Positions 1 through 64,000 of a stretch of 64,000 nucleotides of DNA are shown here, piece by piece (position 1 is the first letter of the stretch; each line of letters starts with the position of its first letter). The notes under the pieces are model-generated. The model had not been told where the DNA came from. It saw only the letters and a program-made list of their open reading frames with translations, and made no database searches. Position numbers and translations under genes: made by a program. The DNA comes from Frigoribacterium sp. Leaf8 (GTDB lineage Bacteria; Actinomycetota; Actinomycetes; Actinomycetales; Microbacteriaceae). Location of the stretch: positions 393,184-457,183 of the forward strand of contig NZ_LMKB01000001.1 of assembly GCF_001421165.1 (NCBI RefSeq), in the 5' to 3' direction.

Positions 1-921
1 GCGCACCCCGGCGCGCGCGAGGGCCCGCACCATGGGCTCGGCGCGCAGGGCGTCGCTCCAGGTCCATCGGACGACGGTGTGAACGCCGGGCAGCGCCCGC
101 AGATCGTCCTCGCGCCGCTTCTCGTCGATCACGACCTGCTCGGGGCTGCGCCCGGCCCGCATCCGTTCGTCGCGGTACTTCACCTCGCCGTCGAACTCGC
201 CGATGACGCCGAACTGCGGCCACCAGAAGTCCACGAAGCCGATGAGGGGGCCCGTCACCGGGAACCGGGCCTGCAACTCGGGCCCCGTGAGCCCGGCGGC
301 CCTCATGCCCGCCCGGCTCAGCGACTCACCCGGCGATTCGGACCGCTCGTCGGCGAACGCGACGGCGACCGCCGCCCGTCGACGCCCGGGCACCCCGGGC
401 CGTGCGGCCAGGGTGGCCTCGAGCGCGGACCGGTCGTACGCACCCGCGTGCAGCCCGTGGTCGAGCACGACGGTCGCCCCGCGCAGGTCGCGCCGGCGCA
501 CGCTGTCGACGGCCGCGCGGGCGGCACCCACCACCGGCAACCCGTCGACCGTGTCGATCTCGCCGTCGCCGAGGGGCGCCGCGTGCTGGTGGACGGACCC
601 GGTCACCTTGTCACGAGCGCGCTGACGTGCCACGACGTGCACCCTCCGAGGCCACTCGCCCAGCAGCGGAAACCCCCGAATGGCGAGGGCGGACTCGTGG
701 GCGACGACGGCGTCCGGTCCGAGCCGGGGCAGCACCGCGTGCACGCGGGCGGTGTGCTGCGACGCCGGGCCGAGCGACCGCCAGTCGTCCGTCCGGACGT
801 ACACGCCGGCGGCGAGCCTCACCGCGAGGCCACGTCGCGCGTCCCGCTCGATGGACGAGGCATCCACGCCGTCGTCGACGAGCCGGGACCGACGGATGAG
901 CAGGCCTGACGTGTCGCGCAT
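1..921 (-). CDS. DUF559/AbiEi-like protein with nuclease-like C-terminal domain (partial)
   Basis: The frame opens at ATG 921 and is still open at base 1, so 307 residues are visible and the C-terminus lies outside the window. The N-terminal third (VRLAAGVYVRTDDW, then AHESALAIRGFPLLG) resembles the AbiEi-like winged-helix region common in actinobacterial proteins. From about residue 226 there is FVDFWWPQFGVIGEFDG, VKYRD, EKRREDDLRAL and VVRWTW, the acidic/Lys pattern of DUF559/Vsr-like nuclease folds. Activity is unproven. No antitoxin or toxin partner is visible on the window side, so it is not called a toxin-antitoxin member. Confidence 0.75.
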   Translation of the reverse strand, partial: MRDTSGLLIRRSRLVDDGVDASSIERDARRGLAVRLAAGVYVRTDDWRSLGPASQHTARVHAVLPRLGPDAVVAHESALAIRGFPLLGEWPRRVHVVARQRARDKVTGSVHQHAAPLGDGEIDTVDGLPVVGAARAAVDSVRRRDLRGATVVLDHGLHAGAYDRSALEATLAARPGVPGRRRAAVAVAFADERSESPGESLSRAGMRAAGLTGPELQARFPVTGPLIGFVDFWWPQFGVIGEFDGEVKYRDERMRAGRSPEQVVIDEKRREDDLRALPGVHTVVRWTWSDALRAEPMVRALARAGVR

Positions 922-1062
922 CGGTCCAGCCTGGCCGAGCGCCGTCAGGGACGGGGCCAGCGCCTCCTCGCCTGTGGAGAGGCGCTGGGCGACACCCCCG
1001 AACCGGCGAGACACCCCGAGATCCGCGGGTGTCACGCCGCGCCGGGGGTGTTGCGAGCGCCG

Positions 1063-1611
1063 CTAGTGCAGGGCGCCGACGGAGGCGAGGGCGCTGCGCA
1101 GCAGGGTGCCGCGCCCGCCCTCCATCTCGGCGGCGACCTCGTCGGAGGCGGCCTGGTGCGGCGTCAGCCAGGTGAGCTCGAGGGCGTCCTGCCGCGGGTC
1201 GCACGTGCCCGTGACGGGCACCACGTACGCGAGCGACACCGCGTGCTGACGAGGGTCGGTGTAGACCGACGAACCGGGCAGCGGGAAGTACTCGGCGACC
1301 TGGAACGGCACCGGAGACGGCGGCAGCTGGGGGAAGGCCATCGGCCCCAGGTCTTTCTCGAGGTGGCGGAACAGCGCGGTGCGCAGGCTCTCGCCGTACA
1401 TCACCCGGCCCGACACGAGCATGCGCGAGATCGACCCCTCGTCGGAGGCGCGGAGCAGCACCCCGACCTCGGTCACGACCCCGAGGCCGTCGGTCCGCAC
1501 GGGCACGGCCTCGACGTAGAGGATCGGCAGGTGCTGCCGCGCCTGGAAGAGCTCGTCCTCCGAGAGCCAGCCGGGATTGGGGTCGGGGTCGGGTGTCCGC
1601 ACGGAGCTCAT
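1063..1611 (-). CDS. DUF4916 (NUDIX-like) protein
   Basis: This 182-residue protein matches actinobacterial DUF4916 proteins, which have a NUDIX-like fold. Recognisable stretches are GWLSEDELFQARQHLPI near the N-terminus, VGVLLRASDEGSISRMLVSG in the middle and ESLRTALFRHLEKDLGP where a NUDIX box would be. The canonical GX5EX7REUXEEXGU catalytic signature is not intact, so hydrolase activity is doubtful. ATG 1611 follows TAAGAAT after five bases, compatible with a leaderless start. It is divergent from the esterase gene at 1710. The substrate is unknown. Confidence 0.75.
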   Translation of the reverse strand: MSSVRTPDPDPNPGWLSEDELFQARQHLPILYVEAVPVRTDGLGVVTEVGVLLRASDEGSISRMLVSGRVMYGESLRTALFRHLEKDLGPMAFPQLPPSPVPFQVAEYFPLPGSSVYTDPRQHAVSLAYVVPVTGTCDPRQDALELTWLTPHQAASDEVAAEMEGGRGTLLRSALASVGALH

Positions 1612-1697
1612 GGGCCATTCTTACCGGCTCGGGGGCCCGATCGCGTGACGTGACGCTACGGGCGAACAGCACCGGCCCCGATGTCGGCACCCGTCGC

Positions 1698-1703
1698 TAG
1701 GCT
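1698..1703 (+). promoter_or_regulatory. -10 box of esterase gene, leaderless spacing
   Basis: TAGGCT lies six bases before ATG 1710, with no Shine-Dalgarno between. Transcription would start at or next to the start codon. Confidence 0.5.
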
Positions 1704-1709
1704 CGGCCC

Positions 1710-2423
1710 ATGGTGCAGATCGACCCGTCCCTCGTCCAGTGGTCCGCCGTCGAGGCCGAGCGTGACGGGCGTCCCCTGCTCGTGTTGCTGCACGGCGTGG
1801 GCTCGCACGAGGGCGACCTGATCGCGCTCGCCCCCTACCTGCCGCAGCAGTTCGTGGTCGCGTCGCTGCGGGCACCACTGCCCCACGGCGACGGCTTCTC
1901 GTGGTACCCGCTGTCGACTCCCGGCGCACCCGATCCGGGCGCCGTCGACGACGCGGCCGAGGCCGTGCTCGCCTGGCTCGACTCGCTCGGGGCGCACCAT
2001 CCGTCCGTCAGCCTGCTCGGGTTCTCGCAGGGCGGGTCGCTCTCGCTGCAGCTGCTCCGTCACGCGCCCGAGCGGTTCGCGTTCGCGGCCGTGCTCGCCG
2101 GGTTCGTGGTCCCCGCCGCGGGCGACGACGCCACGCTCGAGCGCGCGGCCGCACGCGACGACGCCGTCACGGCCGCCCGCCCCGCCGTCTTCTACGGTCG
2201 CGGCGACGTCGACCAGGTCATCCCCGCCGACGCCGTCGAGCGCACGTCCGCCTGGCTCGAGACGCACGCCGACGCCGAGCAGACCGTCTACCCCGGGCTG
2301 GCCCACGGCATCTCGCAAGAAGAACTCGACGACCTCAACGCGTTCATCGGTCGCGTCACCGCCGCGCCGGTGGTCGACGGCGGTGCCTCCGTGGTGGCCG
2401 GCGAGGCCGCCTCCGCCGACTGA
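1710..2423 (+). CDS. alpha/beta hydrolase, phospholipase/carboxylesterase type
   Basis: This 237-residue cytoplasmic hydrolase has the small carboxylesterase layout: LLVLLHGVGSHEGD as oxyanion-hole strand (about residues 23-36), LLGFSQGGSLS with the nucleophile Ser near residue 105, an acid region at GRGDVDQVIP (about 168-177) and the His at LAHGIS (about 199). The family hydrolyses short acyl esters or lysophospholipids; the substrate here is not deducible. The last 20 residues are Ala/Val/Gly-rich and probably dispensable. The SIMPL-domain gene follows 52 bases downstream and may be co-transcribed. Confidence 0.85.
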   Translation: MVQIDPSLVQWSAVEAERDGRPLLVLLHGVGSHEGDLIALAPYLPQQFVVASLRAPLPHGDGFSWYPLSTPGAPDPGAVDDAAEAVLAWLDSLGAHHPSVSLLGFSQGGSLSLQLLRHAPERFAFAAVLAGFVVPAAGDDATLERAAARDDAVTAARPAVFYGRGDVDQVIPADAVERTSAWLETHADAEQTVYPGLAHGISQEELDDLNAFIGRVTAAPVVDGGASVVAGEAASAD

Positions 2424-2475
2424 CCACCGGGCCCCACCCGGCCCCGCACCACCCGACGAACGAAGGAGGCGCGCG

Positions 2476-3153
2476 ATGGCGACGCTCTCGGTGTCCGGTT
2501 CCGCCACCCACCGCCACCGTGCCGAGCGCGGCGTCGTCCACCTCGCCGTGGGCTTCGACGGCGACGACCGCGAGGAGGTCGTCCGCGACACCGCCGCGGT
2601 GCACTCCCGCCTCACCGAACAGGCCACTGCCTGGCGCCGCCAGGAGGCCGCCACCTGGTGGAGCGCACAGAGCGTCACGGTCGCGGTCGAGACCGAGGCG
2701 ACGACCGACCGGGGCGACGGGGCCGACGCGACCCGCGCCTCCTCGGTGGTGCGGTTCCGCACCCGGGCCGCCGTCGACGTGCGGTTCAGCGACTTCGACG
2801 CGTTGGCGTCGTGGGTGGGCGACGTCGCCGTCGAACCGGGCGTCACCGTCGAGTGGATCGAGTGGTCGCTCAGCCACGACCGCCGGCCCGAGGTCGAGAA
2901 GGCCGTGCGGGTCGCCGCGATCGCCGACGCGGTCACCCGGGCCGGCGACTACGCCGGGGCGCTCGGGCTCGGTCGGCCGACGCTGCAGTCGGTCTTCGAG
3001 CCGGGGTTGCGGCCCGGCGCGCCCGGTGGGGGCAGCCCGTTCGGCCTGGCCCGTGCCGTCGCGACGTTCTCGTCGGGCGGCCCCGTGACGTTCGACCTGC
3101 ACCCGGACGACATCGAGGTCACCGCCGAGGTCAGCGCCGACTTCGTCGCCTGA
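2476..3153 (+). CDS. SIMPL domain (DUF541) protein
   Basis: This 225-residue protein fits the SIMPL/DUF541 family: it begins MATLSVSGSATHRHRAERGVV, the usual repeated beta-strand opening, and ends with a beta-rich half (VTFDLHPDDIEVTAEVSADF). ATG 2476 was chosen because GGAGG at 2465-2469 sits six bases before it; the frame is open further upstream but lacks such a site. The ribosome site is itself a copy of the dispersed GGAGGCGCG motif. Family members are often exported, but no signal peptide is visible, so this one is probably cytoplasmic. The role is unknown. Confidence 0.8.
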   Translation: MATLSVSGSATHRHRAERGVVHLAVGFDGDDREEVVRDTAAVHSRLTEQATAWRRQEAATWWSAQSVTVAVETEATTDRGDGADATRASSVVRFRTRAAVDVRFSDFDALASWVGDVAVEPGVTVEWIEWSLSHDRRPEVEKAVRVAAIADAVTRAGDYAGALGLGRPTLQSVFEPGLRPGAPGGGSPFGLARAVATFSSGGPVTFDLHPDDIEVTAEVSADFVA

Positions 3154-3183
3154 CCCGTCTCCGGGCCCGACCGACCGGCAGGC

Positions 3184-3225
3184 CCGCCTCCCGCCTCCCG
3201 CCTCCCGCCTCCCGCCTCCCGCCTC
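3184..3225. repeat. six tandem copies of a 7-bp unit (CCGCCTC)
   Basis: Six consecutive CCGCCTC units fill the gap between the convergent SIMPL and acetyltransferase genes. The last unit runs into the acetyltransferase stop codon at 3224-3226. No stem-loop is formed. Confidence 0.9.
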
Positions 3226-4363
3226 ACAGCAGCCGGTGCCACACTCCCTCGACGCCGATCGGCACGAACCCGACGGCCTCGTTGACCGCGAGCATGGGCC
3301 GGTTCTCCTCGGCGTTGAAGGTCAGCACGGACGGGCGTCCCGGCTTCTCGACGACGAGTCGGTCCAGGTTGGCGACCTTGACGAGCCAGCCCAGCCGGTG
3401 CCCGCGGTGCTCACGCCGCACGAGGGTCATCTGCTGCATGGCGGGCCGCGACGCGTCGTCGGGCACCGCGAGGTCGGAGCACGCGACGAGTCGGCCGGTC
3501 GGCACGTGCTCGGCCGCCGCGGTCAGCGAGGCCCGCCCGCTCGCGGCGCGTCGCTGCTCGGCCTCGACCAGGCGGTCGACGGTCCAGACGTCCTCGGGCT
3601 CCGGCACGTCACCCGTCGGTGCGTCGGTGCTCAACGCGGTCGCCATCGCCGCGACGTCGGACCGCCAGCGCGGAGGCGTGGGGCCGGACCAGGTGTGGAC
3701 GCGGTACTCGTCCCCCGCCGCGGCGAGCGCCTCGGAGCGGATCGCGGCCAGCGCCTCCTCGTCGACCGGCAGGGGCAGGCGGCTGATGCGCTCGACCTGG
3801 CCGAGCGCGTAGCCGCGCGAGAGCGCGAACCGGACCTCCGAGGAGGCGCGGGGCACCCATCCGTGACCGGTCGAGGCCTCGAGGCGGTCGCCCGGGTCGG
3901 GGCGCGAGCCCTGGCCGGACGCGACGAAGGAGATCGCGTCGGTCCTGCCCGCCGCGCGGGCGACGGCCTCGACGTGGTCGAGCAGGGCCGTGCCGAGCCC
4001 CCGGCGGCGGTGCTCGGGGGCGACGGCGACCCAGAGCCAGCAGGTCGTGACGGTCGGGTCGGCGAGCGTCTCGTAGGTGGCCTGTCCGACGATGCGACCA
4101 CCGGACCGCACCACGAACAACCGCCGCGGCGTGAACCGGTCGTGCCACTGCGGCAACTGTTCGGCCGGGCCGAAGTCGAGGTCGCCGAAGCCGAGCACTT
4201 CGGCCTGGACGGCGTTCTCGAGGCCGATGGCCTCGACGTAGGCGGCGACGCGTGCGGCGCGGTTGGGTTCGGCGTCGTGGCCGACATCGGCGTCGGCTCC
4301 GGCGTCGGAACGGGGCTCGAGGGTGTCGGGCACGACGATCTCGTCGATCACGATGTCGGTCAC
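3224..4363 (-). CDS. GNAT family N-acetyltransferase with two GNAT domains
   Basis: This 379-residue protein carries two acetyltransferase folds. The first spans about residues 70-170, with the acetyl-CoA loop in VAVAPEHRRRGLGTALLDHV. The second spans about 240-379, with MTLVRREHRGHRLGWLVK and the C-terminal NRPMLAVNEAVGFVP strand. Tandem GNAT proteins of this length are common in actinobacteria and include mycothiol synthase-like enzymes, but the sequence does not show the substrate. GTG 4363 is preferred because GGAG precedes it by five bases. The first 30 residues are acidic and probably unstructured. Confidence 0.8.
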   Translation of the reverse strand: MTDIVIDEIVVPDTLEPRSDAGADADVGHDAEPNRAARVAAYVEAIGLENAVQAEVLGFGDLDFGPAEQLPQWHDRFTPRRLFVVRSGGRIVGQATYETLADPTVTTCWLWVAVAPEHRRRGLGTALLDHVEAVARAAGRTDAISFVASGQGSRPDPGDRLEASTGHGWVPRASSEVRFALSRGYALGQVERISRLPLPVDEEALAAIRSEALAAAGDEYRVHTWSGPTPPRWRSDVAAMATALSTDAPTGDVPEPEDVWTVDRLVEAEQRRAASGRASLTAAAEHVPTGRLVACSDLAVPDDASRPAMQQMTLVRREHRGHRLGWLVKVANLDRLVVEKPGRPSVLTFNAEENRPMLAVNEAVGFVPIGVEGVWHRLL

Positions 4364-4489
4364 GGGGGCTCCGGGGTCGAGGCGGGGACGTGGTCCGCCG
4401 CCCGGCAGGGCAGCCGACCAGGGTAGCGCCGTCCTCGGCCTCCGCGCCAGGGGGGAGACGGCTCGACCCGCGGCGCGTAGAACGGGGCG

Positions 4490-4915
4490 ATGAGCGATCC
4501 CTTCGACCTCGGACGGTACGTCGACGCGCAGGACGCCGGCGGCACCCACGACCAGGCCCTGGCCGAACTGCGCCGCGGGCGGAAGACCTCGCACTGGATG
4601 TGGTTCGTCTTCCCGCAGATCGCCGGCCTCGGCCGCAGCGGCATGGACCGCACCTACGCGATCCGATCGCTCGACGAGGCGCGGGCCTACCTCGCCCATC
4701 CCCTGCTCGGCCCGCGCCTGCGCGAGGCGGCGGGCGTCGCGGCCCGGGCGGACGCCGCGAGCGCCGGCGAGCTGATGGGCGGGATCGACGCCCTCAAGCT
4801 GCGCTCGTCGATGACCCTGTTCGCCCGGGCCGACCCGGCCGAACCCGAGTTCCGGGCCGTGCTCGATCGCTGGTTCGACGGCGTCGAGGACGACCTGACC
4901 GTCGCCCGCCTCTGA
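4490..4915 (+). CDS. DUF1810 domain protein
   Basis: The 141-residue protein has the DUF1810 hallmarks: FDLGRYVDAQ at the start, TSHWMWFVFPQIAGLGRS and AIRSLDEARAYLAHPLLGPR in the middle, and KLRSSMTLFA. The fold is a calpastatin-like all-helical domain and the biochemical role is unknown. TAGAAC ends six bases before ATG 4490, so the message may be leaderless. It is divergent from the double GNAT gene. Confidence 0.85.
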   Translation: MSDPFDLGRYVDAQDAGGTHDQALAELRRGRKTSHWMWFVFPQIAGLGRSGMDRTYAIRSLDEARAYLAHPLLGPRLREAAGVAARADAASAGELMGGIDALKLRSSMTLFARADPAEPEFRAVLDRWFDGVEDDLTVARL

Positions 4916-4960
4916 GCCCGTCCGCGACCGTCCGTCGGGCGACGGCTCCTCCCCGGACGA

Positions 4961-4997
4961 GGAGGCGCGGGTCGTCGCCCCCAGGCGCCGCGCCTCC
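4961..4997. terminator. hairpin from an inverted pair of the dispersed motif
   Basis: GGAGGCGCGG (4961-4970) and CCGCGCCTCC (4988-4997) form a perfect 10-bp stem with a 17-base loop just after the DUF1810 gene. There is no T-tract, so an intrinsic terminator role is inferred from position only. Confidence 0.5.
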
Positions 4998-5021
4998 CCT
5001 GCCGGTGTCGGCTCCCCCGGC

Positions 5022-5027
5022 TACGCT
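5022..5027 (+). promoter_or_regulatory. -10 box of proline iminopeptidase, leaderless spacing
   Basis: TACGCT lies seven bases before ATG 5035, and no ribosome-binding sequence is present. Confidence 0.5.
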
Positions 5028-5034
5028 CGTCCGC

Positions 5035-6030
5035 ATGCGCCAGCTCTACCCCGAGATCGAACCCCACGACTCCGGCCTGCTCGACGTCGGCGACGGCCAG
5101 AAGGTCTGGTGGGAAGAATGCGGCGACCCCGACGGCAAGCCGGTGGTCTTCCTGCACGGCGGGCCCGGCAGCGGGTCCTCACCCGCGCACCGCCGCCTGT
5201 TCGACCCCGACCGGTACCGCATCGTGCTGCTCGACCAACGTGGGGCGGGTCGCAGCACACCCCACGCCGGCACGTTCGGCACCGACCTCTCGACGAACAC
5301 GACCCGCCACCTCGTGGCCGATCTCGAGACCCTGCGCGAGCACCTGGGCATCGACCGCTGGCAGGTGTTCGGCGGCTCGTGGGGCTCGACCCTCGCGCTC
5401 GCCTACGCCGAGACCCACCCCGACCGCGTCACCGAGCTCGTGCTGCGCGGCATCTTCACCCTGCGACAGAGCGAGCTCGACTGGTTCTACGAGGGCGCGG
5501 CGTCGAACGTCCTGCCCGACCGGTGGCAGGGCTACCTCGCCCCGGTGCCCCCCGACGAGCGACGCCCCGGCGGGCTGATCGAGGCCTATGCGCGACTCCT
5601 CGCCGATCCCGACCCCGCCGTCCACGGGCCCGCCGCCGTGGCCTGGTCGTCGTGGGAGGCCTCGGCGATCACCCTGCTGCCCCGCCCCGACCTGGTCGAG
5701 CGGTACTCCGACCCGGCGTTCGCGCTGGCCTTCGCCCGCATCGAGAACCACTACTTCGTCCATCGCGGCTTCCTCGACGAGGGCCAGCTGATCCGCGACG
5801 CTCACCTCGTCTCGCACATCCCGACGGTCATCGTGCAGGGCCGCTACGACCTGTGCACGCCGGCGACGACGGCTTTCGACCTGCACGCCGCCCTGCCCGG
5901 CGCCGAGTTCGTCCTGGTCGACGACGCCGGCCACGCGTTCGACGAGCCGGGCATCCTCGACGCGCTCATCTCGGCGACCGACCGCTTCGCGTCCGAGTCG
6001 ACGCCCTCGCGTGACGAGGCGAGCCGATGA
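5035..6030 (+). CDS. pip: proline iminopeptidase
   Basis: This 331-residue alpha/beta hydrolase of peptidase family S33 removes N-terminal proline from peptides. It shows the family hallmarks: FLHGGPGSGSSPAHRRLFDP (about residues 38-57, oxyanion hole), VLLDQRGAGRSTPH, FGGSWGSTLALAYAE with the nucleophile Ser near residue 114, and the acid/His pair in QGRYDLCTP and DDAGHAF near the C-terminus. Length and motif order match typical cytoplasmic Pip. The frame is open far upstream, but homology begins at ATG 5035. Its stop overlaps the next gene by four bases (ATGA), so translation of the two is coupled. Confidence 0.92.
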   Translation: MRQLYPEIEPHDSGLLDVGDGQKVWWEECGDPDGKPVVFLHGGPGSGSSPAHRRLFDPDRYRIVLLDQRGAGRSTPHAGTFGTDLSTNTTRHLVADLETLREHLGIDRWQVFGGSWGSTLALAYAETHPDRVTELVLRGIFTLRQSELDWFYEGAASNVLPDRWQGYLAPVPPDERRPGGLIEAYARLLADPDPAVHGPAAVAWSSWEASAITLLPRPDLVERYSDPAFALAFARIENHYFVHRGFLDEGQLIRDAHLVSHIPTVIVQGRYDLCTPATTAFDLHAALPGAEFVLVDDAGHAFDEPGILDALISATDRFASESTPSRDEASR

Positions 6031-6884
6031 CCGTCGTCCTCGCCGGCTGCGGCGACCTCGGCACCGAGGCGGCCCTGCGCTTCGCGGCCCTGGGGCACCA
6101 CGTCCTCGGGCTTCGTCGCTCGGCCGAGAAGCTGCCCGCGTCGATCGACGGCGTGTCGATCGACCTCGGCGCCACCCGGCCCCCATTGCCCGACGACACC
6201 GAGATCGTCGTCGTCGCCCTCTCGGCCGGGTCCCGCGACGTCGACACCTACCGGGCGTCCTACGTCGACGGCCTGCGGAACGTCCTCGACGCGCTCGACG
6301 AGGCGGGGGCCTCCGACGCCCGGGTGCTGTTCGTCTCGTCGACCGCCGTGTACGACGTCGACGACGGCAGCGTCGTCGACGAGACCACGCCGGCGACCGG
6401 CGCCTCCCCCACGGCCGAGGTCATCCTCGAGGCCGAGGCCCTGCTGCACGCGCGTCGTCCCGACGGCATCGTCCTGCGCCTCGGCGGCATCTACGGCCCG
6501 GGCCGGGAGCGACTGATCACCCAGGTGCGCGACGGTGACGCGCGACTGGCCGAGCCGGCCGGCAGCTCCCCCCACACGAACCGCATCCACCGTGACGACG
6601 CGGCGGCCGCGATCGTGCACCTCACCACCACCTCGGCGCCGACCGACGTCCTGTACGTGGGGGTCGACGACGAGCCGTCGAGGCTCGACGACGTGCTGAC
6701 GTTCGTGGCCGACGAACTGGGGTCGCCCGTGCCGCCGAGCGCACCTCCTCGGGGTCGTCAGGCGGGCGGCGACAAGCGGTTGTCGAACGCACGACTGCGC
6801 GGCACGGGGTTCACCTTCGAGTACCCCACCTTCCGCGAGGGGTACCGGGCCGTGATCGCGGGCGAGGGCGTGCGGCACCCCTGA
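6027..6884 (+). CDS. NAD(P)-binding epimerase-like protein (YeeZ type)
   Basis: The 285-residue protein has a Rossmann N-terminus (VVLAGCGDLGTEAALRFAAL), a VLFVSSTAVYDV strand and LRLGGIYGPGRER, as in extended SDR proteins such as YeeZ. A clear YxxxK pair in the usual place is missing, so it may bind a nucleotide-sugar or dinucleotide without classical epimerase chemistry. ATG 6027 overlaps the pip stop (6028-6030), indicating an operon. The substrate is unknown. Confidence 0.75.
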   Translation: MTVVLAGCGDLGTEAALRFAALGHHVLGLRRSAEKLPASIDGVSIDLGATRPPLPDDTEIVVVALSAGSRDVDTYRASYVDGLRNVLDALDEAGASDARVLFVSSTAVYDVDDGSVVDETTPATGASPTAEVILEAEALLHARRPDGIVLRLGGIYGPGRERLITQVRDGDARLAEPAGSSPHTNRIHRDDAAAAIVHLTTTSAPTDVLYVGVDDEPSRLDDVLTFVADELGSPVPPSAPPRGRQAGGDKRLSNARLRGTGFTFEYPTFREGYRAVIAGEGVRHP

Positions 6885-6933
6885 GCCGGGCCCAGCCCGG
6901 GCCAGGCGATGCGGGCCTGTCGGACCGACGCCC

Positions 6934-7030
6934 GCAGGTGCGGGCCGGGTGGGCCCACGCCCGCCGGTGCGGGCCGGGTGGGCCCACGCCCGCCGGTACG
7001 GGCCGGGTGGGCCCACGCCCGCCGGTCCGG
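6934..7030. repeat. 29-bp tandem repeat, three copies plus a partial
   Basis: Three near-identical 29-bp units (6934-6962, 6963-6991, 6992-7020) and ten bases of a fourth lie between the convergent epimerase and SDR genes. Each unit contains GGGCCGGGTGGGCCC, a short palindrome-like core. The units are contiguous, without spacers. The rest of the 269-bp gap holds nothing I recognise. Confidence 0.9.
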
Positions 7031-7153
7031 ACTGGGGGGTCACGTCGCCCGCCTCGCCCGCCTCGCGCGCGAGGACGCCGCCCAGCGGACCGGGCACCGC
7101 GTGGTGTCGCGGGGCCCGGTCCACTGGACGGCGTCCTCGAGGGCGGAGGGTGA

Positions 7154-8047
7154 TCAGTGGATCGGCGTGCCACCCGTCACGGCGATGGTCTCGCCGCTGA
7201 TGTAGCTCGACTCCTGGCTCGCCAGGAAGACGAACGACGGGGCGAGCTCGACGGCCTGGCCCGGGCGGCCGTAGGCGGCCTCCGAGCCGAAGCTCTCGAT
7301 CTTCTCGTTCGGCACGAAGGCGGGCTGCAGCGGCGTCCAGACGGGGCCGGGCGCGACGCCGTTGACGCGGATGCCGCGTTCGGCCAGCTGCTGGGCCATG
7401 GCGCGGGTCCAGTTGGCGATGCCGGCCTTCGACACGGCGTACTCGGCGAGGTCGGGCGAGGGCTGGAAGCCCTGGATCGACGAGGTCGTGATGATCGAGG
7501 CCCCTGGCTTCAGGTGCGTCGAGGCGGCCTTGGTCAACCAGAACAGCGGGAAGATGTTGGCCTTGAGGACGTGGTCGAGCGTCTCGGTCTCGAAGTCGTC
7601 GATGCTGCTGACGGTCGGCATGACGCCGGCGATGATCGCCAGGATGTCGAGGCCGCCGAGCTCGGCGACCGTCTTCTCGACGACGTCGACGTTGGTCTGC
7701 TCGACCTGCAAGTCGCCGGGCAACAGCACGGCGGTACGACCGGCCTCGCGGACGAGTGCGGCGACCTCTTCGGCCTGGGACTGCTCCTCGGCGAGGTAGC
7801 TCAGCGCGACGTCGGCACCCTCGCGGGCGAAGGCGATGGCCGTCGCGCGGCCGATGCCGCTGTCGGCACCGGTGACGAGGGCCTTGCGACCGGCCAGGCG
7901 ACCGCTGCCGACGTAGCTGGTCTCGCCGTGGTCGGGCTCGGGCTTCATGGCGTGGACGTCGCCGGGAGCGCTCTGCTGCTGGTGCTCGAACGGAGGCTGG
8001 GGGTACTGGGTGACGGGGTTCTGCGGGGTGTACATGTTGTCTGCCAT
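7154..8047 (-). CDS. SDR oxidoreductase, general stress protein 39 / YhdF type
   Basis: The 297-residue short-chain dehydrogenase belongs to the subgroup with a Pro/Gln-rich N-terminal extension (MYTPQNPVTQYPQPPFEHQQ). The NAD(P) site is ALVTGADSGIGRATAIA (about residues 55-71) and the catalytic region is SSIQGFQPSPDLAEYAVSKA, giving Ser, Tyr and Lys. The C-terminus SGETIAVTGGTPIH is typical. ATG 8047 is preceded by a GGGGG ribosome site. Related Gram-positive genes are stress-induced; regulation here is not visible. Confidence 0.85.
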   Translation of the reverse strand: MADNMYTPQNPVTQYPQPPFEHQQQSAPGDVHAMKPEPDHGETSYVGSGRLAGRKALVTGADSGIGRATAIAFAREGADVALSYLAEEQSQAEEVAALVREAGRTAVLLPGDLQVEQTNVDVVEKTVAELGGLDILAIIAGVMPTVSSIDDFETETLDHVLKANIFPLFWLTKAASTHLKPGASIITTSSIQGFQPSPDLAEYAVSKAGIANWTRAMAQQLAERGIRVNGVAPGPVWTPLQPAFVPNEKIESFGSEAAYGRPGQAVELAPSFVFLASQESSYISGETIAVTGGTPIH

Positions 8048-8169
8048 GCCCCCGGTGTACGCGGCGGAGCGAGCGTGCCGGCCCAGCTTGTACCCCGGTC
8101 GGGGGTGACGTCGGCGGCGCGGAGCGACGACAGGAACCGAGGAGGCGCGGCACCACCCCCGGGGAAAGA

Positions 8170-8175
8170 TACGGT
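8170..8175 (+). promoter_or_regulatory. -10 box of PAP2 gene, leaderless spacing
   Basis: TACGGT ends six bases before GTG 8182. No Shine-Dalgarno is present. Confidence 0.45.
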
Positions 8176-8181
8176 GGTCGC

Positions 8182-8754
8182 GTGCCCCTGCTGCCACTGC
8201 CTTCCGAGACTCCCCGTCAGGTCCTGCCCGCCTGGGTGCTGCGCGCCGACCGACGGGCCGCGAAACGCATCAACTCGGTCAGGGGAGTGCCGGTCGTCGA
8301 CCGCAACCTCAGCCGCCTCAGCCACTTCGCCGACCACGGACTGTTGTGGGCCGCGGTCGCCGCAGGACTCGCCCTCGTCGGCCAGCGTCGTGCCGCGGTG
8401 CGGGGCACCCTGTCGCTCGGTTTCGCCAGTGCCATGGCGAACATCGTCGGCAAGCGCATCTTCGGCGGCAACCGGCCCCTGATCGACGACGTCCCGATCG
8501 AGCGACGTCTACGCAGCCAGCCGCTGTCCGCGTCGTTCCCCTCCGGCCACGCGGCCTGTGCCGCCGGCTTCGTGACGGGCGTCGCCATCGAGTCGCCGGG
8601 AGCCGCGGCAGCCTTGTTGCCGCTGGCCGGTGCGGTCTCGTGGTCGCGCCTCCACGTGGGGGCGCACTGGACGTCCGACGTCGTCGGCGGGCTGCTCATC
8701 GGGTCGGGCGTCGCACTGCTGGGCCGACTCGTGTCGGCACCGCGCGGGCGCTGA
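8182..8754 (+). CDS. PAP2 family phosphatase (membrane)
   Basis: The 190-residue protein carries all three PAP2 signature parts: KRIFGGNRP (about residues 93-101), PSGHAA (about 120-125) and SRLHVGAHWTSDVVGG (about 154-169). It dephosphorylates lipid or isoprenoid phosphates such as phosphatidic acid or undecaprenyl diphosphate; the specific substrate cannot be read. Several hydrophobic helices (SLGFASAMANIVG, AALLPLAGAVSW, VVGGLLIGSGVALLG) place it in the membrane. It ends 28 bases from the convergent aldo/keto reductase gene. Confidence 0.88.
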   Translation: MPLLPLPSETPRQVLPAWVLRADRRAAKRINSVRGVPVVDRNLSRLSHFADHGLLWAAVAAGLALVGQRRAAVRGTLSLGFASAMANIVGKRIFGGNRPLIDDVPIERRLRSQPLSASFPSGHAACAAGFVTGVAIESPGAAAALLPLAGAVSWSRLHVGAHWTSDVVGGLLIGSGVALLGRLVSAPRGR

Positions 8755-8781
8755 CCCCGGGCCGGCCCGCCGGCACCCGGT

Positions 8782-9780
8782 CTACCAGCGGGGGTGGACG
8801 GCCTCGCGGAAGTACTGGTCGTAGATGCGGACGACCTCGCTGTCGAGCCCGTCGTCGAGCTCGCCGACGCTGCCGGCCGCGGCGTTCGCCGTGGCCTGCG
8901 CCACGTTGCGCGCTCCGGGGATGACCGTGCTGACGCCCGGCTGCTCGACGATCCACGCGAGGGCGGCCTGCGGCACGGTGACGCCGTCGGGGACGGCCGC
9001 GGCGAACTCCTGCGCGGCGGCGACGCCCTGCTCGAAGTCGACACCGCTGAAGGTCTCACCCTGGTCGAAGGCCTCGCCGTGACGGTTGTACGTGCGGTGG
9101 TCGTTCTCGGCGAAGGTCGTCTCGGTCGTGTACTTGCCCGACAGCAACCCGCTGGCGAGGGGGACGCGCGCGATGATGCCGACGCCGGCCCGTCGCGCGG
9201 CCGGCAGCACCTCGTCGAGGGGCTTGAGACGGAACGCGTTGAAGATGATCTGCACGGTCGCGAGGTTCGGTCGGGCGATGGCGGTCAGGGCCTGGGCGGT
9301 CTCCTCGACGCTGACGCCGTAGGCACGGATCGCACCGTTCTCGACCAGCTCGTCGAGGGCGTCGTAGACCGCATCGCTCTCGAAGACGGGGGTGGGCGGG
9401 CAGTGCAGCTGCACCAGGTCGAGCGTGTCGACGCCGAGGTTGCGGCGCGAACGATCGGTCCACGCCACGAAGTTGTCGCGGACGTAGTTCGACGGCACCT
9501 GGTCGAGCCGACGGCCCATCTTCGTCGCGACCGTGAGGGGCACGTCGGGGTTCGACGCACGGAAGCGCCCGATGATCTGCTCGCTGCGCCCGTCGCCGTA
9601 CACGTCGGCGGTGTCGAAGAAGGTCACCCCGGACTCGACGGAGGCGCCCAGCACGTCGAGCGCGTCGCTCTCGCTGACGTCGCCCCAGTCGGCACCGAGC
9701 TGCCAGGTGCCGAGACCGATGACCGAGACGGGACGGTCGGCGAGGAAGGGTGAACGGGTTCCGAGGGTGCGGCTCTGCAT
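8782..9780 (-). CDS. aldo/keto reductase
   Basis: The 332-residue TIM-barrel oxidoreductase shows the AKR signature: FFDTADVYGDGRSEQIIG (catalytic Asp and Tyr), VATKMGRR (catalytic Lys), DLVQLHCPP (catalytic His) and the NADP-binding region VSTVIPGARNVAQATANA. It reduces aldehydes or ketones with NADPH, substrate unknown. ATG 9780 is preferred to the in-frame ATG at 9798, because TAGGCT lies between them at leaderless spacing from 9780. Confidence 0.9.
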   Translation of the reverse strand: MQSRTLGTRSPFLADRPVSVIGLGTWQLGADWGDVSESDALDVLGASVESGVTFFDTADVYGDGRSEQIIGRFRASNPDVPLTVATKMGRRLDQVPSNYVRDNFVAWTDRSRRNLGVDTLDLVQLHCPPTPVFESDAVYDALDELVENGAIRAYGVSVEETAQALTAIARPNLATVQIIFNAFRLKPLDEVLPAARRAGVGIIARVPLASGLLSGKYTTETTFAENDHRTYNRHGEAFDQGETFSGVDFEQGVAAAQEFAAAVPDGVTVPQAALAWIVEQPGVSTVIPGARNVAQATANAAAGSVGELDDGLDSEVVRIYDQYFREAVHPRW

Positions 9781-9787
9781 GCCGTCG

Positions 9788-9793
9788 AGCCTA
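9788..9793 (-). promoter_or_regulatory. -10 box of aldo/keto reductase, leaderless spacing
   Basis: TAGGCT on the minus strand ends seven bases before ATG 9780. It lies inside the alternative upstream start, which argues against that start. Confidence 0.5.
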
Positions 9794-9830
9794 GCCACGC
9801 CGCACGTCGACCCGCCCAGACTGCGAGGGC

Positions 9831-10061
9831 TCAGCGGCGCGACGCGTTCACGCTGCGGACCAGCGCGTAGGCGACGACGACCGAGACGAACGCCGCGAAG
9901 AGGAACGCCGCCCCGAACCCGGCCTGCCCCTGCAGGAGCCGGACGAGCCCGACGATCGCGAGAGCCGCGGCCAGCATGCCGAACACGCGCGCGACGACCG
10001 ACTTCACGCGGCGTGCGGCCCCGGCCCTACGGCCGCCTCGTCGACGCGACGACACGGTCAC
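9831..10061 (-). CDS. small two-helix membrane protein
   Basis: A 76-residue frame starts at GTG 10061, overlapping the azoreductase stop as GTGA, the coupling style used elsewhere in this window. The N-terminal 18 residues are mostly Arg/Gly/Ala, followed by two hydrophobic segments (VFGMLAAALAIVGLV and AAFLFAAFVSVVVAYALV) and an Arg-rich end, so it is an inner-membrane protein. GTG 10007 is an alternative start giving 58 residues. The function is unknown. Confidence 0.6.
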   Translation of the reverse strand: MTVSSRRRGGRRAGAARRVKSVVARVFGMLAAALAIVGLVRLLQGQAGFGAAFLFAAFVSVVVAYALVRSVNASRR

Positions 10062-10702
10062 CCGAGGCGACGAGCCGAGGCGACCGCCGCCTCCTTCGCC
10101 TCTCGCAGTTCGCGCGTCGCTCGCTCGCGGGCGGCCTCGGGCATGGGCAGCCGGTCGCTGAGCGTGAGGTTCGTGGCGATCGTCTCGACGCGCATGCCGA
10201 GCGTGGCCCCCAGGACGATCTCGAGGACCGGGGTGGCGTGGTCCCAGCCGGCCGTGGGCGTGCCGTCGTCGTAGGCGCCGCCGCGGCTGGTCACCACGAC
10301 CGCGGGTCGTCCGAGCATCGGCTGCTGGTCGTCGCCGTCGAAGGGCGCGGTGACGCCGGGCAGGTGGACGTTGTCGACCCAGGCCTTGAGCGTCGAGGGC
10401 AGCGAGTAGTTGTAGAGCGGGGCACCGATCAGGACGACGTCGGCGGCGACGAGCTCGGCGATCAGGGCCTGCTGCAGGGCCTCGTGGGCGGGATCGGGGG
10501 CGTCGTCCGGCTGCCGGAGCCGCGGCGGCCAGTGCAACGAGCTGTCGCTCAGGTGGGGCAGCGGGTCGACGTGCAGGTCGCGGCGGGTGACCGTGTGGTC
10601 GGTGCCGAGGTCGCGCCAGGCGTCGGCGAACGCCGCGGTGATCGCACGGGAGCGGCTCGTCGTGAGGTCGGCGGACGAGTCGAGGTGGAGCAGGTTCGGC
10701 AT
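10058..10702 (-). CDS. azoR: FMN-dependent NADH-azoreductase
   Basis: The 214-residue flavodoxin-like quinone/azo reductase starts MPNLLHLDSSADLTTSRSRA, the phosphate-binding region for FMN. It has IGAPLYNYSLPSTLKAWVDN (about residues 93-112), the diagnostic AzoR motif, and VVVTSRGGAYDDGT (about 135-148) beside the flavin. The family reduces quinones and azo compounds with NADH. The frame continues upstream of ATG 10702, but homology and the -10 box support this start. Confidence 0.88.
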   Translation of the reverse strand: MPNLLHLDSSADLTTSRSRAITAAFADAWRDLGTDHTVTRRDLHVDPLPHLSDSSLHWPPRLRQPDDAPDPAHEALQQALIAELVAADVVLIGAPLYNYSLPSTLKAWVDNVHLPGVTAPFDGDDQQPMLGRPAVVVTSRGGAYDDGTPTAGWDHATPVLEIVLGATLGMRVETIATNLTLSDRLPMPEAARERATRELREAKEAAVASARRLG

Positions 10703-10708
10703 GCGCCC

Positions 10709-10714
10709 ACCGTA
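10709..10714 (-). promoter_or_regulatory. -10 box of azoreductase, leaderless spacing
   Basis: TACGGT on the minus strand ends six bases before ATG 10702. Confidence 0.45.
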
Positions 10715-10783
10715 GCCGGGGCGACCGACACGGTCGGCGAGGTTGCACACCGGGTGGAGACACCATAATCTCGTGCCAGCGAA

Positions 10784-10809
10784 TTATGACTTGAGGTGAT
10801 AAGTCATAA
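10784..10809. promoter_or_regulatory. AT-rich palindrome in the fic promoter, likely operator
   Basis: TTATGACTT (10784-10792) and AAGTCATAA (10801-10809) form a perfect 9-bp inverted repeat with an 8-base spacer. A further half-site, TGACTTGTGAGGTG, lies at 10829-10842 directly before GTG 10844 and resembles TGACTTGAGGTG at 10788-10799. This is the most AT-rich patch nearby. The winged helix of the Fic protein is a plausible binder, which is inference. Confidence 0.55.
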
Positions 10810-10843
10810 AAGTACGCGCTCGGATTCTGACTTGTGAGGTGCC

Positions 10844-12043
10844 GTGACCGCCACCTGGCCGCCGCTCGACCACGAAGAGGTCGCATGGGTGCCGTCCGGT
10901 CGCCCGACGGCCGGATTCCGTGCCGAGCCGTTCGGGTCGACCGTGTTCCGCGCGGCGGTGCCGCCCCTCATCGGCGCACTCGACCCCGCTCCGTCGCCCG
11001 AGGTCCGCGCTCTGGCCGAGGACGCCTCTCTCGAACTGACTCGCTTCGATGCCACCCTCGGCGGCGAAGTGGCGGCCTTCGCCCCGCTGCTGCTCCGCAG
11101 CGAGGCCCTCGCCTCGTCGCGCATCGAGAACCTGACCGCCAACGCCCGATCCGTGTTCTCGGCCGAGCTCGGGGATGAACGCAAGCGCAACGCGACCCTG
11201 ATCGCGGCGAACACACGCGCCATGTCGGCCGCGATCGACCTGGCGGACGAACTGACCAGGGCGTCCGTCCTCACGATGCACGCCACGCTGATGGCTGCGG
11301 ACCCACGACACACTCCGGGCGCCCTCCGGAACGAGCAGGTCTGGATCGGTCGGAGCAGTGCCAGCCCCCTCGGTGCCGAGTTCGTCGCCCCGGTCAGCGC
11401 GCGGGTCCCCGGACTCCTCGACGACTGCCTGGAATTCGCACGACGCGACGACCTGCCCGTCCTCGTCCAGGCGGCCGTGACGCACGCCCAGTTCGAGACG
11501 ATCCATCCGTTCACCGACGGAAACGGTCGGACGGGGCGCTCCCTCACCCAGGCGATGCTGCGGTCCAAGGGGGTCACGCGGTCCGTGACGGTGCCGGTCT
11601 CGGCAGGCCTGCTGACCGACGTCGATGCCTACCACCGAGCCTTGACGGCGTACCGGGCAGGTGAACTCGACCCCATCGTGCGATTGACGGCCGAGGCGTC
11701 CCTCCGGGCAGTCGCGAACGCCCGGACGCTCGTCGACGAGCTCCACGACGTCCGGGCATCCTGGTCGACCCGCGTCACCGCGCGGAGCGACTCGTCGGTC
11801 TGGCGCCTGCTCGACCTGCTCGTCCACCAACCCGTCCTCGACGCCACGACGGCCGCTTCCCGGCTCTCGCTCGCCCCGAGCAACGTCTACCCCCTGCTCC
11901 GACGGCTGGTCGAATCGGGAGTGCTGAAGGAGAAGGCCGAGTACAAGATGGGCACCATCTGGCGCGCGGACGATGTCCTCGAGGCGTTGGACGCGTTCGC
12001 GGCACGCTCGGGACGCCGAGGCGAGGCCACCGTGCTGAGCTGA
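10844..12043 (+). CDS. Fic family AMPylase-like protein with C-terminal winged helix
   Basis: The 399-residue protein has a Fic/DOC N-terminal domain and the intact active-site motif HPFTDGNGRTGR (about residues 220-231), the His and loop that transfer AMP from ATP to a target hydroxyl. SSRIEN near residue 90 fits the inhibitory helix motif S/T-xxx-E-G/N of class II Fic proteins, so it should be self-inhibited. Residues about 315-390 form a winged-helix segment (DATTAASRLSLAPSNVYPLL, RRLVESGVLKEK), as in Fic proteins that bind their own promoter. GTG 10844 is the start. No separate antitoxin gene is adjacent. Confidence 0.9.
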   Translation: MTATWPPLDHEEVAWVPSGRPTAGFRAEPFGSTVFRAAVPPLIGALDPAPSPEVRALAEDASLELTRFDATLGGEVAAFAPLLLRSEALASSRIENLTANARSVFSAELGDERKRNATLIAANTRAMSAAIDLADELTRASVLTMHATLMAADPRHTPGALRNEQVWIGRSSASPLGAEFVAPVSARVPGLLDDCLEFARRDDLPVLVQAAVTHAQFETIHPFTDGNGRTGRSLTQAMLRSKGVTRSVTVPVSAGLLTDVDAYHRALTAYRAGELDPIVRLTAEASLRAVANARTLVDELHDVRASWSTRVTARSDSSVWRLLDLLVHQPVLDATTAASRLSLAPSNVYPLLRRLVESGVLKEKAEYKMGTIWRADDVLEALDAFAARSGRRGEATVLS

Positions 12044-12086
12044 GCCCCTCGGCGGAATGTCGGTGGTGCAGAGCAGGATGGCAACG

Positions 12087-15000
12087 ATGACCGACGTGCT
12101 CGACCGCTTCTCCCCCGCGACCCGTGAGTGGTTCCGGGGGGCGTTCGCCGCGCCGACCCGGGCTCAAGAAGGCGCCTGGACGGCCATCAGCCAGGGCGAC
12201 CACGCCCTCGTCATCGCGCCGACCGGTTCGGGCAAGACGCTCGCGTCGTTCCTCTGGTCGATCGACTCGTTGGCCTCGTCACCCCCGCCCGACGAGAAGC
12301 TGCACCGCACCCGGGTCCTCTACATCTCGCCGCTCAAGGCGCTCGGCGTCGACGTCGAACGCAACCTCCGTTCACCGCTGGTGGGCATCACCCAGACCGC
12401 GAGACGCCTGGGCACCGAGGCTCCCGACATCACGGTGGGCGTGCGCTCCGGCGACACGAGCTCGAGCGACCGCGGCCGTCTCGCCCGCACGCCGACCGAC
12501 ATCCTCATCACGACGCCCGAGTCGCTCTACCTCATGCTCACGTCGCAGGCGCGCGAGACCCTCAAGGGCGTGCAGACGGTCATCATCGACGAGGTCCACG
12601 CCGTCGCCTCGACGAAGCGCGGTGCCCACCTGGCCCTCTCGCTCGAACGCCTCGACGCCCTGCTCGAGAAACCCGCTCAGCGCATCGGGCTCAGCGCGAC
12701 CGTCCGCCCGCCCGAAGAGGTCGCGCGGTTCCTCGCCGGCCCGGCACCGGTCACCATCGTCAACCCCCGCGCCGACAAGAAGTTCGACCTGCGGGTCGTC
12801 GTCCCGGTCGACGACATGACCGAGCTCGGCACCGCCGCCCCACTCGAGGGCTCGGCCGCCGGCGCCGCGCCGCAGGGCTCCATCTGGCCCCACGTCGAAG
12901 AGGGCATCGTCGACCTGATCGCCGCGCACCGCTCGACCATCGTCTTCTCGAACTCACGCCGCCTGGCCGAACGCCTCACGGCCCGCCTCAACGACATCTG
13001 GATCGAACGCCAGGGCGGCGACCTCGAAGCCGCCGAACGTGCCACCGAGGAGGCGCGGGGCCAGCTGGTCACCGCCGGCCCCGTCGGCGACGACGCGGCC
13101 GCCGACGCCGTCGACCCCTTCGCCCCGGCACCCGCCGCACAGCGCAACCCGGCCGTCGGCGGCGGGGCGCCGGCCCAGCTCATGGGCGGTTCGGGGCAGA
13201 CCGCCGGCAGCGATCCCCTGCTCGCCCGGGCCCACCACGGCTCGGTGTCGAAAGACCAACGCGCCCTCATCGAGGACGACCTCAAGAGCGGCCGACTGCG
13301 CTGCGTCGTCGCCACGAGCTCGCTCGAGCTCGGCATCGACATGGGTGCGGTCGACCTGGTCATCCAGGTCGAGTCGCCGCCGTCGGTCGCCAGCGGCCTG
13401 CAACGCGTCGGCCGCGCCGGGCACCAGGTCGGCGAGACCTCCCGCGGCGTCCTGTTCCCCAAGCACCGGGCCGACCTGATCCACTCCGCCGTCGCAGCCG
13501 AGCGCATGGTCGCCGGGCTCATCGAAGAGCTGCGCGTGCCGACCAACCCCCTCGACGTGCTGGCCCAGCAGACCGTCGCGGCCGTCGCCCTCGACGAACT
13601 CGACGCCGACGCCTGGTTCGACACCGTGCGCCGCAGCGCCCCCTTCGCCACCCTGCCGCGCTCCGCCTTCGACGCCACCCTCGACCTGCTCAGCGGCAAG
13701 TACCCCTCCGACGAGTTCGCCGAGCTGCGACCCCGCATCGTCTGGGACCGCGTGCACGGCACCCTGACCGGGCGCCCCGGGGCCCAACGCCTCGCGGTGA
13801 CGAGCGGGGGCACCATCCCCGACCGGGGACTGTTCGGCGTCTTCATGGTCGGCGAGAAGGCCGCCCGCGTCGGCGAACTCGACGAAGAGATGGTCTACGA
13901 GTCGCGGGTCGGCGACGTGTTCGCCCTCGGGGCCACGAGCTGGCGCATCGAGGACATCACGCACGACCGCGTGCTCGTCTCGCCCGCCTACGGCCAGCCC
14001 GGTCGCGTCCCCTTCTGGAAGGGCGACGGCATCGGCCGCCCGGCCGAGCTCGGCAAGGCCATCGGCGGCTACGTCCGCGAGCTGTCGAACTCGAGCGAGG
14101 CCGACGCCACCACGCGCGTCGCCGCCGGTGGGCTCGACGAGCGGGCGGCACGCAACCTCATCGCGTTCCTCGGCGAGCAGAAGGCCGCCACGTCGTACGT
14201 GCCGACCGACACCACCCTCGTGGTCGAGCGCTTCCGCGACGAGCTCGGCGACTGGCGCCTCATCCTGCACTCCCCCTACGGCATGCAGGTGCACGCGCCG
14301 TGGGCACTGGCGGTCTCGGCCCGCATCCGCGACCAGCTCGGGGTCGACGGCGGGGCCATGGCTGCCGACGACGGCATCGTCGTGCGCATCCCCGACACCG
14401 ACGCCGAGCCTCCCGGGGCCGAGCTGTTCTCGTTCGAGCTCGACGACCTCGACGAGATCGTCACCGAAGAGGTCGGCGGCTCCGCCCTGTTCTCGTCACG
14501 CTTCCGCGAGTGCGCCGCCCGGGCCCTGCTGCTGCCCCGGTACAACCCCGGCAAGCGGTCGCCGCTCTGGCAGCAGCGTCAGCGCTCGTCGCAGCTGCTC
14601 GACGTCGCCCGCAAGTACCCGCAGTTCCCGATCGTGCTCGAGGCCGTGCGCGAGGTGCTGCAGGACGTGTACGACCTGCCGGCCCTGATGAGCCTCACCC
14701 GCGACCTCGCCAGCCGCACCGTGCGCATCGTCGAGACCGAGACCGAGGTGCCCTCGCCCTTCGCCCGGTCGCTGCTCTTCGGCTACGTCGCGGCCTTCAT
14801 GTACGAAGGCGACTCGCCGCTCGCCGAGCGTCGTGCGGCCGCCCTGTCGCTCGACTCGAGCCTGTTGCAAGAGCTGCTCGGCCGGGCCGAGCTGCGCGAG
14901 CTGCTCGACGCCGACGTCATCGACCAGCACGAGCTCGAACTGCAGCGCCTCGCCCCCGACCGCCGGGCCCGCGACATCGAGGGCGTCGTCGACCTGTTGC

Positions 15001-17018
15001 GTCTGCTCGGCCCGCTGACCACCGACGAGATCATCGACCGCAGCTGGCTCGCGGCGACTCTCGTCGCCGGTGACGTGGCCGCCCGCGACGACGCCCACCG
15101 CGCGCTCGAGACCGCCCTGACCGACCTCGCCTGGTCGAACCGCGTCCTGCGCTTCACCCACGCCGGCACGGTGCGCTGGGCCGGCATCGAGGACGCCTCG
15201 CGCCTCCGCGACGCCCTCGGCGTCGCCCTGCCGATCGGCGTGCCGACCGCCTTCGTCGAACCGGTCGACGACCCGCTGGGCGACCTCATCGGCCGGTTCG
15301 CCCGCACCCACGGCCCCTTCACTCCCGCCATGGTGGCCGACCGTCTCGGCCTCGGCACCGCCGTCGTGATGGACACCCTGCGGAAGCTCGCCACCCAGCG
15401 TCGCGTCGTCGAGGGCGAGTTCCGCCCCCGACAGCAAGGCAGCGAGTGGTGCGACTCCGAGGTGCTGCGCCGACTGCGCGGCAAGTCGCTGGCCGCGCTC
15501 CGGCACGAGGTCGAGCCGGTCGCCCCCGAGACGCTCGGGCGTTTCCTGCCCGCCTGGCAGCACGTCGCCACCGGGCTCAAGGGGTCGGGCCTGCGCGGCC
15601 TCGACGGCGTCGTGCAGGTCGTCGACCAGCTCAGCGGGGTCTCGCTGCCTGCCTCGGCCTGGGAGTCCCTGATCCTGCCGGCCCGCGTGACCGACTACAA
15701 CCCGTCGATGCTCGACGAGCTCACGGCCACCGGCGACGTCATCTGGTCCGGCACCGGCACCCTGCCCGGCAACGACGGCTGGGTCAGCCTGCACCTCGCC
15801 GACGGAGCCCAGGTCACCCTGCCCGAGCCGTCCGGAGCCGAGACCGACGACCTGCAGCGCGAGGTGCTGGCGGCCCTGGCCGGTGGCGGGGCGTACTTCT
15901 TCCGCCAGTTGTCGGACGCCGTGGGCAGCACCGACGACGACGCCCTGGTCACCGCGATCTGGCAGCTCGTCTGGGCCGGGCAGATCACCAACGACACGTT
16001 CGCGCCCCTGCGCACCCAGGTGGGCGGCGGACGCACGCCGAGGCCGCGCACCCCGACGCGGTCGCGCTCGTCGTACCGCAGCCGCGGCCGGGTCGCCATG
16101 CCTCGACAGGCGGGCCCGCCCACCGTCGGCGGCCGCTGGTCGCTGTTGCCGCTGGCCGAACCCGACGGCACCGTGCGCGCCGCCGCGACGGCCGAGATCC
16201 TCCTCGAACGTCACGGCGTCGTCACCCGCGGCGCCGTCGTCAACGAGGGCGTCCGTGGCGGCTTCTCGACGGCCTACAAGGTGCTCAGCGGCTTCGAAGA
16301 GACGGGGCGGGCCCGACGGGGCTACTTCGTCGAGGGCCTCGGGGCGGCCCAGTTCGCGACCGGGCCCACGGTCGACCGCCTGCGGTCGTTCGTGCGCGAC
16401 GAGGGCGACCGCCGCGACGACGACACCCTCGTCGCCGCGGGTCGTCAGCGCGACGTGCCCGTGGTGACCCTGGCCGCCACCGACCCGGCGAACCCCTACG
16501 GGGCGGCCCTGCCCTGGCCCGGGCAGACGCTCGACGGCGCCTCCGCCGACGAGGCCGCGGCCGTGGCGAGCGCGGCGGCACGAGCCGCCACCGCGGCGGC
16601 GGCGACCACGGCGACCGGAGCCGGGGAGCGCGCCGAGGCGGGCTCCGCCGCCGGCTCGACCCGCGCCTCCTCGGGGGGCGACGACCGTGCGACGAGCGAC
16701 ACCCCAGGAGGCGCGGGCGGCAAGAAGAAGTCCGGTCACCGCCCGGGGCGCAAGGCCGGTTCGCTCGTGGTGCTCGTCGACGGGCGGCTCGTCGTCTACG
16801 TGGAGCGCGGCGGCAAGACGGTGCTGACCTTCGGTGAGCCGGACGAGCGCGAGCTCGCCCTGGCCGCGGGTTCGCTGGCCGCCACCGTGCGCAACCGCAT
16901 CGGCAAGCTCGCGGTCGAACGGGTCGACGGCGAGTTCGTGTTGGGTACCGCCCTCGGCGACGCCCTGCGCGACGCGGGGTTCGCACCGACGCCGAGCGGC
17001 ATCCGGCTAAGGGCCTGA
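12087..17018 (+). CDS. lhr: Lhr-type ATP-dependent DNA helicase
   Basis: This 1643-residue superfamily 2 helicase has Walker A APTGSGKT (about residues 44-51), IIDEVHAV (motif II, about 168), LSATVRPP (motif III) and QRVGRAGHQ (motif VI), then the Lhr core with winged helix and a long C-terminal extension typical of actinobacterial Lhr. Lhr translocates 3' to 5' on single-stranded DNA and unwinds RNA:DNA hybrids. Residues about 1485-1560 are an Ala/Thr/Gly-rich insertion holding two copies of the dispersed motif. ATG 12087 is preferred (AGGA eight bases upstream); 12078 and 12057 are in-frame alternatives. The Nei gene follows after three bases, matching the lhr-nei DNA-damage pair known in mycobacteria. 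Confidence 0.93.
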   Translation: MTDVLDRFSPATREWFRGAFAAPTRAQEGAWTAISQGDHALVIAPTGSGKTLASFLWSIDSLASSPPPDEKLHRTRVLYISPLKALGVDVERNLRSPLVGITQTARRLGTEAPDITVGVRSGDTSSSDRGRLARTPTDILITTPESLYLMLTSQARETLKGVQTVIIDEVHAVASTKRGAHLALSLERLDALLEKPAQRIGLSATVRPPEEVARFLAGPAPVTIVNPRADKKFDLRVVVPVDDMTELGTAAPLEGSAAGAAPQGSIWPHVEEGIVDLIAAHRSTIVFSNSRRLAERLTARLNDIWIERQGGDLEAAERATEEARGQLVTAGPVGDDAAADAVDPFAPAPAAQRNPAVGGGAPAQLMGGSGQTAGSDPLLARAHHGSVSKDQRALIEDDLKSGRLRCVVATSSLELGIDMGAVDLVIQVESPPSVASGLQRVGRAGHQVGETSRGVLFPKHRADLIHSAVAAERMVAGLIEELRVPTNPLDVLAQQTVAAVALDELDADAWFDTVRRSAPFATLPRSAFDATLDLLSGKYPSDEFAELRPRIVWDRVHGTLTGRPGAQRLAVTSGGTIPDRGLFGVFMVGEKAARVGELDEEMVYESRVGDVFALGATSWRIEDITHDRVLVSPAYGQPGRVPFWKGDGIGRPAELGKAIGGYVRELSNSSEADATTRVAAGGLDERAARNLIAFLGEQKAATSYVPTDTTLVVERFRDELGDWRLILHSPYGMQVHAPWALAVSARIRDQLGVDGGAMAADDGIVVRIPDTDAEPPGAELFSFELDDLDEIVTEEVGGSALFSSRFRECAARALLLPRYNPGKRSPLWQQRQRSSQLLDVARKYPQFPIVLEAVREVLQDVYDLPALMSLTRDLASRTVRIVETETEVPSPFARSLLFGYVAAFMYEGDSPLAERRAAALSLDSSLLQELLGRAELRELLDADVIDQHELELQRLAPDRRARDIEGVVDLLRLLGPLTTDEIIDRSWLAATLVAGDVAARDDAHRALETALTDLAWSNRVLRFTHAGTVRWAGIEDASRLRDALGVALPIGVPTAFVEPVDDPLGDLIGRFARTHGPFTPAMVADRLGLGTAVVMDTLRKLATQRRVVEGEFRPRQQGSEWCDSEVLRRLRGKSLAALRHEVEPVAPETLGRFLPAWQHVATGLKGSGLRGLDGVVQVVDQLSGVSLPASAWESLILPARVTDYNPSMLDELTATGDVIWSGTGTLPGNDGWVSLHLADGAQVTLPEPSGAETDDLQREVLAALAGGGAYFFRQLSDAVGSTDDDALVTAIWQLVWAGQITNDTFAPLRTQVGGGRTPRPRTPTRSRSSYRSRGRVAMPRQAGPPTVGGRWSLLPLAEPDGTVRAAATAEILLERHGVVTRGAVVNEGVRGGFSTAYKVLSGFEETGRARRGYFVEGLGAAQFATGPTVDRLRSFVRDEGDRRDDDTLVAAGRQRDVPVVTLAATDPANPYGAALPWPGQTLDGASADEAAAVASAAARAATAAAATTATGAGERAEAGSAAGSTRASSGGDDRATSDTPGGAGGKKKSGHRPGRKAGSLVVLVDGRLVVYVERGGKTVLTFGEPDERELALAAGSLAATVRNRIGKLAVERVDGEFVLGTALGDALRDAGFAPTPSGIRLRA
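16659..16717. repeat. inverted pair of the dispersed motif inside lhr
   Basis: ACCCGCGCCTCC (16659-16670) and GGAGGCGCGGG (16707-16717) face each other in the region coding for the low-complexity insertion. The two copies are read in different codon frames. Confidence 0.8.
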
Positions 17019-17021
17019 CCG

Positions 17022-17798
17022 ATGCCCGAAGGAGACACCGTCTACCGCGCCGCCAAGAACCTCGACGCGGTCCTGCACGGTCAGACGCTCACCGCCAGCG
17101 ACTTCCGGGTGCCGGCGTTCGCGACCGTCGACCTCAGCGGTGAGGTGATCGACGACGTGATCGCCCGCGGCAAGCACCTGCTGCACCACATCGGCGACCT
17201 GACGCTGCACACGCACCTCAAGATGGAGGGCTCGTGGCACGTCTACCGGCACGGCACGAAGTGGAGACGTCCGGCCTACCAGGCGCGCGTCGTGCTCGAG
17301 ACCGCCGACTGGGTCGCCGTCGGGTTCGACCTCGGCATCGTCGAGCTCGTGGCCCGCGACGACGACGACAGCGTGGTCTCGTACCTCGGCCCCGACCTCC
17401 TCGGCCCCGACTGGGACGCCGCGCGCGCCCTCGCCAACCTCGAGGCCGACCCGTCCCGCGAGGTGGGGCTCGCGCTGCTCGACCAACGGGTGCTGGCGGG
17501 TGTCGGCAACGTCTACCGCAACGAGCTCTGCTTCCTGAGGGGCGTGCTCCCGACCCGTCCCGTCGGCGAGGTCGAGAACCGGCCCAAGATGATCGACCTC
17601 GCGCACCGGCTGATCCAGGCCAACAAAGACCGCGTCGACCGCACGACGACCGGCAACCTCCGCGGCACGACCGACTGGGTCTACGGCCGGGCGGGCAAAC
17701 CGTGCCTGCGCTGCGGCACCAAGATCATGAGGGGCGAGCTCGGCGAGAGCGAACTCGAACTGCGCGACACGTACTGGTGCCCTCACTGCCAGAGCTGA
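17022..17798 (+). CDS. nei: endonuclease VIII family DNA glycosylase (Nei)
   Basis: The 258-residue bifunctional glycosylase/AP lyase starts with the catalytic PEGDT (Pro2, Glu3), has HTHLKMEGSW for the helix-2-turn-helix entry and the H2TH stretch LLDQRVLAGVGNVYRNELCF, and ends in a zinc finger (CLRCGTKI, then YWCPHC). It excises oxidised pyrimidines. ATG 17022 starts three bases after the lhr stop, so the two are one transcript. It could be named Nei2 by mycobacterial convention; I cannot separate Nei1 from Nei2 by eye. Confidence 0.92.
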   Translation: MPEGDTVYRAAKNLDAVLHGQTLTASDFRVPAFATVDLSGEVIDDVIARGKHLLHHIGDLTLHTHLKMEGSWHVYRHGTKWRRPAYQARVVLETADWVAVGFDLGIVELVARDDDDSVVSYLGPDLLGPDWDAARALANLEADPSREVGLALLDQRVLAGVGNVYRNELCFLRGVLPTRPVGEVENRPKMIDLAHRLIQANKDRVDRTTTGNLRGTTDWVYGRAGKPCLRCGTKIMRGELGESELELRDTYWCPHCQS

Positions 17799-17820
17799 CG
17801 GTCGCCTGCCCGACCGCCAC

Positions 17821-17852
17821 GCCACCACGCCACCACGCCACCACGCCACCAC
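17821..17852. repeat. four tandem 8-bp units (GCCACCAC)
   Basis: Four perfect copies follow the nei stop. The last unit runs into the left arm of the palindrome that starts at 17849. Confidence 0.9.
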
Positions 17853-17902
17853 GATGTAAACATCCCGCCACGCAATCGTGTGGCGGGATGTTTACATCGT
17901 GG
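17849..17902. repeat. family A intergenic palindrome after nei
   Basis: A perfect 23-bp inverted repeat (17849-17871 with 17880-17902) encloses an 8-base loop. Each arm contains CGCCAC or its relative twice, separated by TGTAAACATC. A diverged copy is at 38664-38723. It may terminate nei, although there is no T-tract. The rest of the 17798-18108 gap shows nothing more than the short tandem units. Confidence 0.85.
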
Positions 17903-18107
17903 CGGCATGGGTCGGCGACCGAGCAGCGCCGGGATGCAGGGGCGATCGGCAGGGCAGGGTCCGAGCGCCTGAGAGCCCGAGCGCCCGGCCGTCCGGCCGC
18001 GTGTGACGCCCCGTGACGCGGATCGGCGTCGGTCCGAGGTGACGTGCCTACGATCAGCGACACCCGACGGCCGTACCCGGCGAGCCCGTCAGCGCGAGAG
18101 GACGACC

Positions 18108-18818
18108 ATGTCGAACAGCAACCCCACCGACACCCGCAGCACCGCCAGCACCCCCACCACCATCGCCGAGCAGGTGACCGAGTTCAACGAGGGCTTCACC
18201 GCGCAGATCGGCCCCGACTTCTCGAAGGTCTTCGACGACGAGCGGAGCACCCTGCGCGAGGCCGGCGTGCCCGACGACGCCGTGCGACCCGGCGACACCG
18301 TCGTCGAGGCGACGCTGTTGACGCCCCAGGGCACCGAGGTCTCGCTCGCCGAGACCGTCGGCGAGGGGCCCGCCGTGCTCGTCTTCTACCGCGGTGCCTG
18401 GTGCCCCTACTGCAACCTGACGCTGAAGACCTACCAGGCCGAGCTGCTGCCGCGCCTGCGGGAGCGCGGCGTCGCGCTCGTCGCGATCAGCCCGCAGACC
18501 CCCGAGGGCTCCGAGGCGTCGGTGACGAACGGCAGCCTGGAGTTCCCCGTGCTGTCCGACCCGGGCAACGTGCTGAGCGGCGCGCTCGGCATCCGCACCG
18601 AACCGAGCGCCGACGCCCGCACCGTCCACACCCAGCTCGGGTTCGACGTCGCCGACAGCAACGCCGACGCGACGGGCGACATCCCCTTCCCCACCGTGCT
18701 CGTCATCGACCACGACGGGGTCGTCGTCTTCGCCGACGTCCACACCGACTACACGACGCGGACCGAGGTCGACGAGATCGTCGCCGCCCTCGACCTGCTG
18801 GAGGCGCGCGCGGCCTGA
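18108..18818 (+). CDS. AhpC/TSA family peroxiredoxin-like protein, copy 1
   Basis: This 236-residue thioredoxin-fold protein has FYRGAWCPYCNLTLKTYQAE (about residues 88-107), where WCPYC gives two Cys in a CxxC arrangement, and the later strand FPTVLVIDHDGVVVFADVH. It resembles the AhpC/TSA peroxiredoxin-like group that reduces peroxides through the first Cys. AGAGGA precedes ATG 18108 at normal spacing. A paralogue lies at 19570, with the MSMEG_6728-type gene between them on the other strand. Confidence 0.85.
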   Translation: MSNSNPTDTRSTASTPTTIAEQVTEFNEGFTAQIGPDFSKVFDDERSTLREAGVPDDAVRPGDTVVEATLLTPQGTEVSLAETVGEGPAVLVFYRGAWCPYCNLTLKTYQAELLPRLRERGVALVAISPQTPEGSEASVTNGSLEFPVLSDPGNVLSGALGIRTEPSADARTVHTQLGFDVADSNADATGDIPFPTVLVIDHDGVVVFADVHTDYTTRTEVDEIVAALDLLEARAA

Positions 18819-18825
18819 CCCCGCC

Positions 18826-18906
18826 CGGTCACCCCGTCCGGTCACCGCGCACGGCCTGACCCCGCCGGTCACCCCGCCCGGTCACCCCGCCCGGTCACCC
18901 CGCGCG
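18826..18906. repeat. degenerate tandem repeat (CGGTCACCCCG units)
   Basis: Five or six imperfect units of about 13-16 bp fill the gap between the convergent peroxiredoxin and MSMEG_6728-type genes. Confidence 0.8.
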
Positions 18907-18907
18907 G

Positions 18908-19372
18908 TCACCGCGACGCGTCGCCCGAGGTCGGCACGGGCCAGACGTAGTCCAGGTCGGCGGGTTCGTCGCCGAACGCCGCGGCGTAGGCCTCGGGTGC
19001 CTTCGCCAGCAGCTTCGACCGGTGCGAGCGGTGGACGTCCTCCCGACCGAACCACGGAGGCAGCTCGAACTCGTCCGCGCGGAACGCCGCCGCGTCGGCG
19101 GGGACCTCGTCGAGGGTGGCCAGCGTCTTGTCCAGGCAGGTGTCGGCGAAGCCCCGAGCGACCCACGCCGCGCAGGTCTCGACCTGGTAGGCCATCAGCG
19201 CCGGCCGGTGCCCCCGCCACATCGCGGTGACCGGATGGCTCTGCCAGCCGTAGCCGGGCACGACGAGCGCCCGCATGACCTGGAGCGTCTCGACCCGCTG
19301 CTTGCCGAGACGCTTGTCGTCGAGCACCTCGGCGCTGGCACGGAAGTCGGCGTAGGGAAGGAACGTCTGCAC
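18908..19372 (-). CDS. MSMEG_6728 family protein (pyrimidine-dimer glycosylase-like)
   Basis: This 154-residue protein opens VQTFLPYADFRASAEVLDDK and continues RLGKQRVETLQVMRAL, GYGWQSHPVTAMWRGH and ADTCLDKTL, the conserved blocks of the actinobacterial MSMEG_6728 family, related in fold to T4 endonuclease V-type dimer glycosylases. Activity is unproven. GTG 19372 is chosen over GTG 19387 because TTGGCT (19379-19384, minus) stands six bases before it and the family starts with this QTFLPY block. Confidence 0.82.
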   Translation of the reverse strand: MQTFLPYADFRASAEVLDDKRLGKQRVETLQVMRALVVPGYGWQSHPVTAMWRGHRPALMAYQVETCAAWVARGFADTCLDKTLATLDEVPADAAAFRADEFELPPWFGREDVHRSHRSKLLAKAPEAYAAAFGDEPADLDYVWPVPTSGDASR

Positions 19373-19569
19373 CGCACCAGCCAACACGCCCGTGCGGGGC
19401 GCCGTGCGGCCGCCGAGGACGGGCGCGCGGCCGGTCCCGAGCCGGGCCGCGGCCGGACGATTGCGAACACCACCCCGCCCCGTGCGGTCCCCCGGGCGCG
19501 CATCCGCCTACCCTCGACCGAGGTGACCGGCCCGAACCCGGTGCACCCCGTCACGGTCGAGAGGACCCC

Positions 19570-20262
19570 ATGTCGAACGCCGACTCCCCCATCCCCACCC
19601 GCATCGCCGACAAGGTGACCGAGTTCAACGAGGGGTTCACCGCCGAGATCGGCACGGAGGCCACGAAGGTCCTCGACGACGAGCAGTCGGCCCTCCGCGA
19701 CACGGGCGTCCCCGCGGCCGCCGTCCGGGTGGGCGACACGATCGTGGACGCGACGCTCGTGACGACCGCCGGCGACGAGGTCTCGCTGTCGGAGACCGTC
19801 GGTGAGGGCCCGGCCGTCCTGGTCTTCTACCGCGGCGCCTGGTGCCCGTACTGCAACCTGACGCTCAAGACCTACCAGGCCGACCTGCTGCCCGAACTGC
19901 GGGAGCGCGGCGTCGCCCTGGTCGCGATCAGCCCCCAGACGCCCGAGGGCAGCGAACGGTCCGTCGCGAACGGCGGCCTCGAGTTCCCGGTGCTGTCCGA
20001 CCCGGGCAACGTGTTCGTCCGGGCCCTGGGCATCCAGACCGAGCCGGTCGCGGCCGCCCGTGCGGTGCACTCCGACCTCGGATTCGACGTCGCCGACAGC
20101 AACGCCGACGCGACCGCCGACGTTCCGTTCCCGACCGTCCTCGTCGTCGACCGCGACGGCAAGGTCGTCTTTGCCGACGTCCACGTCGACTACACGACCC
20201 GCACCGAGGTCGACGAGGTCGTCGCCGCCGTCGACGCGCTCGACACGCCCCCGGCCTCCTGA
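19570..20262 (+). CDS. AhpC/TSA family peroxiredoxin-like protein, copy 2
   Basis: The 230-residue paralogue of the 18108 gene keeps GPAVLVFYRGAWCPYCNLTL, VALVAISPQTPEGSE and LSDPGNV almost unchanged, while the N-terminal 20 residues and the C-terminus differ. Both start MSN and share a GAGAGGA ribosome site, so the duplication included the leader. The redox partner is not visible. TACCCT at 19512-19517 may be its -10 box, giving a leader of about 45 bases. Confidence 0.85.
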   Translation: MSNADSPIPTRIADKVTEFNEGFTAEIGTEATKVLDDEQSALRDTGVPAAAVRVGDTIVDATLVTTAGDEVSLSETVGEGPAVLVFYRGAWCPYCNLTLKTYQADLLPELRERGVALVAISPQTPEGSERSVANGGLEFPVLSDPGNVFVRALGIQTEPVAAARAVHSDLGFDVADSNADATADVPFPTVLVVDRDGKVVFADVHVDYTTRTEVDEVVAAVDALDTPPAS

Positions 20263-20268
20263 CCGGCA

Positions 20269-20353
20269 CCGCGCCTCCTGCGCCGCACCGCGCCTCCTGA
20301 CCGGCGCCGCGCCTCCTGCGCCGCACCGCGCCTCCTGAGGCCGAGGAGGCGCG
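20269..20353. repeat. cluster of five dispersed-motif copies with terminal hairpin
   Basis: CCGCGCCTCC occurs at 20269, 20288, 20307 and 20326, exactly 19 bp apart. The complement follows at 20345-20353. The last two form a 10-bp stem (20327-20336 with 20344-20353) around a 7-base loop. The cluster begins right after the peroxiredoxin stop. Confidence 0.9.
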
Positions 20354-20408
20354 CCCGGCCCGGCCCCGCCGGTCACACCCCGCCGGCCACTCCCCAAGGC
20401 ACAGCGCA

Positions 20409-20470
20409 AGGACCCCGTCCCCGACGACGGCCCCCGAAGGATCGGGATGCATCGTCCGGGACGGGGTCCT
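20409..20470. terminator. long stem-loop between convergent genes
   Basis: AGGACCCCGTCCC (20409-20421) pairs perfectly with GGGACGGGGTCCT (20458-20470). Part of the interior also pairs (GACGA with TCGTC). It lies just after the permease gene end on the minus strand and can serve both directions. No T-tract is present. Confidence 0.65.
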
Positions 20471-20490
20471 CCGTCGGTCGGCGGTGCCGC

Positions 20491-22038
20491 TCAGTTCGGA
20501 CGGCCACCGGCGTCGACGGCGGGTGCCGGGGCGGCGGCGTCCTCCCCGAGACCCACCCGCGAGTGCCGACGCCCGTAGGCGAAGTACACGACGACGCCGA
20601 TCACGAGCCAGACGGCGAACCGTGCCCAGGTGAGCGTGGTCAGGTTGAACATCAGCCAGACGCAGAGCACCGCCGACAGGATCGGCAGCACGGGCGACAG
20701 CGGCACCCGGAACGCGCGCGGCAGGTCGGGCCGCGTGCGCCGCAGCACGATGACGCCGATGCTGACCAGCACGAAGGCCGACAGCGTGCCGATGTTGATC
20801 ATCTCCTCCAGGACGCCGACGTCGGTGAACCCGGCGATCAGGGCGACGAGCACACCGGCGATGACCTGGACGCGCACGGGCGTCTTGCGGACGGCCGAGG
20901 TCTTCGCGAGCCAGCGGGGCAGCAGGCCGTCGCGTGCCATCGAGAAGACGATGCGGGCGAGGCCGAGCAGCAGCACCATGATGACCGTCGTCAGGCCGAT
21001 GAGGGCTCCGATGGCGATGACCTGGGCGGCCCAGCCGACGCCGACCAGGTCGAAGGCCGTGGCCAGGGTCGGGGCCTCGACGGCGGCGAGGTCGCGGTAC
21101 GACACCATGCCGGTGAGCACGATCGACACCATGACGTAGAGCACGGTGACGATGGCCAGGCCCAGGAAGATGCCGCGGGGCATCGTCTTCTGCGGGTTCT
21201 TGACCTCTTCGGCGCTGGTCGCGACGACGTCGAACCCGATGAAGGCGAAGAAGACGAGCGAGGCGCCGGCGAGCAGGCCGAAGACGCCGTACTGCGCGGG
21301 CTCGGCACCCGAGACGAACGAGAAGAGGGACTGCGTCCAGACGTCTCCCTCGCCGGCCGGGCGGGGCTGCGACGCCGGGACGAAGGGCGTGTAGTTCGAC
21401 GACTTGACGAAGAAGAAGCCGACGACGATGACGAACAGCACGATCGCGACCTTGATCACGGTGAAGACGCTGCCGACGCGCGAGCTGAGCTGCGTGCCCA
21501 GGACGAGCAGCACGGTGAAGAACGCGACGATGACGAACGGCGCCCAGCTCAGCTCGAGCGGCCCGATCGACAGGGTGTCGGGCACGTCGAGACCGAAGCC
21601 GGAGAACACGGTGCTGAGGTAGATGCCCCAGTACTTGGCCAGCACGGCCGCGCCGGTGAGGGTCTCGAGGATGAGGTCCCACCCGATGATCCAGGCCAGG
21701 AACTCGCCGAGGGTGGCGTAGGTGAAGGTGTACGCGCTGCCCGCGACGGGGATGGTCGAGGCGAACTCGGCGTAACACATGATCGCCAGGCCGCAGGTGA
21801 CGGCCGCGAGGATGAACGACAGCGTCACGCCCGGGCCCGCGAAGTTCGCGGCGGCGTTGGCGCCCACCGAGAAGATGCCGGCCCCGACGGCGACGGCGAT
21901 GCCCATGAGGGTCAGGTCGGTGACGCCGAGCGAGCGCTTCAGCCCGTTCTCGGGCCCCGTCGAGTCGGCGAGCGACGACTCGACCGACTTCGTGCGCCAC
22001 AGGGTGCTGAGACCCCGGGCCTTGGGGACGGTGCTCAT
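20491..22038 (-). CDS. APC family amino acid permease
   Basis: The 515-residue integral membrane protein has about 12 hydrophobic helices. Its first helix carries the APC entry motif MGIAVAVGAGIFSVGANAAA. IPVAGSAYTFTYATLGEFLA and FFAFIGFDVVATSAEEVKNP are the conserved loops of cationic amino acid transporter-like members, so a basic or neutral amino acid is the likely cargo. The N-terminal 40 and C-terminal 30 residues are cytoplasmic. An AGGAGG ribosome site lies before ATG 22038. The divergent gene at 22149 shares the upstream region. Confidence 0.88.
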   Translation of the reverse strand: MSTVPKARGLSTLWRTKSVESSLADSTGPENGLKRSLGVTDLTLMGIAVAVGAGIFSVGANAAANFAGPGVTLSFILAAVTCGLAIMCYAEFASTIPVAGSAYTFTYATLGEFLAWIIGWDLILETLTGAAVLAKYWGIYLSTVFSGFGLDVPDTLSIGPLELSWAPFVIVAFFTVLLVLGTQLSSRVGSVFTVIKVAIVLFVIVVGFFFVKSSNYTPFVPASQPRPAGEGDVWTQSLFSFVSGAEPAQYGVFGLLAGASLVFFAFIGFDVVATSAEEVKNPQKTMPRGIFLGLAIVTVLYVMVSIVLTGMVSYRDLAAVEAPTLATAFDLVGVGWAAQVIAIGALIGLTTVIMVLLLGLARIVFSMARDGLLPRWLAKTSAVRKTPVRVQVIAGVLVALIAGFTDVGVLEEMINIGTLSAFVLVSIGVIVLRRTRPDLPRAFRVPLSPVLPILSAVLCVWLMFNLTTLTWARFAVWLVIGVVVYFAYGRRHSRVGLGEDAAAPAPAVDAGGRPN

Positions 22039-22148
22039 GCTGCCTCCTGGGTGGTGCGGGCGATGGGGTCGCCCCGTCTCGGGGGACGACGCGCCAGCAT
22101 ACCGGCGGACCGGCCGCGTCTCGTAGCATGGCGGGCGAGGGGGGCATC

Positions 22149-23957
22149 GTGGACGGACGACCGTGGCAGCCGACGCGTCCCGAGCGCCCGGCGGCAGCCC
22201 GGGAGGCGCGGGCCGGCTCCCCGGCGACGCCCGCCTCCGCGACCGGTCACCCCGACGAGCACGCAGCCGACGTCGATGCTCGCGACGGGTACGACGGGGT
22301 GGAGGCCACCGGAGCAGGACGGCGCGCGGGGCGACCCCCGCTGCAGGCGGTCGGACGCCGGACGGGTCGTGCGCTGCGCCGGGGGTGGAGCCGCGCCTCC
22401 CGGGCTCGCCGCCTCGGGCTGACGGTCGGCGCCGTCGCCGTGGTGACCGCGCTCGTCGCCGGCGCGGGCCTCGCGATGCAACCGCGGTACGACGAGCCGG
22501 TGCGCCCCACGATGCTCGTCGACGACCTGCGGTCCGAGCCCACGGCGACCGTCTGGCGGACCGACCTGGCCGGTGCGGCCACGCCCGGCATGCCCTCGGG
22601 GTGCGCCTACTACGCGTTCGCCGGGATGGTCGGTGACGACGCGCTCGTCACCGCCCAGTCGGCCGAGCAGTCCGACCGCTGCGGGGGTGCCGGAGGGCGC
22701 CTGGCCCGGGTCGACGGCGACACCGGTGACGTGGTGTGGAGCGCGAACGTGGCCACGGCCCTGGGGCGGGCCGTGCGGTCGGTCCGGGTGACGCCGGACG
22801 CCGACGGACGCACCGCCACCCTGGTCGTCGAGGTCGACGCGGGTTCGACCCTGGCCCGGCTGGACCTGCGGACGGGCGAGGTCACCGACTGGTCGTCTGC
22901 GGTCGAGTCGTCAGATCCCGACCAGGTGACGCGCATCGAGGAGGTCTCGACGACGACCGTCCTCGTCTCGCACCAGCCCCGGACGAGGTTCGGGCCCGAC
23001 GGCTCGGGGCCGACCACCGACGAGGGCGACGTGACGGGGTACGAGCTCCGTGCCCTCGACGCCCCCGACGCCGTGTCGTGGCGAGCCGACGAACCGTCGC
23101 AGGCCACCGTGAGGCTCGTCGACGACGAGTTCTACGTGCTGACGACGGCCGGCGACGGATCACGGGTGATCGACGCCGCCACCGGTGACGTGCACCGCCT
23201 GCCGATCGACGACGACACCTACGGCTGGCCCGAGGCGGCCGGCGACCACGTCGTCGTGACGCTCGCCGCCCCCTCCGGGCAGCAGCTGGTCGCCTTCTCG
23301 CAGGACCGGCCGGGCACCGTGGACTGGTCCGCCGACCTGTCGGGCGACGCCTCGCTGATCGTGTCGGACCGGTGCGTCACGGTCACGGCCCCCGTCGTGA
23401 GCGGCGACCCGGTGGTCGCCGGGCCGAGGGGCTCCGACGACTCGGGCGACACCGCCGACGCGGGCGACACCGCCGACGCGGACGGACCCGTGGGTCGGAG
23501 CGCGGTCACCTGCCTGTCGCCCTCGACCGGCGAGACCGTGTGGTCGACCACGGTCCCGGTCGCCCGCGGACAGACGGTGCAGTCGGGGTGGAACCCCTCG
23601 CCGAGCTCCGCCTTCGACGACGTGCAGGTCACCGTCTCACCGTCCAGCGACTTCGGCGACGAGACCTCGACCGTGACGACGTTCGACGCCCACGACGGGC
23701 GCGTGGTCTTCGAGGCGACCCTGCCGGGGTACTCGGCACCCCTCGCCCAGGGCCGCACGACCGTCTACCAGCAGACCTTCGGGGTCGACGGGCGTCTGGC
23801 GATCGTCGCCCTCGACCGGTCGAGCGGCCGCGAGCTCTGGCGGACGTCGCGTGACGACGTGCTGACGTACGAGTTCTGGGGGCAGCACCTGGTCGTCGTG
23901 ACCCAGGACGGCGTCGTCCGACGCCTGGCCGATCCGACGGCGGTGGCCGACCGCTGA
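22149..23957 (+). CDS. membrane-anchored PQQ-like beta-propeller protein, copy 1
   Basis: The 602-residue protein has a proline/arginine-rich cytoplasmic tail of about 90 residues, one transmembrane segment (LTVGAVAVVTALVAGAGLA) and a large extracellular part with repeated blades such as ARVDGDTGDVVWSA, TGETVWST and DRSSGRELWRT, the WD/PQQ-like pattern. It is probably a surface-exposed folding or sensing scaffold; no catalytic site is visible. GTG 22149 has a GGGGGG ribosome site; ATG 22128 is in frame but overlaps the likely -10 box TAGCAT (22124-22129). The paralogue is at 24963. Confidence 0.72.
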   Translation: MDGRPWQPTRPERPAAAREARAGSPATPASATGHPDEHAADVDARDGYDGVEATGAGRRAGRPPLQAVGRRTGRALRRGWSRASRARRLGLTVGAVAVVTALVAGAGLAMQPRYDEPVRPTMLVDDLRSEPTATVWRTDLAGAATPGMPSGCAYYAFAGMVGDDALVTAQSAEQSDRCGGAGGRLARVDGDTGDVVWSANVATALGRAVRSVRVTPDADGRTATLVVEVDAGSTLARLDLRTGEVTDWSSAVESSDPDQVTRIEEVSTTTVLVSHQPRTRFGPDGSGPTTDEGDVTGYELRALDAPDAVSWRADEPSQATVRLVDDEFYVLTTAGDGSRVIDAATGDVHRLPIDDDTYGWPEAAGDHVVVTLAAPSGQQLVAFSQDRPGTVDWSADLSGDASLIVSDRCVTVTAPVVSGDPVVAGPRGSDDSGDTADAGDTADADGPVGRSAVTCLSPSTGETVWSTTVPVARGQTVQSGWNPSPSSAFDDVQVTVSPSSDFGDETSTVTTFDAHDGRVVFEATLPGYSAPLAQGRTTVYQQTFGVDGRLAIVALDRSSGRELWRTSRDDVLTYEFWGQHLVVVTQDGVVRRLADPTAVADR

Positions 23958-23987
23958 CGTCACGGCTGCGGCGCCGACGAGCTCGGC

Positions 23988-24491
23988 TCAGAGCAGCCGG
24001 TCGAACCGCTGCGTGGGCCGCTTCAGCAGCGAGTGCTCGAACGGGTCGCCCGCGGCCACCCACCCCTCGCTCTCGTAGAGCCCGACCGCGGCGACGTTGT
24101 CGAGGAGCGCGTGCAAGGCGACGCGGTGGTGGCCGAGCGCGCCGAGCTGGCGGGTCGCCTCCCTCAAGAGGGCACGCCCCAGCCCGCGCGCCTGGGCGCC
24201 GGGCCTGGTAGCCAGCAGGCCGACGACGGGGGCGTCCTCGGGGTCGCCCGGCAAACCGCTGCCGGGCCGCGTCGCGAGCACGAACCCGTCGACGCCACGA
24301 GGCCCGTCCACGTCGGGCCCGTCCACGACGGGCGCGTCCGCGACCAGCCAGACGACGCCCGCGCCGAACTTCGGCCGGGCCCGCTCGGCGACCCCATCGA
24401 ACGCTCGCCCGTCGCGTGCAGCACACGCCGCGACCCAGACGGCCAGGCACGCCTCGACGTCGGCCGGCACAGCACACCGCAGTTCGTGCAC
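23988..24491 (-). CDS. GNAT family N-acetyltransferase
   Basis: This protein of about 167 residues has the GNAT acetyl-CoA loop in GAQARGLGRALLREATRQLG and the C-terminal VGLYESEGWVAAGDPFEHSL strand-helix. The substrate is unknown. GTG 24491 gives the usual GNAT beginning (VHELRCAVPADVEACLAVW); GTG 24521 would add ten residues. It lies between the two beta-propeller genes on the opposite strand. Confidence 0.8.
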   Translation of the reverse strand: MHELRCAVPADVEACLAVWVAACAARDGRAFDGVAERARPKFGAGVVWLVADAPVVDGPDVDGPRGVDGFVLATRPGSGLPGDPEDAPVVGLLATRPGAQARGLGRALLREATRQLGALGHHRVALHALLDNVAAVGLYESEGWVAAGDPFEHSLLKRPTQRFDRLL

Positions 24492-24576
24492 GGCACCGCG
24501 ACTAGACACGGTGGGATGCACGAGACGCGGTGCGGTGCCACACGACCCGGTGCGACACGACCCGGTTCGACACGGA

Positions 24577-24780
24577 CTACCCCCGCACCAGCAGCGGGAA
24601 CACGAACACCGCGAAGAGGAAGAACGCCGCCATCACGCCGAACACGACGTAGGTGCCGCGGCCGACGACCCGCTGACCGGAGGCCTCCCGGCGCTGCAGC
24701 ACGCGGCGACGGTAGATCACCTGGATGACCACGAGCACGACGATCGCCAGGGCGAGGATCGATATGACGACGGCTTCGAT
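24577..24780 (-). CDS. 67-residue membrane protein, apparent AUC start
   Basis: The frame gives two hydrophobic helices (VVISILALAIVVLVVIQVIY and YVVFGVMAAFFLFAVFVFPL) joined by a basic loop (RRRVLQRREASGQR), a well-formed small membrane protein. No ATG, GTG or TTG occurs in frame between the upstream stop near 24870 and helix 1. AAGGAG (24788-24793, minus) stands seven bases before ATC 24780, so initiation at AUC is proposed. The first in-frame GTG (24738) would cut helix 1. The function is unknown. Confidence 0.68.
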   Translation of the reverse strand: MEAVVISILALAIVVLVVIQVIYRRRVLQRREASGQRVVGRGTYVVFGVMAAFFLFAVFVFPLLVRG

Positions 24781-24867
24781 GGCGCGGCTCCTTCGGGGAC
24801 GGGCGACGAGAGGGCGAACGGGCGGCGCCGCTCGTGCACCGGTGGGCGGGACCGGACGGCCCGCACC

Positions 24868-24873
24868 AGCCTA
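24868..24873 (-). promoter_or_regulatory. -10 box upstream of the 67-residue membrane protein
   Basis: TAGGCT on the minus strand predicts a transcript start near 24861 and a leader of about 80 bases carrying AAGGAG. Confidence 0.4.
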
Positions 24874-24950
24874 ACGGCCGACCCCGGGAGCCCAGGAGGC
24901 GCGGGTCCCGCCCCCGGGACCGCTCACGGCCCGCCCGCGTGCCCGCCTCG

Positions 24951-24956
24951 TACCAT
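24951..24956 (+). promoter_or_regulatory. -10 box of beta-propeller gene 2, leaderless spacing
   Basis: TACCAT ends six bases before GTG 24963. Confidence 0.5.
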
Positions 24957-24962
24957 GGCCGG

Positions 24963-26621
24963 GTGACGGACGACGCCCGACCGAGCGACCACCCGTTCGC
25001 GCGCGCCCGCCGCCGCGGGGCCGCCGTCTGGCACCGCGCCTCCCGCCCTCGCCGTCTCGCCCTCGTGGCCGCCGCGGTCGTCGCCGCCGCGGCGCTCGTG
25101 ACCACCGTCGGCCTGGTCGAGGCACCGCGGTACTCGTCGGCCGCCGCGCTCGACGGCGTCGTCGGCGACGACCTGCGGCACGAGCCGGTCCCCGGGTCGT
25201 GGACGCTGACGCCCGCCGACGTCGGCGTGCCGGCGGACCAGGGTCGGTGCCTCCTCTGGCAGGCGGAGCCCGCGGTGGGCCCCGACCGGCTCGACGGCGA
25301 CGTCCTCGTCAGCGCCGGCGGTGCCGCGGGCGACGACGGCAGGGGCACGAGCGCCGCCACGGACGTCGGCGCCGACTGCCGCTTCGACGGCGGCTTCGGC
25401 AGCACCGCGCAGGCCGTCAGCCGGCTCGCACGGGTCGACCCCGTCGACGGCACCGTCCGCTGGTGGGTCGACCTCGGCACCGAGCTCGACGCCGGCAGCG
25501 GCTTCGTCCAGGTCTGGCCCGCCGACGGCGCCACCGACACGGCCCTCGTCTCGACGCTGGGCTTCGGCGGCGACGGGTTCGCCTCGTCGTACGCCCGCCT
25601 CGACCTCGGGACCGGCGAACTGACCGACGTGACCACCTCGCCGAACGGGCGCGCGCGCCTGACCGACGCCACCGCCTCCTGGGCCCTCGTCTCGAGCGAC
25701 CCGCAGTTCTCGTACCAGGACTCCCGCGTCTACTACGACGCGGAGCCCGGCACGGGCGAGTTCTCGCTCTACGCCGCCGACGACCTCGACACCCCCGTGT
25801 GGACGGGCGAGACCACCGGCAGCCAGGACGAGGCCCTGACCCCCGACGGTCTGCTCGTCCTCGACGGCGGGACCATCACCGCGGTCGACGGGCTCACCGG
25901 CGAGACGCACGACTGGGGACCCGACCTGCCGACCGCCACGACCCTCGTCGTCGACGGCGACCTCGTCGTGGTGGGCCTCGACCCGGCGATCCCCACCTCG
26001 ACCGACGACACGGACGGCACGGTGGTGGCGCTCTCGCTCGACGGGCGCGAACTCTGGCGACACGGCTTCCGCCAGGACCGCGGGGTGCAGGCGACCGGCG
26101 ACTGCCTCGTCTTCTCGACGACGCCCGGGGTCGTCTGCGTCGACCGCCGCACGGGCGCCGAGCTCTGGACGACCCCGCCCCGCGACCGCCGCCACGGGCT
26201 CGCGCGGGTGACCACCGACCCGGCCGGCGACCGGGGGTCGCTCGTCTTCGCCCAGACCTTCGAACCAGGAGGCGCGGCGGCGCTGTCCGGCGACCTCACG
26301 TCGGACGAGGCGGCCCAGCGCACCGTCCGCCTGCTCGACGCGGCGTCGGGCCACGAGGTGGCCCGGGCGGTGGTGCCGGGCGAGTCCCAGATCGCGCTGG
26401 TCGGCCGCACGACCGGCTACGCCACGACCGCCTCGAGCGGTCGCACCTCGACGGTCACGGCCTTCGACCTGGCCGACGGCCGCCGCCTCTGGCAACTCGA
26501 CACCGAGCGTGACCAGCTCGGCTTCTGGGGCGGCACGCTCGTCGCGAACCACCCCGACGGCAGCGTGCAACGCCTCGTCGACCCGGTGCGCCTGGTCGAG
26601 CCGGTGCGCCTCGTCGGCTGA
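24963..26621 (+). CDS. membrane-anchored PQQ-like beta-propeller protein, copy 2
   Basis: This 552-residue paralogue of the 22149 gene has a short basic cytoplasmic tail, one transmembrane segment (LALVAAAVVAAAALVTTVGL) and the same matured start (APRYSSAAALDGVVGDDLRH compared with QPRYDEPVRPTMLVDDLRSE in copy 1). Blades include ARVDPVDGTVRWWVDL, SLDGRELWRHGF and DRRTGAELWTTP. The C-terminal LVDPVRLVEPVRLVG is made by a DNA repeat that continues past the stop. GTG 24963 is set by the -10 box. No enzymatic residues are recognised. Confidence 0.75.
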   Translation: MTDDARPSDHPFARARRRGAAVWHRASRPRRLALVAAAVVAAAALVTTVGLVEAPRYSSAAALDGVVGDDLRHEPVPGSWTLTPADVGVPADQGRCLLWQAEPAVGPDRLDGDVLVSAGGAAGDDGRGTSAATDVGADCRFDGGFGSTAQAVSRLARVDPVDGTVRWWVDLGTELDAGSGFVQVWPADGATDTALVSTLGFGGDGFASSYARLDLGTGELTDVTTSPNGRARLTDATASWALVSSDPQFSYQDSRVYYDAEPGTGEFSLYAADDLDTPVWTGETTGSQDEALTPDGLLVLDGGTITAVDGLTGETHDWGPDLPTATTLVVDGDLVVVGLDPAIPTSTDDTDGTVVALSLDGRELWRHGFRQDRGVQATGDCLVFSTTPGVVCVDRRTGAELWTTPPRDRRHGLARVTTDPAGDRGSLVFAQTFEPGGAAALSGDLTSDEAAQRTVRLLDAASGHEVARAVVPGESQIALVGRTTGYATTASSGRTSTVTAFDLADGRRLWQLDTERDQLGFWGGTLVANHPDGSVQRLVDPVRLVEPVRLVG

Positions 26622-26644
26622 GCCGGTGCGCCCCGTCGGCTGAG
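26583..26644. repeat. tandem repeat crossing a stop codon
   Basis: Units starting CCGGTGCGCC are found at 26583 (18 bp), 26601 (22 bp) and 26623 (22 bp). The second contains the TGA of the propeller gene and the third lies beyond it, so repeat growth has shaped this protein's end. Confidence 0.8.
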
Positions 26645-26685
26645 CCGGGCCAGCCCTCGCCGACCCGCACCTCCTGCGTTCGGCC

Positions 26686-28782
26686 CTACCGCGTGCCGGC
26701 GGTCATCACGTAGGCCATCGCGTAGGCCCGCGAGTTGCCGTCGTCGATGCCCGTCTCGGGCAGGTCGGCCAGTGCCGTCAGGGCCGCCGCGGCCTGGTCG
26801 GGCCCCTCGAGGGCCGAGTACATCAGCACGTAGTCGCCGAGCGGCCGGTCGAAGCCCGAGGCGCTCGCCTCGTCGACCACGCGCGCGATCTGCCGGGCGC
26901 CTCCGCCCGCCGACGACGTCAGGTACGACACCGAGGTCGGGCTCAGCGGGATCAACTGGATGCCGGCGATCGCCGACGGCTCGGCCGAGAACCAGGTGCC
27001 GTAGTCGCGCTTGCCACCCCAGGTCAGCGAGACGATCGCGTGTCCGTAGCCGGCGGACGTCGGGCCGGTCAGGTCGGGGGCGAGCCAGTAGGCCAACGCC
27101 GACGAGGCCTCGCCGCTGAGCATCCACGACGCCTCGTCGCCGAGCGCGTCGTCACCCGTGGCCGCGGCCCAGAGCGACAGGCCCGCGTAGGCGTTGACGG
27201 CCTCGGACGACGACTCCTGGTTGTTCCCGTCGGCGAACGGCGAGTAGCCCGAGGCCCAGCTGTGCGACCAGTAGGGGTCGAAGGCGCGCCGGTCGGGGAA
27301 CGACCCGTTGTCGGCGCCCGAAGCGATGTCGGCGGCGAGCAGGTCCATGACCGGACGCCAGCGCTCGGCCAGTTCGGGGTCGTCGGCCGCGACGACGCCG
27401 GCGGCGTAGAGGAAGTAGCCGTAGTGGAAGTAGTGGTCGTTGAACTCGTCCGAGCCGAACGACGCCGCCTTGCCGACGACGCCCTTCACCGCGGGGTCGT
27501 AGACGAAGCACTCCTGCTCGCGCGTCTCGCAGCCCGAGGGGTCGGTCCACCGGTCGAGTCGGTCGACGACCGACGTGCGGAGGGTCTCGGCCGACGCGTC
27601 GTCCCCGAGCTGCCGGGCGAGCTGCAGGAGCATCGCCGACCGGTAGAGCGCCTTGCCGCCGTAGTAGGTGTCGACCGGCGTCTCCGCCGTGCGGGCGACG
27701 TCGACCTGCACCTGGTCCTCGAGCTCCGTCCTCTGGTCGTCGCTCAGCCCCGAGAGGTCGAGCCCGGTCGAGGCCGTGGTGACCGGTGCGTCGAACGCCA
27801 GCGTCGAGCCGATCGACAACGGGACGGTGCCGTAGATCGTGTCGTAGCCCAGCCCGGTGCCGCCACCCGTCACCGCGTCGCCCATGTGCGGGGCCGGGAC
27901 GAGCAGGGTGTCTCCCCCGGCCGCCGTCTCGTAGCCGAGCTCGGTGGTCGACACCGCCGACGACCCGGACCCGGAGGCGCGGTGCGCGGTGGTCACCGAC
28001 GTCAGCGGCGAGGCGGCCGCGTCGAGCACCGTCCGCACCTGCTCGTCGGTGGCCCCGTCGGGCAGCGGCACGAGGACGACCGAGCCGCCCTCGTCGAGCC
28101 GGACCGCCGTGCCGTCGAGGCTGCCGTCCGTCACGGCGACGCCCCACGTCGTGCTGCCGACGGTGAACGTGCCGCGCCCGTCGCCGACGGTCGTGACGGC
28201 AGTCCCGAGGGTGTCGGTCTGCGCGGTCGCGGCGGTGTACGAGACGACCGGCGAGCCCTCGGCGACGGTCGTGTGACCGAGCACCGCGTCGCCGTCGAGG
28301 TGGGCGATCGTCACCGAGACGTCGTCGTAGGCACTGATCTCGGTCGCCGAGGCCTGGACGTCGAGGGTGACGTCGGGCAGGGCAGGCGACACGATCGCCT
28401 TCTCGGAGGCCACCGGCACCGGGAGTCCCGCGGCGAAGCCGGCCTGCGTCAGCTGGAACGAGATCGGGAACGGGAACACGGGCGTCGGCTCGTCACCGAA
28501 GACCAGCCCCGAGAACCAGGTGTTGGTGGGCGGGACGAGGCCGTCGGCGAGGCGCATGGTCGGGACGGTGCCGACCGACTCGTGGGGCAGGGCGGCGACC
28601 AGGGGGTCGACCTGCGAGGCGGGGAACACGTCGCCTCCGGCGTCGGGGCGGCCCGTGGTGTCCCCGTCCGTGTCCGAGCCGCCGGTGCAGCCGGCCAGCA
28701 CGAGCACGCCGGCCGTGCCGAGGGCGACGCCGGCGAGGACCCGGCGGAGGGTCGGGAGGCGCGGGGCGGGTCGGATCTCGAC
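26686..28782 (-). CDS. GH81 endo-beta-1,3-glucanase, lipoprotein; start codon unclear
   Basis: This protein of about 698 residues shows GH81 landmarks: PPTNTWFSGLVFGDEP near the N-terminus, DEFNDHYFHYGYFLYAAGVV and DGNNQESSSEAVNAYAGLSL, which hold the acidic catalytic residues of the family. It cleaves beta-1,3-glucan. A lipoprotein signal is clear (LRRVLAGVALGTAGVLVLAG before Cys), so it sits on the outer face of the membrane. No ATG, GTG or TTG lies in frame between the upstream gene and the signal peptide. GTC 28782 follows GGAGG by five bases; CTG 28890 overlaps the upstream stop as CTGA. The gene ends the GT2-HlyD operon. Confidence 0.85.
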   Translation of the reverse strand, partial: VEIRPAPRLPTLRRVLAGVALGTAGVLVLAGCTGGSDTDGDTTGRPDAGGDVFPASQVDPLVAALPHESVGTVPTMRLADGLVPPTNTWFSGLVFGDEPTPVFPFPISFQLTQAGFAAGLPVPVASEKAIVSPALPDVTLDVQASATEISAYDDVSVTIAHLDGDAVLGHTTVAEGSPVVSYTAATAQTDTLGTAVTTVGDGRGTFTVGSTTWGVAVTDGSLDGTAVRLDEGGSVVLVPLPDGATDEQVRTVLDAAASPLTSVTTAHRASGSGSSAVSTTELGYETAAGGDTLLVPAPHMGDAVTGGGTGLGYDTIYGTVPLSIGSTLAFDAPVTTASTGLDLSGLSDDQRTELEDQVQVDVARTAETPVDTYYGGKALYRSAMLLQLARQLGDDASAETLRTSVVDRLDRWTDPSGCETREQECFVYDPAVKGVVGKAASFGSDEFNDHYFHYGYFLYAAGVVAADDPELAERWRPVMDLLAADIASGADNGSFPDRRAFDPYWSHSWASGYSPFADGNNQESSSEAVNAYAGLSLWAAATGDDALGDEASWMLSGEASSALAYWLAPDLTGPTSAGYGHAIVSLTWGGKRDYGTWFSAEPSAIAGIQLIPLSPTSVSYLTSSAGGGARQIARVVDEASASGFDRPLGDYVLMYSALEGPDQAAAALTALADLPETGIDDGNSRAYAMAYVMTAGTR

Positions 28783-28792
28783 CCGCGCCTCC
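28755..28792. repeat. inverted pair of the dispersed motif at the GH81 start
   Basis: GGAGGCGCGG (28755-28764) faces ACCCGCGCCTCC (28781-28792). The stem would include the presumed ribosome site of the GH81 gene, so it could limit its translation. Confidence 0.75.
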
Positions 28793-28886
28793 CGGGGGTG
28801 ACGAGCCGGCCCGGAAGCGATCGGTGATCCCGAACGATCCCGTCGGCCGGACCGACCCGTCGTCTTTCTCCGTGCGCCGGGGATCG

Positions 28887-29618
28887 TCAGACCCCGATCT
28901 GGCGCAGGAAGTCCTGCATGGTGTCCACGGGCCCGGCGAGGATGCCGTCGTCGCGGAGGTGCATGGTCGCCTCGACCGGCGTGCCGCTCGCGACGAGGCC
29001 GTTGTAGGCCCCCTCGCTCAGCTGGTCGCTGACCACGCGGACGGTGGCCGCGGCCGCGCCGTCCTTGGTCTGCACGCTGACCAGGTCGACGCTGCCCTCG
29101 ACGACCTGCTGGTTGGGCAGCATCACGTCGACGGTCGCGCCGTCCTGGATGCGCTCGTAGTCGCGGGGAGTGAGCGTGAAGTCGGCGTCCACGAAGAGCG
29201 TGCCGGCCTTCTCGATGGTCGCGACGGACGTTCCCGAGCCGAGGAACCCGCCCTCGCGGACGTCGAGCTGCGACAGCGTGCCGTCGACGGTGGCCATGAA
29301 GGTGATGGTGCCGTCGTCGTCCACCGTGTAGGCGTCCGTGTCGGGGACGACGACGTCGTCCGCGAGGTCCTTCTGCAGCGAGGGGCTCTGCAGCGAGAAG
29401 AGCACGTCGCCCTTCTTCACCCGGTCGCCGACCTCGGCGTCGGTCGAGGTGACCGTGCCGCTGTAGTCGGTGCCGACGGAGAAGTCCTGGCTGGCGATGG
29501 CGGCACTGGTGCTGATGACCTGGGCCTGCCGCTGCGTGAAGATGACGGTGAAGACGGCCACGAGGGCGAGCACCACCAGGATGCCGACGGTCATCTTGAT
29601 CCTGTTGCCCCAGGTCAT
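28887..29618 (-). CDS. HlyD/biotinyl-lipoyl-domain membrane protein of polysaccharide operon
   Basis: The 243-residue protein has one N-terminal transmembrane helix (VGILVVLALVAVFTVIFT) followed by an extracytoplasmic part. Two half-lipoyl stretches, AEVGDRVKKGDVLFSLQSPS and LDVREGGFLGSGTSVATI, are the membrane-fusion (HlyD-like) signature. ATG 29618 overlaps the GT2 stop by four bases, and GH81 follows, so it probably helps pass the polymer from the synthase across the wall zone, comparable in position to the periplasmic partners of other processive synthases. That role is inferred. Confidence 0.8.
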   Translation of the reverse strand: MTWGNRIKMTVGILVVLALVAVFTVIFTQRQAQVISTSAAIASQDFSVGTDYSGTVTSTDAEVGDRVKKGDVLFSLQSPSLQKDLADDVVVPDTDAYTVDDDGTITFMATVDGTLSQLDVREGGFLGSGTSVATIEKAGTLFVDADFTLTPRDYERIQDGATVDVMLPNQQVVEGSVDLVSVQTKDGAAAATVRVVSDQLSEGAYNGLVASGTPVEATMHLRDDGILAGPVDTMQDFLRQIGV

Positions 29619-31690
29619 GAGACCACCTTCTCTCGGTCGTTCGTGTCGTGTCGGTCGGGTCCGGACACCGGTCCCGCGTGCTGTGTGTGCGACGCCTCGT
29701 CGCCGTGCTGCGCCTCGTGGGCGTGCTGGTCGTCGGCCACGGCCAGTCGGGCCTCGAGCAGGTGACGCCGCTCGTCGTCGCGTCGGCGCTGCTCGAGTCG
29801 CTGCTCGGACGACAGCTCGAGGAACTCGTCGTGGCTCCGGGGCAGGGGCCGGGCGACCTGGGTGCGGAGGGTCTGAGTCGCCACGGGCCCGGTCGTGATC
29901 GGACCGGCGACGGTCGTGCGAGCGCTCGACCCCGAGCGGGCGGCACGCTTGATGGCTCCGGCCTCACGCAGGGCCGCGAGCAGGAAGGCCGAGAGCACGG
30001 CGGTGTTGATCAGGTTCCAGACCGTGGCGAGCGTGAGCACCCGGTTGTCCCAGTCCCGCCAGATCGCGACGAGCGAGGTCAGCGACAGGAAGAGCCAGAA
30101 CAGCACCTGGGGCACGAGCACGTTGAACGGACTCGACGCCTTGCCTCCGCCGGTCACGTGCCAGGCCGTGTCCTTGCCGCTCAGCACGTTCCACAACGCC
30201 TTGACGTAGATCGGGAACGACACCGACGCGAGCATCAGCACCTCCCAGCGGAACGACCCGAGCGTGAAGAAGGCGAGCGCGATCTGCAGCAGGTAGAAGC
30301 CCGAGTAGAAGAGCAGCCACTGCAGCACCGAGATGTGCAGGTTCATCGGGCGCAGGTCGAAGAAGATCTCCATCGGCGGCACCATGATCAGCAGCAGCGG
30401 GGCGATGCCCGTCAGGTAGTGGGTCGCCGTCAGCGTGTACTGGAAGCGCTGGTCCATCGTCAGGGTGCGGCGGGGGCTCAGCGGGTTGTGCCGGAAGAGG
30501 ATCTCGAACCCGCCGGTCGCCCAGCGCAGCTGCTGCTTGCTGTACGCCTCGATGGTCTCGGGGGCGTCGCCGATCGCGAGCGTCATCGGGATGTAGATCG
30601 AGCGCCACCCGGCCTCGTGCAGGAACAGGCTCGTCCAGACGTCCTCGGACTTCGAGTCAGTGTCGATGCCACCGACCTCGTCGATCGCCGCACGGCGGAA
30701 GATGACGTTGGTGCCGACGCAGAACGCGGCGTTGAACCGGTTGCGGCCGGGCTGGATGTACCGGTAGAAGACGGCCTGCATGTAGCCGGCGCCGCGGCTG
30801 ACGATGCTCACGAGGTTGCCGTACGACTGCGGGGTCTGGACGAAGGCGACCTTCTCGTCGATGAAGAACGGCACGGTCTCGTGCAGGAACATCGGCTTGG
30901 GCACGAAGTCCGCGTCGAAGATGGCGAAGTAGTCGCCCTTGGCCACCGACAGGGCGTAGTTGACGTTGCCCGCCTTGGCGCCGTGGCTGGTCAGCCGGCG
31001 GATGTACCGGGCGCCGAGCCTCGCGGTGAGGTCCTTGACCTCGTCGCTCCGACCGTCGTCCAGCACCCAGGTGCGGTGCGCGCCCTGCATCGCGACGGCG
31101 GCCTGGACCGTCATCGCGATCTTCGACAGTTCTTCGCCGTAGACCGTGACGAAGACGTCGACGACGACGGTCTTCCCGTCGACGACGATCGGCCACAGGT
31201 GAGGCTGGTCGCGGACGCCGAGCCGGTCGATCGCGTCCTCGTCGTAGAGCGTGTCCTGCGTCGAGTGGAAGTCGAAGTCCCGGGGGTTCTGACCGCCCGA
31301 GAGGATCGTCCACATGGCCAGCAGGGCCTGCAGCACCAGGACGGCCTCGGCGATGATCACCGCGACGTAGGGCAGCAGGTCACCGCGGTTGGCGGGGTTC
31401 AGCAGGAACTGCCCGTAGAGCAGGATGCCCATGGTGCAGGCGAGCACGAGCAGCACCATGAAGGGTGAGTGGGCACGCCCCTCGGTGCGCGAGACGACCG
31501 ACGCGTGGTGGTCGCTCGTGATGCGCGTCGTGGGGCGTGCCCGCGATCCCCGCTCCTCGTCGTGGTGTGCCAGGCGCCTCAGTTCGCTGCGCGAGCGAGG
31601 AGCCACGTCGAGGGCGGGGCCGGTGTCGGGTGCACCGGTGTCGGGTCGGTTTTCGGCGTCGCTGTCGCGGACGCGCATGGTTCGGGACAT
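29615..31690 (-). CDS. processive family 2 glycosyltransferase (BcsA/CrdS-like beta-glucan synthase)
   Basis: The 691-residue membrane synthase has two N-terminal helices (VLLVLACTMGILLYGQFLL, LPYVAVIIAEAVLVLQALL), a cytosolic GT-A domain with the catalytic set DDG (about residue 210), FDADFVP (about 256), SEDVWT (about 347) and QQLRW (about 386), then about five C-terminal helices. These motifs mark cellulose/curdlan-type synthases that use UDP-sugar. The last 80 residues are charged and His/Gln-rich, without a PilZ domain. GGAGAG precedes ATG 31690 by seven bases. The operon continues with the HlyD-like protein and a beta-1,3-glucanase, which points to a beta-1,3-glucan product. Confidence 0.87.
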   Translation of the reverse strand: MSRTMRVRDSDAENRPDTGAPDTGPALDVAPRSRSELRRLAHHDEERGSRARPTTRITSDHHASVVSRTEGRAHSPFMVLLVLACTMGILLYGQFLLNPANRGDLLPYVAVIIAEAVLVLQALLAMWTILSGGQNPRDFDFHSTQDTLYDEDAIDRLGVRDQPHLWPIVVDGKTVVVDVFVTVYGEELSKIAMTVQAAVAMQGAHRTWVLDDGRSDEVKDLTARLGARYIRRLTSHGAKAGNVNYALSVAKGDYFAIFDADFVPKPMFLHETVPFFIDEKVAFVQTPQSYGNLVSIVSRGAGYMQAVFYRYIQPGRNRFNAAFCVGTNVIFRRAAIDEVGGIDTDSKSEDVWTSLFLHEAGWRSIYIPMTLAIGDAPETIEAYSKQQLRWATGGFEILFRHNPLSPRRTLTMDQRFQYTLTATHYLTGIAPLLLIMVPPMEIFFDLRPMNLHISVLQWLLFYSGFYLLQIALAFFTLGSFRWEVLMLASVSFPIYVKALWNVLSGKDTAWHVTGGGKASSPFNVLVPQVLFWLFLSLTSLVAIWRDWDNRVLTLATVWNLINTAVLSAFLLAALREAGAIKRAARSGSSARTTVAGPITTGPVATQTLRTQVARPLPRSHDEFLELSSEQRLEQRRRDDERRHLLEARLAVADDQHAHEAQHGDEASHTQHAGPVSGPDRHDTNDREKVVS

Positions 31691-32227
31691 GCGTGTTCTC
31701 TCCGGGTTCGGGTCTGAGAGACGACCGGACGCCGGCGGCGGTGGGTGACCGCCGTCGGACGTCCGGAGGGGCGTCGGCGACGGCGGCGACTCGAGGTGAC
31801 GCGCCGGGGTGGGCGGCGGTCGGGTGGGAACCAGGGGCTCCCGTTTCGGGTCCGTCGACTGCGAGCGGTTCGGGCCACTCGATCGACGGGCTCGCCTCCG
31901 GTGTGGGCCTTTCGGGGGACCGTTCCGGGGACGTGTCGAAACAGTACAGGGTCGTTCCTGCCGATTCGCGACACCCGTTCGGGGGGTACGCCCCCTCGAA
32001 GGGGTCACAGGCCGCATGGACAACGGGGAGGTGACACCCGTCCCGGCCCGAGGCTCACCCGTCTCACCCGTCCGGGGGGCACGCCGCAGGGCGGGTGGCA
32101 CCGACCCCCGCGAGTAGGCCGCGGAGGCGCGGGTGGCATCCTCGAGGACGACCACGCCCGGGCGTGTCGTGGCCCGCGCCCGTCGTGGCAGGGCCCGTCG
32201 TGGGCCCGGACGCGTCGCGGCCGGGCG
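31691..32227. other. 537-bp upstream region of the GT2 operon
   Basis: No gene is supported here. TACTGT on the minus strand (31941-31946) is the best -10 candidate and would give a leader of about 245 bases, long enough for regulation. A good -35 and a known riboswitch pattern are not visible. One full copy of the dispersed motif lies at 32123-32134. Confidence 0.4.
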
Positions 32228-33118
32228 TCAGACGGTGAGGTCGGCCAGCCAGCCGGCCAGGAACTCGGCCCCGGCCTCGTCGTGGATCGCTCCCGTCGAG
32301 CTCGTCAGCACCGGGTACGGCGTCGCCGGCACGCCGTCGGCCGGGCGGACGTCGACGTGCGCGACCGCGTGCCCCTGCGCGTGCAGCCAGTCGGCCATGG
32401 CGTAGTCGCTGCGCGAGTCGCCGACCGTGCGCCAGGCGAGCGGGGGCTCGCCGTCGGCCGCCAGCAGCTCGAGCGCCCGCTCGGCCCCGAGGTCCTTGCC
32501 GAGCCGCACCGACTCGATGTCGGTCGAGATGATCGTCGGGTCGACGCGCCACTGCACGGACCCGGAGGCGTCGGGCCGCACGTCGTCGAGTCGGCGCACG
32601 CCGAAGCCCCGGCGGACCAGCGCCTGCATCGCCTTCTCGTCGAGGTCGCGTTGCCGGCCCAGGTAGGTCGACGACTCGACGCTCGTGAGCTGCTCGATCG
32701 AGACCATCGCGTGCTTGGTCGTGTCGTAGAACACCAGGTCGGCGAACTCGTCCGCCACCAACGCCTGCATCTCGGCGCCGAAGTCGGCGGGCATGGCGAG
32801 CGACGAGTCGACCTCGATCGGGCCGATGCCGTCGACACCGTGCTCGGAGCCGATCGTGAACCAGACGGCACCCTTCTCGCAGACGCCGTGCACCCGCGCG
32901 CCCTCGGGCAGGCCGGCCGCGAGCAGCGGACCGACGACCTCCTCACGGATGAACGCGTCCGAGCGCCCCGTGTTGAAGACGATCGGCACGCCGAGGGCGG
33001 CGAGCGCCACGAGGTCGCGCGTGATCGCGGGCAGCGCGATGCTGCGGGTCACGGGGCTGGCGATCGGGCCGTCGACGTCGAGGAGCAGGCCGAGTCGGGG
33101 TGCGCTGGAGGAGGTCAC
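32228..33118 (-). CDS. HAD family hydrolase (Cof-like)
   Basis: The 296-residue phosphatase begins with motif I as LGLLLDVDGPI (about residues 9-19), has VFNTGRSD (motif II region), KHAMVSIEQ, and the late WRTVGDSRSDYAMADWLHA (motif IV, acidic metal site near residue 243). A cap domain fits the spacing. The substrate is a phosphorylated metabolite, unknown. GAGGAT six bases before GTG 33118 fits a leaderless start. Confidence 0.82.
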   Translation of the reverse strand: MTSSSAPRLGLLLDVDGPIASPVTRSIALPAITRDLVALAALGVPIVFNTGRSDAFIREEVVGPLLAAGLPEGARVHGVCEKGAVWFTIGSEHGVDGIGPIEVDSSLAMPADFGAEMQALVADEFADLVFYDTTKHAMVSIEQLTSVESSTYLGRQRDLDEKAMQALVRRGFGVRRLDDVRPDASGSVQWRVDPTIISTDIESVRLGKDLGAERALELLAADGEPPLAWRTVGDSRSDYAMADWLHAQGHAVAHVDVRPADGVPATPYPVLTSSTGAIHDEAGAEFLAGWLADLTV

Positions 33119-33143
33119 GGGACCATCCTCGCAGCAGGTCCGG

Positions 33144-33827
33144 CTACGGGGCGGTCGGCAGGGACGGCATCGTCTGCACGAACTCGGCGAAGGCCACGAT
33201 GAACACCGAGAACGCGACGACGATCGTGATCAGGTACACGGCGATGAAGAGCCACAGCGGCGCGAGCCCGCCACCGGTGCGACGCTTCACGACGACCGAG
33301 CGACCGACGACGTAGACGACCGTGAGGAACGCCCACGGCCACGGGAACGGCTTCACGATGCCCCGGGCCGTCAACGCCCGGTGGTCGAGCCAGGCGAAGA
33401 CGACCGTCAGTGCGTAGACGAGCAGGCCGATGCCCATGTAGGCGAGGTAGCCCGGCGTGAAGGGCGACTGGTAGACGCCCGGGGTGATCGTGGCGGTGCG
33501 CTCGAGGTAGTCGCCGACGTCCCAGAAGGCGAGCCCGATCAGTTGCACCAGCGGCAGCAGGACGAGCACCCAGACGAACGGCGTCGAGGTGCTGACGCCG
33601 GGGTTGGTGCCCTTGAGCGGGTCGGCGTACCCACCGGGCCCGGGGTAGGGCTGCTGCCCCGGCTGCTGCGCCTGGGGGTGCTGGCCCTGGTACGGCGGGG
33701 AGTACCGGGGGTCCTGCTGGTTCTGGGAGCTCCGGGGGTCCTGAGGGGTCTGGGGGTTCTGGGGGGTCTGGGGGTTCTGGGGGTTCTGGGGGTTCTGCCA
33801 GGGCTGCTGGCCGGGGGCGTCGCTCAC
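33144..33827 (-). CDS. membrane protein with Pro/Gln repeat N-terminus
   Basis: The 227-residue protein starts with a low-complexity tail (PWQNPQNPQNPQTPQNPQTP and further Gln/Pro/Tyr-rich sequence to about residue 75), coded by a GGGGTTCTG-type DNA repeat. Four hydrophobic helices follow (VWVLVLLPLVQLIGLAFW, LAYMGIGLLVYALTVVFAWL, WPWAFLTVVYVVGRSVVV, LWLFIAVYLITIVVAFSVFI). The tail should be cytoplasmic and disordered. GGAG lies five bases before GTG 33827. Function unknown; it resembles DUF2510-neighbour membrane proteins of actinobacteria but no DUF2510 motif is present. Confidence 0.75.
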   Translation of the reverse strand: MSDAPGQQPWQNPQNPQNPQTPQNPQTPQDPRSSQNQQDPRYSPPYQGQHPQAQQPGQQPYPGPGGYADPLKGTNPGVSTSTPFVWVLVLLPLVQLIGLAFWDVGDYLERTATITPGVYQSPFTPGYLAYMGIGLLVYALTVVFAWLDHRALTARGIVKPFPWPWAFLTVVYVVGRSVVVKRRTGGGLAPLWLFIAVYLITIVVAFSVFIVAFAEFVQTMPSLPTAP

Positions 33828-34005
33828 GGTGTCTCCGTCGTCGTCGTGGGTGGGCAGGTCGGGTCGTCGTCGCGCGTCGGGCCGCTCTCCGGCAGCGTAG
33901 TGCGGCGGCTCGACTCGGCGCCCGCTCCGGTTTCCGCCTGTGGACGGACCTGTGAGGGCAGCTCGGGTGGGAGGATTGTGGGAACCCCTCGACAGGAGAT
34001 CACCC

Positions 34006-34449
34006 GTGGCGTCGCTCCCCCTTTCCGTCATCACCGCACTCGAGGCCTTCGCCGCGCCCGATCGCAAACAATCCGTGCACGACCTCGCCGTCGACCCTGC
34101 CGGCCCCGAAGAGCAGGCCCTCGCCGACCTGACCGGGTCGGTCGAGTGGGTCGACATGGCCGTCGCCCACCCGCTCGGTCCCGACCGCAGCGACCCCGAG
34201 GGCATGCGCCGACTGCTGCAGGCGATGGGAGCAGAGGGCCGCTGCGCCGTCCTGTCGGCGTCGGGTTCCGAAGACGACCGCGACCTCGGCGGCGCCCTCG
34301 ACGGCGTGCTGCACCAAGAAGGCGGCGCGCTCGTCGTCTGCCGTCCGGGTCCGCTCGCGTTGCTGATCACCGGCCGCGGCGAACACTGGCTGCTGAGCGA
34401 CCGGGACATCCCCCAGCTGACCGGCCCGATCGGCGTCGTCACGCCGTAG
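34006..34449 (+). CDS. conserved hypothetical protein, 147 residues
   Basis: I do not recognise the family. The soluble protein is acidic, with the segments LPLSVITALEAFAAPDRKQS, GMRRLLQAMGAEGRCAVLSA and GALVVCRPGPLALLITGRGE. No signal peptide, helix-turn-helix or metal motif is seen. GTG 34006 is chosen because AGGAGA precedes it; the frame is open upstream but without such a site. It is divergent from the Pro/Gln membrane protein. Confidence 0.7.
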   Translation: MASLPLSVITALEAFAAPDRKQSVHDLAVDPAGPEEQALADLTGSVEWVDMAVAHPLGPDRSDPEGMRRLLQAMGAEGRCAVLSASGSEDDRDLGGALDGVLHQEGGALVVCRPGPLALLITGRGEHWLLSDRDIPQLTGPIGVVTP

Positions 34450-34517
34450 GCGGCACCTCCGGCGGCGATCCGGCACGAGCCGCATCCGTGGCCGCAGGGC
34501 GGCCCGTCGCCCGGACG

Positions 34518-35558
34518 TCAGCCGCGGCGGATCGGGTCCCCCGTCGTCAGCTGCCAGATCGCGACGCCGTGGAGCCCCTTCGACTCGGCCAGATCGGCGC
34601 GCGCGGTGATCGAGCGACCATCCGACCACCAGAGGGTCGAGCCGTCACCGGGCGAGGCGGTGTACTCGGCCTGGTCGGCGTCCCACGAACCCGTGGACTG
34701 CGCAGCGGTGCGGGCCTCGGCGACCGTCAGCGCGCCTCCTGCGGTGCCGTCGCCCGTCCACCGGTAGCCGTACCCCGCGACGCCGAGGTCGAGGCGGTCG
34801 GCCGGGACGGACTCGAGTGCGGCGTCGAGGACCTCACCGACCCAGGGCAGGCCGCCGACGGGCCCCGGTTCGCTGAACCCGGCGCCGTGCTGGTCGTAGG
34901 CCATGAGCACGAACCGGTCGACGGAGTCGGACAGGGCGGCGAGGTCGTAGCCGAGGTCCGCGTATCCCGCCGGGTCGGCGCTGGGCTGCAGGGCCATCGA
35001 GATGCTCGCGTCGTCGGGCAGGGCGTCGCGGAGCTCGGCGGCGAAGTCCACCAGCCCCGGGGCGTCCGCGGCGGAGAGCGACTCGAAGTCGATCTGGACG
35101 CCGTCCCAGCCGCCGTTGACGACTTCTCCGGTGAGGCCCGACACGACGAACTCGCGGTTGGCCCGGCTCGACAGCAGTTGCGACGCGAGCTCACCGCTGA
35201 AGCCGTCCTGGCCCGCGTTGACGACGAGCAACTCGGCCTTCCCGCCCGCCGACTGGGCGGCCTCGCGGAGGGAGTTGGCGGACTCGTCGCTCGGTGCGAC
35301 CCCGGCCCCGCCGGTCGTGATCGCGACGCCCGAGACGCCGACCGTGTCGATCGCCGACCCGCTGCGGTCGAGCGCCTCGACGGCGGCCGTCGTCGCGTCG
35401 GGTGAGGCGATGGCGTAGCCCTCGACCGCGAGCCCTGCCGGGATCTTCGCCTGCGGCGCGACCGTCGGGTTGTTCCCGTCGGCCGAGCACGACGACATCG
35501 TGACCGCGAGCGAGGCGGCGAGCAGCAGGGCGGCGGTGCCGGCGGTCAGGGTGCGCAC
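34518..35558 (-). CDS. GH18-like lipoprotein
   Basis: The 346-residue protein has a lipoprotein signal (LTAGTAALLLAASLAVTMSS before Cys) and a GH18 barrel with GGWDGVQIDFESL (about residues 152-164), matching the DxxDxDxE motif except that the first Asp is shifted, then VDRFVLMAYDQHG and VAGYGYRW. It is like the spore-lytic/YaaH-type hydrolases acting on chitin-like or peptidoglycan sugars; whether it is active is open. GTG 35558 has GAAGAT six bases upstream. Confidence 0.8.
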   Translation of the reverse strand: MRTLTAGTAALLLAASLAVTMSSCSADGNNPTVAPQAKIPAGLAVEGYAIASPDATTAAVEALDRSGSAIDTVGVSGVAITTGGAGVAPSDESANSLREAAQSAGGKAELLVVNAGQDGFSGELASQLLSSRANREFVVSGLTGEVVNGGWDGVQIDFESLSAADAPGLVDFAAELRDALPDDASISMALQPSADPAGYADLGYDLAALSDSVDRFVLMAYDQHGAGFSEPGPVGGLPWVGEVLDAALESVPADRLDLGVAGYGYRWTGDGTAGGALTVAEARTAAQSTGSWDADQAEYTASPGDGSTLWWSDGRSITARADLAESKGLHGVAIWQLTTGDPIRRG

Positions 35559-35632
35559 CGTGCCATCTTCGTCGATCCGGCGGAGCGGTGCGGTGCGGGG
35601 CGGTCCCGTCCGGGGCGTGCTTGGCTCGTCGC

Positions 35633-35962
35633 ATGGCAGACGACGGACGACAGCAGACCTGGGACGAGTTCCACGACGACGTGAACATGACGGCCTCGAC
35701 GCTGCGCGAGTGGCTCGACACCGACGAGTCGCGCGAGGTGGGGCAGAAGGACGGCGGCGAGTCCGTCGGGCACGAGAGCGGCCGGCACATCGTGCGCATC
35801 CTCGAGAAGAAGAAGGCCGACCTGACCGACGCCGACTGGAAGCACATGGAGAAGGTCCACGGCTACGTCGCGCGCCACTCGAAGCAGCGCCCCTCGGGTG
35901 ACGTCACCGACACGAAGTGGCGCTGGTCGCTCATGAACTGGGGCCACGACCCGCTGGCCTGA
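35633..35962 (+). CDS. DUF3140 domain protein
   Basis: The 109-residue basic protein matches DUF3140: WDEFHDDVNMTASTLREWLD, a central HESGRHIVRILEKKKADLTD, then DWKHMEKVHGYVARHSKQRP and a C-terminal KWRWSLMNWGHDP. It is small, soluble and of unknown role, possibly DNA-binding. ATG 35633 follows TTGGCT (35621-35626) after six bases. Confidence 0.85.
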   Translation: MADDGRQQTWDEFHDDVNMTASTLREWLDTDESREVGQKDGGESVGHESGRHIVRILEKKKADLTDADWKHMEKVHGYVARHSKQRPSGDVTDTKWRWSLMNWGHDPLA

Positions 35963-36019
35963 CCGGCGACCGGCCCGACCGGGCCGACCGGCGGCCCGCG
36001 GGACCGGCAGACTGGTCGG

Positions 36020-36694
36020 ATGAAGACCGCACTCGTCACCGGGGGCTCGCGGGGCATCGGCCTCGCCGTCGTCCGCGACCTCGCCCGCACCCACCACGTG
36101 ATCGTCCACGGACGGGACGAGGAGGCGCTGCGGGCGATCACCGCCGACCTCCCGTCCGCGACGGCGTGGGCCGCGGACCTCTCGGGCCCGGCCCTCACGG
36201 TGCCGCAGCTCGACGGGCTCGACGTGCTGGTGCACGCGGCCGGCGTCATCGGCGGGCGCGCCGTCGCCGACACGGAGCGCGACGACTGGCGGCGCGTCTT
36301 CGAGGTCAACGTGTTCGCCGTCGCCGAGGTGACGCGGCAGCTGCTGCCGGCGCTGCGGGCGGCGCAGGGCACGGTCGTGTCGATCAACAGCGGCTCGGGG
36401 TTCACGGCAGGGCCCGACGGCAGCACCTACGCGGCGAGCAAGTTCGCCCTGCGCGCGCTGACCGACGCCCTGCGCGAAGAGGAACGTCCGCACGGCGTCC
36501 GGGTCAGCTCGGTGCACCCGGGCCGCGTCGACACCGACATGCAGCACGAGTTGGTCACGGCCGAGGGCGGCACGTACGACACGTCGCTCTACCTCGAACC
36601 GCAGTCCGTCGCGGACGCGGTGCGGCTCGTGGTCGACCTGCCGCACGGGGCGACCGCCGAGGTCGTCTCGGTGCGCCCCACCCGCCGCGCCTAA
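36020..36694 (+). CDS. SDR family oxidoreductase
   Basis: The 224-residue classical short-chain dehydrogenase has ALVTGGSRGIGLAVVRDLA (NAD(P) site, residues about 4-22), LVHAAGVIGG, VSINSGSGFTAGPDGSTYAA followed by SKFA (Ser, Tyr, Lys) and VHPGRVDTDM. The substrate is unknown. CAGACT at 36008-36013 ends six bases before ATG 36020, compatible with a leaderless message. Confidence 0.87.
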   Translation: MKTALVTGGSRGIGLAVVRDLARTHHVIVHGRDEEALRAITADLPSATAWAADLSGPALTVPQLDGLDVLVHAAGVIGGRAVADTERDDWRRVFEVNVFAVAEVTRQLLPALRAAQGTVVSINSGSGFTAGPDGSTYAASKFALRALTDALREEERPHGVRVSSVHPGRVDTDMQHELVTAEGGTYDTSLYLEPQSVADAVRLVVDLPHGATAEVVSVRPTRRA

Positions 36695-36721
36695 CCCGCC
36701 GGGCAGCGAGGCCGGACGGGT

Positions 36722-36787
36722 GTCGCACCGCCGAACGAGCATCGCACCGCCCACTTCGGCGGTGCGATGTTCATCAGGCGGTGCGAC
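36722..36787. repeat. family B intergenic palindrome
   Basis: An outer perfect 11-bp pair (GTCGCACCGCC at 36722-36732 with 36777-36787) encloses an inner pair built from the same GCACCGCC word. It lies between two convergent genes and is related to the copies at 40464 and 62363. Confidence 0.85.
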
Positions 36788-36794
36788 GCCCATC

Positions 36795-36858
36795 GGGTGG
36801 TGCGGACCGCGGGTGGTGCGGACCGCGGGCGGTGCGGACCGCGGGTGGTGCCGACCGC
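36795..36858. repeat. four tandem 16-bp units
   Basis: GGGTGGTGCGGACCGC is repeated four times with two single-base differences, directly behind the family B palindrome. Confidence 0.9.
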
Positions 36859-36865
36859 GGGTGGG

Positions 36866-37078
36866 TCAGCTGTAGTCGTGGCCCGAGACGCCGAGGGACC
36901 GGTAGACGTACTCGCCGCCCTCGCTGGCGTCGTCGTCGAGCTCCCACATCAGGTCCTCGCCGTCGGAGGCCCCGGGACGCGTGACGCTCTTCTGCGGCAG
37001 CCCGTCGATGAGGGTGAGTTCTTCGGTGGTGGTCTCGTCGTGGCCGACGAAGCGGGCGGTGTAGGTCTGGTCGCTCAT
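36866..37078 (-). CDS. small acidic hypothetical protein, 70 residues
   Basis: The protein reads TYTARFVGHDETTTEELTLI, DGLPQKSVTRPGASDGEDLM and a Gly/Tyr-rich end; it is strongly acidic and soluble. I do not recognise the family. ATG 37078 has TACCGT seven bases before it. Back-to-back with the zwf promoter. Confidence 0.65.
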   Translation of the reverse strand: MSDQTYTARFVGHDETTTEELTLIDGLPQKSVTRPGASDGEDLMWELDDDASEGGEYVYRSLGVSGHDYS

Positions 37079-37085
37079 GGCGTGG

Positions 37086-37091
37086 ACGGTA
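37086..37091 (-). promoter_or_regulatory. -10 box of the 70-residue gene, leaderless spacing
   Basis: TACCGT on the minus strand ends seven bases before ATG 37078. Confidence 0.4.
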
Positions 37092-37152
37092 CGCCGGGTG
37101 CTCCGAGGCGGCCCGTCGCACCCCCTCCCGGGCGCGGCCGGGCGCGGCCCAC

Positions 37153-37158
37153 TACCGT
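37153..37158 (+). promoter_or_regulatory. -10 box of zwf, leaderless spacing
   Basis: TACCGT ends seven bases before ATG 37166. Confidence 0.45.
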
Positions 37159-37165
37159 TCACGGC

Positions 37166-38614
37166 ATGAGTGCGAAGAAGGCCCCCGAGCCGGCGACCCT
37201 GTTGATCCTGGGCGCGAGCGGGGACCTCGCCGCGCGCCTCCTGATGCCCGGCCTCGGCGGCCTGTTGTCGATCGAACCTCCCCGGCGCGTGCAGCTGATC
37301 GGCGCCGGCGTCGAGGAGTACACCGATGCCGAGTGGAAGGCACGCGTGAAGACGTCGTTCGACAGCGTCCACGCGAGCGGCCCCGCCGTCGACGCGTTGC
37401 TCGAGTCGACCACGTACATCACGGCCGACGTGACCGGGGCCGACGGCCTCCGCGGCCTCCTCGAGGCCTGTGACGCGCCTCCGTCCATCTACTTCGCGCT
37501 GCCGCCGGCCATCACCGAGAAGGCCTGTGCCGCCCTCCGCGAGGTCGACCTGCCCGAGGGCACGGCGCTCGCCCTCGAGAAGCCGTTCGGCACCGACCTC
37601 GCCAGTGCGAAGAAGCTCAACCGCGAGGTGCTGAAGCTCGTGCACGAGGACCAGGTGCACCGTGTCGACCACTTCCTGGGCCGCTCGACCGTGCTCAACC
37701 TGCTCGGCCTGCGGTTCGCGAACCGCCTGATCGAGCCCATGCTCAACAACCAGCACGTCGAGAGCATCGAGATCGTCTACGACGAAGAACTCGGCCTCGA
37801 GAACCGCGCGCGCTACTACGACCACGCCGGCGCCATGGTCGACATGATCCAGAGCCACCTGCTGCAGGTGATGGCCGTGCTGACGATGAACGCTCCCGCC
37901 ACGCTCGGCGCGGCCGACCTGCGCGACGAGAAGGAGTTGGTGCTGCGCGCGACCCACGTCTGGGACGACGACGCCGTCGCGAACTCCCGCCGTGCCCGCT
38001 ACGGCGAGGGCGAGGTGGACGGCCGCACCCTGCCCGCCTACGTCGACGAGGACGGCGTGGACGCGTCGCTCGAGACCGAGACGCTGGCCGAGGTCGTCGT
38101 CGAGGTGGCGAACTGGCGGTGGGCCGGCGTGCCGATCCTGCTGCGCTCCGGCAAGGCCCTGGCCTCGCGTCGCCGCGAGATCGTCATCACGTTCCGCCCG
38201 CCCACCCACGTCCCGAAGGAGTTCGTCGGCGGAGGCACCCCCGACCGCCTGCGCATCGCGATCTCACCCGACGAGATGTCGCTCGAGCTGAACGTCAACG
38301 GCCCGGGCGACTCGTACGACCTGTCGCGCGCCTCCCTGCACGCCGACTTCGGCGCGGCCGACCTGACGGCCTATGGCGAGGTGCTCGAGGGCATCCTCGA
38401 CGACGACCCGACGCTCTCGGTGCGCGGCGACTCGGCGGAGGAGGGGTGGCGCATCGTCGCCCCCGTCGTCAAGGCCTGGAAGACCGGCGAGGTCGCGATC
38501 GACGAGTACCCGGCGGGGTCGGCCGGACCGACGTCCTGGCCCGCAGGCGTCCACCAGAACGAGCCCGCCGTCCGCGCGCGCGAGGGCGCGAAGCTGGCGC
38601 ACCGCGAGGACTGA
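37166..38614 (+). CDS. zwf: glucose-6-phosphate dehydrogenase
   Basis: The 482-residue enzyme has LLILGASGDLAARLLMPGL (NADP-binding, residues about 11-29), ALEKPFGTDLASAKKLNRE and the active-site motif RVDHFLGR (about 167-174) with the catalytic His. It oxidises glucose 6-phosphate in the pentose phosphate pathway. The C-terminus SSWPAGVHQ-like segment (SWPAGVHQNEP) is usual. Unlike many actinobacterial zwf genes it stands alone, without tal, opcA or gnd nearby, so it may be a second isoform. Confidence 0.92.
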   Translation: MSAKKAPEPATLLILGASGDLAARLLMPGLGGLLSIEPPRRVQLIGAGVEEYTDAEWKARVKTSFDSVHASGPAVDALLESTTYITADVTGADGLRGLLEACDAPPSIYFALPPAITEKACAALREVDLPEGTALALEKPFGTDLASAKKLNREVLKLVHEDQVHRVDHFLGRSTVLNLLGLRFANRLIEPMLNNQHVESIEIVYDEELGLENRARYYDHAGAMVDMIQSHLLQVMAVLTMNAPATLGAADLRDEKELVLRATHVWDDDAVANSRRARYGEGEVDGRTLPAYVDEDGVDASLETETLAEVVVEVANWRWAGVPILLRSGKALASRRREIVITFRPPTHVPKEFVGGGTPDRLRIAISPDEMSLELNVNGPGDSYDLSRASLHADFGAADLTAYGEVLEGILDDDPTLSVRGDSAEEGWRIVAPVVKAWKTGEVAIDEYPAGSAGPTSWPAGVHQNEPAVRAREGAKLAHRED

Positions 38615-38663
38615 GCCGGACCCGGCAGGCGCACGCCGCCTCGCGCACGCCGCCCCGCGCACG

Positions 38664-38723
38664 CCGCCACGAGGTGAACGATCCGCCACGCGATCGTGTG
38701 GCGGCGTGTTTACTTCGTGGCGG
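38664..38723. repeat. family A intergenic palindrome, second copy
   Basis: Left end CCGCCACGA (38664-38672) and right end TCGTGGCGG match perfectly, with an imperfect middle. The right half is nearly the same as that of the copy at 17849-17902. It lies between convergent zwf and transglutaminase genes. Confidence 0.8.
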
Positions 38724-38795
38724 AGTGGGTCGGGGCCAGGGCGGGGCGGCAGGCAGGGGCGGCGCGAGTGCAGGAGGCGCGGTGCCGGCGGGCGG

Positions 38796-39626
38796 TCATC
38801 CGAGGCTGACGAAGGTGCTCACGTCGTCGCGCGGCAGCTCGTCGGCGACGGCTCCCACCTGCATCCCCGCGACCGTGACGCGGCCGCCGTGGCTCGAGAG
38901 GAACGCGGTGTCGGAGGCGTCCCGTCCGGTCGCGATGCGCAGGAGCGTCTGACGCGGGGCCAGCCCGGTCGCGTCGACCACGTGCCAGGCACCGTCGACG
39001 AAGGCCTCGGCCACGGCGTGGAAGTCCATCGGGGACAGGCCCGGGGCGTAGACGCTGACGAGCCGCGCGGGAACGTCGAGCCCCCGCAGCAGGGCGATCA
39101 CGAGGTGCGCGTAGTCGCGGCAGACGCCCTGCCGGTCGAGCAGGGTCTGCACCGCGCCGTCGGTCGGCGCGCTGGCCCCGGGCACGTAGGCGAGGTGCGA
39201 GCCGACCCACGTCGCGACCGCGGCCAGCAGCTCGCGCCCCTCGAGCCCGCCGAACTCGGCGCGGGCGGTGGGGCTGAGCGTGTCCGACTCGCAGTAGCGG
39301 CTGGGGCGCCGGTAGCGCACGAGGTCGAGGTCGTCGACGGCGGGCTCGTCGAGTCGTCCGTCGACGACGACCCGGTAGTCGACGGTGACCCGGCCGGCCC
39401 CGACCTCGCACAGGTGGAGGAGGGTTCCGTGGTGGTCGTGCAGCTCGCGGACCTCGAGGGGTGCGCCGTGCTGGGTGACGGCCAGCGCCTCCTCGGTGAT
39501 GCGGGCGGTGCCGGCCTGCGCCACCGCGTCGGGCGCGGCGTAGGCGCGGGAGGCGGCGATCGACAGGACGAACTCGGCGGGGCCGTCGACGTCGAACTCG
39601 AGCCGGGCGGACGCGGTGCGCTTCAT
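38796..39626 (-). CDS. transglutaminase-like domain protein
   Basis: The 276-residue protein has an N-terminal beta-sandwich of about 110 residues and a C-terminal transglutaminase/protease fold with the triad in GVCRDYAHLVIALLR (Cys), MDFHAVAEAFVDG (His) and WHVVDATGL (Asp). Such proteins may act as peptidases or amide cross-linkers; which is unknown. There is no signal peptide. ATG 39626 has CACCCT six bases before it. Confidence 0.85.
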   Translation of the reverse strand: MKRTASARLEFDVDGPAEFVLSIAASRAYAAPDAVAQAGTARITEEALAVTQHGAPLEVRELHDHHGTLLHLCEVGAGRVTVDYRVVVDGRLDEPAVDDLDLVRYRRPSRYCESDTLSPTARAEFGGLEGRELLAAVATWVGSHLAYVPGASAPTDGAVQTLLDRQGVCRDYAHLVIALLRGLDVPARLVSVYAPGLSPMDFHAVAEAFVDGAWHVVDATGLAPRQTLLRIATGRDASDTAFLSSHGGRVTVAGMQVGAVADELPRDDVSTFVSLG

Positions 39627-39739
39627 GACCAGAGGGTGGCACGGTCGTGAGTCGAACGTGTTTCGGGGTCCGCCGTGAAGCGGCTGCGACCCTGCTGGGA
39701 CCGTCGCTCGATGTCGGTGGTGGCGGGTTGGATGAGCGC

Positions 39740-40036
39740 ATGCCCTCGTACCGCGTCACGCTCACCGTCGGCACCCTGCGACCCGGGGTGCGGCCCGACT
39801 CGGTGCTGCCCGCGGCCGCCGCGAGTGCGGCCGGGTTGACGACCGTCGAGGCCAGCGACGTCACGCTCGTGCGCGGTGAGCCACGGTTGGTGGTGCGCTA
39901 CGAATGCGCCGCCGACGAGCCCGCGCACCGCATCGGGGCCGTCGTCGAGGCGACCGTGGGCGAGCTGGCCGACGTGGTCCAGGGACGCGTGACGCGCCGC
40001 GACGGCGGGGCGTGGACGCTGGTGGGCGCGGTCTGA
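39740..40036 (+). CDS. hypothetical protein, 98 residues
   Basis: The protein starts MPSYRVTLTVGTLRPGVRPD and alternates predicted beta-strands (DVTLVRGEPRLVVRYEC) with a helix (IGAVVEATVGELADVVQG), a ferredoxin-like pattern. No known motif is recognised. TTGGAT (39728-39733) ends six bases before ATG 39740. The small lipoprotein gene follows after 62 bases. Confidence 0.65.
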   Translation: MPSYRVTLTVGTLRPGVRPDSVLPAAAASAAGLTTVEASDVTLVRGEPRLVVRYECAADEPAHRIGAVVEATVGELADVVQGRVTRRDGGAWTLVGAV

Positions 40037-40086
40037 CCCGGGTGAGGTCGGGCCGGCGGTCCGCGATGCCCGGCACCCGCCGCGCG

Positions 40087-40092
40087 TAGGCT
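40087..40092 (+). promoter_or_regulatory. -10 box of small lipoprotein gene, leaderless spacing
   Basis: TAGGCT ends six bases before ATG 40099. Confidence 0.5.
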
Positions 40093-40098
40093 CCCGAC

Positions 40099-40398
40099 AT
40101 GGGGACGACGACGCGGACGCTGCTCACGACCACTGCTCGCACGGGGGTGGCCGCAGCGATGGTCCTGCTCGCCTCGGGGCTGCTGACCGCTTGTAGCGAC
40201 GGCGACGACGACCCCGTGGTGACCGTCAGCCCGAGCGTCAGCCCGTCGGCGACGCCCGAGAGCCCGACACCGGCGCCCGCGCCTCCCACCGACGGCATCG
40301 TGACGCCCTCGCCGGGCCCGACCAGCCCCAGCCCGCGTCCCACACCGGTCACCACCGACAAGCCCACCGACCGGCAGACGATCCCCCCGCAGAACTAG
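40099..40398 (+). CDS. small Pro/Ser/Thr-rich lipoprotein
   Basis: The 99-residue product has a lipoprotein signal (ARTGVAAAMVLLASGLLTAC, lipid Cys near residue 32) followed by a disordered Pro/Ser/Thr tail (TPESPTPAPAPPTDGIVTPS and similar). It would be a surface stalk without a folded domain. The function is unknown. Confidence 0.65.
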   Translation: MGTTTRTLLTTTARTGVAAAMVLLASGLLTACSDGDDDPVVTVSPSVSPSATPESPTPAPAPPTDGIVTPSPGPTSPSPRPTPVTTDKPTDRQTIPPQN

Positions 40399-40407
40399 CG
40401 GTCGCGC

Positions 40408-40463
40408 CCCGTGGCGCGGCAGTGCAGGCCCGTGGCGCGGCAGTACGCCCCCGTGGCGCGGCA
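40408..40463. repeat. 21-bp tandem repeat, nearly three copies
   Basis: Units starting CCCGTGGCGCGGCA are at 40408, 40429 and 40450 and run straight into the family B palindrome. Confidence 0.85.
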
Positions 40464-40527
40464 TCGCACCACGAACTGAACGTCGCACCGCGGATTTCCG
40501 CGGTGCGACGTTCAGGAGGCGGTGCGA
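40464..40527. repeat. family B intergenic palindrome, second copy
   Basis: A perfect 17-bp stem (40477-40493 with 40498-40514) closes a 4-base loop, and an outer TCGCACC/GGTGCGA pair (40464-40470, 40521-40527) flanks it. It lies between convergent genes. Confidence 0.88.
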
Positions 40528-40567
40528 CGTCCGGCAGGCGAGGCGACCCGGCCCCGGGCCGACCCGC

Positions 40568-41464
40568 TCAGTACCAGTTGACGGACTGCGAGTGCGACCA
40601 GGCGCCGCACGGGGTGCCGTAGACCGACTTGATGTAGCCGAGCCCCCAGGTGATCTGCGTCTTGGCGCTCGTGGCCCAGTCGCTCCCGGCCGAGGCCATC
40701 TTGCTGCCGGGCAGCGCCTGCGGGATGCCGGTCGCGCCGCTGGGGTTGTAGGCCTTGTAGTTCCAGCCCGACTCCTTCGTCCAGAGCGAGACGAGGCACG
40801 AGAACTGGTCGCTGCCCCAGCCGTACTGGGACGACGCGAGGGACTGGGCCGTGGCCTTGGCCCCGTCGACCGAGTTGTCGGCGGCGGCGCGGGCGGCCTC
40901 GGCGGCGGCCGCGGCGTCGGCGGCGGCCTTCGCCTCGGCGGCTGCCTGGGCCTCGGCGGCGGCCTGCGCGGCAGCGGCGGCGGCAGCGGCCTGTCGGTCG
41001 GCCTCGGCGGCGGCCGACTGGACGGTCTGCGCCGAGAGCGCGGTCTTCTCGACGCGGTCGTTCAGCGTCGAGGCGTCGAGCTTCTCGTAGTCGGCCAGGG
41101 AGGCGACCTGGGTCTGCAAGTCGCTGGCGTCGGTCCGGCTCGAGGTCGAGGCCACGACCTGGTTCGCGATCTGGATCGTCGAGCGCGCCTTGGCCTGGGC
41201 CAACGAGGTGGCGATGTCCGCCTTCTGCTGCTTGACGTCGGCGGCGTGCTGCTCGGCCGAGATGGTGTCGGCACCGGCGGCCGACATCGAGGTGACCGCG
41301 AAGCCGGTGCCGGTGACGAGGGCGACCGCGGCGACGCCACCGATCAGCGAGAGGCGACGACGGGCGGTGCGACGGCGTCCGGCGGAGAGCGAGCGGCGCG
41401 TGGCGGGAGCCTCGGCGGCGGTCGCGGCGTCCGCGCCGGAGGCAGGGGTGTTCTCGGGGGTCAT
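40568..41464 (-). CDS. lytic transglycosylase-like wall protein with coiled coil
   Basis: The 298-residue exported protein has a basic cytoplasmic start, a transmembrane or signal segment (LIGGVAAVALVTGTGFAVTS, about residues 40-59), an Ala/Gln/Glu-rich coiled coil (about 70-215) and a C-terminal domain from about 225 with FSCLVSLWTKESGWNYKAYN, GATGIPQALPGSKM and WGLGYIKSVYGTPCGAW. This is the SLT/aggregation-promoting-factor type domain, whose Glu in KESGWN is the expected acid for peptidoglycan cleavage. GAGGA precedes ATG 41464. The coiled coil may regulate it as in RipA/CwlO-like enzymes (inference). Confidence 0.82.
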   Translation of the reverse strand: MTPENTPASGADAATAAEAPATRRSLSAGRRRTARRRLSLIGGVAAVALVTGTGFAVTSMSAAGADTISAEQHAADVKQQKADIATSLAQAKARSTIQIANQVVASTSSRTDASDLQTQVASLADYEKLDASTLNDRVEKTALSAQTVQSAAAEADRQAAAAAAAAQAAAEAQAAAEAKAAADAAAAAEAARAAADNSVDGAKATAQSLASSQYGWGSDQFSCLVSLWTKESGWNYKAYNPSGATGIPQALPGSKMASAGSDWATSAKTQITWGLGYIKSVYGTPCGAWSHSQSVNWY

Positions 41465-41777
41465 GTGGTCCTCGTGCTCGGCCGACCCGCGCCTCCGTTC
41501 GGGCAGGGCGCACACGGCGATGCCGCACGGGCGCGGGGCGCTCGGGGCGGCGGGGCCCCGCGGCAGAGGCGGGGGAAGCCGTGACAGGTCGGTGTCGGTC
41601 TCGCGAGGCCGTGGGGCCCCGACTCGTCCGCCGCAGCTGCCCTGCCGAGTCGGGACTCGATCGGGAGGGGCGCACGCGCCCGGGCGAAGTGACGAGTATG
41701 CAGAGACTTCCTGAGTAGAACCACACAATGCACTGTCGAACCGGGCAGTCCGGCGCATCATCCCAGCGGATGACATC
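41465..41777 (-). promoter_or_regulatory. long GC-rich leader of the wall hydrolase gene
   Basis: CATACT on the minus strand (41695-41700) is the likely -10 box, giving a leader of about 225 bases. It contains a strong hairpin (CCCGACTCG at 41618-41626 with 41646-41654). The core motifs of the c-di-AMP (ydaO) riboswitch are not present. Confidence 0.4.
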
Positions 41778-41817
41778 GGCCCGCGCCTCGCTCATCCGAG
41801 CGAAGGAGGCGCGGGCC
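41778..41817. terminator. hairpin from an inverted pair of the dispersed motif
   Basis: GGCCCGCGCCTC (41778-41789) pairs with GAGGCGCGGGCC (41806-41817). The inner GCTC/GAGC also pairs. It lies 22 bases behind the AI-2E transporter gene and can stop its transcript; no T-tract. Confidence 0.55.
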
Positions 41818-41838
41818 GGGCAGGTCAGCGGCTCGCGA

Positions 41839-43062
41839 TCACGACGTCTCGGGTGCCGCCACGAGGTCGTCCGCGACGCGAGTTCGACGCCAGGCCCCCG
41901 TCGCCACGTACTTGACCATCACGTTGAGCACGGCGACCGTCGGCACGGCGAAGAGCGCGCCCGGGATGCCGGCCACGTACGACCCTCCCGCCACGGCGAA
42001 GACCACCGCGAGCGGATGCACGCGGACGGCCGAACCCATGACCAGCGGCTGCAGCACGTGGGCCTCGAGCAGGTGCACGACGAGCACTCCGGCCAGCATG
42101 ACCACGGCCTGGACCGGCCCCGCGAACACGAGGGCGACGATCACGGCGAGCGCGCCGGTCACGATGGCCCCGACGACCGGGATGAACGACGCCAGGAAGA
42201 CGAGGATCGCGATCGGCACGGCGAGCGGCAGCCCGAGGAAGAACGCGATGAGGCCGATGCCGACGGCGTTGACCGCGGCGACGACGATCTGCACGCGGAC
42301 GAACGAGGTCAGCGTGTGCCAGCCGGCCTGGCCGGCCCCGTCGACGGCGGGGCGCGCCGCCTTCGGGAAGAGGCGGACGGTCCAGGCCCAGACCCCGCGA
42401 CCGTCGATCATCAGGAAGATCGTGGCGAACAGGGTCAGCAGTCCCCCGGCCAGCAGGTGCCCGGCCGCGGTGCCGATCGACAGCACGCCGCTGAGGATCG
42501 CCTTGCTCTCGGTCTGCAGTGCGTTCTGCGCGTCCTTGAGGTAGCCGGTCACGTCGGCGTTCGTGAGGCTCAACGGCGGCCCCTGGAGCAGGGTCGTCAG
42601 CTGGTCGTACTGCGCGACGGACTGCTTCTCGATCTGCGGCAGTCCGGCCCGGATCTGCGTCACGGCGAGCAGCACGAGGCCCCCGACGACGACCACCCCG
42701 GCCAGCAACGCGGCCACGATGGCGAGCCACCGCGGCCACCGGTGCCGGTGCAGGAACCCCGCGACCGGCACCAGGAACGCCGACACGAGGATCGCGATCA
42801 ACAGCGGCACGACGATCTCCTCGAGCGTGGCGATCAGCCAGAAGAGCACCGCCAGCGCGGCGGCGACCGCGAGCAGGCGCCAGGCCCAGGCCCCCGCGAT
42901 CAGCATGCCCGGGGGCAGCGTGGCCGGGGGCAGCACGGCCACGGGCGGCACGGCCGAGGGCGTCTCGGCCGCGGCCGGGTCGGCGGTGCGGGTCGCGTCG
43001 TCCGCGACGCCCCCGTCTGTGGCTGCACCCTGGGGGTGCTGGGAGCGACGTGAGAACTTCAT
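41839..43062 (-). CDS. AI-2E family transporter (YdiK/TqsA-like permease)
   Basis: The 407-residue membrane protein has about eight hydrophobic helices after a 50-residue cytoplasmic tail. Typical blocks are VVPLLIAILVSAFLVPVAGF, FLASFIPVVGAIVTGALAV and HVLQPLVMGSAVRVHPLAVV. The family includes autoinducer-2 exporters and sodium/proton antiporters, so the cargo is open. ATG 43062 is set by the family start and by GACACT six bases upstream; upstream in-frame starts add non-homologous sequence. Confidence 0.85.
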   Translation of the reverse strand: MKFSRRSQHPQGAATDGGVADDATRTADPAAAETPSAVPPVAVLPPATLPPGMLIAGAWAWRLLAVAAALAVLFWLIATLEEIVVPLLIAILVSAFLVPVAGFLHRHRWPRWLAIVAALLAGVVVVGGLVLLAVTQIRAGLPQIEKQSVAQYDQLTTLLQGPPLSLTNADVTGYLKDAQNALQTESKAILSGVLSIGTAAGHLLAGGLLTLFATIFLMIDGRGVWAWTVRLFPKAARPAVDGAGQAGWHTLTSFVRVQIVVAAVNAVGIGLIAFFLGLPLAVPIAILVFLASFIPVVGAIVTGALAVIVALVFAGPVQAVVMLAGVLVVHLLEAHVLQPLVMGSAVRVHPLAVVFAVAGGSYVAGIPGALFAVPTVAVLNVMVKYVATGAWRRTRVADDLVAAPETS

Positions 43063-43188
43063 GAGCCGAGTGTCCGGCCGCGTGGCTATCAACCGGCTGT
43101 GACTTCGCTGACCCGCCCCGCGCCTCCTCGGCTCGCCCTCGACCACCGCATGGTGGGCGCACCGGCCACCGGCCACCGGGTGGGCCGG

Positions 43189-43410
43189 TCAGCCCTCGGG
43201 CGCGAACCTCGGGCCGTCGTACCCGTCGCGTCGCACGTGCTCGGACCAGGCCGCGAGGGGCCGAACCCAGAGGCCCTGCTCGCCGTAGAGCGCGCGGTAG
43301 ACGACGAGCGGCTCGTCGGTCTCGCTGTGGCGGGCGGTGCCGAGCACCTCGTAACGGCCGCCCTTGAAGTGGCGGTAGAACCCGGGGGCGGGAGGGGTGT
43401 CGGCGGTCAT
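43189..43410 (-). CDS. DUF1653 domain protein
   Basis: The 73-residue protein is a single DUF1653 domain: GFYRHFKGGRYEVLGTARHS, ETDEPLVVYRALYGEQGLWV and RPLAAWSEHV. The fold is SH3-like and the role is unknown. It lies head to head with the carboxylesterase gene. Confidence 0.88.
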   Translation of the reverse strand: MTADTPPAPGFYRHFKGGRYEVLGTARHSETDEPLVVYRALYGEQGLWVRPLAAWSEHVRRDGYDGPRFAPEG

Positions 43411-43416
43411 CCCGCG

Positions 43417-43422
43417 AGCCTA
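43417..43422 (-). promoter_or_regulatory. -10 box of DUF1653 gene, leaderless spacing
   Basis: TAGGCT on the minus strand ends six bases before ATG 43410. Confidence 0.5.
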
Positions 43423-43450
43423 GACGGGCGGTGAGGGGCACCATGGTCGG

Positions 43451-44857
43451 GTGACCCAGGACGCCCCCCGCCCCACCGCCAGCACGCCGACCGCCCCCGG
43501 CGAACCGGTCGTCGACACCGACGACCGCGCCGCCCGCCGCGAGTTCGACACCCCGTCGGGCCGCATCGTGGGTCGGGTCGACGGCGAGGTCGTGCGGGTG
43601 CTCGGCGTGCCCTACGCCGAAGCCGACCGCTTCGAGCCGCCGCGTCCGGTCGCACCCTGGCCCTCCCCGCTGCTCGCCTTCGACCGCGCCCCCGCCTCAC
43701 CGCAGGTCGCGTCGCCCGGGCTCGACGCCCTGATCGAGGGCGCCGCCGTCGGCATGGTCGACGACGAGCACTGCCAGCGCCTCTCGATCACCCTGCCCGC
43801 CGACCTCCTCGCCGACGAGCGCGTGCCGGTCATGGTGTGGATCCACGGCGGCTCGTACGTCTCGGGGGCGGGCGACCTGCGCGTCTACGACCCGCGCGCC
43901 CTCGTCGCCGAGCAGCGCGTGATCGTCGTCACCGTGACCTACCGGCTGGGCATGCTCGGTTTCTTCGGCGTCGGCGACGAGCTGCCCGCCAACCTCGGAC
44001 TGCTCGACCAGCTCGCGGCCGTCCGCTGGGTGCACGAGACGATCGAGGCGTTCGGGGGCGACTCGAGCCGCATCACCCTGTTCGGCCAGTCAGCCGGCGG
44101 CGACGCGATCGCGCACCTGATGATCAGCGAGGGCGCCCGGGGGCTCTTCGCCCGGGCCATCGTGCAGAGCGCGCCGCTCGGCATCGTGCGCGGCCGCAGC
44201 CGCATGGTGAAGGCGATGACGGAGGCGGTGGGCACGCCCCGCAAGGACGCTCCGCTCGACGAGCTGCTCGCCGGGCAGTCCGTGGCCGAGCGGGCGGCGA
44301 AGCGCTTCGGCCTGCGCGGCGGCATGGCCTTCGGGCTGCAGTACGGGCGGGCACCGCTGCCGACCGAGTCCGCCGCCGACGCCGCGTGGCGCGAGGTCGC
44401 GCCCGAGATCGACCTGCTGATCGGCGCGACGGCCGACGAGACCGCGGTGTTCGCCGAGTTCTCCCCCCTGCTGCAGCGGATGTTCGGCCTGCCCGTGGTC
44501 GGCCGGGCGATCCGACGCCTGATGATCGACGCCACGACGAAGGCCGTCTACCACCGGGCCGGTCGGGCCTTCGCCGAGCGGCACCGCGCCGCGGGCGGGC
44601 GCGTCTCGACGTTCGAGTTCACCTGGGAGCCCGAGGGAACGGCGTTCGGCGCCGCCCACATCACCGAGCTGCCGCTGCTGCTCGGTGGCCGCGAGGCCTG
44701 GGCGCACACCCGCCTGGTCGGCACCACCGACTGGGAGGACGTCGACCGCCGCGGCCGCAAGGTGCGCCAGATCTGGGCCGACTTCGCCCGCACCGGCACG
44801 GTGGCCGCCGACGCGACGGCCGGCCTCGCCGACACCCTGGTCGTCCACCGCCGCTGA
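43451..44857 (+). CDS. type B carboxylesterase
   Basis: The 468-residue esterase (COesterase family) has VMVWIHGGSYVSGAGDLRVY (oxyanion hole, about residues 126-145), NLGLLDQLAAVRWVHETIEA and the nucleophile elbow LFGQSAGGDA (Ser near 214). A Glu/Asp near TADETAVFAE and a late His complete the usual triad. It is cytoplasmic and of unknown ester specificity. CACCAT six bases before GTG 43451 suggests a leaderless message. Confidence 0.88.
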   Translation: MTQDAPRPTASTPTAPGEPVVDTDDRAARREFDTPSGRIVGRVDGEVVRVLGVPYAEADRFEPPRPVAPWPSPLLAFDRAPASPQVASPGLDALIEGAAVGMVDDEHCQRLSITLPADLLADERVPVMVWIHGGSYVSGAGDLRVYDPRALVAEQRVIVVTVTYRLGMLGFFGVGDELPANLGLLDQLAAVRWVHETIEAFGGDSSRITLFGQSAGGDAIAHLMISEGARGLFARAIVQSAPLGIVRGRSRMVKAMTEAVGTPRKDAPLDELLAGQSVAERAAKRFGLRGGMAFGLQYGRAPLPTESAADAAWREVAPEIDLLIGATADETAVFAEFSPLLQRMFGLPVVGRAIRRLMIDATTKAVYHRAGRAFAERHRAAGGRVSTFEFTWEPEGTAFGAAHITELPLLLGGREAWAHTRLVGTTDWEDVDRRGRKVRQIWADFARTGTVAADATAGLADTLVVHRR

Positions 44858-44903
44858 GCCGGTCCGTCCTGGGTGCCCTCGCCCGCGCCTCCTCTCGTCC
44901 CCG

Positions 44904-44960
44904 GGCACGGCTCCTCGCGTCCACAGGCGCGGCTCCTCTCATCCACAGGCGCGGCCCGGG
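44904..44960. repeat. 22-bp tandem repeat behind the esterase gene
   Basis: Units with CACGGCTCCTC or GCGCGGCTCCTC and TCCACAGG recur about every 22 bp, next to one dispersed-motif copy at 44883-44892. Confidence 0.75.
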
Positions 44961-45071
44961 GTTCGCGTGCGAGCGAGCCGCGACAATACGATCGACGGCA
45001 GAACCGATGCGCCGACGTCGCCGTACTCGCCCGCCCCGCCGTGCCCCGGCGCCGAGCACCTGAGGACCCCC

Positions 45072-45821
45072 GTGAAGAAGTTCCGCCGCAACCAGGCGCG
45101 CATGCACCTCGTCATGATGCTGACGCTGACGTTCACCACCGGCATCATCGACGCCGTCGGCTACCTCGGCCTCGACCGGGTGTTCACCGCGAACATGACC
45201 GGCAACGTGGTCATCCTCGGCATGGCCATCGCCCAGGCCGATGGTCTGCCGATCGTGGGCCCGATCGTGGCCCTGGCCGCGTTCCTGCTCGGAGCGGCGA
45301 TCGGCGGTCGGGTGCTGCGCGGCGGCCGTGCCGGGTGGTCGGGCCGCAGCACGACCTCGTTCGGCGTGACCGGCGGCGTGCTGCTCGGGCTCGGCATCTC
45401 GACCTTCTTCGTCGTGCCCGAAGAGAACACGCCGTGGGCCTTCACGATCACCGGCCTGCTGGGCGCCGCGATGGGGCTGCAGGCCGCCGCCGCGCGCAAG
45501 ATCGCCGTGGCCGACGTCACGACCGTGGTGGTCACGTCGACCATCGTCGGGCTCGCGTCCGAGTCGAAGCTCGCCGGCGGCACGGGCAAGAACTTCCCCC
45601 GGCGCGTGCTCGCCGTGGTGCTCATCCTCGCCGGTGCGGGCGTCGGTGCCCTCCTGCTGCAGGTGCACATCGGCGTGGGCATGGGCGTCGCCGGCGGGCT
45701 GACGCTGCTCGTCGCGCTGACCGGGCACCTCCTGCGCGAGCGACGCAGGGAGCTCGAGGGGCGCGAGGCCGAGGCGGCCGCGGCCGCGGCCGCGGCGACG
45801 GCCGGGGCGACCCGTGGCTGA
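45072..45821 (+). CDS. DUF1275 (YoaK) family membrane protein
   Basis: The 249-residue protein has about six helices and the family start LTFTTGIIDAVGYLGLDRVF followed by TANMTGNVVILGMAIAQADG. The C-terminus is a charged and Ala-rich tail. YoaK proteins have no assigned substrate. GAGGA precedes GTG 45072 and TACGAT (44987-44992) is a possible -10 box. Its stop overlaps the allantoinase start by eight bases (GTGGCTGA), so it is translated with allantoinase and may belong to purine or ureide handling (inference). Confidence 0.85.
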   Translation: MKKFRRNQARMHLVMMLTLTFTTGIIDAVGYLGLDRVFTANMTGNVVILGMAIAQADGLPIVGPIVALAAFLLGAAIGGRVLRGGRAGWSGRSTTSFGVTGGVLLGLGISTFFVVPEENTPWAFTITGLLGAAMGLQAAAARKIAVADVTTVVVTSTIVGLASESKLAGGTGKNFPRRVLAVVLILAGAGVGALLLQVHIGVGMGVAGGLTLLVALTGHLLRERRRELEGREAEAAAAAAAATAGATRG

Positions 45822-47232
45822 CGCCGTGCGGCACGACCTGGTCGTCCGGGCCCGTCGCGCCTGGGTCGACGGCGTCTGGCGCGAGGCGAGCGTCTCCGTC
45901 CGTGACGGCCGCGTCGTCGCGATCGGCGGCCTCACCGACGAGGTCGACGCCACCGTCGACGTGACCCTCCCCGACGACCAGGTGCTGCTGCCCGGCATCG
46001 TCGACAGCCACGTGCACGTCAACGAGCCCGGACGCACCGAGTGGGAGGGCTTCGCGACGGCGACCCGTGCCGCCGCCGCCGGGGGCGTCACGACGATCGT
46101 CGACATGCCCCTCAACAGCATCCCGCCGACGACGACCGTCGAGGCCCTCGAGCAGAAGCGCGCCGCCGCGGGCCCCCAGTCGGTCGTCGACGTCGGGTTC
46201 TGGGGCGGGGCGATCCCTGCGAACCTCGGCACGGGCGACCTGCGGGCGCTGCACGAGGCCGGCGTCTTCGGGTTCAAGGCCTTCCTGTCACCGTCGGGGG
46301 TCGACGAGTTCCCGCACCTGTCGACCGAGCAGCTGCACCAGGCGATGGCCGAACTGGCGGTCTTCGACGGCCTGCTGATCGTGCACGCCGAGGACCCCGA
46401 CGGCCTCGACGCCGCCGCGGCCTCGCCGACCGAGGCGCCCGGGGCGCCCGAGGCGCCCGCAGCAGGAGGCGCGGCCTACGACGCGTTCGTCCGCTCGCGT
46501 CCCGACGTGGTCGAGCGCACGGCGATCGAGCACGTGGTCGACGCCCTGCGTGCCACGGGTGGACGCGCCCACGTGCTGCACCTCTCGTCGGCGACGGCGC
46601 TCGACACCATCCGGGCGGCCAAGGCCGAGGGGCTGCGACTCACGGTCGAGACCTGCCCGCACTACCTGACCTTCGACGCCGAGCACATCGGTGACGGGGC
46701 GACGCAGTTCAAGTGCTGCCCGCCGATCCGCGGCGAGGCCAACCGCGAACTGCTCTGGCAGGCGCTGGTCGACGGCACGATCGACGTCGTCGCGAGCGAC
46801 CACTCGCCGTCGACCCGCGAGCTCAAGTTCGCCGGCGGCCCCGACGCCGCACACGGCGACTTCGACGTGGCGTGGGGCGGCATCTCGGGCCTCGAGCTGA
46901 GCTTCCGCGCCGTGTGGACCGGGGCACGGCAGCGCGGCATCCCCCTCGAGGCCGTCGTCGGATGGATGTCCCGGGGCACGGCGGCGCTCGTCGGCCTGCC
47001 GACGAAGGGGCGGATCTCGGTCGGCGCCGACGCCGACCTCGTCGCCTTCGCCCCCGAGACGCCCGTGACGATCGACGTCGACGACCTCTCGCACCGCAAC
47101 CCCGTGACCGCGTACGACGACGCACGCCTGTTCGGCGAGGTCGCGGCGACGTGGGTGGGCGGCCGGTTGGCGGGGCCGAGCGCGCCTCCTGCGCGGTTGC
47201 TCGTCCGTCCCGACACCGGGGTCGCCTCGTGA
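45814..47232 (+). CDS. allB: allantoinase
   Basis: The 472-residue cyclic amidohydrolase opens the allantoin ring to allantoate. Metal ligands are seen in GIVDSHVHVNEPGRTEWEGF, the carboxylated Lys in GFKAFLSPSG, His in HAEDPDG and VLHLSSA, and Asp in VVASDHSPSTREL. ETCPHYLTFDAEHIGDGATQ and FKCCPPIRGEANRELLW are typical of AllB rather than dihydroorotase or hydantoinase. GTG 45814 overlaps the DUF1275 gene. A Pro/Ala-rich loop near residue 205 contains one dispersed-motif copy. Confidence 0.92.
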   Translation: MADAVRHDLVVRARRAWVDGVWREASVSVRDGRVVAIGGLTDEVDATVDVTLPDDQVLLPGIVDSHVHVNEPGRTEWEGFATATRAAAAGGVTTIVDMPLNSIPPTTTVEALEQKRAAAGPQSVVDVGFWGGAIPANLGTGDLRALHEAGVFGFKAFLSPSGVDEFPHLSTEQLHQAMAELAVFDGLLIVHAEDPDGLDAAAASPTEAPGAPEAPAAGGAAYDAFVRSRPDVVERTAIEHVVDALRATGGRAHVLHLSSATALDTIRAAKAEGLRLTVETCPHYLTFDAEHIGDGATQFKCCPPIRGEANRELLWQALVDGTIDVVASDHSPSTRELKFAGGPDAAHGDFDVAWGGISGLELSFRAVWTGARQRGIPLEAVVGWMSRGTAALVGLPTKGRISVGADADLVAFAPETPVTIDVDDLSHRNPVTAYDDARLFGEVAATWVGGRLAGPSAPPARLLVRPDTGVAS

Positions 47233-47266
47233 GGGGCGGCCCCAGCGCCTTCGCCGAGGTCGCGGC

Positions 47267-47998
47267 GTGAGTCCGACGAAGGCGGCGGCTCCCGTCGAGG
47301 TCGCACCGGGCGTGCACTTCGTCGAGGGTCCCGCGTCGAACTGGACGATCCTCGCGGGCGACGGCACCCTGACGCTGGTCGACGCCGGCTACCCGGCCGA
47401 CCTCGAGCTGGTGGAGTCGTCGCTCCGGGCCGTGGCGTCGGCGACGGGCGCCGGTGACGCCCGGCTCACGTCGGCGCTCGTGACGCACGGGCACAGCGAC
47501 CACATCGGCACCGTCTCGGCCCTGCGTCGGCGGCACGGCTTCGAGGTCTTCGCGGCGCACGCCGAGGTGCCGAACGTGACCCGCGAGCAGCTGCACCAGG
47601 TCACCGTCGGCGACGTCCTGCCGCACCTGTACAAGCCGCGGTTCGCCCGCTGGGTGCTGCACGCGGTGCGCGCCGGAGGCCTGGGCGACGTGGCCGTGAC
47701 CGACGTCGTGCCGCTCGACCTCGGGGCGTCGCGCACGTTCAGCGGTCACCGTGTCGTGCCGACGGCCGCGGTCGGTCACACCCCCGGGCACACCGTCTTC
47801 GCGCTACCCGACGACGACGTCCTGATCACGGGCGACGCCCTTGTCACCGGCCACCCGACCTCACGGCTCGACGGCGTGCAGATGCTGCACCCGATCTTCC
47901 ACTCCGACCTCGCCGAGGCGGGCCGCACCTACGGGCGGCTGGTCGACCGAGGGGCACGGGTGGTGCTGCCGGGTCACGGGCCGGTGCTGCGCCGCTGA
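47267..47998 (+). CDS. metallo-beta-lactamase fold hydrolase
   Basis: The 243-residue enzyme has the MBL motif THGHSDHIG (about residues 73-81), further ligands in AVGHTPGHTVF and ITGDALVTG, and a late PGHGPVL. It follows allantoinase after 34 bases on the same strand, so it may be co-transcribed, but a purine role is only inference. The glyoxalase II-like group is an alternative. Confidence 0.85.
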   Translation: MSPTKAAAPVEVAPGVHFVEGPASNWTILAGDGTLTLVDAGYPADLELVESSLRAVASATGAGDARLTSALVTHGHSDHIGTVSALRRRHGFEVFAAHAEVPNVTREQLHQVTVGDVLPHLYKPRFARWVLHAVRAGGLGDVAVTDVVPLDLGASRTFSGHRVVPTAAVGHTPGHTVFALPDDDVLITGDALVTGHPTSRLDGVQMLHPIFHSDLAEAGRTYGRLVDRGARVVLPGHGPVLRR

Positions 47999-48009
47999 CG
48001 ACACAGCAC

Positions 48010-48042
48010 GGGGCCGTCCGGCTCGTGCCGGCCGCCGGCCCC
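48010..48042. terminator. GC-rich stem-loop between convergent genes
   Basis: GGGGCCG (48010-48016) pairs with CGGCCCC (48036-48042), with CCGGC/GCCGG pairing inside. It stands between the MBL gene and the wall-binding protein gene. Confidence 0.5.
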
Positions 48043-48068
48043 GGTCATGGCGACGCGCGCGATCCCGG

Positions 48069-49283
48069 TCAGCAGAGCCGGCTGAGGTCCGCGACCCGAT
48101 CTGCGAGGGCGGACGGACCGCCGAGCAGCACGACCTCGTCGGGTTGCTGGAAGTCCACGGCATGGTACGTCGCGCTGGGCATGCACGCGGCGCGCGACGT
48201 GAAGAGGGGTTGGCGCAGGTACCCCGCAGCGGCAGCACCGGCCAGGGCGTCGGGGAAGTTCTCCCCGTTCGCCACGAAGACGCTCGTCTCGGTGAAGTGG
48301 TCGACGCCGTAGGGCAGTCCCCAGTGCGTCGAGAAAGCGGTCGACCCTGTCCAGTGCGAGGTCTCGTAGCGGTCGCCACCCGACAGCCTCTCCACTTCAT
48401 GGGCCGTGCCGTCGACGGGCGCGACGCGTCTCAGGTCGTCGACGATGCCCTGGCTCATGACCGCGGGACCGCCGACCGGATACAGGTAGCCCGGATCGAC
48501 GGCGGCGATGAGGTCTCGGGTCGGCTCGTCGAGTGACGGTGCTTCTCCGGGTACGAGGATGAGTGGCATGTCGTGGGCGCCGGCAGCGGCCGAGGCCGCG
48601 AGGGCGTCGGGGAACGATCGACCCGTGGCGACGAAGAGCGCTCCGTCGTCGAAGCTGACGTCGTAGCCGGTGTGGTCGGCGGGGTCGTAGAGGGAGATGA
48701 CGTCTCGCGGCCTCCCGACGGCCGGCGCCTGCCAGGTGTCGTCCACGAACGCGTCGATCGAGATGGCGCGCGACGTGGCGAAGCGGTCCGCTCCGAACAC
48801 ACGGTCGACGGTGGCGCCGGGAACGACGCGCTCGACCTGGTCGACGACCCGGGGCGAGAGCGACGTCTCGCCACCGACCACGACGACGCGTTCGGGGTCG
48901 AGCCGCGCGATCTCGGCGAGGACGACCGCCGGCACCTCAGTCGTGTCGGACAAGAGCAACGGCCCGCCGAGGTGTGCGGCCGCGGGGGCGGCACTCAGGG
49001 CGTCCGCGAAACCGCGTCCCGAGGCGAGGTAGACGACCCGCGCCTCCCGGGTCCTGTCGATCGCAGGCCCGACGGGCTCGACGGGCGTCTCGTCGTCCGA
49101 GAAGACGCTCTGACTGATGCGGACGGCCGTCGAGAAACGGTCGTCGCCGGCGACACGAACGACGACCGCGTCGCTTTCCGCAGCCCGGGCGGATACGGGG
49201 ATCGACGTGCAGAACACGGCGGTCAGCGCCGCCGTGGCCACCAATGCCCCGATCGTCCGCCGCGTCGTCACGATCTCGTTCAT
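48069..49283 (-). CDS. exported cell-wall-binding repeat 2 protein
   Basis: The 404-residue protein has a signal peptide (TIGALVATAALTAVFCTSIP, cleavage after SARA near residue 38) and three CWB2 (PF04122) repeats, each with a GDRF/GADRF-like start and a FADALS/FPDAL hallmark: DDRFSTAVRI, GADRFATSRA, GGDRYETSHW; GRGFADALSA, GRSFPDALAA, GENFPDALAG. CWB2 triplets bind wall polymers non-covalently. No catalytic domain is attached. The chain ends in Cys, which may pair with the Cys in SRAACMPSA. AGAGG precedes ATG 49283. Confidence 0.87.
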   Translation of the reverse strand: MNEIVTTRRTIGALVATAALTAVFCTSIPVSARAAESDAVVVRVAGDDRFSTAVRISQSVFSDDETPVEPVGPAIDRTREARVVYLASGRGFADALSAAPAAAHLGGPLLLSDTTEVPAVVLAEIARLDPERVVVVGGETSLSPRVVDQVERVVPGATVDRVFGADRFATSRAISIDAFVDDTWQAPAVGRPRDVISLYDPADHTGYDVSFDDGALFVATGRSFPDALAASAAAGAHDMPLILVPGEAPSLDEPTRDLIAAVDPGYLYPVGGPAVMSQGIVDDLRRVAPVDGTAHEVERLSGGDRYETSHWTGSTAFSTHWGLPYGVDHFTETSVFVANGENFPDALAGAAAAGYLRQPLFTSRAACMPSATYHAVDFQQPDEVVLLGGPSALADRVADLSRLC

Positions 49284-49479
49284 CTCGTCGCCTCTCGTCA
49301 CCCCCACCGCTCGAGCCGAGACCGGTGTTTCCGTCCGACAACATAGCGCCCGGGCGAACCCGCGAGGCACCGAGCAGGCCGCCCCGCCGCCCGGCCGCCC
49401 GGCGTGCCACCCACCCGGCCCAGGCCACTCTGGACGCGAGCCGAGGTCGTGAGGTCAGCCCCGTGAGCTGACGTCAGGC

Positions 49480-50430
49480 TCATTCGAGCTCGGACAGCTC
49501 GGCGTACAGCTCGGTGATCTCGGCGACGCGGCTGCGGCCACCCTCGGGCCGGCCGGCGCGCACGGTCTCGGTCAGCACCGCCCCGGCCAGCAGGGCGGCC
49601 AGGCTCATCGCGCTCGCGTAGCTGTCGAACGGGGCAGGGGTCTCGACCGGGCAGTCGAGCCTCACCGTCACGTCGACGCCACGCAGCGACGGATCGGCCA
49701 CGAGCACCACGGGCACGCCGCGCGCAGCCAGGGACGACAGCACGCCGGCGAACCCGGCCGGCCGACGACGGAACCCCACCAGGACGACGACGTCGCGCGC
49801 CCCGAGCCCGACCAGCTCTTCGCCGATGGACTGGCCCGGCTGCGGCGCCACGCGCACGTCGTCCCGCGCCTGGACCAGCTGCTGCCGCAGGTGGAGCGCC
49901 ACCGGGTAGCTGTTGCGGAACCCGGCCACAACGACCCGCTCGGCCCCGGCGACCAACGCCGCGGCACGCTCGAGTCGGCCGTCGGAGAGCCCCGAGAGCA
50001 TCACGTCGAGGTTGTGACGTTCGGCCTCGGCGTGCTCGGCGAGCCCACCGGAGGCGCGGGTCGGCCCGACCGGGACGCCACGGCTGCGCGACGCCCTCGC
50101 CTGGTCGCGCACCTCTTGCGCGTCGGTGAAGCCGAGCCGCCGGAACAGCCGCGACACCGTCGCCTTCGAGACGCCGCTCTGCTCGGCGATCTCGGTGGCG
50201 GTGTAGACGGCGAGATCGTCCAGGTGGTCGAGGATGAAGTCGGCCGCTCGCTGTTCCTGCGGCGAGAGGCGGCCGTAGCCCGAGTCGATGCGGTCACGGA
50301 TGCCCGCCCCCTCGACCGGGCCCGCGCCTCCTTCACCCTCGGCCGCGTCCGCGCCGGCGGCAGCGGTGGCAGCGGCGACATCGCCGTGCGTGTCGTCGCC
50401 GTGAGCACCGTCTCCGCGGCGGCCGCTCAC
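49480..50430 (-). CDS. RpiR/MurR family transcriptional regulator
   Basis: The 316-residue regulator has an N-terminal helix-turn-helix (about residues 45-115; EIAEQSGVSKATVSRLFRRL) and a SIS domain (about 140-290; RVVVAGFRNSYPVALHLRQQ, DVVVLVGFRRRPAGFAGVLS) that binds a phosphorylated sugar or similar effector. GTG 50430 overlaps the stop of the allantoate amidohydrolase gene, so it is part of the ureide operon and the best candidate to control it. The first 35 residues are a disordered Gly/Ala/Asp stretch. Confidence 0.87.
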   Translation of the reverse strand: MSGRRGDGAHGDDTHGDVAAATAAAGADAAEGEGGAGPVEGAGIRDRIDSGYGRLSPQEQRAADFILDHLDDLAVYTATEIAEQSGVSKATVSRLFRRLGFTDAQEVRDQARASRSRGVPVGPTRASGGLAEHAEAERHNLDVMLSGLSDGRLERAAALVAGAERVVVAGFRNSYPVALHLRQQLVQARDDVRVAPQPGQSIGEELVGLGARDVVVLVGFRRRPAGFAGVLSSLAARGVPVVLVADPSLRGVDVTVRLDCPVETPAPFDSYASAMSLAALLAGAVLTETVRAGRPEGGRSRVAEITELYAELSELE

Positions 50431-51683
50431 GCGGACGCCCGCGCCGCGACCGGGTGCGCCGCGGCGACCGCGTGCACGGCGGCCTCGAAGGCGTCGAGCG
50501 CGACGGCCACGTCGTCGATCGTGACGATCTCGTCGGGGTGGTGGCTGATGCCGCCGTTGCCGCAGCGGACGAAGAGCATGGCCCACTCGGTCAGCTCGGC
50601 GACGGCCATGGCGTCGTGCCCGGCCTTCGAGAACAGCACCATCGGGTCGGCGTCGCCGGTGGCGGCGATGCCCTCGCGGACGAACCCCCGGAGGCGCGGT
50701 GAGGCCACGACGGCCGGCGCACGGTGGGTCTCGTCCACCGCGAGGGTCAGCCCTCGACGCTCGCCGACCTCGGCCGCGACGGCCTGGATGCCGGCCCAGA
50801 CCTCGTCGCGTCGGTCGTCGTGTTCGCCGCGGAGGTCGAGGCTGAACTCGACGAGACCGGGGATGACGTTGACGCCGCCGGGGAACGCCTGCAGGCGACC
50901 CACCGTGGCGATGCAGTCGGCCTCTCGGGCCAGTCGCTCGACCGCGAGGACGATCTCGCTGGCCCCGGCGAGCGCGTCGTGCCGACGGTGGAACGGGACG
51001 CCCCCCGCGTGACCGGCGACCCCGGTCAGCGTCAGTTCGAAACGTCGTGCCCCGGCGATCGACGAGACGACGGCGAGCGCCAAGTCGGCCTCCTCGAGGT
51101 AGGGGCCCTGCTCGATGTGGGTCTCGAGGTAGCCGATCACGTCGGCCGGTTCGTAGGCGGCCTCGCCGACCCGGTCCGGGTCGAGGCCGAACGCCACGAA
51201 GGCCTCGTGCAGCGTCGTGCCGGACGCGTCGGCCAGGGACCACCACTCGGGCAGCCAGGTGCCGGCGACCGCACGGGAACCGAGCAGGGCGGTGCCGAAA
51301 CGGGTGCCCTCTTCGTCACCGAAGGCGAGGACCTCGATCGCGAACGGCAGACGGGTGCCGGACGCCTCGAGCCGCGCGACCAGGGCGATGCCGAGCAGCA
51401 CGCCGAGGATGCCGTCGTAGCGGCCGGCGTCGGGCACCGTGTCGAGGTGCGAGCCGAGCAGCAGGGCGGGCAGGCCGGGCTCGGTGCCCTCGTAGCGGCC
51501 GCGCTGGTTGCCGGCCGCGTCCTGCCAGGTGGTCATGCCGGCCCGTCGCATCCACTCGCCGGCCATCGCGTTCACCCGGGCGTGCTCAGGCGAGAGGTAC
51601 ACGCGCTCGATGCCGGTGGGGCTGCTCGAGACCGTGGCCAGGGCGTCGCAGCGTTCGAGGACGAGGCGGGCCTCGTCGCTCAC
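50427..51683 (-). CDS. allC: allantoate amidohydrolase (M20 family)
   Basis: The 418-residue metal-dependent hydrolase converts allantoate to ureidoglycine, ammonia and CO2. Ligands lie in LLGSHLDTVPDAG (His, Asp), FGDEEGTRFG (Glu pair), ETHIEQGPYLE (His) and GNGGISHHPDE (His). N-carbamoyl-amino-acid hydrolase is the alternative; the neighbourhood favours allantoate. GGAGG of a dispersed-motif copy stands six bases before GTG 51683. The start overlaps the pucG stop. Confidence 0.87.
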   Translation of the reverse strand: MSDEARLVLERCDALATVSSSPTGIERVYLSPEHARVNAMAGEWMRRAGMTTWQDAAGNQRGRYEGTEPGLPALLLGSHLDTVPDAGRYDGILGVLLGIALVARLEASGTRLPFAIEVLAFGDEEGTRFGTALLGSRAVAGTWLPEWWSLADASGTTLHEAFVAFGLDPDRVGEAAYEPADVIGYLETHIEQGPYLEEADLALAVVSSIAGARRFELTLTGVAGHAGGVPFHRRHDALAGASEIVLAVERLAREADCIATVGRLQAFPGGVNVIPGLVEFSLDLRGEHDDRRDEVWAGIQAVAAEVGERRGLTLAVDETHRAPAVVASPRLRGFVREGIAATGDADPMVLFSKAGHDAMAVAELTEWAMLFVRCGNGGISHHPDEIVTIDDVAVALDAFEAAVHAVAAAHPVAARASA

Positions 51684-52927
51684 GCCGCGCCTCCTGCCCG
51701 GTCGGCGTCGAGGTAGACGTCGTACGCGGCCCCGACGCCGCCCCCGCTCGTGATCGGTGCACCCTCGCGGCGGAGCACGGCCTCGAACGCGGCGAGCGTC
51801 GTGAGCACGGTGTCGCGACGGGCGTTGTAGCCCATCGTGCCGATGCGCCAGACCTTGCCGTGCAGCGGGCCGAACGAGGTGCCGATCTCGATGCCGAAGT
51901 CGGTGAGCAGGGCACCGCGCACCCGGTCGCCGTCGACCCCGTCGGGGATGACCACGGCGACCACGTTGTTCATCTTGTGCGCGAGGTCGCCGAACGTCTC
52001 GAGGCCGAGCCCCTGCACCCCGGCGAGCATGGCGCGGCCGTGCAGCTCGTGTCGTGCCACCACGGCGTCGACTCCCTCGTCGACGACGAGGCGGGCGCAC
52101 TCGCGGGCGCCCCAGAGCATGGTGGTCGCCTCGGTGTGGTGGTTGAGGCGCTGAGGACCCCAGTAGTCGAAGATCATCGCGAGGTCGAAGTAGTTCGACG
52201 CGATGCGTCGGCTGCTGGTCGTGTCGCCGTCGGTGCGGATGCCCGCCTCGATCGACGTGCGGGCCCGGATGACCTCGACCGCCCGTTCGCCGTAGGTGAC
52301 GGGAGACGAGCCCGAGGGGCCGCCGAGGCACTTCTGCAGGCCGGCGCTGACGGCGTCGAGGCCGAGTTCGTCGGTGCGGAAGGCGTTGCCGACGATCGAC
52401 GCCGTGACGTCGGTGTAGAAGAGCACGCCGTGACGGGCGCAGACCTCGCCGAGCCCCTCGAGGGGCTGGGCGACCGTCGTCGAGGTGTCGCCGTGCACGA
52501 CCGCGAGCAGCTTCGGCTGGACGCGCTCGATCGCCTCGACGATGGTCTCGAGCGGGAAGACCTGGCCCCAGGGCACCTCGATGACGTGGACCTCGGCCCC
52601 GCAGCGCTCCGCGATCTCGCGCAGGAGGTGGCCGAAACGACCGAAGACGGGCACGAGCACCTTGTCGCCCGGTTCGATCAACGACACGAGCGAGGCCTCG
52701 ATGCCGGCGCGCGAGGTGCCGTCGACGAGCAGGGTCTGCTCGTTCGAGGTCTGGAACACCTCGCGGTAGAGCGCCTGGGTCTCGTCCATGTAGGCGGTCA
52801 TGGCCGGGTCGTACTGCCCCACGAGCTGCGCCGACATCGCCCGGAGCACCCGGGGATCGGCGTTGATCGGGCCGGGGCCCATCAGGAGGCGGGCGGGCGG
52901 GTCGATCGGCTGGAAGACGCGTTTCAC
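51680..52927 (-). CDS. pucG: (S)-ureidoglycine-glyoxylate aminotransferase type PLP enzyme
   Basis: The 415-residue class V aminotransferase has LMGPGPINADPRVLRAMSAQ at the N-terminus, LVDGTSRAGIEASLVSLIEP, HGDTSTTVAQPLEGLGEVC and the PLP lysine in SAGLQKCLGGPSGSSP. PucG moves the amino group of ureidoglycine to glyoxylate, the step after AllC. Alanine- or serine-glyoxylate aminotransferase is the alternative outside this context. GTG 52927 is preferred over GTG 52978 because TAGGGT stands seven bases before it and homology begins here. Confidence 0.87.
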   Translation of the reverse strand: MKRVFQPIDPPARLLMGPGPINADPRVLRAMSAQLVGQYDPAMTAYMDETQALYREVFQTSNEQTLLVDGTSRAGIEASLVSLIEPGDKVLVPVFGRFGHLLREIAERCGAEVHVIEVPWGQVFPLETIVEAIERVQPKLLAVVHGDTSTTVAQPLEGLGEVCARHGVLFYTDVTASIVGNAFRTDELGLDAVSAGLQKCLGGPSGSSPVTYGERAVEVIRARTSIEAGIRTDGDTTSSRRIASNYFDLAMIFDYWGPQRLNHHTEATTMLWGARECARLVVDEGVDAVVARHELHGRAMLAGVQGLGLETFGDLAHKMNNVVAVVIPDGVDGDRVRGALLTDFGIEIGTSFGPLHGKVWRIGTMGYNARRDTVLTTLAAFEAVLRREGAPITSGGGVGAAYDVYLDADRAGGAA

Positions 52928-52934
52928 CCGTCCC

Positions 52935-52940
52935 ACCCTA
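52935..52940 (-). promoter_or_regulatory. -10 box of the pucG-allC-rpiR operon
   Basis: TAGGGT on the minus strand ends seven bases before GTG 52927. GTTTCA (52951-52956) and TGAAC (52963-52967) stand just upstream and resemble half-sites of the boxes at 55835-55882. Confidence 0.45.
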
Positions 52941-52993
52941 CGCAACCCGTGTTTCAGCCAGGTGAACTCGTCGGGCACAGGCCGGGGCGGGCA

Positions 52994-54652
52994 TCAGGTC
53001 GCCCAGGTCGCCGCGAGATCGAGCAGGGACAAGTCCGCCCCGCGGGGGCCCACGAGGCACAGCCCGACGGGCGCGCTCCGCCCGGAGGCGAGCGGCACCT
53101 CGAGGACCGGCGCCGACACGGCGGGGGCGCCGAGCACGCCGGCGATGCAGGTCAGCCCGAGGGTCGCCGAGCGCACTGCGTCCACCTCGGCAGCGGTCGC
53201 ACCGAGCGCGGGCGCGGCCGAGGACGCGCTGGGCAGGAGCAGCACCCGGCCGTCGAGCAGGGCCTCGAGACGACGACGTTCGTGGCCGAGGGCGACCCGC
53301 GCCTCCTCGGCCTGCCCAGGCGAGACCGTCGCGCCGAACGCGAAGCGGGCCGACACGTCGGCGGCGAGTTCGCCCGGGTGCTCGGTGATCCAGTCGCCGT
53401 CGGACTGCCAGGCCTCGAAGGCCTGCAGCACGCGGAACAGCTCGAAGAGGTGGGCGACGTCGCCCAGCACGACTTCCTCGGGACGCTCGACCCGCCCCGC
53501 GGCGGTCGCCTCGTCGAGAGCCCTCACGAACTCGGCGCGCACGCCGGGCTCGACCGACGCGAGCACCCGCGGATCGACGACGTACGACGGCTCGACCGAC
53601 ATCTGGTCGGCCAGGGGCAGCGACGCCCGGGCCGCCCGACGGAGGGTGTCGACCTCGCGGGTCAGCCAGCCGACCGTGTCGAAGCTCGGCGCGAGCGGGA
53701 GCAGCCCGGCGCGATCGACCGCCCCGTGGGTGGTGCGGATGCCCCAGAGCCCCTGGTAGGACGCGGGCACGCGGAGCGATCCGCCGGTGTCGGTGCCCAG
53801 GGCGATGCTCACCTGCCCGAGGGCCACGGCCGCCGCCGGGCCACTGGTCGAGCCGCCGGGGATCGCACCCGGCACGGCCGGGTTGGGAGGGGTGCCGTAG
53901 GCCGAGTTGCGTCCGGCGATGCTGTACGCGAACTCGTCGGTCTGCGCGATGCCGCGCAGGTCGGCCCCGGCGTCGAGCAGGTGCTGCACCGCGGCCGCGT
54001 GCCGGGACTCGGGGGCCGCACCCGCGAGCCGGGCAGGCACGCCTGCCCCGATCGCGTGGCCTGCGACCGCGAACAAGTCCTTCACGGCGACCGTCTCGCC
54101 CGAGAGGGCAGGAGGCGCCGTGCCGGTCGAGTCGTCCCCTCGGCTTCCCGAGACGAGCGGCTCGCCCACGACCCGCCAGACCCGGCGGTCGATCGCCGGC
54201 GGCGACGCCTGCACCTGGGCCGAGGCGATCCGCCAGGAGCGGGCACCCACCGGACCCGCATCCGGATCGCGGCGCCAGAGCTGCGTGATGACACCACGAC
54301 CCCCGGCGGCCGGGGCGTTGACCGACACGACGATCGCCACGTCGGCGGTGACGACCCGGACGTGGCACTCGACCACCCGTCGGACCGGACCGGACCCGCG
54401 CCTCCCCCGGAAGGCCGTGATCGCGTCGTGCCCCACCAGCAGCCCACCGGCGTCGGCGCGCATGACGGTGGCGGTCGGTTCGAAGGCCGCGGCGAGCGCG
54501 GCCTGGTCGTCGGCGGCGAGTGCGCGTTCGTAGGCGTCGAACGCCTCGAGCAGGCCGTCGGGCAGTTCTCCTTCGACCGAGGTGGGGACGGTGCCCGAGC
54601 CGACCCGTGCCTCCTCGGGGTGGCCCGGCGGTGTACCGGTCGCGTCAGCCAC
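52994..54652 (-). CDS. AtzH-like domain fused to amidase-signature hydrolase
   Basis: The 552-residue protein joins an N-terminal NTF2-like AtzH domain (about residues 33-150; LLEAFDAYERALAADDQAAL, LVGHDAITAFRGRRG) to an amidase domain with catalytic Lys in AVKDLF (about 194), GGSTSGPAAAV and Ser in GTDTGGSLRVPA (about 290). The AtzH family was assigned to decarboxylation of a dicarboxyurea in s-triazine breakdown, and AtzE/AtzF are amidases of the same path, so a ureido or carboxyurea substrate is plausible. GTG 54652 overlaps the formamidase stop by eight bases. Confidence 0.85.
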   Translation of the reverse strand: MADATGTPPGHPEEARVGSGTVPTSVEGELPDGLLEAFDAYERALAADDQAALAAAFEPTATVMRADAGGLLVGHDAITAFRGRRGSGPVRRVVECHVRVVTADVAIVVSVNAPAAGGRGVITQLWRRDPDAGPVGARSWRIASAQVQASPPAIDRRVWRVVGEPLVSGSRGDDSTGTAPPALSGETVAVKDLFAVAGHAIGAGVPARLAGAAPESRHAAAVQHLLDAGADLRGIAQTDEFAYSIAGRNSAYGTPPNPAVPGAIPGGSTSGPAAAVALGQVSIALGTDTGGSLRVPASYQGLWGIRTTHGAVDRAGLLPLAPSFDTVGWLTREVDTLRRAARASLPLADQMSVEPSYVVDPRVLASVEPGVRAEFVRALDEATAAGRVERPEEVVLGDVAHLFELFRVLQAFEAWQSDGDWITEHPGELAADVSARFAFGATVSPGQAEEARVALGHERRRLEALLDGRVLLLPSASSAAPALGATAAEVDAVRSATLGLTCIAGVLGAPAVSAPVLEVPLASGRSAPVGLCLVGPRGADLSLLDLAATWAT

Positions 54653-55790
54653 CGAAGTCCGCCTTGCGGATGCGGGCGTGGACGCCCTTGACGAGGTCGA
54701 CGACCTGCGAGATGTCGAAGTCGGTCGCCGCCGAGAGGTAGGCGTAGGCGAGGCTGCGGTCCATGCCGTAGCGGGCCTCGAGCAGGTCGATCGCCGCTCG
54801 GACGCAGGCGCGGACCGCCTCGTCGAGGTCTTCGTCGAGGCCGGTCGGCACCAGCGACTCGGCGGTCTCGGCGAGCGGCCCGGAGATCTCGCCGAACAGC
54901 GCCACGGCCTCGGCGCGCGGCACCAGGTCGAACCGGACGGTCACGCGCAGGCTGGCCTCCATCGCGGTGAGTGCGACCTCGCCGTCGCCCTGGGCGAAGT
55001 GCGGGTCACCCACGTAGGCGAGGGCCCCGGGCACCTGGACGGGCAGGTGCAGGGACGCACCCTCGGTCAGCAGGGCGATGTCGACGTTGCCCCCGTGCGG
55101 ACCCGGTGGCACCGAGTGCGGTCGCTCGTCGCCCGCGACGGCGACCCCCATGATGCCGAGGAACGGGTGCAGCGGGAACCGCACCGTATGGCCGGCACCG
55201 GGCACGAGCGGCAACGTGCCGACCAGGGAGCCGTCGGGTTCGTGGTCGACGGCCGCGAAGACGCTGACCGGATCGGCGCCGAGCGGGAACTCGCCGGCGA
55301 GGGCCCCGCGACCGTGGCGGTTGGAGATGACGCCGTACGGCACGCGAGGTGTCGCGTCGAGCAGGGTCATCGTGACGACGTCGCCGGGCTGGGAGCCGCG
55401 GATCGCGATGGGGCCCGTCACGACGTGCGGGCCGTCGGCACCCGGATCGCGACCGTGCTGGTCGTCGCTCGCGGCGGCCAGGGCGACCGCGTCGTCGAGC
55501 ACGTGCTCGGGGGGCACCCCGTGGCGGGCGAAGAAGGCCTGAGGATCACGGCCCTGGTCGTCGAGCACGCCCTCGTGGCTGAGGGTGTCGATGAGGACGG
55601 CCGTGCCCGGGTCGATGGTGAGCACGGGCTCGTCAGAGGCACAGGGCAGGCGCCCCCACAGGGTCGTGGCCAGGGTCGCCGGCACGTAGGGGAGGGCATC
55701 GCCACGGTCGTCCGGCGACAGGGGTTGCAGGATCGGGGTCGCGGGAACGGGGCCCGACGGAGGTGCGGGGGTCGCCTCGGAGTTCGCCAT
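54645..55790 (-). CDS. acetamidase/formamidase family protein
   Basis: The 381-residue enzyme has blocks GVISNRHGRGALAGEF, FPLHPFLGIMGVA, GGNVDIALLTEGASLHLPVQ, GDPHFAQGDGEVALTAME and FDISQVVDLVKGVHA, matching the FmdA_AmdA family, which hydrolyses formamide or acetamide to ammonia. It is first of a two-gene operon with the AtzH-amidase. ATG 55790 is set by TACTGT seven bases upstream; GTG 55799 lies inside that box. Confidence 0.9.
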   Translation of the reverse strand: MANSEATPAPPSGPVPATPILQPLSPDDRGDALPYVPATLATTLWGRLPCASDEPVLTIDPGTAVLIDTLSHEGVLDDQGRDPQAFFARHGVPPEHVLDDAVALAAASDDQHGRDPGADGPHVVTGPIAIRGSQPGDVVTMTLLDATPRVPYGVISNRHGRGALAGEFPLGADPVSVFAAVDHEPDGSLVGTLPLVPGAGHTVRFPLHPFLGIMGVAVAGDERPHSVPPGPHGGNVDIALLTEGASLHLPVQVPGALAYVGDPHFAQGDGEVALTAMEASLRVTVRFDLVPRAEAVALFGEISGPLAETAESLVPTGLDEDLDEAVRACVRAAIDLLEARYGMDRSLAYAYLSAATDFDISQVVDLVKGVHARIRKADFGG

Positions 55791-55797
55791 GCCCAGC

Positions 55798-55803
55798 ACA
55801 GTA
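55798..55803 (-). promoter_or_regulatory. -10 box of formamidase operon, leaderless spacing
   Basis: TACTGT on the minus strand ends seven bases before ATG 55790. Confidence 0.5.
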
Positions 55804-55834
55804 GCGAGTGGACGCCTCGTCCCGATAAGCCCTC

Positions 55835-55882
55835 TGAAACGAGTTGTTCACAAATCGCCGATCGTGAAACAAGTCGTTCACA
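55835..55882. promoter_or_regulatory. two 18-bp operator boxes between formamidase and uricase genes
   Basis: TGAAACGAGTTGTTCACA (55835-55852) and TGAAACAAGTCGTTCACA (55865-55882) differ at two positions and start exactly 30 bp apart. Each is a near palindrome (TGAAAC against GTTCA). The second covers the expected -35 of the uricase promoter, so it should act as an operator there. The binding protein is unknown; the RpiR regulator is the first candidate. Confidence 0.7.
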
Positions 55883-55903
55883 CGGTTGTGTGATCATCGC
55901 CGC

Positions 55904-56797
55904 ATGGCGATCATCCTCGGCGACAACCAGTACGGCAAGGCGGAGTCGCGGCTCGTGCGCTTCTACCGCGACGGGCCCCGACACGAGATCCGCGACGTCA
56001 ACGTCACGACGGCACTGCGGGGCCCCTTCGACGCGGCGTACCTCCGCGGCGACCAGAGTGCTGTCCTGCCGACCGACACCCAGAAGAACACTGCGTTCGC
56101 GTTCGCGAAGTCGAAGGGCGTCGAAGCCGTCGAGCGCTTCGGGCTCGAGCTCGCCCGCCACTTCGTCCACGACGTCGAACCCGTGACGGGTGCCCGCATC
56201 GAGATCGAGCAGTACGACTGGCAGCGGGCCGTGGTCGACGGCAGCGAGCACGACCACACCTGGCTGCGTTCGGGTCAAGAGGTGCGCACCGCCGCCGTCA
56301 CGGTCGACGGCACCGGCGAGTACGTCGTGGGCGGGCTGAAAGACCTGGTCCTGCTCAAGTCGACCGGCTCCGAGTTCGCCGGGTTCCTGACCGACGAGTT
56401 CACGACCCTGCCCGAGACGCACGACCGGGTCATGGCGACGGCGCTCGACGCGAAGTGGCGCTTCGGCACGACCGACGTCGACTGGGAGGCCACGTACGCC
56501 GAGGTCAAGCGCCTGATGGTCCGCGAGTTCGCCACCCTGCAGTCGCTCGCCCTGCAGCAGACCCTGTGGCACATGGGCACGGCCGTCCTCGAGGCGATCC
56601 CCTCGATCGTCGAGGTGCGCCTGAAGGCACCGAACAAGCACCACTTCGCCTACGACCTGTCGCCCTTCGGCCTCGAGAACCCGGGCGAGGTCTTCTGGGC
56701 CGCCGATCGCCCGTACGGTCTGATCGAGGCGACCGTGCTGCGCGACGACGCCCCGCCGGCCCACGACGCGTGGCGCGCCTCCGCGGGTCTCGCATGA
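55904..56797 (+). CDS. uaZ: urate oxidase (uricase)
   Basis: The 297-residue cofactor-free oxidase turns urate into 5-hydroxyisourate. It has ILGDNQYGKAESRLVRF with the catalytic Lys near residue 11, VLPTDTQKNTAFAFAK with the partner Thr near 58, and KHHFAYDLSPFGLENPGEVF at the C-terminal active-site loop. The length equals that of single-chain bacterial uricases. GATCAT six bases before ATG 55904 fits a leaderless start. The guanine deaminase gene follows on the same transcript. Confidence 0.94.
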   Translation: MAIILGDNQYGKAESRLVRFYRDGPRHEIRDVNVTTALRGPFDAAYLRGDQSAVLPTDTQKNTAFAFAKSKGVEAVERFGLELARHFVHDVEPVTGARIEIEQYDWQRAVVDGSEHDHTWLRSGQEVRTAAVTVDGTGEYVVGGLKDLVLLKSTGSEFAGFLTDEFTTLPETHDRVMATALDAKWRFGTTDVDWEATYAEVKRLMVREFATLQSLALQQTLWHMGTAVLEAIPSIVEVRLKAPNKHHFAYDLSPFGLENPGEVFWAADRPYGLIEATVLRDDAPPAHDAWRASAGLA

Positions 56798-56847
56798 GCC
56801 TCGTCGAGCCGAACCGCCCCACCCCCGCCCCACCCCGAGGAGACACC

Positions 56848-57324
56848 GTGACCGACGCCGACGACGCCCGCTGGCTGGCCCGCACCATCGAACTGGCCGT
56901 CGAGAACGTCGCGAACGGGGGCGGACCGTTCGGGGCCGTCATCGTGCGGGGTGACGAACTCGTGGCCGAGGGTCGGAACCGGGTGACGGCCGACCTCGAC
57001 CCCACCGCGCACGCCGAGGTCACCGCCATCCGCGCGGCCTGCCGGGTGGTCGGCGACTTCTCCCTCGCCGGCACGACCCTCTACACCTCGTGCGAACCGT
57101 GCCCGCTGTGCCTCTCGGCGTCGCTCTGGGCCAGGGTCGACCGGGTCGTGTACGCCGCGGACCGGCACGACGCCGCGCGAGGCGGTTTCGACGACCTCGA
57201 GTTCTACGAACTGTTCGCGCGCGACCGGTCGACCTGGGACCTCCCCGTTGACGAGGTGCGCCCGGCGAACGCACCGGCGCCGTTCGAGGCGTGGGCGAGC
57301 CACGACCACCGCACCGATTACTGA
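56848..57324 (+). CDS. guaD: guanine deaminase (CDA fold)
   Basis: The 158-residue zinc deaminase has GGGPFGAVIVRGDELVAEG, TAHAEVTAI (zinc His and catalytic Glu) and SCEPCPLCLSASLWA (two zinc Cys), followed by VVYAADRHDAARGGFDD, as in Bacillus GuaD, which makes xanthine from guanine. GTG 56848 has GAGGAG five bases upstream and gives the usual length. ATG 56794, overlapping the uricase stop as ATGA, is an alternative that adds 18 Pro-rich residues. Confidence 0.87.
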   Translation: MTDADDARWLARTIELAVENVANGGGPFGAVIVRGDELVAEGRNRVTADLDPTAHAEVTAIRAACRVVGDFSLAGTTLYTSCEPCPLCLSASLWARVDRVVYAADRHDAARGGFDDLEFYELFARDRSTWDLPVDEVRPANAPAPFEAWASHDHRTDY

Positions 57325-57342
57325 GTCGTCGTGCGAGGGGGG

Positions 57343-57669
57343 TCAGCTGCCGCGGTAGGTCGAGTACGCGAACGGGCTGAGCAGCACCGGCACGTGGTAG
57401 TGGCTCGACTCGTCGGCGAGGGTGAAGTCGATGGTCACCCGCGGGTAGAACGTGTCACGCCCGGCCGCCGCGAAGTAGGCGGCGGTCTCGAAGACCAGTC
57501 GGTAGTCGGCGGCGGGCAGGGCGTCCGGGCCGAGTTCGGGCACGCGCCCGTCGGCGTTCGTGACGCCGGTGGCGAGTTCGCTGCCCCGTGCGTCGTAGAG
57601 CGCGACGGGGATGTCGGCGGCCGGGCGGCCCAGTGCGGCGTCGAGGACGTGCGTCGTGACGTGGCTCAT
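57343..57669 (-). CDS. uraH: 5-hydroxyisourate hydrolase
   Basis: The 108-residue transthyretin-like enzyme has HVTTHVLDAALGRPAADIPV at the N-terminus (catalytic His), the central YRLVFETAAYFA and the diagnostic C-terminal YRGS. It converts HIU to OHCU, the step after uricase. ATG 57669 overlaps the uraD stop by four bases, so the two enzymes are translated together. Confidence 0.93.
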   Translation of the reverse strand: MSHVTTHVLDAALGRPAADIPVALYDARGSELATGVTNADGRVPELGPDALPAADYRLVFETAAYFAAAGRDTFYPRVTIDFTLADESSHYHVPVLLSPFAYSTYRGS

Positions 57670-58214
57670 GCTCGGGCCTCGTCGTGGCCGGCGGGTGCCG
57701 ACCCGGCGGGTGCCGACCCGGTGGGTGCCGACTCGGCGAAGGTCGACTGCAACCGCAGCAGGGCGATGTCGCGCAGCTCGGCTCCGACGATGCGCAGCTC
57801 GGTGTCGTCGTCGAGCCCGAGCCGGCGGTGCAGCTCACCCACGATCTCGGCCCGGCTCCGACCGGCGGCGCGGATCAGGAACACCCGGTCGAAGCGCTGC
57901 TCGTACGCGGCGTTGCCCTCGACCAGCAGCTGCGCGAGCGTCTCGTCGTCGGCGTCGACCGCCGAACCCTGCTCGCGCCGGCTGAACGCCTGGGCGGCGC
58001 CGTCGCCGACCGGCTTCTCACCGATGCGCGGGTGGTGCGCCATCGCCTCGTCGATCTCGGCGGCGCTGAGCGGCGTGGCGGCGGCGGCCGCGACCGTGAT
58101 CAGGGCATCGGAGTCGGCGAACGGCGCCTGCGCCGCGACGTCGTCGACCCATCGCTCGACGGCGAGGGCGGCCAGCAGGTGCGAACGCAGGGTGGCGTCG
58201 TCGAGCTCGATCAT
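57666..58214 (-). CDS. uraD: OHCU decarboxylase
   Basis: The 182-residue all-helical enzyme makes S-allantoin from OHCU. The catalytic His is in AMAHHPRIGEKP (about residues 62-73); FLIRAAGRSRAEIVGELHRR is the conserved C-terminal block. The last 20 residues (ESAPTGSAPAGSAPAGHDEA) come from a 15-bp DNA repeat and are probably dispensable. ATG 58214 has TAGGGT seven bases upstream. Confidence 0.9.
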   Translation of the reverse strand: MIELDDATLRSHLLAALAVERWVDDVAAQAPFADSDALITVAAAAATPLSAAEIDEAMAHHPRIGEKPVGDGAAQAFSRREQGSAVDADDETLAQLLVEGNAAYEQRFDRVFLIRAAGRSRAEIVGELHRRLGLDDDTELRIVGAELRDIALLRLQSTFAESAPTGSAPAGSAPAGHDEARA

Positions 58215-58221
58215 GACGCAC

Positions 58222-58227
58222 ACCCTA
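58222..58227 (-). promoter_or_regulatory. -10 box of uraD-uraH, leaderless spacing
   Basis: TAGGGT on the minus strand ends seven bases before ATG 58214. Confidence 0.5.
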
Positions 58228-58319
58228 GCGACGGTGCCCCGAGGCGACGGGCACGGCTGGCCGACCCGCGCCTCCCGGGCGTCCGGCGACGCGGCACCCG
58301 GGCGCGCCGGGCCGGGTGG

Positions 58320-58403
58320 CCGCTCGCACCACGTCCGTGGCCGCTCGCACCACGTCCGCAGCCGCTCGCACCACGTCCGCGTCCGCTCGCACCACGTGCG
58401 CGT
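58320..58403. repeat. four tandem 21-bp units in the uraD-xdhB gap
   Basis: Four units starting CCGCTCGCACCACGT lie at 58320, 58341, 58362 and 58383. The period is exactly two helical turns, so one DNA face is repeated. The rest of the 391-bp gap holds one full dispersed-motif copy (58264-58275) and a CAGAGT -10 candidate at 58589-58594. Confidence 0.9.
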
Positions 58404-58604
58404 CGTGGAACCACCCTCGAGCGTGGTTCGACCACAGGACGGTGGTGCGACCCCGTCCCCGGCCCTCGCCGCGGCTCCGGCTCTCGTCCCGGCCCTCCAC
58501 CCGACGCGGCTGCGGTGTCGGCGGCTCCGCGCCGGGGCCGGTCGTTCGACGCCGAGCGAGCCGACACATGCTCGAAACGCCCGTCGTGCAGAGTGGGGTC
58601 TCCC

Positions 58605-59537
58605 ATGGACCTGACCACCGTTCGCGAGATCCGCACCCCGTCACGCCGCGACGAGATGGTCTTCGCGCCCGGCGAGCGGCCCCTCGGCGGTGGCACGTGG
58701 CTGTTCTCGGAGCGGCAGCCCGGGCTGACCGGCCTGGTCGATCTGACCTCGCTCGGGTGGACGCCGGTCGAGCGCGGCATCGCCGCCGACGGCCGCGACG
58801 TCGTCAGCGTCGCCGCCACCTGCACCATCGCCGAGCTGCTGCGGCTGCCCGCCGACGCCGACTGGGTCGCCCACCCGCTCGTCGACCAGTGCGCGAACTC
58901 GCTGCTCGCCTCGTTCAAGATCTGGAACGTCGCGACGGTCGGCGGCAACGTCGCCCTCGGGCTGCCTGCCGGGGCCATGACGTCGCTCATGGCCACGCTC
59001 GACGCCACGGCCGTCGTCTGGACGACCGACGGGGGCGAGCGCCGCCAGCCCGTGTCCTCCTTCGTGACCGGAGTGGTGCAGAACACCCTCGAGCAGGGTG
59101 AGGTGCTGCGCACCCTCGAGGTGCCGCTCGGGTCCCTGCGCTCCCGTACCGGGTTCCGGCGCATCTCGCTGAGCCCCCTGGGCCGCTCGGGCACGCTGGT
59201 CACGGCCCGGCTCGGCCTCGACGGCGAGTTCGTGGTCACGATCACGGCGGGGACGACCCGTCCCGTCCAGCTGCGCTTCGACGAGGTGCCCGGCGAGCGG
59301 GCCCTGGCGGACGCTCTCGGCCGCATCGACTGCTGGTACTCCGACCCCCACGGCGACCCCGACTGGCGCCGCGCGATGAGCGCCCGCTTCGCCGACGAGT
59401 TGCGCGTCGAGCTCGGACGACCCGCCACCGACGCGCCGGCGCGACCCGTGCGCGAGTCGACCCACGACCCGCGCAGCGCGGCCGCCCGCGCGAGGCGGAC
59501 GCCGCCCACCACCACGACCCCCGGAGGCGCGCGATGA
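58605..59537 (+). CDS. xdhB: xanthine dehydrogenase FAD-binding subunit
   Basis: The 310-residue subunit has the FAD-loop motif LGGGTWL near residue 27, LLASFKIWNVATVGGNVALG (about 102-121) and AGAMTSLMATLDATAVVWT, as in CO-dehydrogenase/XDH flavoprotein subunits. It passes electrons from the molybdenum site to NAD+. The C-terminal 40 residues are Arg/Ala/Thr-rich. Its stop overlaps the next gene by four bases, as expected for one enzyme complex. Confidence 0.87.
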   Translation: MDLTTVREIRTPSRRDEMVFAPGERPLGGGTWLFSERQPGLTGLVDLTSLGWTPVERGIAADGRDVVSVAATCTIAELLRLPADADWVAHPLVDQCANSLLASFKIWNVATVGGNVALGLPAGAMTSLMATLDATAVVWTTDGGERRQPVSSFVTGVVQNTLEQGEVLRTLEVPLGSLRSRTGFRRISLSPLGRSGTLVTARLGLDGEFVVTITAGTTRPVQLRFDEVPGERALADALGRIDCWYSDPHGDPDWRRAMSARFADELRVELGRPATDAPARPVRESTHDPRSAAARARRTPPTTTTPGGAR

Positions 59538-62305
59538 CCCCGAGACACGTCACGTTCGAGGTCGACGGCCTCCCGCTCGACGCCGACGTCGACCCCGGCC
59601 AGGTGCTGCGGACGGTGCTGCGCGAGCACGGCGTCCACTCGGTCAAGAAGGGCTGCGACGCGGGCGACTGCGGCGCGTGCTCGGTGCTGGTCGACGGCGA
59701 GCCCGTGCACTCGTGCATCTATCCCGCGCACCGGCTCGAGGGCCGGGCCGTGACGACGGCGGCCGGCCTCGGCACCCCCGAGCACCCCCACCCCGTGCAG
59801 CAGGCGTTCGCGGACGCGGCCGGGTTCCAGTGCGGCTTCTGCACGGCCGGCATGGTGGTGACGGCCTCGACGTTCACCGAGGCCGACGCGGACGACCTCC
59901 CGCGCCTCCTGAAGGGCAACCTGTGCCGGTGCACGGGGTACCGGGCGATCGGCGACGCGATCTGCGGCGTCTCGAACACGGTGGCCCCGGCCGACGGCGA
60001 GGCGGCCGGTCGGTCGGTGAAGGCCCCGGCGGCCCTGCGCGTGGCGTCCGGCAGCGAGCCGTACACGCTCGACTTCCGCAGCACGACGAAGCTGCTGCAC
60101 CTCGCCGTGCTCGGCAGCCCGCACCCCCACGCCCGCATCACCTCGATCGACACGAGTGCCGCCGAGGCGCTGCCCGGCGTGCACCTGGTGTTGACCCACC
60201 GCGACTCCCCCGCGACGTTGTTCTCGACCGGTCGCCACGAGGACCGCGAGGACGACCCGGACGACGGCCTGGTCCTCGACCCCGTGCTGCGGTTCCGAGG
60301 GCAGCGCGTCGCCGCGGTCGTCGCGGACGACGTCCGCACGGCGACGAACGCCCTGGCCGCGATCGTGGTCGAGTACGAACCGTTGCCCGCCGTGTTCGAC
60401 CCCGAGACGGCGCGCTCCCCCGGGGCACCGCTGCTGCACGGCGAGAAGACCGTCGAGGCGTCGCGCATCGCGTTCCCCGAGCGCAACACCGTGGCCGCGA
60501 TGCACGACGAGACGGGCGACGTCGAGGCCGGCCTGGCGCAGGCCGACGCCGTCGTCGAGGGCACCTGGCGCACGCAGCGCGTCTCGCACGGCGCGCTCGA
60601 GACGCACGCCTCGCGCGGCTGGCTCGACGACGACGGGCGCCTCGTCGTCCGCACGGCGAGCCAGGTGCCGTTCCTCGTGCGGGACGAGCTGGCCCACGTC
60701 TTCGGGCTGCCGCAGGAGCAGGTCCGGGTCTTCGCCGCCCGCGTGGGCGGCGGTTTCGGAGGCAAGCAAGAGCTCATCACCGAAGACCTCGTCGCCCTCG
60801 CCGTGCTGCGCACCGGTCGACCCGTGCAGTACGAGTTCACCCGCGAGGACGAGTTCACGATCGCGCCGACCCGCCACCCGATGCGCGTCCGCGTGCGCGT
60901 CGGCGCGACGAGCGACGGGGTGCTGACCGCGCTGCACGTCGACCAGCTGATGGACACGGGCGCCTACGGCAACCACGGCGTCGGCGTGATGTACCACTCG
61001 GTGCACGAGTCGACGAGCGTCTACCGCTGTCCGAACAAGCGCGTGGACGCCGAGTCGGTCTACACGAACAACCTGCCCTCGGGGGCGTTCCGCGGGTACG
61101 GGCTGGGGCAGGTCGTCTTCGCCGTCGAGTCCGCGATGGACGAACTGGCCCGCGAGCTCGGCATCGACCCGTTCGAGCTGCGCCGCCGCAACGTGATCGT
61201 CCCCGGCGACCCGATGGTGGTCACCGACCCCGACGAGGAGAGCGATCTGCTGATCGGCAGCTACGGACTCGACCAGTGCCTCGACCTGGTCGAGCAGGCG
61301 CTGGAGTCCCCTGCCCCCGAAGGCGCGCCTCCTGCCCCCGTCGGCCCGACCTGGGTCACCGGGCGCGGCATGGCGCTGGCCATGATCGCCACGATCCCGC
61401 CACGCGGTCACTTCGCCGACACCTCGATCGAGCTGCTGTCCGACGGCCGCTACGACATCGGCGTCGGCACGGCCGAGTTCGGCAACGGGACGACGACCGT
61501 GCACACCCAGCTCGTGGCCTCGGCGCTCGGCACCACGCCCGACCGGGTCGTCGTCCGGCAGTCCGACACCGACGTGGCCCGGTACGACACGGGCGCGTAC
61601 GGGTCGGCCGGCGTCGTCGTCGCCGGCAAGGCCCTGCTCGCCGCCGCCCACAAGCTACGAGCGGCGATGGTCGACCGCGCGCTGGCGATCGCCGGAGGCG
61701 CGGGTCACGCCGTCGACACCGGCACCGCCCCCGAGGTGGTCGCGGGCGGCGTCGTGGTGCGGGTCGGCCCCGGTGTCGACGCGACCGTCCTGGTGTCCGG
61801 CGACCGGCTGCTGGCCGACGGTCCGCTCACCGCCGACGGTTCCCACGACGGCACCCCACGCTCGGTGGCGTTCAACGTGCACGGCTTCGAGGTCGCCGTC
61901 GACCGGGCGAGCGGCGAGGTGCGCCTGCTGCGCTCGGTGCAGGCGGCGGACGCCGGCGTCGTGCTGAACCCCGAGCAGTTGCGGGGGCAGGTCGAGGGCG
62001 GCACGGCGCAGGCGATCGGCACGGCCCTTTACGAAGAGATGATGCTCGACGACGAGGGTCGCGTGCTGACGACGGCGTTCCGCAACTACCGGATGCCCAA
62101 GTTCGGGGACGTGCCCCAGACCGAGGTGCACTTCGCGACCACGCACGACGACCTCGGTCCGCTCGGCGCCAAGTCGATGAGCGAGGCGCCGTACAACCCG
62201 GTGGCACCCGCCCTGGCCAACGCGATCCGCGACGCCCTCGGCGTGCGGCCCCACGAACTGCCGATGTCGCGCGACCGCCTCTGGCGCCTCGCCGGCGGTC
62301 GCTGA
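59534..62305 (+). CDS. xdhA: xanthine dehydrogenase, 2Fe-2S and molybdopterin domains fused
   Basis: The 923-residue protein joins a two-cluster 2Fe-2S domain (about residues 1-155; GCDAGDCGACSVL, FQCGFCTAGM, NLCRCTGYRAIG) to the molybdopterin domain (about 165-923; RVGGGFGGKQ, NLPSGAFRGYGLGQ, and the active-site Glu in GAKSMSEAPYNP). With the separate FAD subunit this gives the small/large fusion seen in selenate-type and PucCDE-like XDHs of some bacteria. It oxidises hypoxanthine and xanthine to urate. A dispersed-motif copy overlaps its ribosome site (GGAGG, 59523-59527). Confidence 0.9.
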   Translation: MTPRHVTFEVDGLPLDADVDPGQVLRTVLREHGVHSVKKGCDAGDCGACSVLVDGEPVHSCIYPAHRLEGRAVTTAAGLGTPEHPHPVQQAFADAAGFQCGFCTAGMVVTASTFTEADADDLPRLLKGNLCRCTGYRAIGDAICGVSNTVAPADGEAAGRSVKAPAALRVASGSEPYTLDFRSTTKLLHLAVLGSPHPHARITSIDTSAAEALPGVHLVLTHRDSPATLFSTGRHEDREDDPDDGLVLDPVLRFRGQRVAAVVADDVRTATNALAAIVVEYEPLPAVFDPETARSPGAPLLHGEKTVEASRIAFPERNTVAAMHDETGDVEAGLAQADAVVEGTWRTQRVSHGALETHASRGWLDDDGRLVVRTASQVPFLVRDELAHVFGLPQEQVRVFAARVGGGFGGKQELITEDLVALAVLRTGRPVQYEFTREDEFTIAPTRHPMRVRVRVGATSDGVLTALHVDQLMDTGAYGNHGVGVMYHSVHESTSVYRCPNKRVDAESVYTNNLPSGAFRGYGLGQVVFAVESAMDELARELGIDPFELRRRNVIVPGDPMVVTDPDEESDLLIGSYGLDQCLDLVEQALESPAPEGAPPAPVGPTWVTGRGMALAMIATIPPRGHFADTSIELLSDGRYDIGVGTAEFGNGTTTVHTQLVASALGTTPDRVVVRQSDTDVARYDTGAYGSAGVVVAGKALLAAAHKLRAAMVDRALAIAGGAGHAVDTGTAPEVVAGGVVVRVGPGVDATVLVSGDRLLADGPLTADGSHDGTPRSVAFNVHGFEVAVDRASGEVRLLRSVQAADAGVVLNPEQLRGQVEGGTAQAIGTALYEEMMLDDEGRVLTTAFRNYRMPKFGDVPQTEVHFATTHDDLGPLGAKSMSEAPYNPVAPALANAIRDALGVRPHELPMSRDRLWRLAGGR

Positions 62306-62362
62306 GCCGGGCAGAGCGGGGCGGGCCGGGCCCGGGCCGGGCCGGCCCGGCCCGGACCACGA

Positions 62363-62428
62363 GTCGCACCACCGAATGAACGTCGCACCGCCGACATGCG
62401 CGGCGCGACGTCCAGTCGACGGTGCGAC
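62363..62428. repeat. family B intergenic palindrome, third copy
   Basis: GTCGCACC (62363-62370) matches GGTGCGAC (62421-62428), with an inner imperfect stem around TGAACGTCGCACCGCCG (62377-62393). Convergent genes flank it. On both sides the sequence is a GGGCC-rich low-complexity stretch (62317-62360 and 62440-62518) without a gene. Confidence 0.82.
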
Positions 62429-62518
62429 GCGAGCGCGGGCTGGGCCCGGGCCAGCCCGCGGTCGGGCCCAGCCCGGCGGCCAGGTCCAGCCCCCGGGCCC
62501 GGCCAGCCCGGGCCCGGC

Positions 62519-63973
62519 TCAGCCCTCGCGCTCGGTCGCGCCGGCCGGTGCCGCGGGCCCGCGCACGGCGTCGTGCGCCGACACGTCACGGTCCGCACCC
62601 TCGTCGCGCGCCTGCATCCGCGGCGAGTTGAGCAGCAGGTTCAGCAGCACGGCGACGATCGCGCCGGCGCTGATGCCCGAGTCGAAGACGATCGTGAACC
62701 AGGTCGGGAACTGCGCGTAGATCTCGGGGCTGACCGTCGGCAGCAGGCTCACGCCCAGCGCGACCGCCACGATCAGGATGTTCGAGTTCGTGAACCGCAC
62801 CTTCGACAGCGTCCGGATGCCGCTCGCCGCGACCATGCCGAACAGCGCGACGCCCGCCCCGCCGAGCACCGCCACGGGCACGCCCTCGACGACGGCCCCG
62901 AGCGCGGGCACCAACCCGAGCACCACGAGGATGCCCCCCGCCAGCGTCGCCACGTACCGCGACTTCACGCCGGTGATGCTGACCAGGCCGACGTTCTGCG
63001 CGAACGCGGTGTACGGGAACGTGTTGAAGACGCCGCCGATGACGGTCGACAGGCCGTCGGCCCGCAGCCCGTCGGCCAGTCGTCGCGGCGTCACCGGGCG
63101 GTCGACGATCTCGCCCACCGCGATGATGTCGCCGGTGGTCTCGGTCATGATCACCAGGCCGACGATGCACATCGACACGATCGCGCTCACCGGGAAGGTC
63201 GGCAGTCCGAAGTGGAACGGCAGGGCGAGCCCGAACCAGGCGCTCTCGCCCACTCCGCTCCAGTCGGTCAGCCCGAACGGCCAGGCGACGAGGGTGCCGA
63301 CGACGAGCCCCAGCAGGATCGACAGGCGGCGGAGCGCAGGAGGCGCGAACCGCTCGATGAGGATGATCAGCAGCAGGGTGCCCGCGGCGAAGGCGACGTC
63401 GAGCGGGCGTCCGAAGTCGTCGGAACCCGCGCCTCCTCCGACCCAGCCGGCGGCGACGTCCATCAGCGAGACGCCGATGATCAGGATGACCGTGCCCGTG
63501 ACGATCGGCGGGAAGAACCGCACCAGCTTCGAGAAGAACGGGGCGAGCAGCATCATGAAGACGCCGCTCGCGATGACCGAGCCGTAGATGGCCGTGATGC
63601 CGTACTCGCCACCGATCACGATCATCGGTCCGACGGCGGCGAAGGTGCAGCCCTGCATCAGGGGCAGCCGCACCCCGAAGCGCCAGAACCCGACGGACTG
63701 CACGATCGTCGCGATGCCGGCCACGAACAGGTCGGCGCTGATCAGGTAGGCGATGTCGCCGGGCTCGAGCTGGCCCATGCCGACCAGCGCTCCGCCGACG
63801 ATGAGGGGCACGGCGACCGCCCCGGCGTACATCGCGAGCACGTGCTGCAGGCCGAGTGGGAAGAGCCTCCGCAGCGGGGGGACGCGGTCGACGGGGTGTG
63901 TCGTCTCGGGCGGCCCGGCGGTCGCGACCGGGGAAGCGGGCGGCTCGGGTGACTCGGGCGAGGACTGTGACAT
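62519..63973 (-). CDS. NCS2 family purine (xanthine/uric acid) permease
   Basis: The 484-residue transporter has about 14 helices and the NCS2 motifs LFPLGLQHVLAMYAGAVAVP at the start, ETTGDIIAVGE with the substrate-binding Glu and GVFNTFPYTAFAQNVGLVSI with the NxG element. The neighbourhood and the QNVG form point to xanthine or urate rather than uracil. AGGAG stands five bases before ATG 63973. Both termini are cytoplasmic and disordered. Bases 63974-64000 show no further gene. Confidence 0.88.
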   Translation of the reverse strand: MSQSSPESPEPPASPVATAGPPETTHPVDRVPPLRRLFPLGLQHVLAMYAGAVAVPLIVGGALVGMGQLEPGDIAYLISADLFVAGIATIVQSVGFWRFGVRLPLMQGCTFAAVGPMIVIGGEYGITAIYGSVIASGVFMMLLAPFFSKLVRFFPPIVTGTVILIIGVSLMDVAAGWVGGGAGSDDFGRPLDVAFAAGTLLLIILIERFAPPALRRLSILLGLVVGTLVAWPFGLTDWSGVGESAWFGLALPFHFGLPTFPVSAIVSMCIVGLVIMTETTGDIIAVGEIVDRPVTPRRLADGLRADGLSTVIGGVFNTFPYTAFAQNVGLVSITGVKSRYVATLAGGILVVLGLVPALGAVVEGVPVAVLGGAGVALFGMVAASGIRTLSKVRFTNSNILIVAVALGVSLLPTVSPEIYAQFPTWFTIVFDSGISAGAIVAVLLNLLLNSPRMQARDEGADRDVSAHDAVRGPAAPAGATEREG

Positions 63974-64000
63974 CGGGACTCCTGATCGTGGGGATGTCGG

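What the first reader, a model, noticed from the sequence alone, without database searches (positions are those of the whole stretch)
960..63436. A dispersed 12-base motif, about 14 full and 39 core copies, looks like a DNA uptake or similar genome-wide signal
ACCCGCGCCTCC or its complement GGAGGCGCGGGT is at 2731, 4961, 16659, 24895, 28781, 32123, 41485, 49036, 50050, 53295, 54394, 58264, 61694 and 63425. The 10-base core CCGCGCCTCC (either strand) is also at 3842, 4988, 8141, 13049, 16707, 20269, 20288, 20307, 20326, 22202, 22391, 25034, 26268, 27973, 28755, 38773, 40277, 41805, 43118, 44883, 46465, 50322, 50690, 51685 and 59900 (counted by eye). My rough estimate at this GC is well below one full copy and about two core copies by chance. 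Inside genes it is read in different frames (TRAS, EAR, GGAG, RRG), so selection or spread is at DNA level, not protein level. Dense, bi-orientated, partly genic distribution with inverted pairs at gene ends is how Neisseria and Pasteurellaceae uptake sequences behave. Alternatives are a Chi-like, segregation or methylation motif, or a proliferating micro-repeat.
Basis: partly seen in the sequence, partly recalled or inferred. Interest (0 to 1): 0.85.

Follow-up and report, generated by a model that had tools for sequence, protein, structure and literature searches.

The report
Conserved genome-wide 9-base self-DNA motif
[quoted passage not shown] the function itself has not been tested.

Summary
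The 12-mer occurs 14 times in the window (0.24 expected) and the 10-mer core 40 times (1.96 expected). The own genome has 528 12-mers (3 of the reversed control); all 14 other same-genus genomes searched have 178-632. Of 84 other family and order genomes, 83 have 0-11 and one has 63.

The 9-mer CGCGCCTCC occurs about 700 times per Mb, 59% in genes, on both strands, without replichore polarity, more evenly spaced than random, and is rare in low-GC islands. Between species 89-93% identical, 83-88% of ungapped sites are unchanged, against 28-50% of control 9-mers. In genes it exceeds a synonymous-codon null 5.6-fold. So selection acts on the DNA word.

About one copy in seven forms an inverted pair, mostly between genes. 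Curtobacterium, a different genus, carries the same core mainly between genes, about half of that in hairpins.

ComEA, ComEC, DprA and a Tad-type ATPase are genus-wide; PilB/PilT-type ATPases are in 13 of 16 genomes. No REP transposase was found.

Best reading: a DNA-uptake-sequence-like self-recognition signal (probability about 0.5), in a group outside the two families known to use such tags. Uptake, receptor and genus name remain unshown.

The parts
1444..1452 (-). 9-mer core CGCGCCTCC, in gene
   Evidence: unchanged in 5 of 5 compared genomes
2465..2473 (-). 9-mer core, intergenic
   Evidence: unchanged in 5 of 5
2731..2742 (+). full 12-mer, in gene
   Evidence: 9-mer unchanged in 5 of 5
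3842..3850 (-). 9-mer core, in gene
4961..4997 (.). inverted pair (37 bp hairpin): 12-mer 4961-4972 (-) and core 4988-4997 (+), between codirectional genes, 45 bp after the called gene 4490-4915
   Evidence: z -2.4
8141..8149 (-). 9-mer core, intergenic
8645..8653 (+). 9-mer core, in gene
13049..13057 (-). 9-mer core, in gene (Lhr-like helicase)
15199..15207 (+). 9-mer core, in gene
16659..16670 (+). full 12-mer, in gene
16707..16715 (-). 9-mer core, in gene
18800..18808 (-). 9-mer core, in gene
20269..20353 (.). intergenic array: four + copies at 19-bp period and one - copy (9-mers at 20270, 20289, 20308, 20327 +, 20345 -)
   Evidence: partly gapped or unaligned in four sister species
22202..22210 (-). 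9-mer core, intergenic
22392..22400 (+). 9-mer core, intergenic
24895..24906 (-). full 12-mer, intergenic
25035..25043 (+). 9-mer core, in gene
26268..26276 (-). 9-mer core, in gene
27973..27981 (-). 9-mer core, in gene
28755..28792 (.). inverted pair (38 bp hairpin): core 28755-28764 (-) and 12-mer 28781-28792 (+), between codirectional genes
   Evidence: z -4.3
32123..32134 (-). full 12-mer, intergenic
34731..34739 (+). 9-mer core, in gene
37233..37241 (+). 9-mer core, in gene (G6PD)
37474..37482 (+). 9-mer core, in gene (G6PD)
38327..38335 (+). 9-mer core, in gene (G6PD)
38773..38781 (-). 9-mer core, intergenic
40278..40286 (+). 9-mer core, intergenic
41485..41496 (+). full 12-mer, intergenic
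41805..41813 (-). 9-mer core, intergenic
43119..43127 (+). 9-mer core, intergenic
44884..44892 (+). 9-mer core, intergenic
46465..46473 (-). 9-mer core, in gene
47181..47189 (+). 9-mer core, in gene
49036..49047 (+). full 12-mer, in gene
50050..50061 (-). full 12-mer, in gene
50323..50331 (+). 9-mer core, in gene
50690..50698 (-). 9-mer core, in gene
51686..51694 (+). 9-mer core, in gene
53295..53306 (+). full 12-mer, in gene
54394..54405 (+). full 12-mer, in gene; differs in all five compared genomes (likely recent gain)
56774..56782 (+). 9-mer core, in gene
58264..58275 (+). full 12-mer, intergenic
59523..59531 (-). 9-mer core, in gene
59901..59909 (+). 9-mer core, in gene (XdhA-like)
61324..61332 (+). 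9-mer core, in gene
61694..61705 (-). full 12-mer, in gene
63339..63347 (-). 9-mer core, in gene
63425..63436 (+). full 12-mer, in gene

Best explanation
The motif is a double-stranded DNA recognition word (core CCGCGCCTCC, in the window's clade usually followed by T) that a sequence-specific protein reads wherever it lies in the genome. The most likely use is as a DNA-uptake-sequence-like self tag. Fragments of kin DNA that carry it would be bound by a competence filament (Tad/Flp pilus or type IV pilus) and passed to ComEA and ComEC, so that transformation keeps restoring and spreading intact copies. Steps shown here: the word is genome-wide, both-stranded, in genes and between genes, more evenly spaced than random, under strong base-level conservation, and mostly gained and lost by point substitution; competence-type genes are present. 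That paired copies near gene ends double as transcription terminators, as proposed for Neisseria, is also inferred.
For: Abundance: 528 12-mers in the own genome against 3 control; 1422 CGCGCCTCCT against 13; 10-mer 42.6 times the order-4 Markov expectation. Genus-wide: 14 of 14 other same-genus genomes have 178-632 12-mers. Selection on the word: one species at a time, ungapped sites unchanged are 36 of 41, 40 of 48, 38 of 46 and 35 of 41, against 50, 28, 37 and 35% of control 9-mers, Fisher p 7e-7 to 3e-15; wobble-position A/T bases inside the motif changed in 0 of 40 comparisons against 62% outside. Synonymous-codon null: 167 copies against 29.9 +/- 5.0; the reversed control falls below the same null (6 against 25), so the null is if anything generous. 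Like known uptake sequences: 126 of 215 copies in genes, leading 138 to lagging 120, spacing more even than random (P 0.014 and 0.017, close pairs merged), 21 inverted pairs in 312 kb, 19 of them between called genes, few copies in low-GC islands (L012 1, L073 0). Positions turn over while local copies persist at 68-77% identity. Machinery: ComEC in 15 of 15 genus genomes, ComEA 16 of 16, DprA 16 of 16 with 2 interrupted, Tad-type ATPase 16 of 16 and PilB/PilT-type 13 of 16; pil cluster and Tad-type cluster in the own genome.
Against: No uptake or binding experiment; no receptor named. Competence genes are near-universal in the order (ComEC 94 of 99), so they do not explain why this genus has the genic motif. 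Three species without PilB/PilT-type genes (G002, G003, G006) keep 488-616 12-mers. The Tad alternative is itself only partly supported: TadE reaches E 0.001 in 9 of 15 genus genomes (one below the curated cut-off) and in none of G000, G002, G003 or G006; in the own genome the TadE-like gene scores below cut-off. Curtobacterium holds the same core mainly between genes (87 of 129 sampled copies; 52 of 129 in hairpins), which suggests the word began as part of a hairpin or protein-bound palindrome. Intergenic copies lean to the 3' end of the upstream gene (45 to 18), whereas PMC1939737 (passage) says most uptake sequences are not biased to sites downstream of genes. The bias to gene termini reported for Pasteurellaceae is not seen. 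Tandem arrays (window 20269-20353; L221 2064-2116) are, as far as I recall, unusual for uptake sequences. Single changes at core positions 1-8 are little or not enriched (0-7.4 fold). Divergence near sites shows no clear recombination footprint.
Confidence: 0.5

Rival explanations
1. Binding site of an intracellular sequence-specific protein (nucleoid organiser, repair or segregation factor) that needs a site every 1-2 kb; even spacing and base-level conservation follow from that role, and hairpins are simply paired sites.
For: Even spacing, near all-or-none specificity of core positions, conservation equal in genes and between genes (85 and 84%), arrays with about two helical turns between copies (window 20269-20353; L221), shared core in Curtobacterium palindromes.
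Against: No replichore polarity. The three stretches around the presumed terminus hold few copies (4, 0, 3), but they are among the four lowest in GC, so this says little. No candidate protein identified; about 700 sites per Mb would be high for known segregation sites (recalled); copy number varies several-fold between sister species (178-632).
Confidence: 0.25
2. Primarily a transcription-terminator or mRNA 3'-end hairpin arm; solitary copies are by-products.
For: Copies in codirectional gaps lie nearer the upstream gene's 3' end (45 to 18, p 0.0009) and are denser in codirectional and convergent than in divergent gaps (63 in 29.7 kb, 41 in 16.4 kb, 16 in 20.5 kb); hairpin stems covary; in Curtobacterium most sampled copies are intergenic (87 of 129).
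Against: Only 42 of 292 copies in the own-genome sample are in inverted pairs; 126 of 215 are inside genes, in both orientations, and conserved there as strongly as between genes. The one inverted pair in window 1-20000 was not among the 6 T-run terminator-like sites found there.
Confidence: 0.1
3. Chi-like recombination hotspot word read by a RecBCD/AdnAB-type enzyme.
For: Non-palindromic, GC-rich, over-represented, few in low-GC islands.
Against: No orientation bias with replication (138 to 120, p 0.29); inverted-pair and array habit; the 42.6-fold excess is larger than I recall for Chi.
Confidence: 0.08
4. Recognition site of a genus-wide orphan methyltransferase or defence system (HIP1-like).
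For: Short fixed word, genus-wide, conserved.
Against: Not palindromic, unlike HIP1 (recalled); strong enrichment and base-level conservation are not explained by methylation alone; no methylome available here.
Confidence: 0.05
5. REP/REPIN-type mobile palindrome spread by a RAYT transposase, with solitary half-sites as debris.
For: Dispersed palindromes of recurring length (37 and 30 bp here, 32 bp in Curtobacterium and G045).
Against: Y1_Tnp found in 0 of 15 genus genomes; most copies of four relatives correspond to 0-1 mismatches in the window (173 of 180 ungapped), not to empty sites; genic copies are conserved, not decaying.
Confidence: 0.02

Closest known systems
DNA uptake sequence (DUS) of Neisseriaceae
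   Same: Short non-palindromic word in hundreds to thousands of copies, in and between genes, inverted pairs at likely terminators, related variants between lineages (passages of PMC3630211)
   Different: Other sequence; monoderm high-GC host; no uptake and no ComP-like receptor shown; PilB/PilT-type genes missing from 3 of 16 genomes
Uptake signal sequence (USS) of Pasteurellaceae
   Same: 9-bp core with weaker flanks; 65% in open reading frames in H. [quoted passage not shown]
   Different: No extended AT-rich flank; no bias to gene termini (PMC2346458, part 1 of 3 read); 42 of 292 copies in inverted pairs against about 10% quoted
Competence of Micrococcus luteus (Actinobacteria)
   Same: ComEA, ComEC and Tad-type genes (passages of PMC4322843 and PMC6370729)
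   Different: The term 'uptake sequence' does not occur in the main text of PMC4322843; the window's genome also has a type IV pilus cluster, which M. luteus apparently lacks (same paper)
REP / REPIN elements
   Same: Dispersed short palindromes, mostly between genes
   Different: No RAYT found; most copies solitary, many in genes and conserved
Curtobacterium intergenic palindrome of about 48 bp (this work, also in G045)
   Same: Identical 9-bp arms, covarying stem
   Different: Genic copies near control (1.0 to 3.7 fold), copies mainly intergenic; mostly A or C in place of T after the core

Membership tests
DNA uptake sequence (DUS/USS) | Short word over-represented genome-wide, both strands | tested here: met
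DNA uptake sequence (DUS/USS) | Found inside and between genes in several frames, selection at DNA level | tested here: met
DNA uptake sequence (DUS/USS) | No replichore polarity | tested here: met
   138 to 120 in 400 kb of G099, dnaA located, terminus assumed opposite
DNA uptake sequence (DUS/USS) | More even spacing than random | tested here: met
   P 0.014 and 0.017, copies within 100 bp merged
DNA uptake sequence (DUS/USS) | Inverted pairs near gene ends | tested here: met
DNA uptake sequence (DUS/USS) | Intragenic bias to gene termini (reported for Pasteurellaceae only) | tested here: not met
   quintiles flat; not significant in Neisseria either (PMC2346458)
DNA uptake sequence (DUS/USS) | Competence machinery present in all bearers | tested here: inconclusive
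   ComEC, ComEA, DprA and a Tad-type ATPase genus-wide; PilB/PilT-type 13 of 16; TadE 9 of 15; DprA interrupted in 2 of 16. Not discriminating: ComEC is in 94 of 99 relatives
DNA uptake sequence (DUS/USS) | Motif raises DNA binding or uptake | not testable with these tools
   needs a bench assay
DNA uptake sequence (DUS/USS) | Dedicated surface receptor | not tested
   candidates only: three pilins with an N-methylation motif in L247, Tad-type small pilins in L248, ComEA in L221
Chi site | Orientation bias with replication | tested here: not met
REP/REPIN | RAYT (Y1 transposase) in the genome | tested here: not met
   0 of 15 genus genomes
REP/REPIN | Extragenic location | tested here: not met
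   126 of 215 copies in genes
Intrinsic terminator | Stem-loop followed by T-run | tested here: inconclusive
   only window 1-20000 scanned, with one inverted pair, which was not among the 6 sites found; T-less terminators cannot be excluded
Methyltransferase motif | Base modification at the motif | not testable with these tools
   no methylome

The most novel reading that the evidence does not exclude
A third, independently evolved sequence-specific DNA uptake system, and the first in a monoderm, high-GC bacterium. The Tad or type IV competence filament of this Microbacteriaceae-like genus reads a 9-10 bp word that grew out of an intergenic hairpin arm, a form still dominant in Curtobacterium, so that the birth of an uptake-sequence system could be seen in comparative genomes.
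Probability: 0.4. Interest if true: 0.93.

Novelty: new variant of a known kind. Interest (0 to 1): 0.83.

Why it matters
[quoted passage not shown] A motif with similar genome behaviour in Gram-positive Actinobacteria would suggest that self-tagged uptake arose at least three times, and would give a pair of genera, one with a mainly intergenic form (Curtobacterium) and one with a genome-wide form, in which to ask how such systems start.

Tried and rejected
REP/RAYT mobility: rejected. Polar Chi or KOPS-like signal: disfavoured. Protein-level or codon origin: rejected by the synonymous-codon null. Simple GC effect: rejected (reversed controls; Markov). Recombination footprint around sites: no clear trend; within the species divergence is 1.48% in the nearest 250 bp, falls to 0.77% at 750-1000 bp and rises again. 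Gene-terminus bias: not seen; sense to antisense 99 to 69, p 0.025. Correlation with PilB/PilT-type genes: not met. Other genera: G108 (216 against 75), G215 (90 against 46) and G022 (52 against 14) looked raised for the 10-mer CGCGCCTCCT; in samples the 9-mer was 27 in 120 kb for G108 (control 92 per Mb), 3 in 60 kb for G022 (control 0), and 20 in 80 kb for G215, 12 of them in genes (6 times control), unexplained.

Naming the genus: in one 526-bp segment, 13 genomes of the window's genus (one of the same species) are 87-99% identical to the window, two named Curtobacterium records 78-80%, and six other relatives 75-78%; a third Curtobacterium record aligned over 200 bp only, and two genus loci do not cover the segment. 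So the genus is not Curtobacterium. The Lhr protein is about 71% identical to Curtobacterium. Plasmid searches did not name it. By size and GC my guess is Clavibacter (recalled, not shown).

Papers: searches on the motif letters, uptake sequences in Actinobacteria, Micrococcus, Curtobacterium and Clavibacter listed nothing that I recognised as this motif; most showed only the head of a longer list (20 of 62, 10 of 2,446), as titles and abstract beginnings. PMC12236230 gave no passage on uptake sequences among those shown.

Rows dropped or biased: L012 and L015 left out of the codon and Markov counts; loci with N left out; gapped or unaligned sites left out of conservation rates (numbers); the five array copies left out of the intergenic profile. 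G045 stretches, and in part those of G443, were chosen around listed hits, so their hairpin share is biased upward. Gene calls come from my own codon-model script.
Full report
What was checked. Chance gives 0.24 and 1.96. The window lies at C1:393184-457183 of a 3.33-Mb, 12-contig genome that holds 528 12-mers (275 forward, 253 reverse) against 3 of the reversed control. The 10-mer CGCGCCTCCT occurs 1422 times against 13.

The recognised word. In 412 kb of the own genome the logo is [AC][AC]C-CGCGCCTCC-T, with T following in 68% of copies. A substitution scan on 384 kb (L012 and L015 left out) gives CCGCGCCTCCT 162 against 1.5 expected. Each single change at 9-mer positions 1 to 8 (numbered from 0) leaves 0-8 copies, at most 7.4-fold over expectation and often none; position 0, the C before it and the final T tolerate change (up to 22-fold). 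Copies with one mismatch in the 10-mer are 1.67-fold enriched, with two 0.90-fold.

Where it sits. In 312 kb without N, the 9-mer CGCGCCTCC occurs 215 times: 126 in genes (528 per Mb) and 89 between genes (1218 per Mb), against the reversed control at 13 and 27 per Mb. In codirectional gaps it lies nearer the upstream 3' end (45 to 18), and divergent gaps hold fewest (16 in 20.5 kb). Relative to replication in the same-species complete genome G099 (dnaA at 384 kb, terminus assumed opposite), 138 copies are leading and 120 lagging in 20 stretches of 20 kb. Spacing is more even than random placement in two contiguous stretches, copies within 100 bp merged. Two low-GC stretches are nearly empty: L012 (GC 0.61) with 1 copy and L073 (GC 0.66) with 0, against an average of about 14 per 20 kb; the 7.7-kb contig C2 has none. 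Other low-GC stretches are not empty (L013, GC 0.67, has 13). Lower GC alone lowers the expectation, so this is weak evidence. L012 encodes RHS, Schlafen and helicase proteins.

Selection at the DNA level. Four sister genomes at 89-93% identity were aligned over 54-59 kb. Per species, ungapped sites unchanged are 36 of 41, 40 of 48, 38 of 46 and 35 of 41, against 50, 28, 37 and 35% of equally GC-rich 9-mers; gapped or unaligned sites number 13, 6, 8 and 13 of 54. The same-species genome gives 46 of 47 against 90%, not significant (p 0.08). Mismatch falls to about 3% over the core, from 10% (genes) and 14% (intergenic) in the flanks; A/T bases of the motif at wobble positions changed in 0 of 40 comparisons against 62% outside it. 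Shuffling synonymous codons gives 29.9 +/- 5.0 copies where 167 are seen; the reversed control is seen 6 times against 25 in the same null. Ungapped copies in the four relatives correspond mostly to 0-1 mismatches in the window, so copies arise and vanish mainly by point change; the exceptions are the 20269-20353 array and a few intergenic sites with gaps. At 68-77% identity (9 genomes, one locus) 7 of 35 site comparisons are unchanged (8% for controls), while each of those loci has 4-7 copies of its own.

Who has it. All 14 other same-genus genomes carry 178-632 12-mers; 44 same-family genomes of other genera carry 0-9 and one, G045, 63; 39 same-order genomes carry 0-11. In 398 family genomes the 10-mer CGCGCCTCCT is high in all 10 genus members drawn, own genome included (513-1422), and otherwise near control, with G108 (216 against 75), G215 (90 against 46) and G022 (52 against 14) as exceptions. 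That pattern would miss Curtobacterium, where the base after the core is mostly A or C. Four named Curtobacterium genomes hold 425-928 CCGCGCCTCC against 66-122 control; nine other relatives are below control. Curtobacterium is a different genus from the window's.

Two forms. In the genus, genic density in 14 samples is 260-617 per Mb, 3.7- to 28-fold over control (one sample had no control copy). In three Curtobacterium samples genic copies are 24, 7 and 11 against control 13, 7 and 3, and 87 of 129 copies are intergenic; 50 of those 87 are arms of hairpins (28 of 45, 16 of 25, 6 of 17), mostly with a 32-bp core. These lie in a longer palindrome (25 copies from two Curtobacterium genomes and G045): 91.5% of cells paired, 40 cells changed on both sides against 20 in shuffles, but the number of pairs with such a change, 7, is not above shuffles (139 of 500 reach it). 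The window's genus has 37- and 30-bp hairpins; in 13 copies of 37 bp the stem also covaries (24 cells against 13.6). The 9-bp arms never vary, but the copies were picked by those arms. The base after the core differs between lineages (T in the window's clade, A or C in Curtobacterium, C favoured in G007), reminiscent of uptake-sequence dialects.

Machinery. ComEA with SLBB and HhH domains lies beside ComEC in the own genome. ComEA is in 16 of 16 genus genomes, ComEC in 15 of 15, DprA in 16 of 16, in G006 and G011 as two pieces about 18 kb apart. A third T2SSE-family ATPase is in all 16; in the own genome it sits with T2SSF, DUF4244 and weak TadE/Tad matches, so I call it Tad-type, though TadE itself reaches E 0.001 in only 9 of 15 genus genomes and not in the own genome. 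PilB- plus PilT-like ATPases are in 13 of 16, missing from G002, G003 and G006. The own genome has a pil cluster (PilM, prepilin peptidase, three pilins with an N-methylation motif, T2SSF, two T2SSE) about 66 kb before the window, beside rpoC. No Y1 transposase was found in any of the 15 genus genomes searched.

Reading. The pattern matches published uptake sequences on most points (H. influenzae: 1471 copies, 65% in open reading frames, no orientation bias, even spacing, about 10% inverted repeats; passages of PMC1939737), but not on all: there is a lean to the 3' end of upstream genes and no bias to gene termini. It fits less well with a terminator (most copies solitary, over half genic), a Chi site (no polarity) or a REP element (no transposase). 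An intracellular architectural protein remains a serious rival. [quoted passage not shown] I therefore give uptake about one half.

Noticed in passing
G006:C1:170167-188922 and G011:C1:603800-622942: dprA is split into two pieces about 18 kb apart in two species, as if an element had inserted into this competence gene. Not fetched.
   Followed up: no
L221:8699-12184 (own genome C5): One open frame of 1161 aa joins ComEC with a DNA polymerase III delta C-terminal domain; open frames around ComEC are also long (911-1993 aa) in other genus members.
   Followed up: partly
window 20269-20353 and L221:2064-2116: Tandem arrays of the motif at 19-bp and 22-bp period in intergenic regions; the first is partly gapped or unaligned in sister species.
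   Followed up: partly
Curtobacterium (L222-L230, L234-L241) and G045 (L210-L213): A dispersed palindrome of about 48 bp with constant 9-bp arms and covarying outer and inner stems.
   Followed up: partly
L012 (own genome C1:520001-540000): Low-GC island (0.61) with RHS, Schlafen and DEAD helicase proteins, almost free of the motif.
   Followed up: partly
G007 samples L173-L177: A second over-represented word, CTGCTGGTA/TACCAGCAG, in this species (16 copies in 100 kb against 0.9 expected).
   Followed up: no
own genome sample L001-L018 with window: ATCCCCTAT occurs 10 times against 0.1 expected; unexplained.
   Followed up: no
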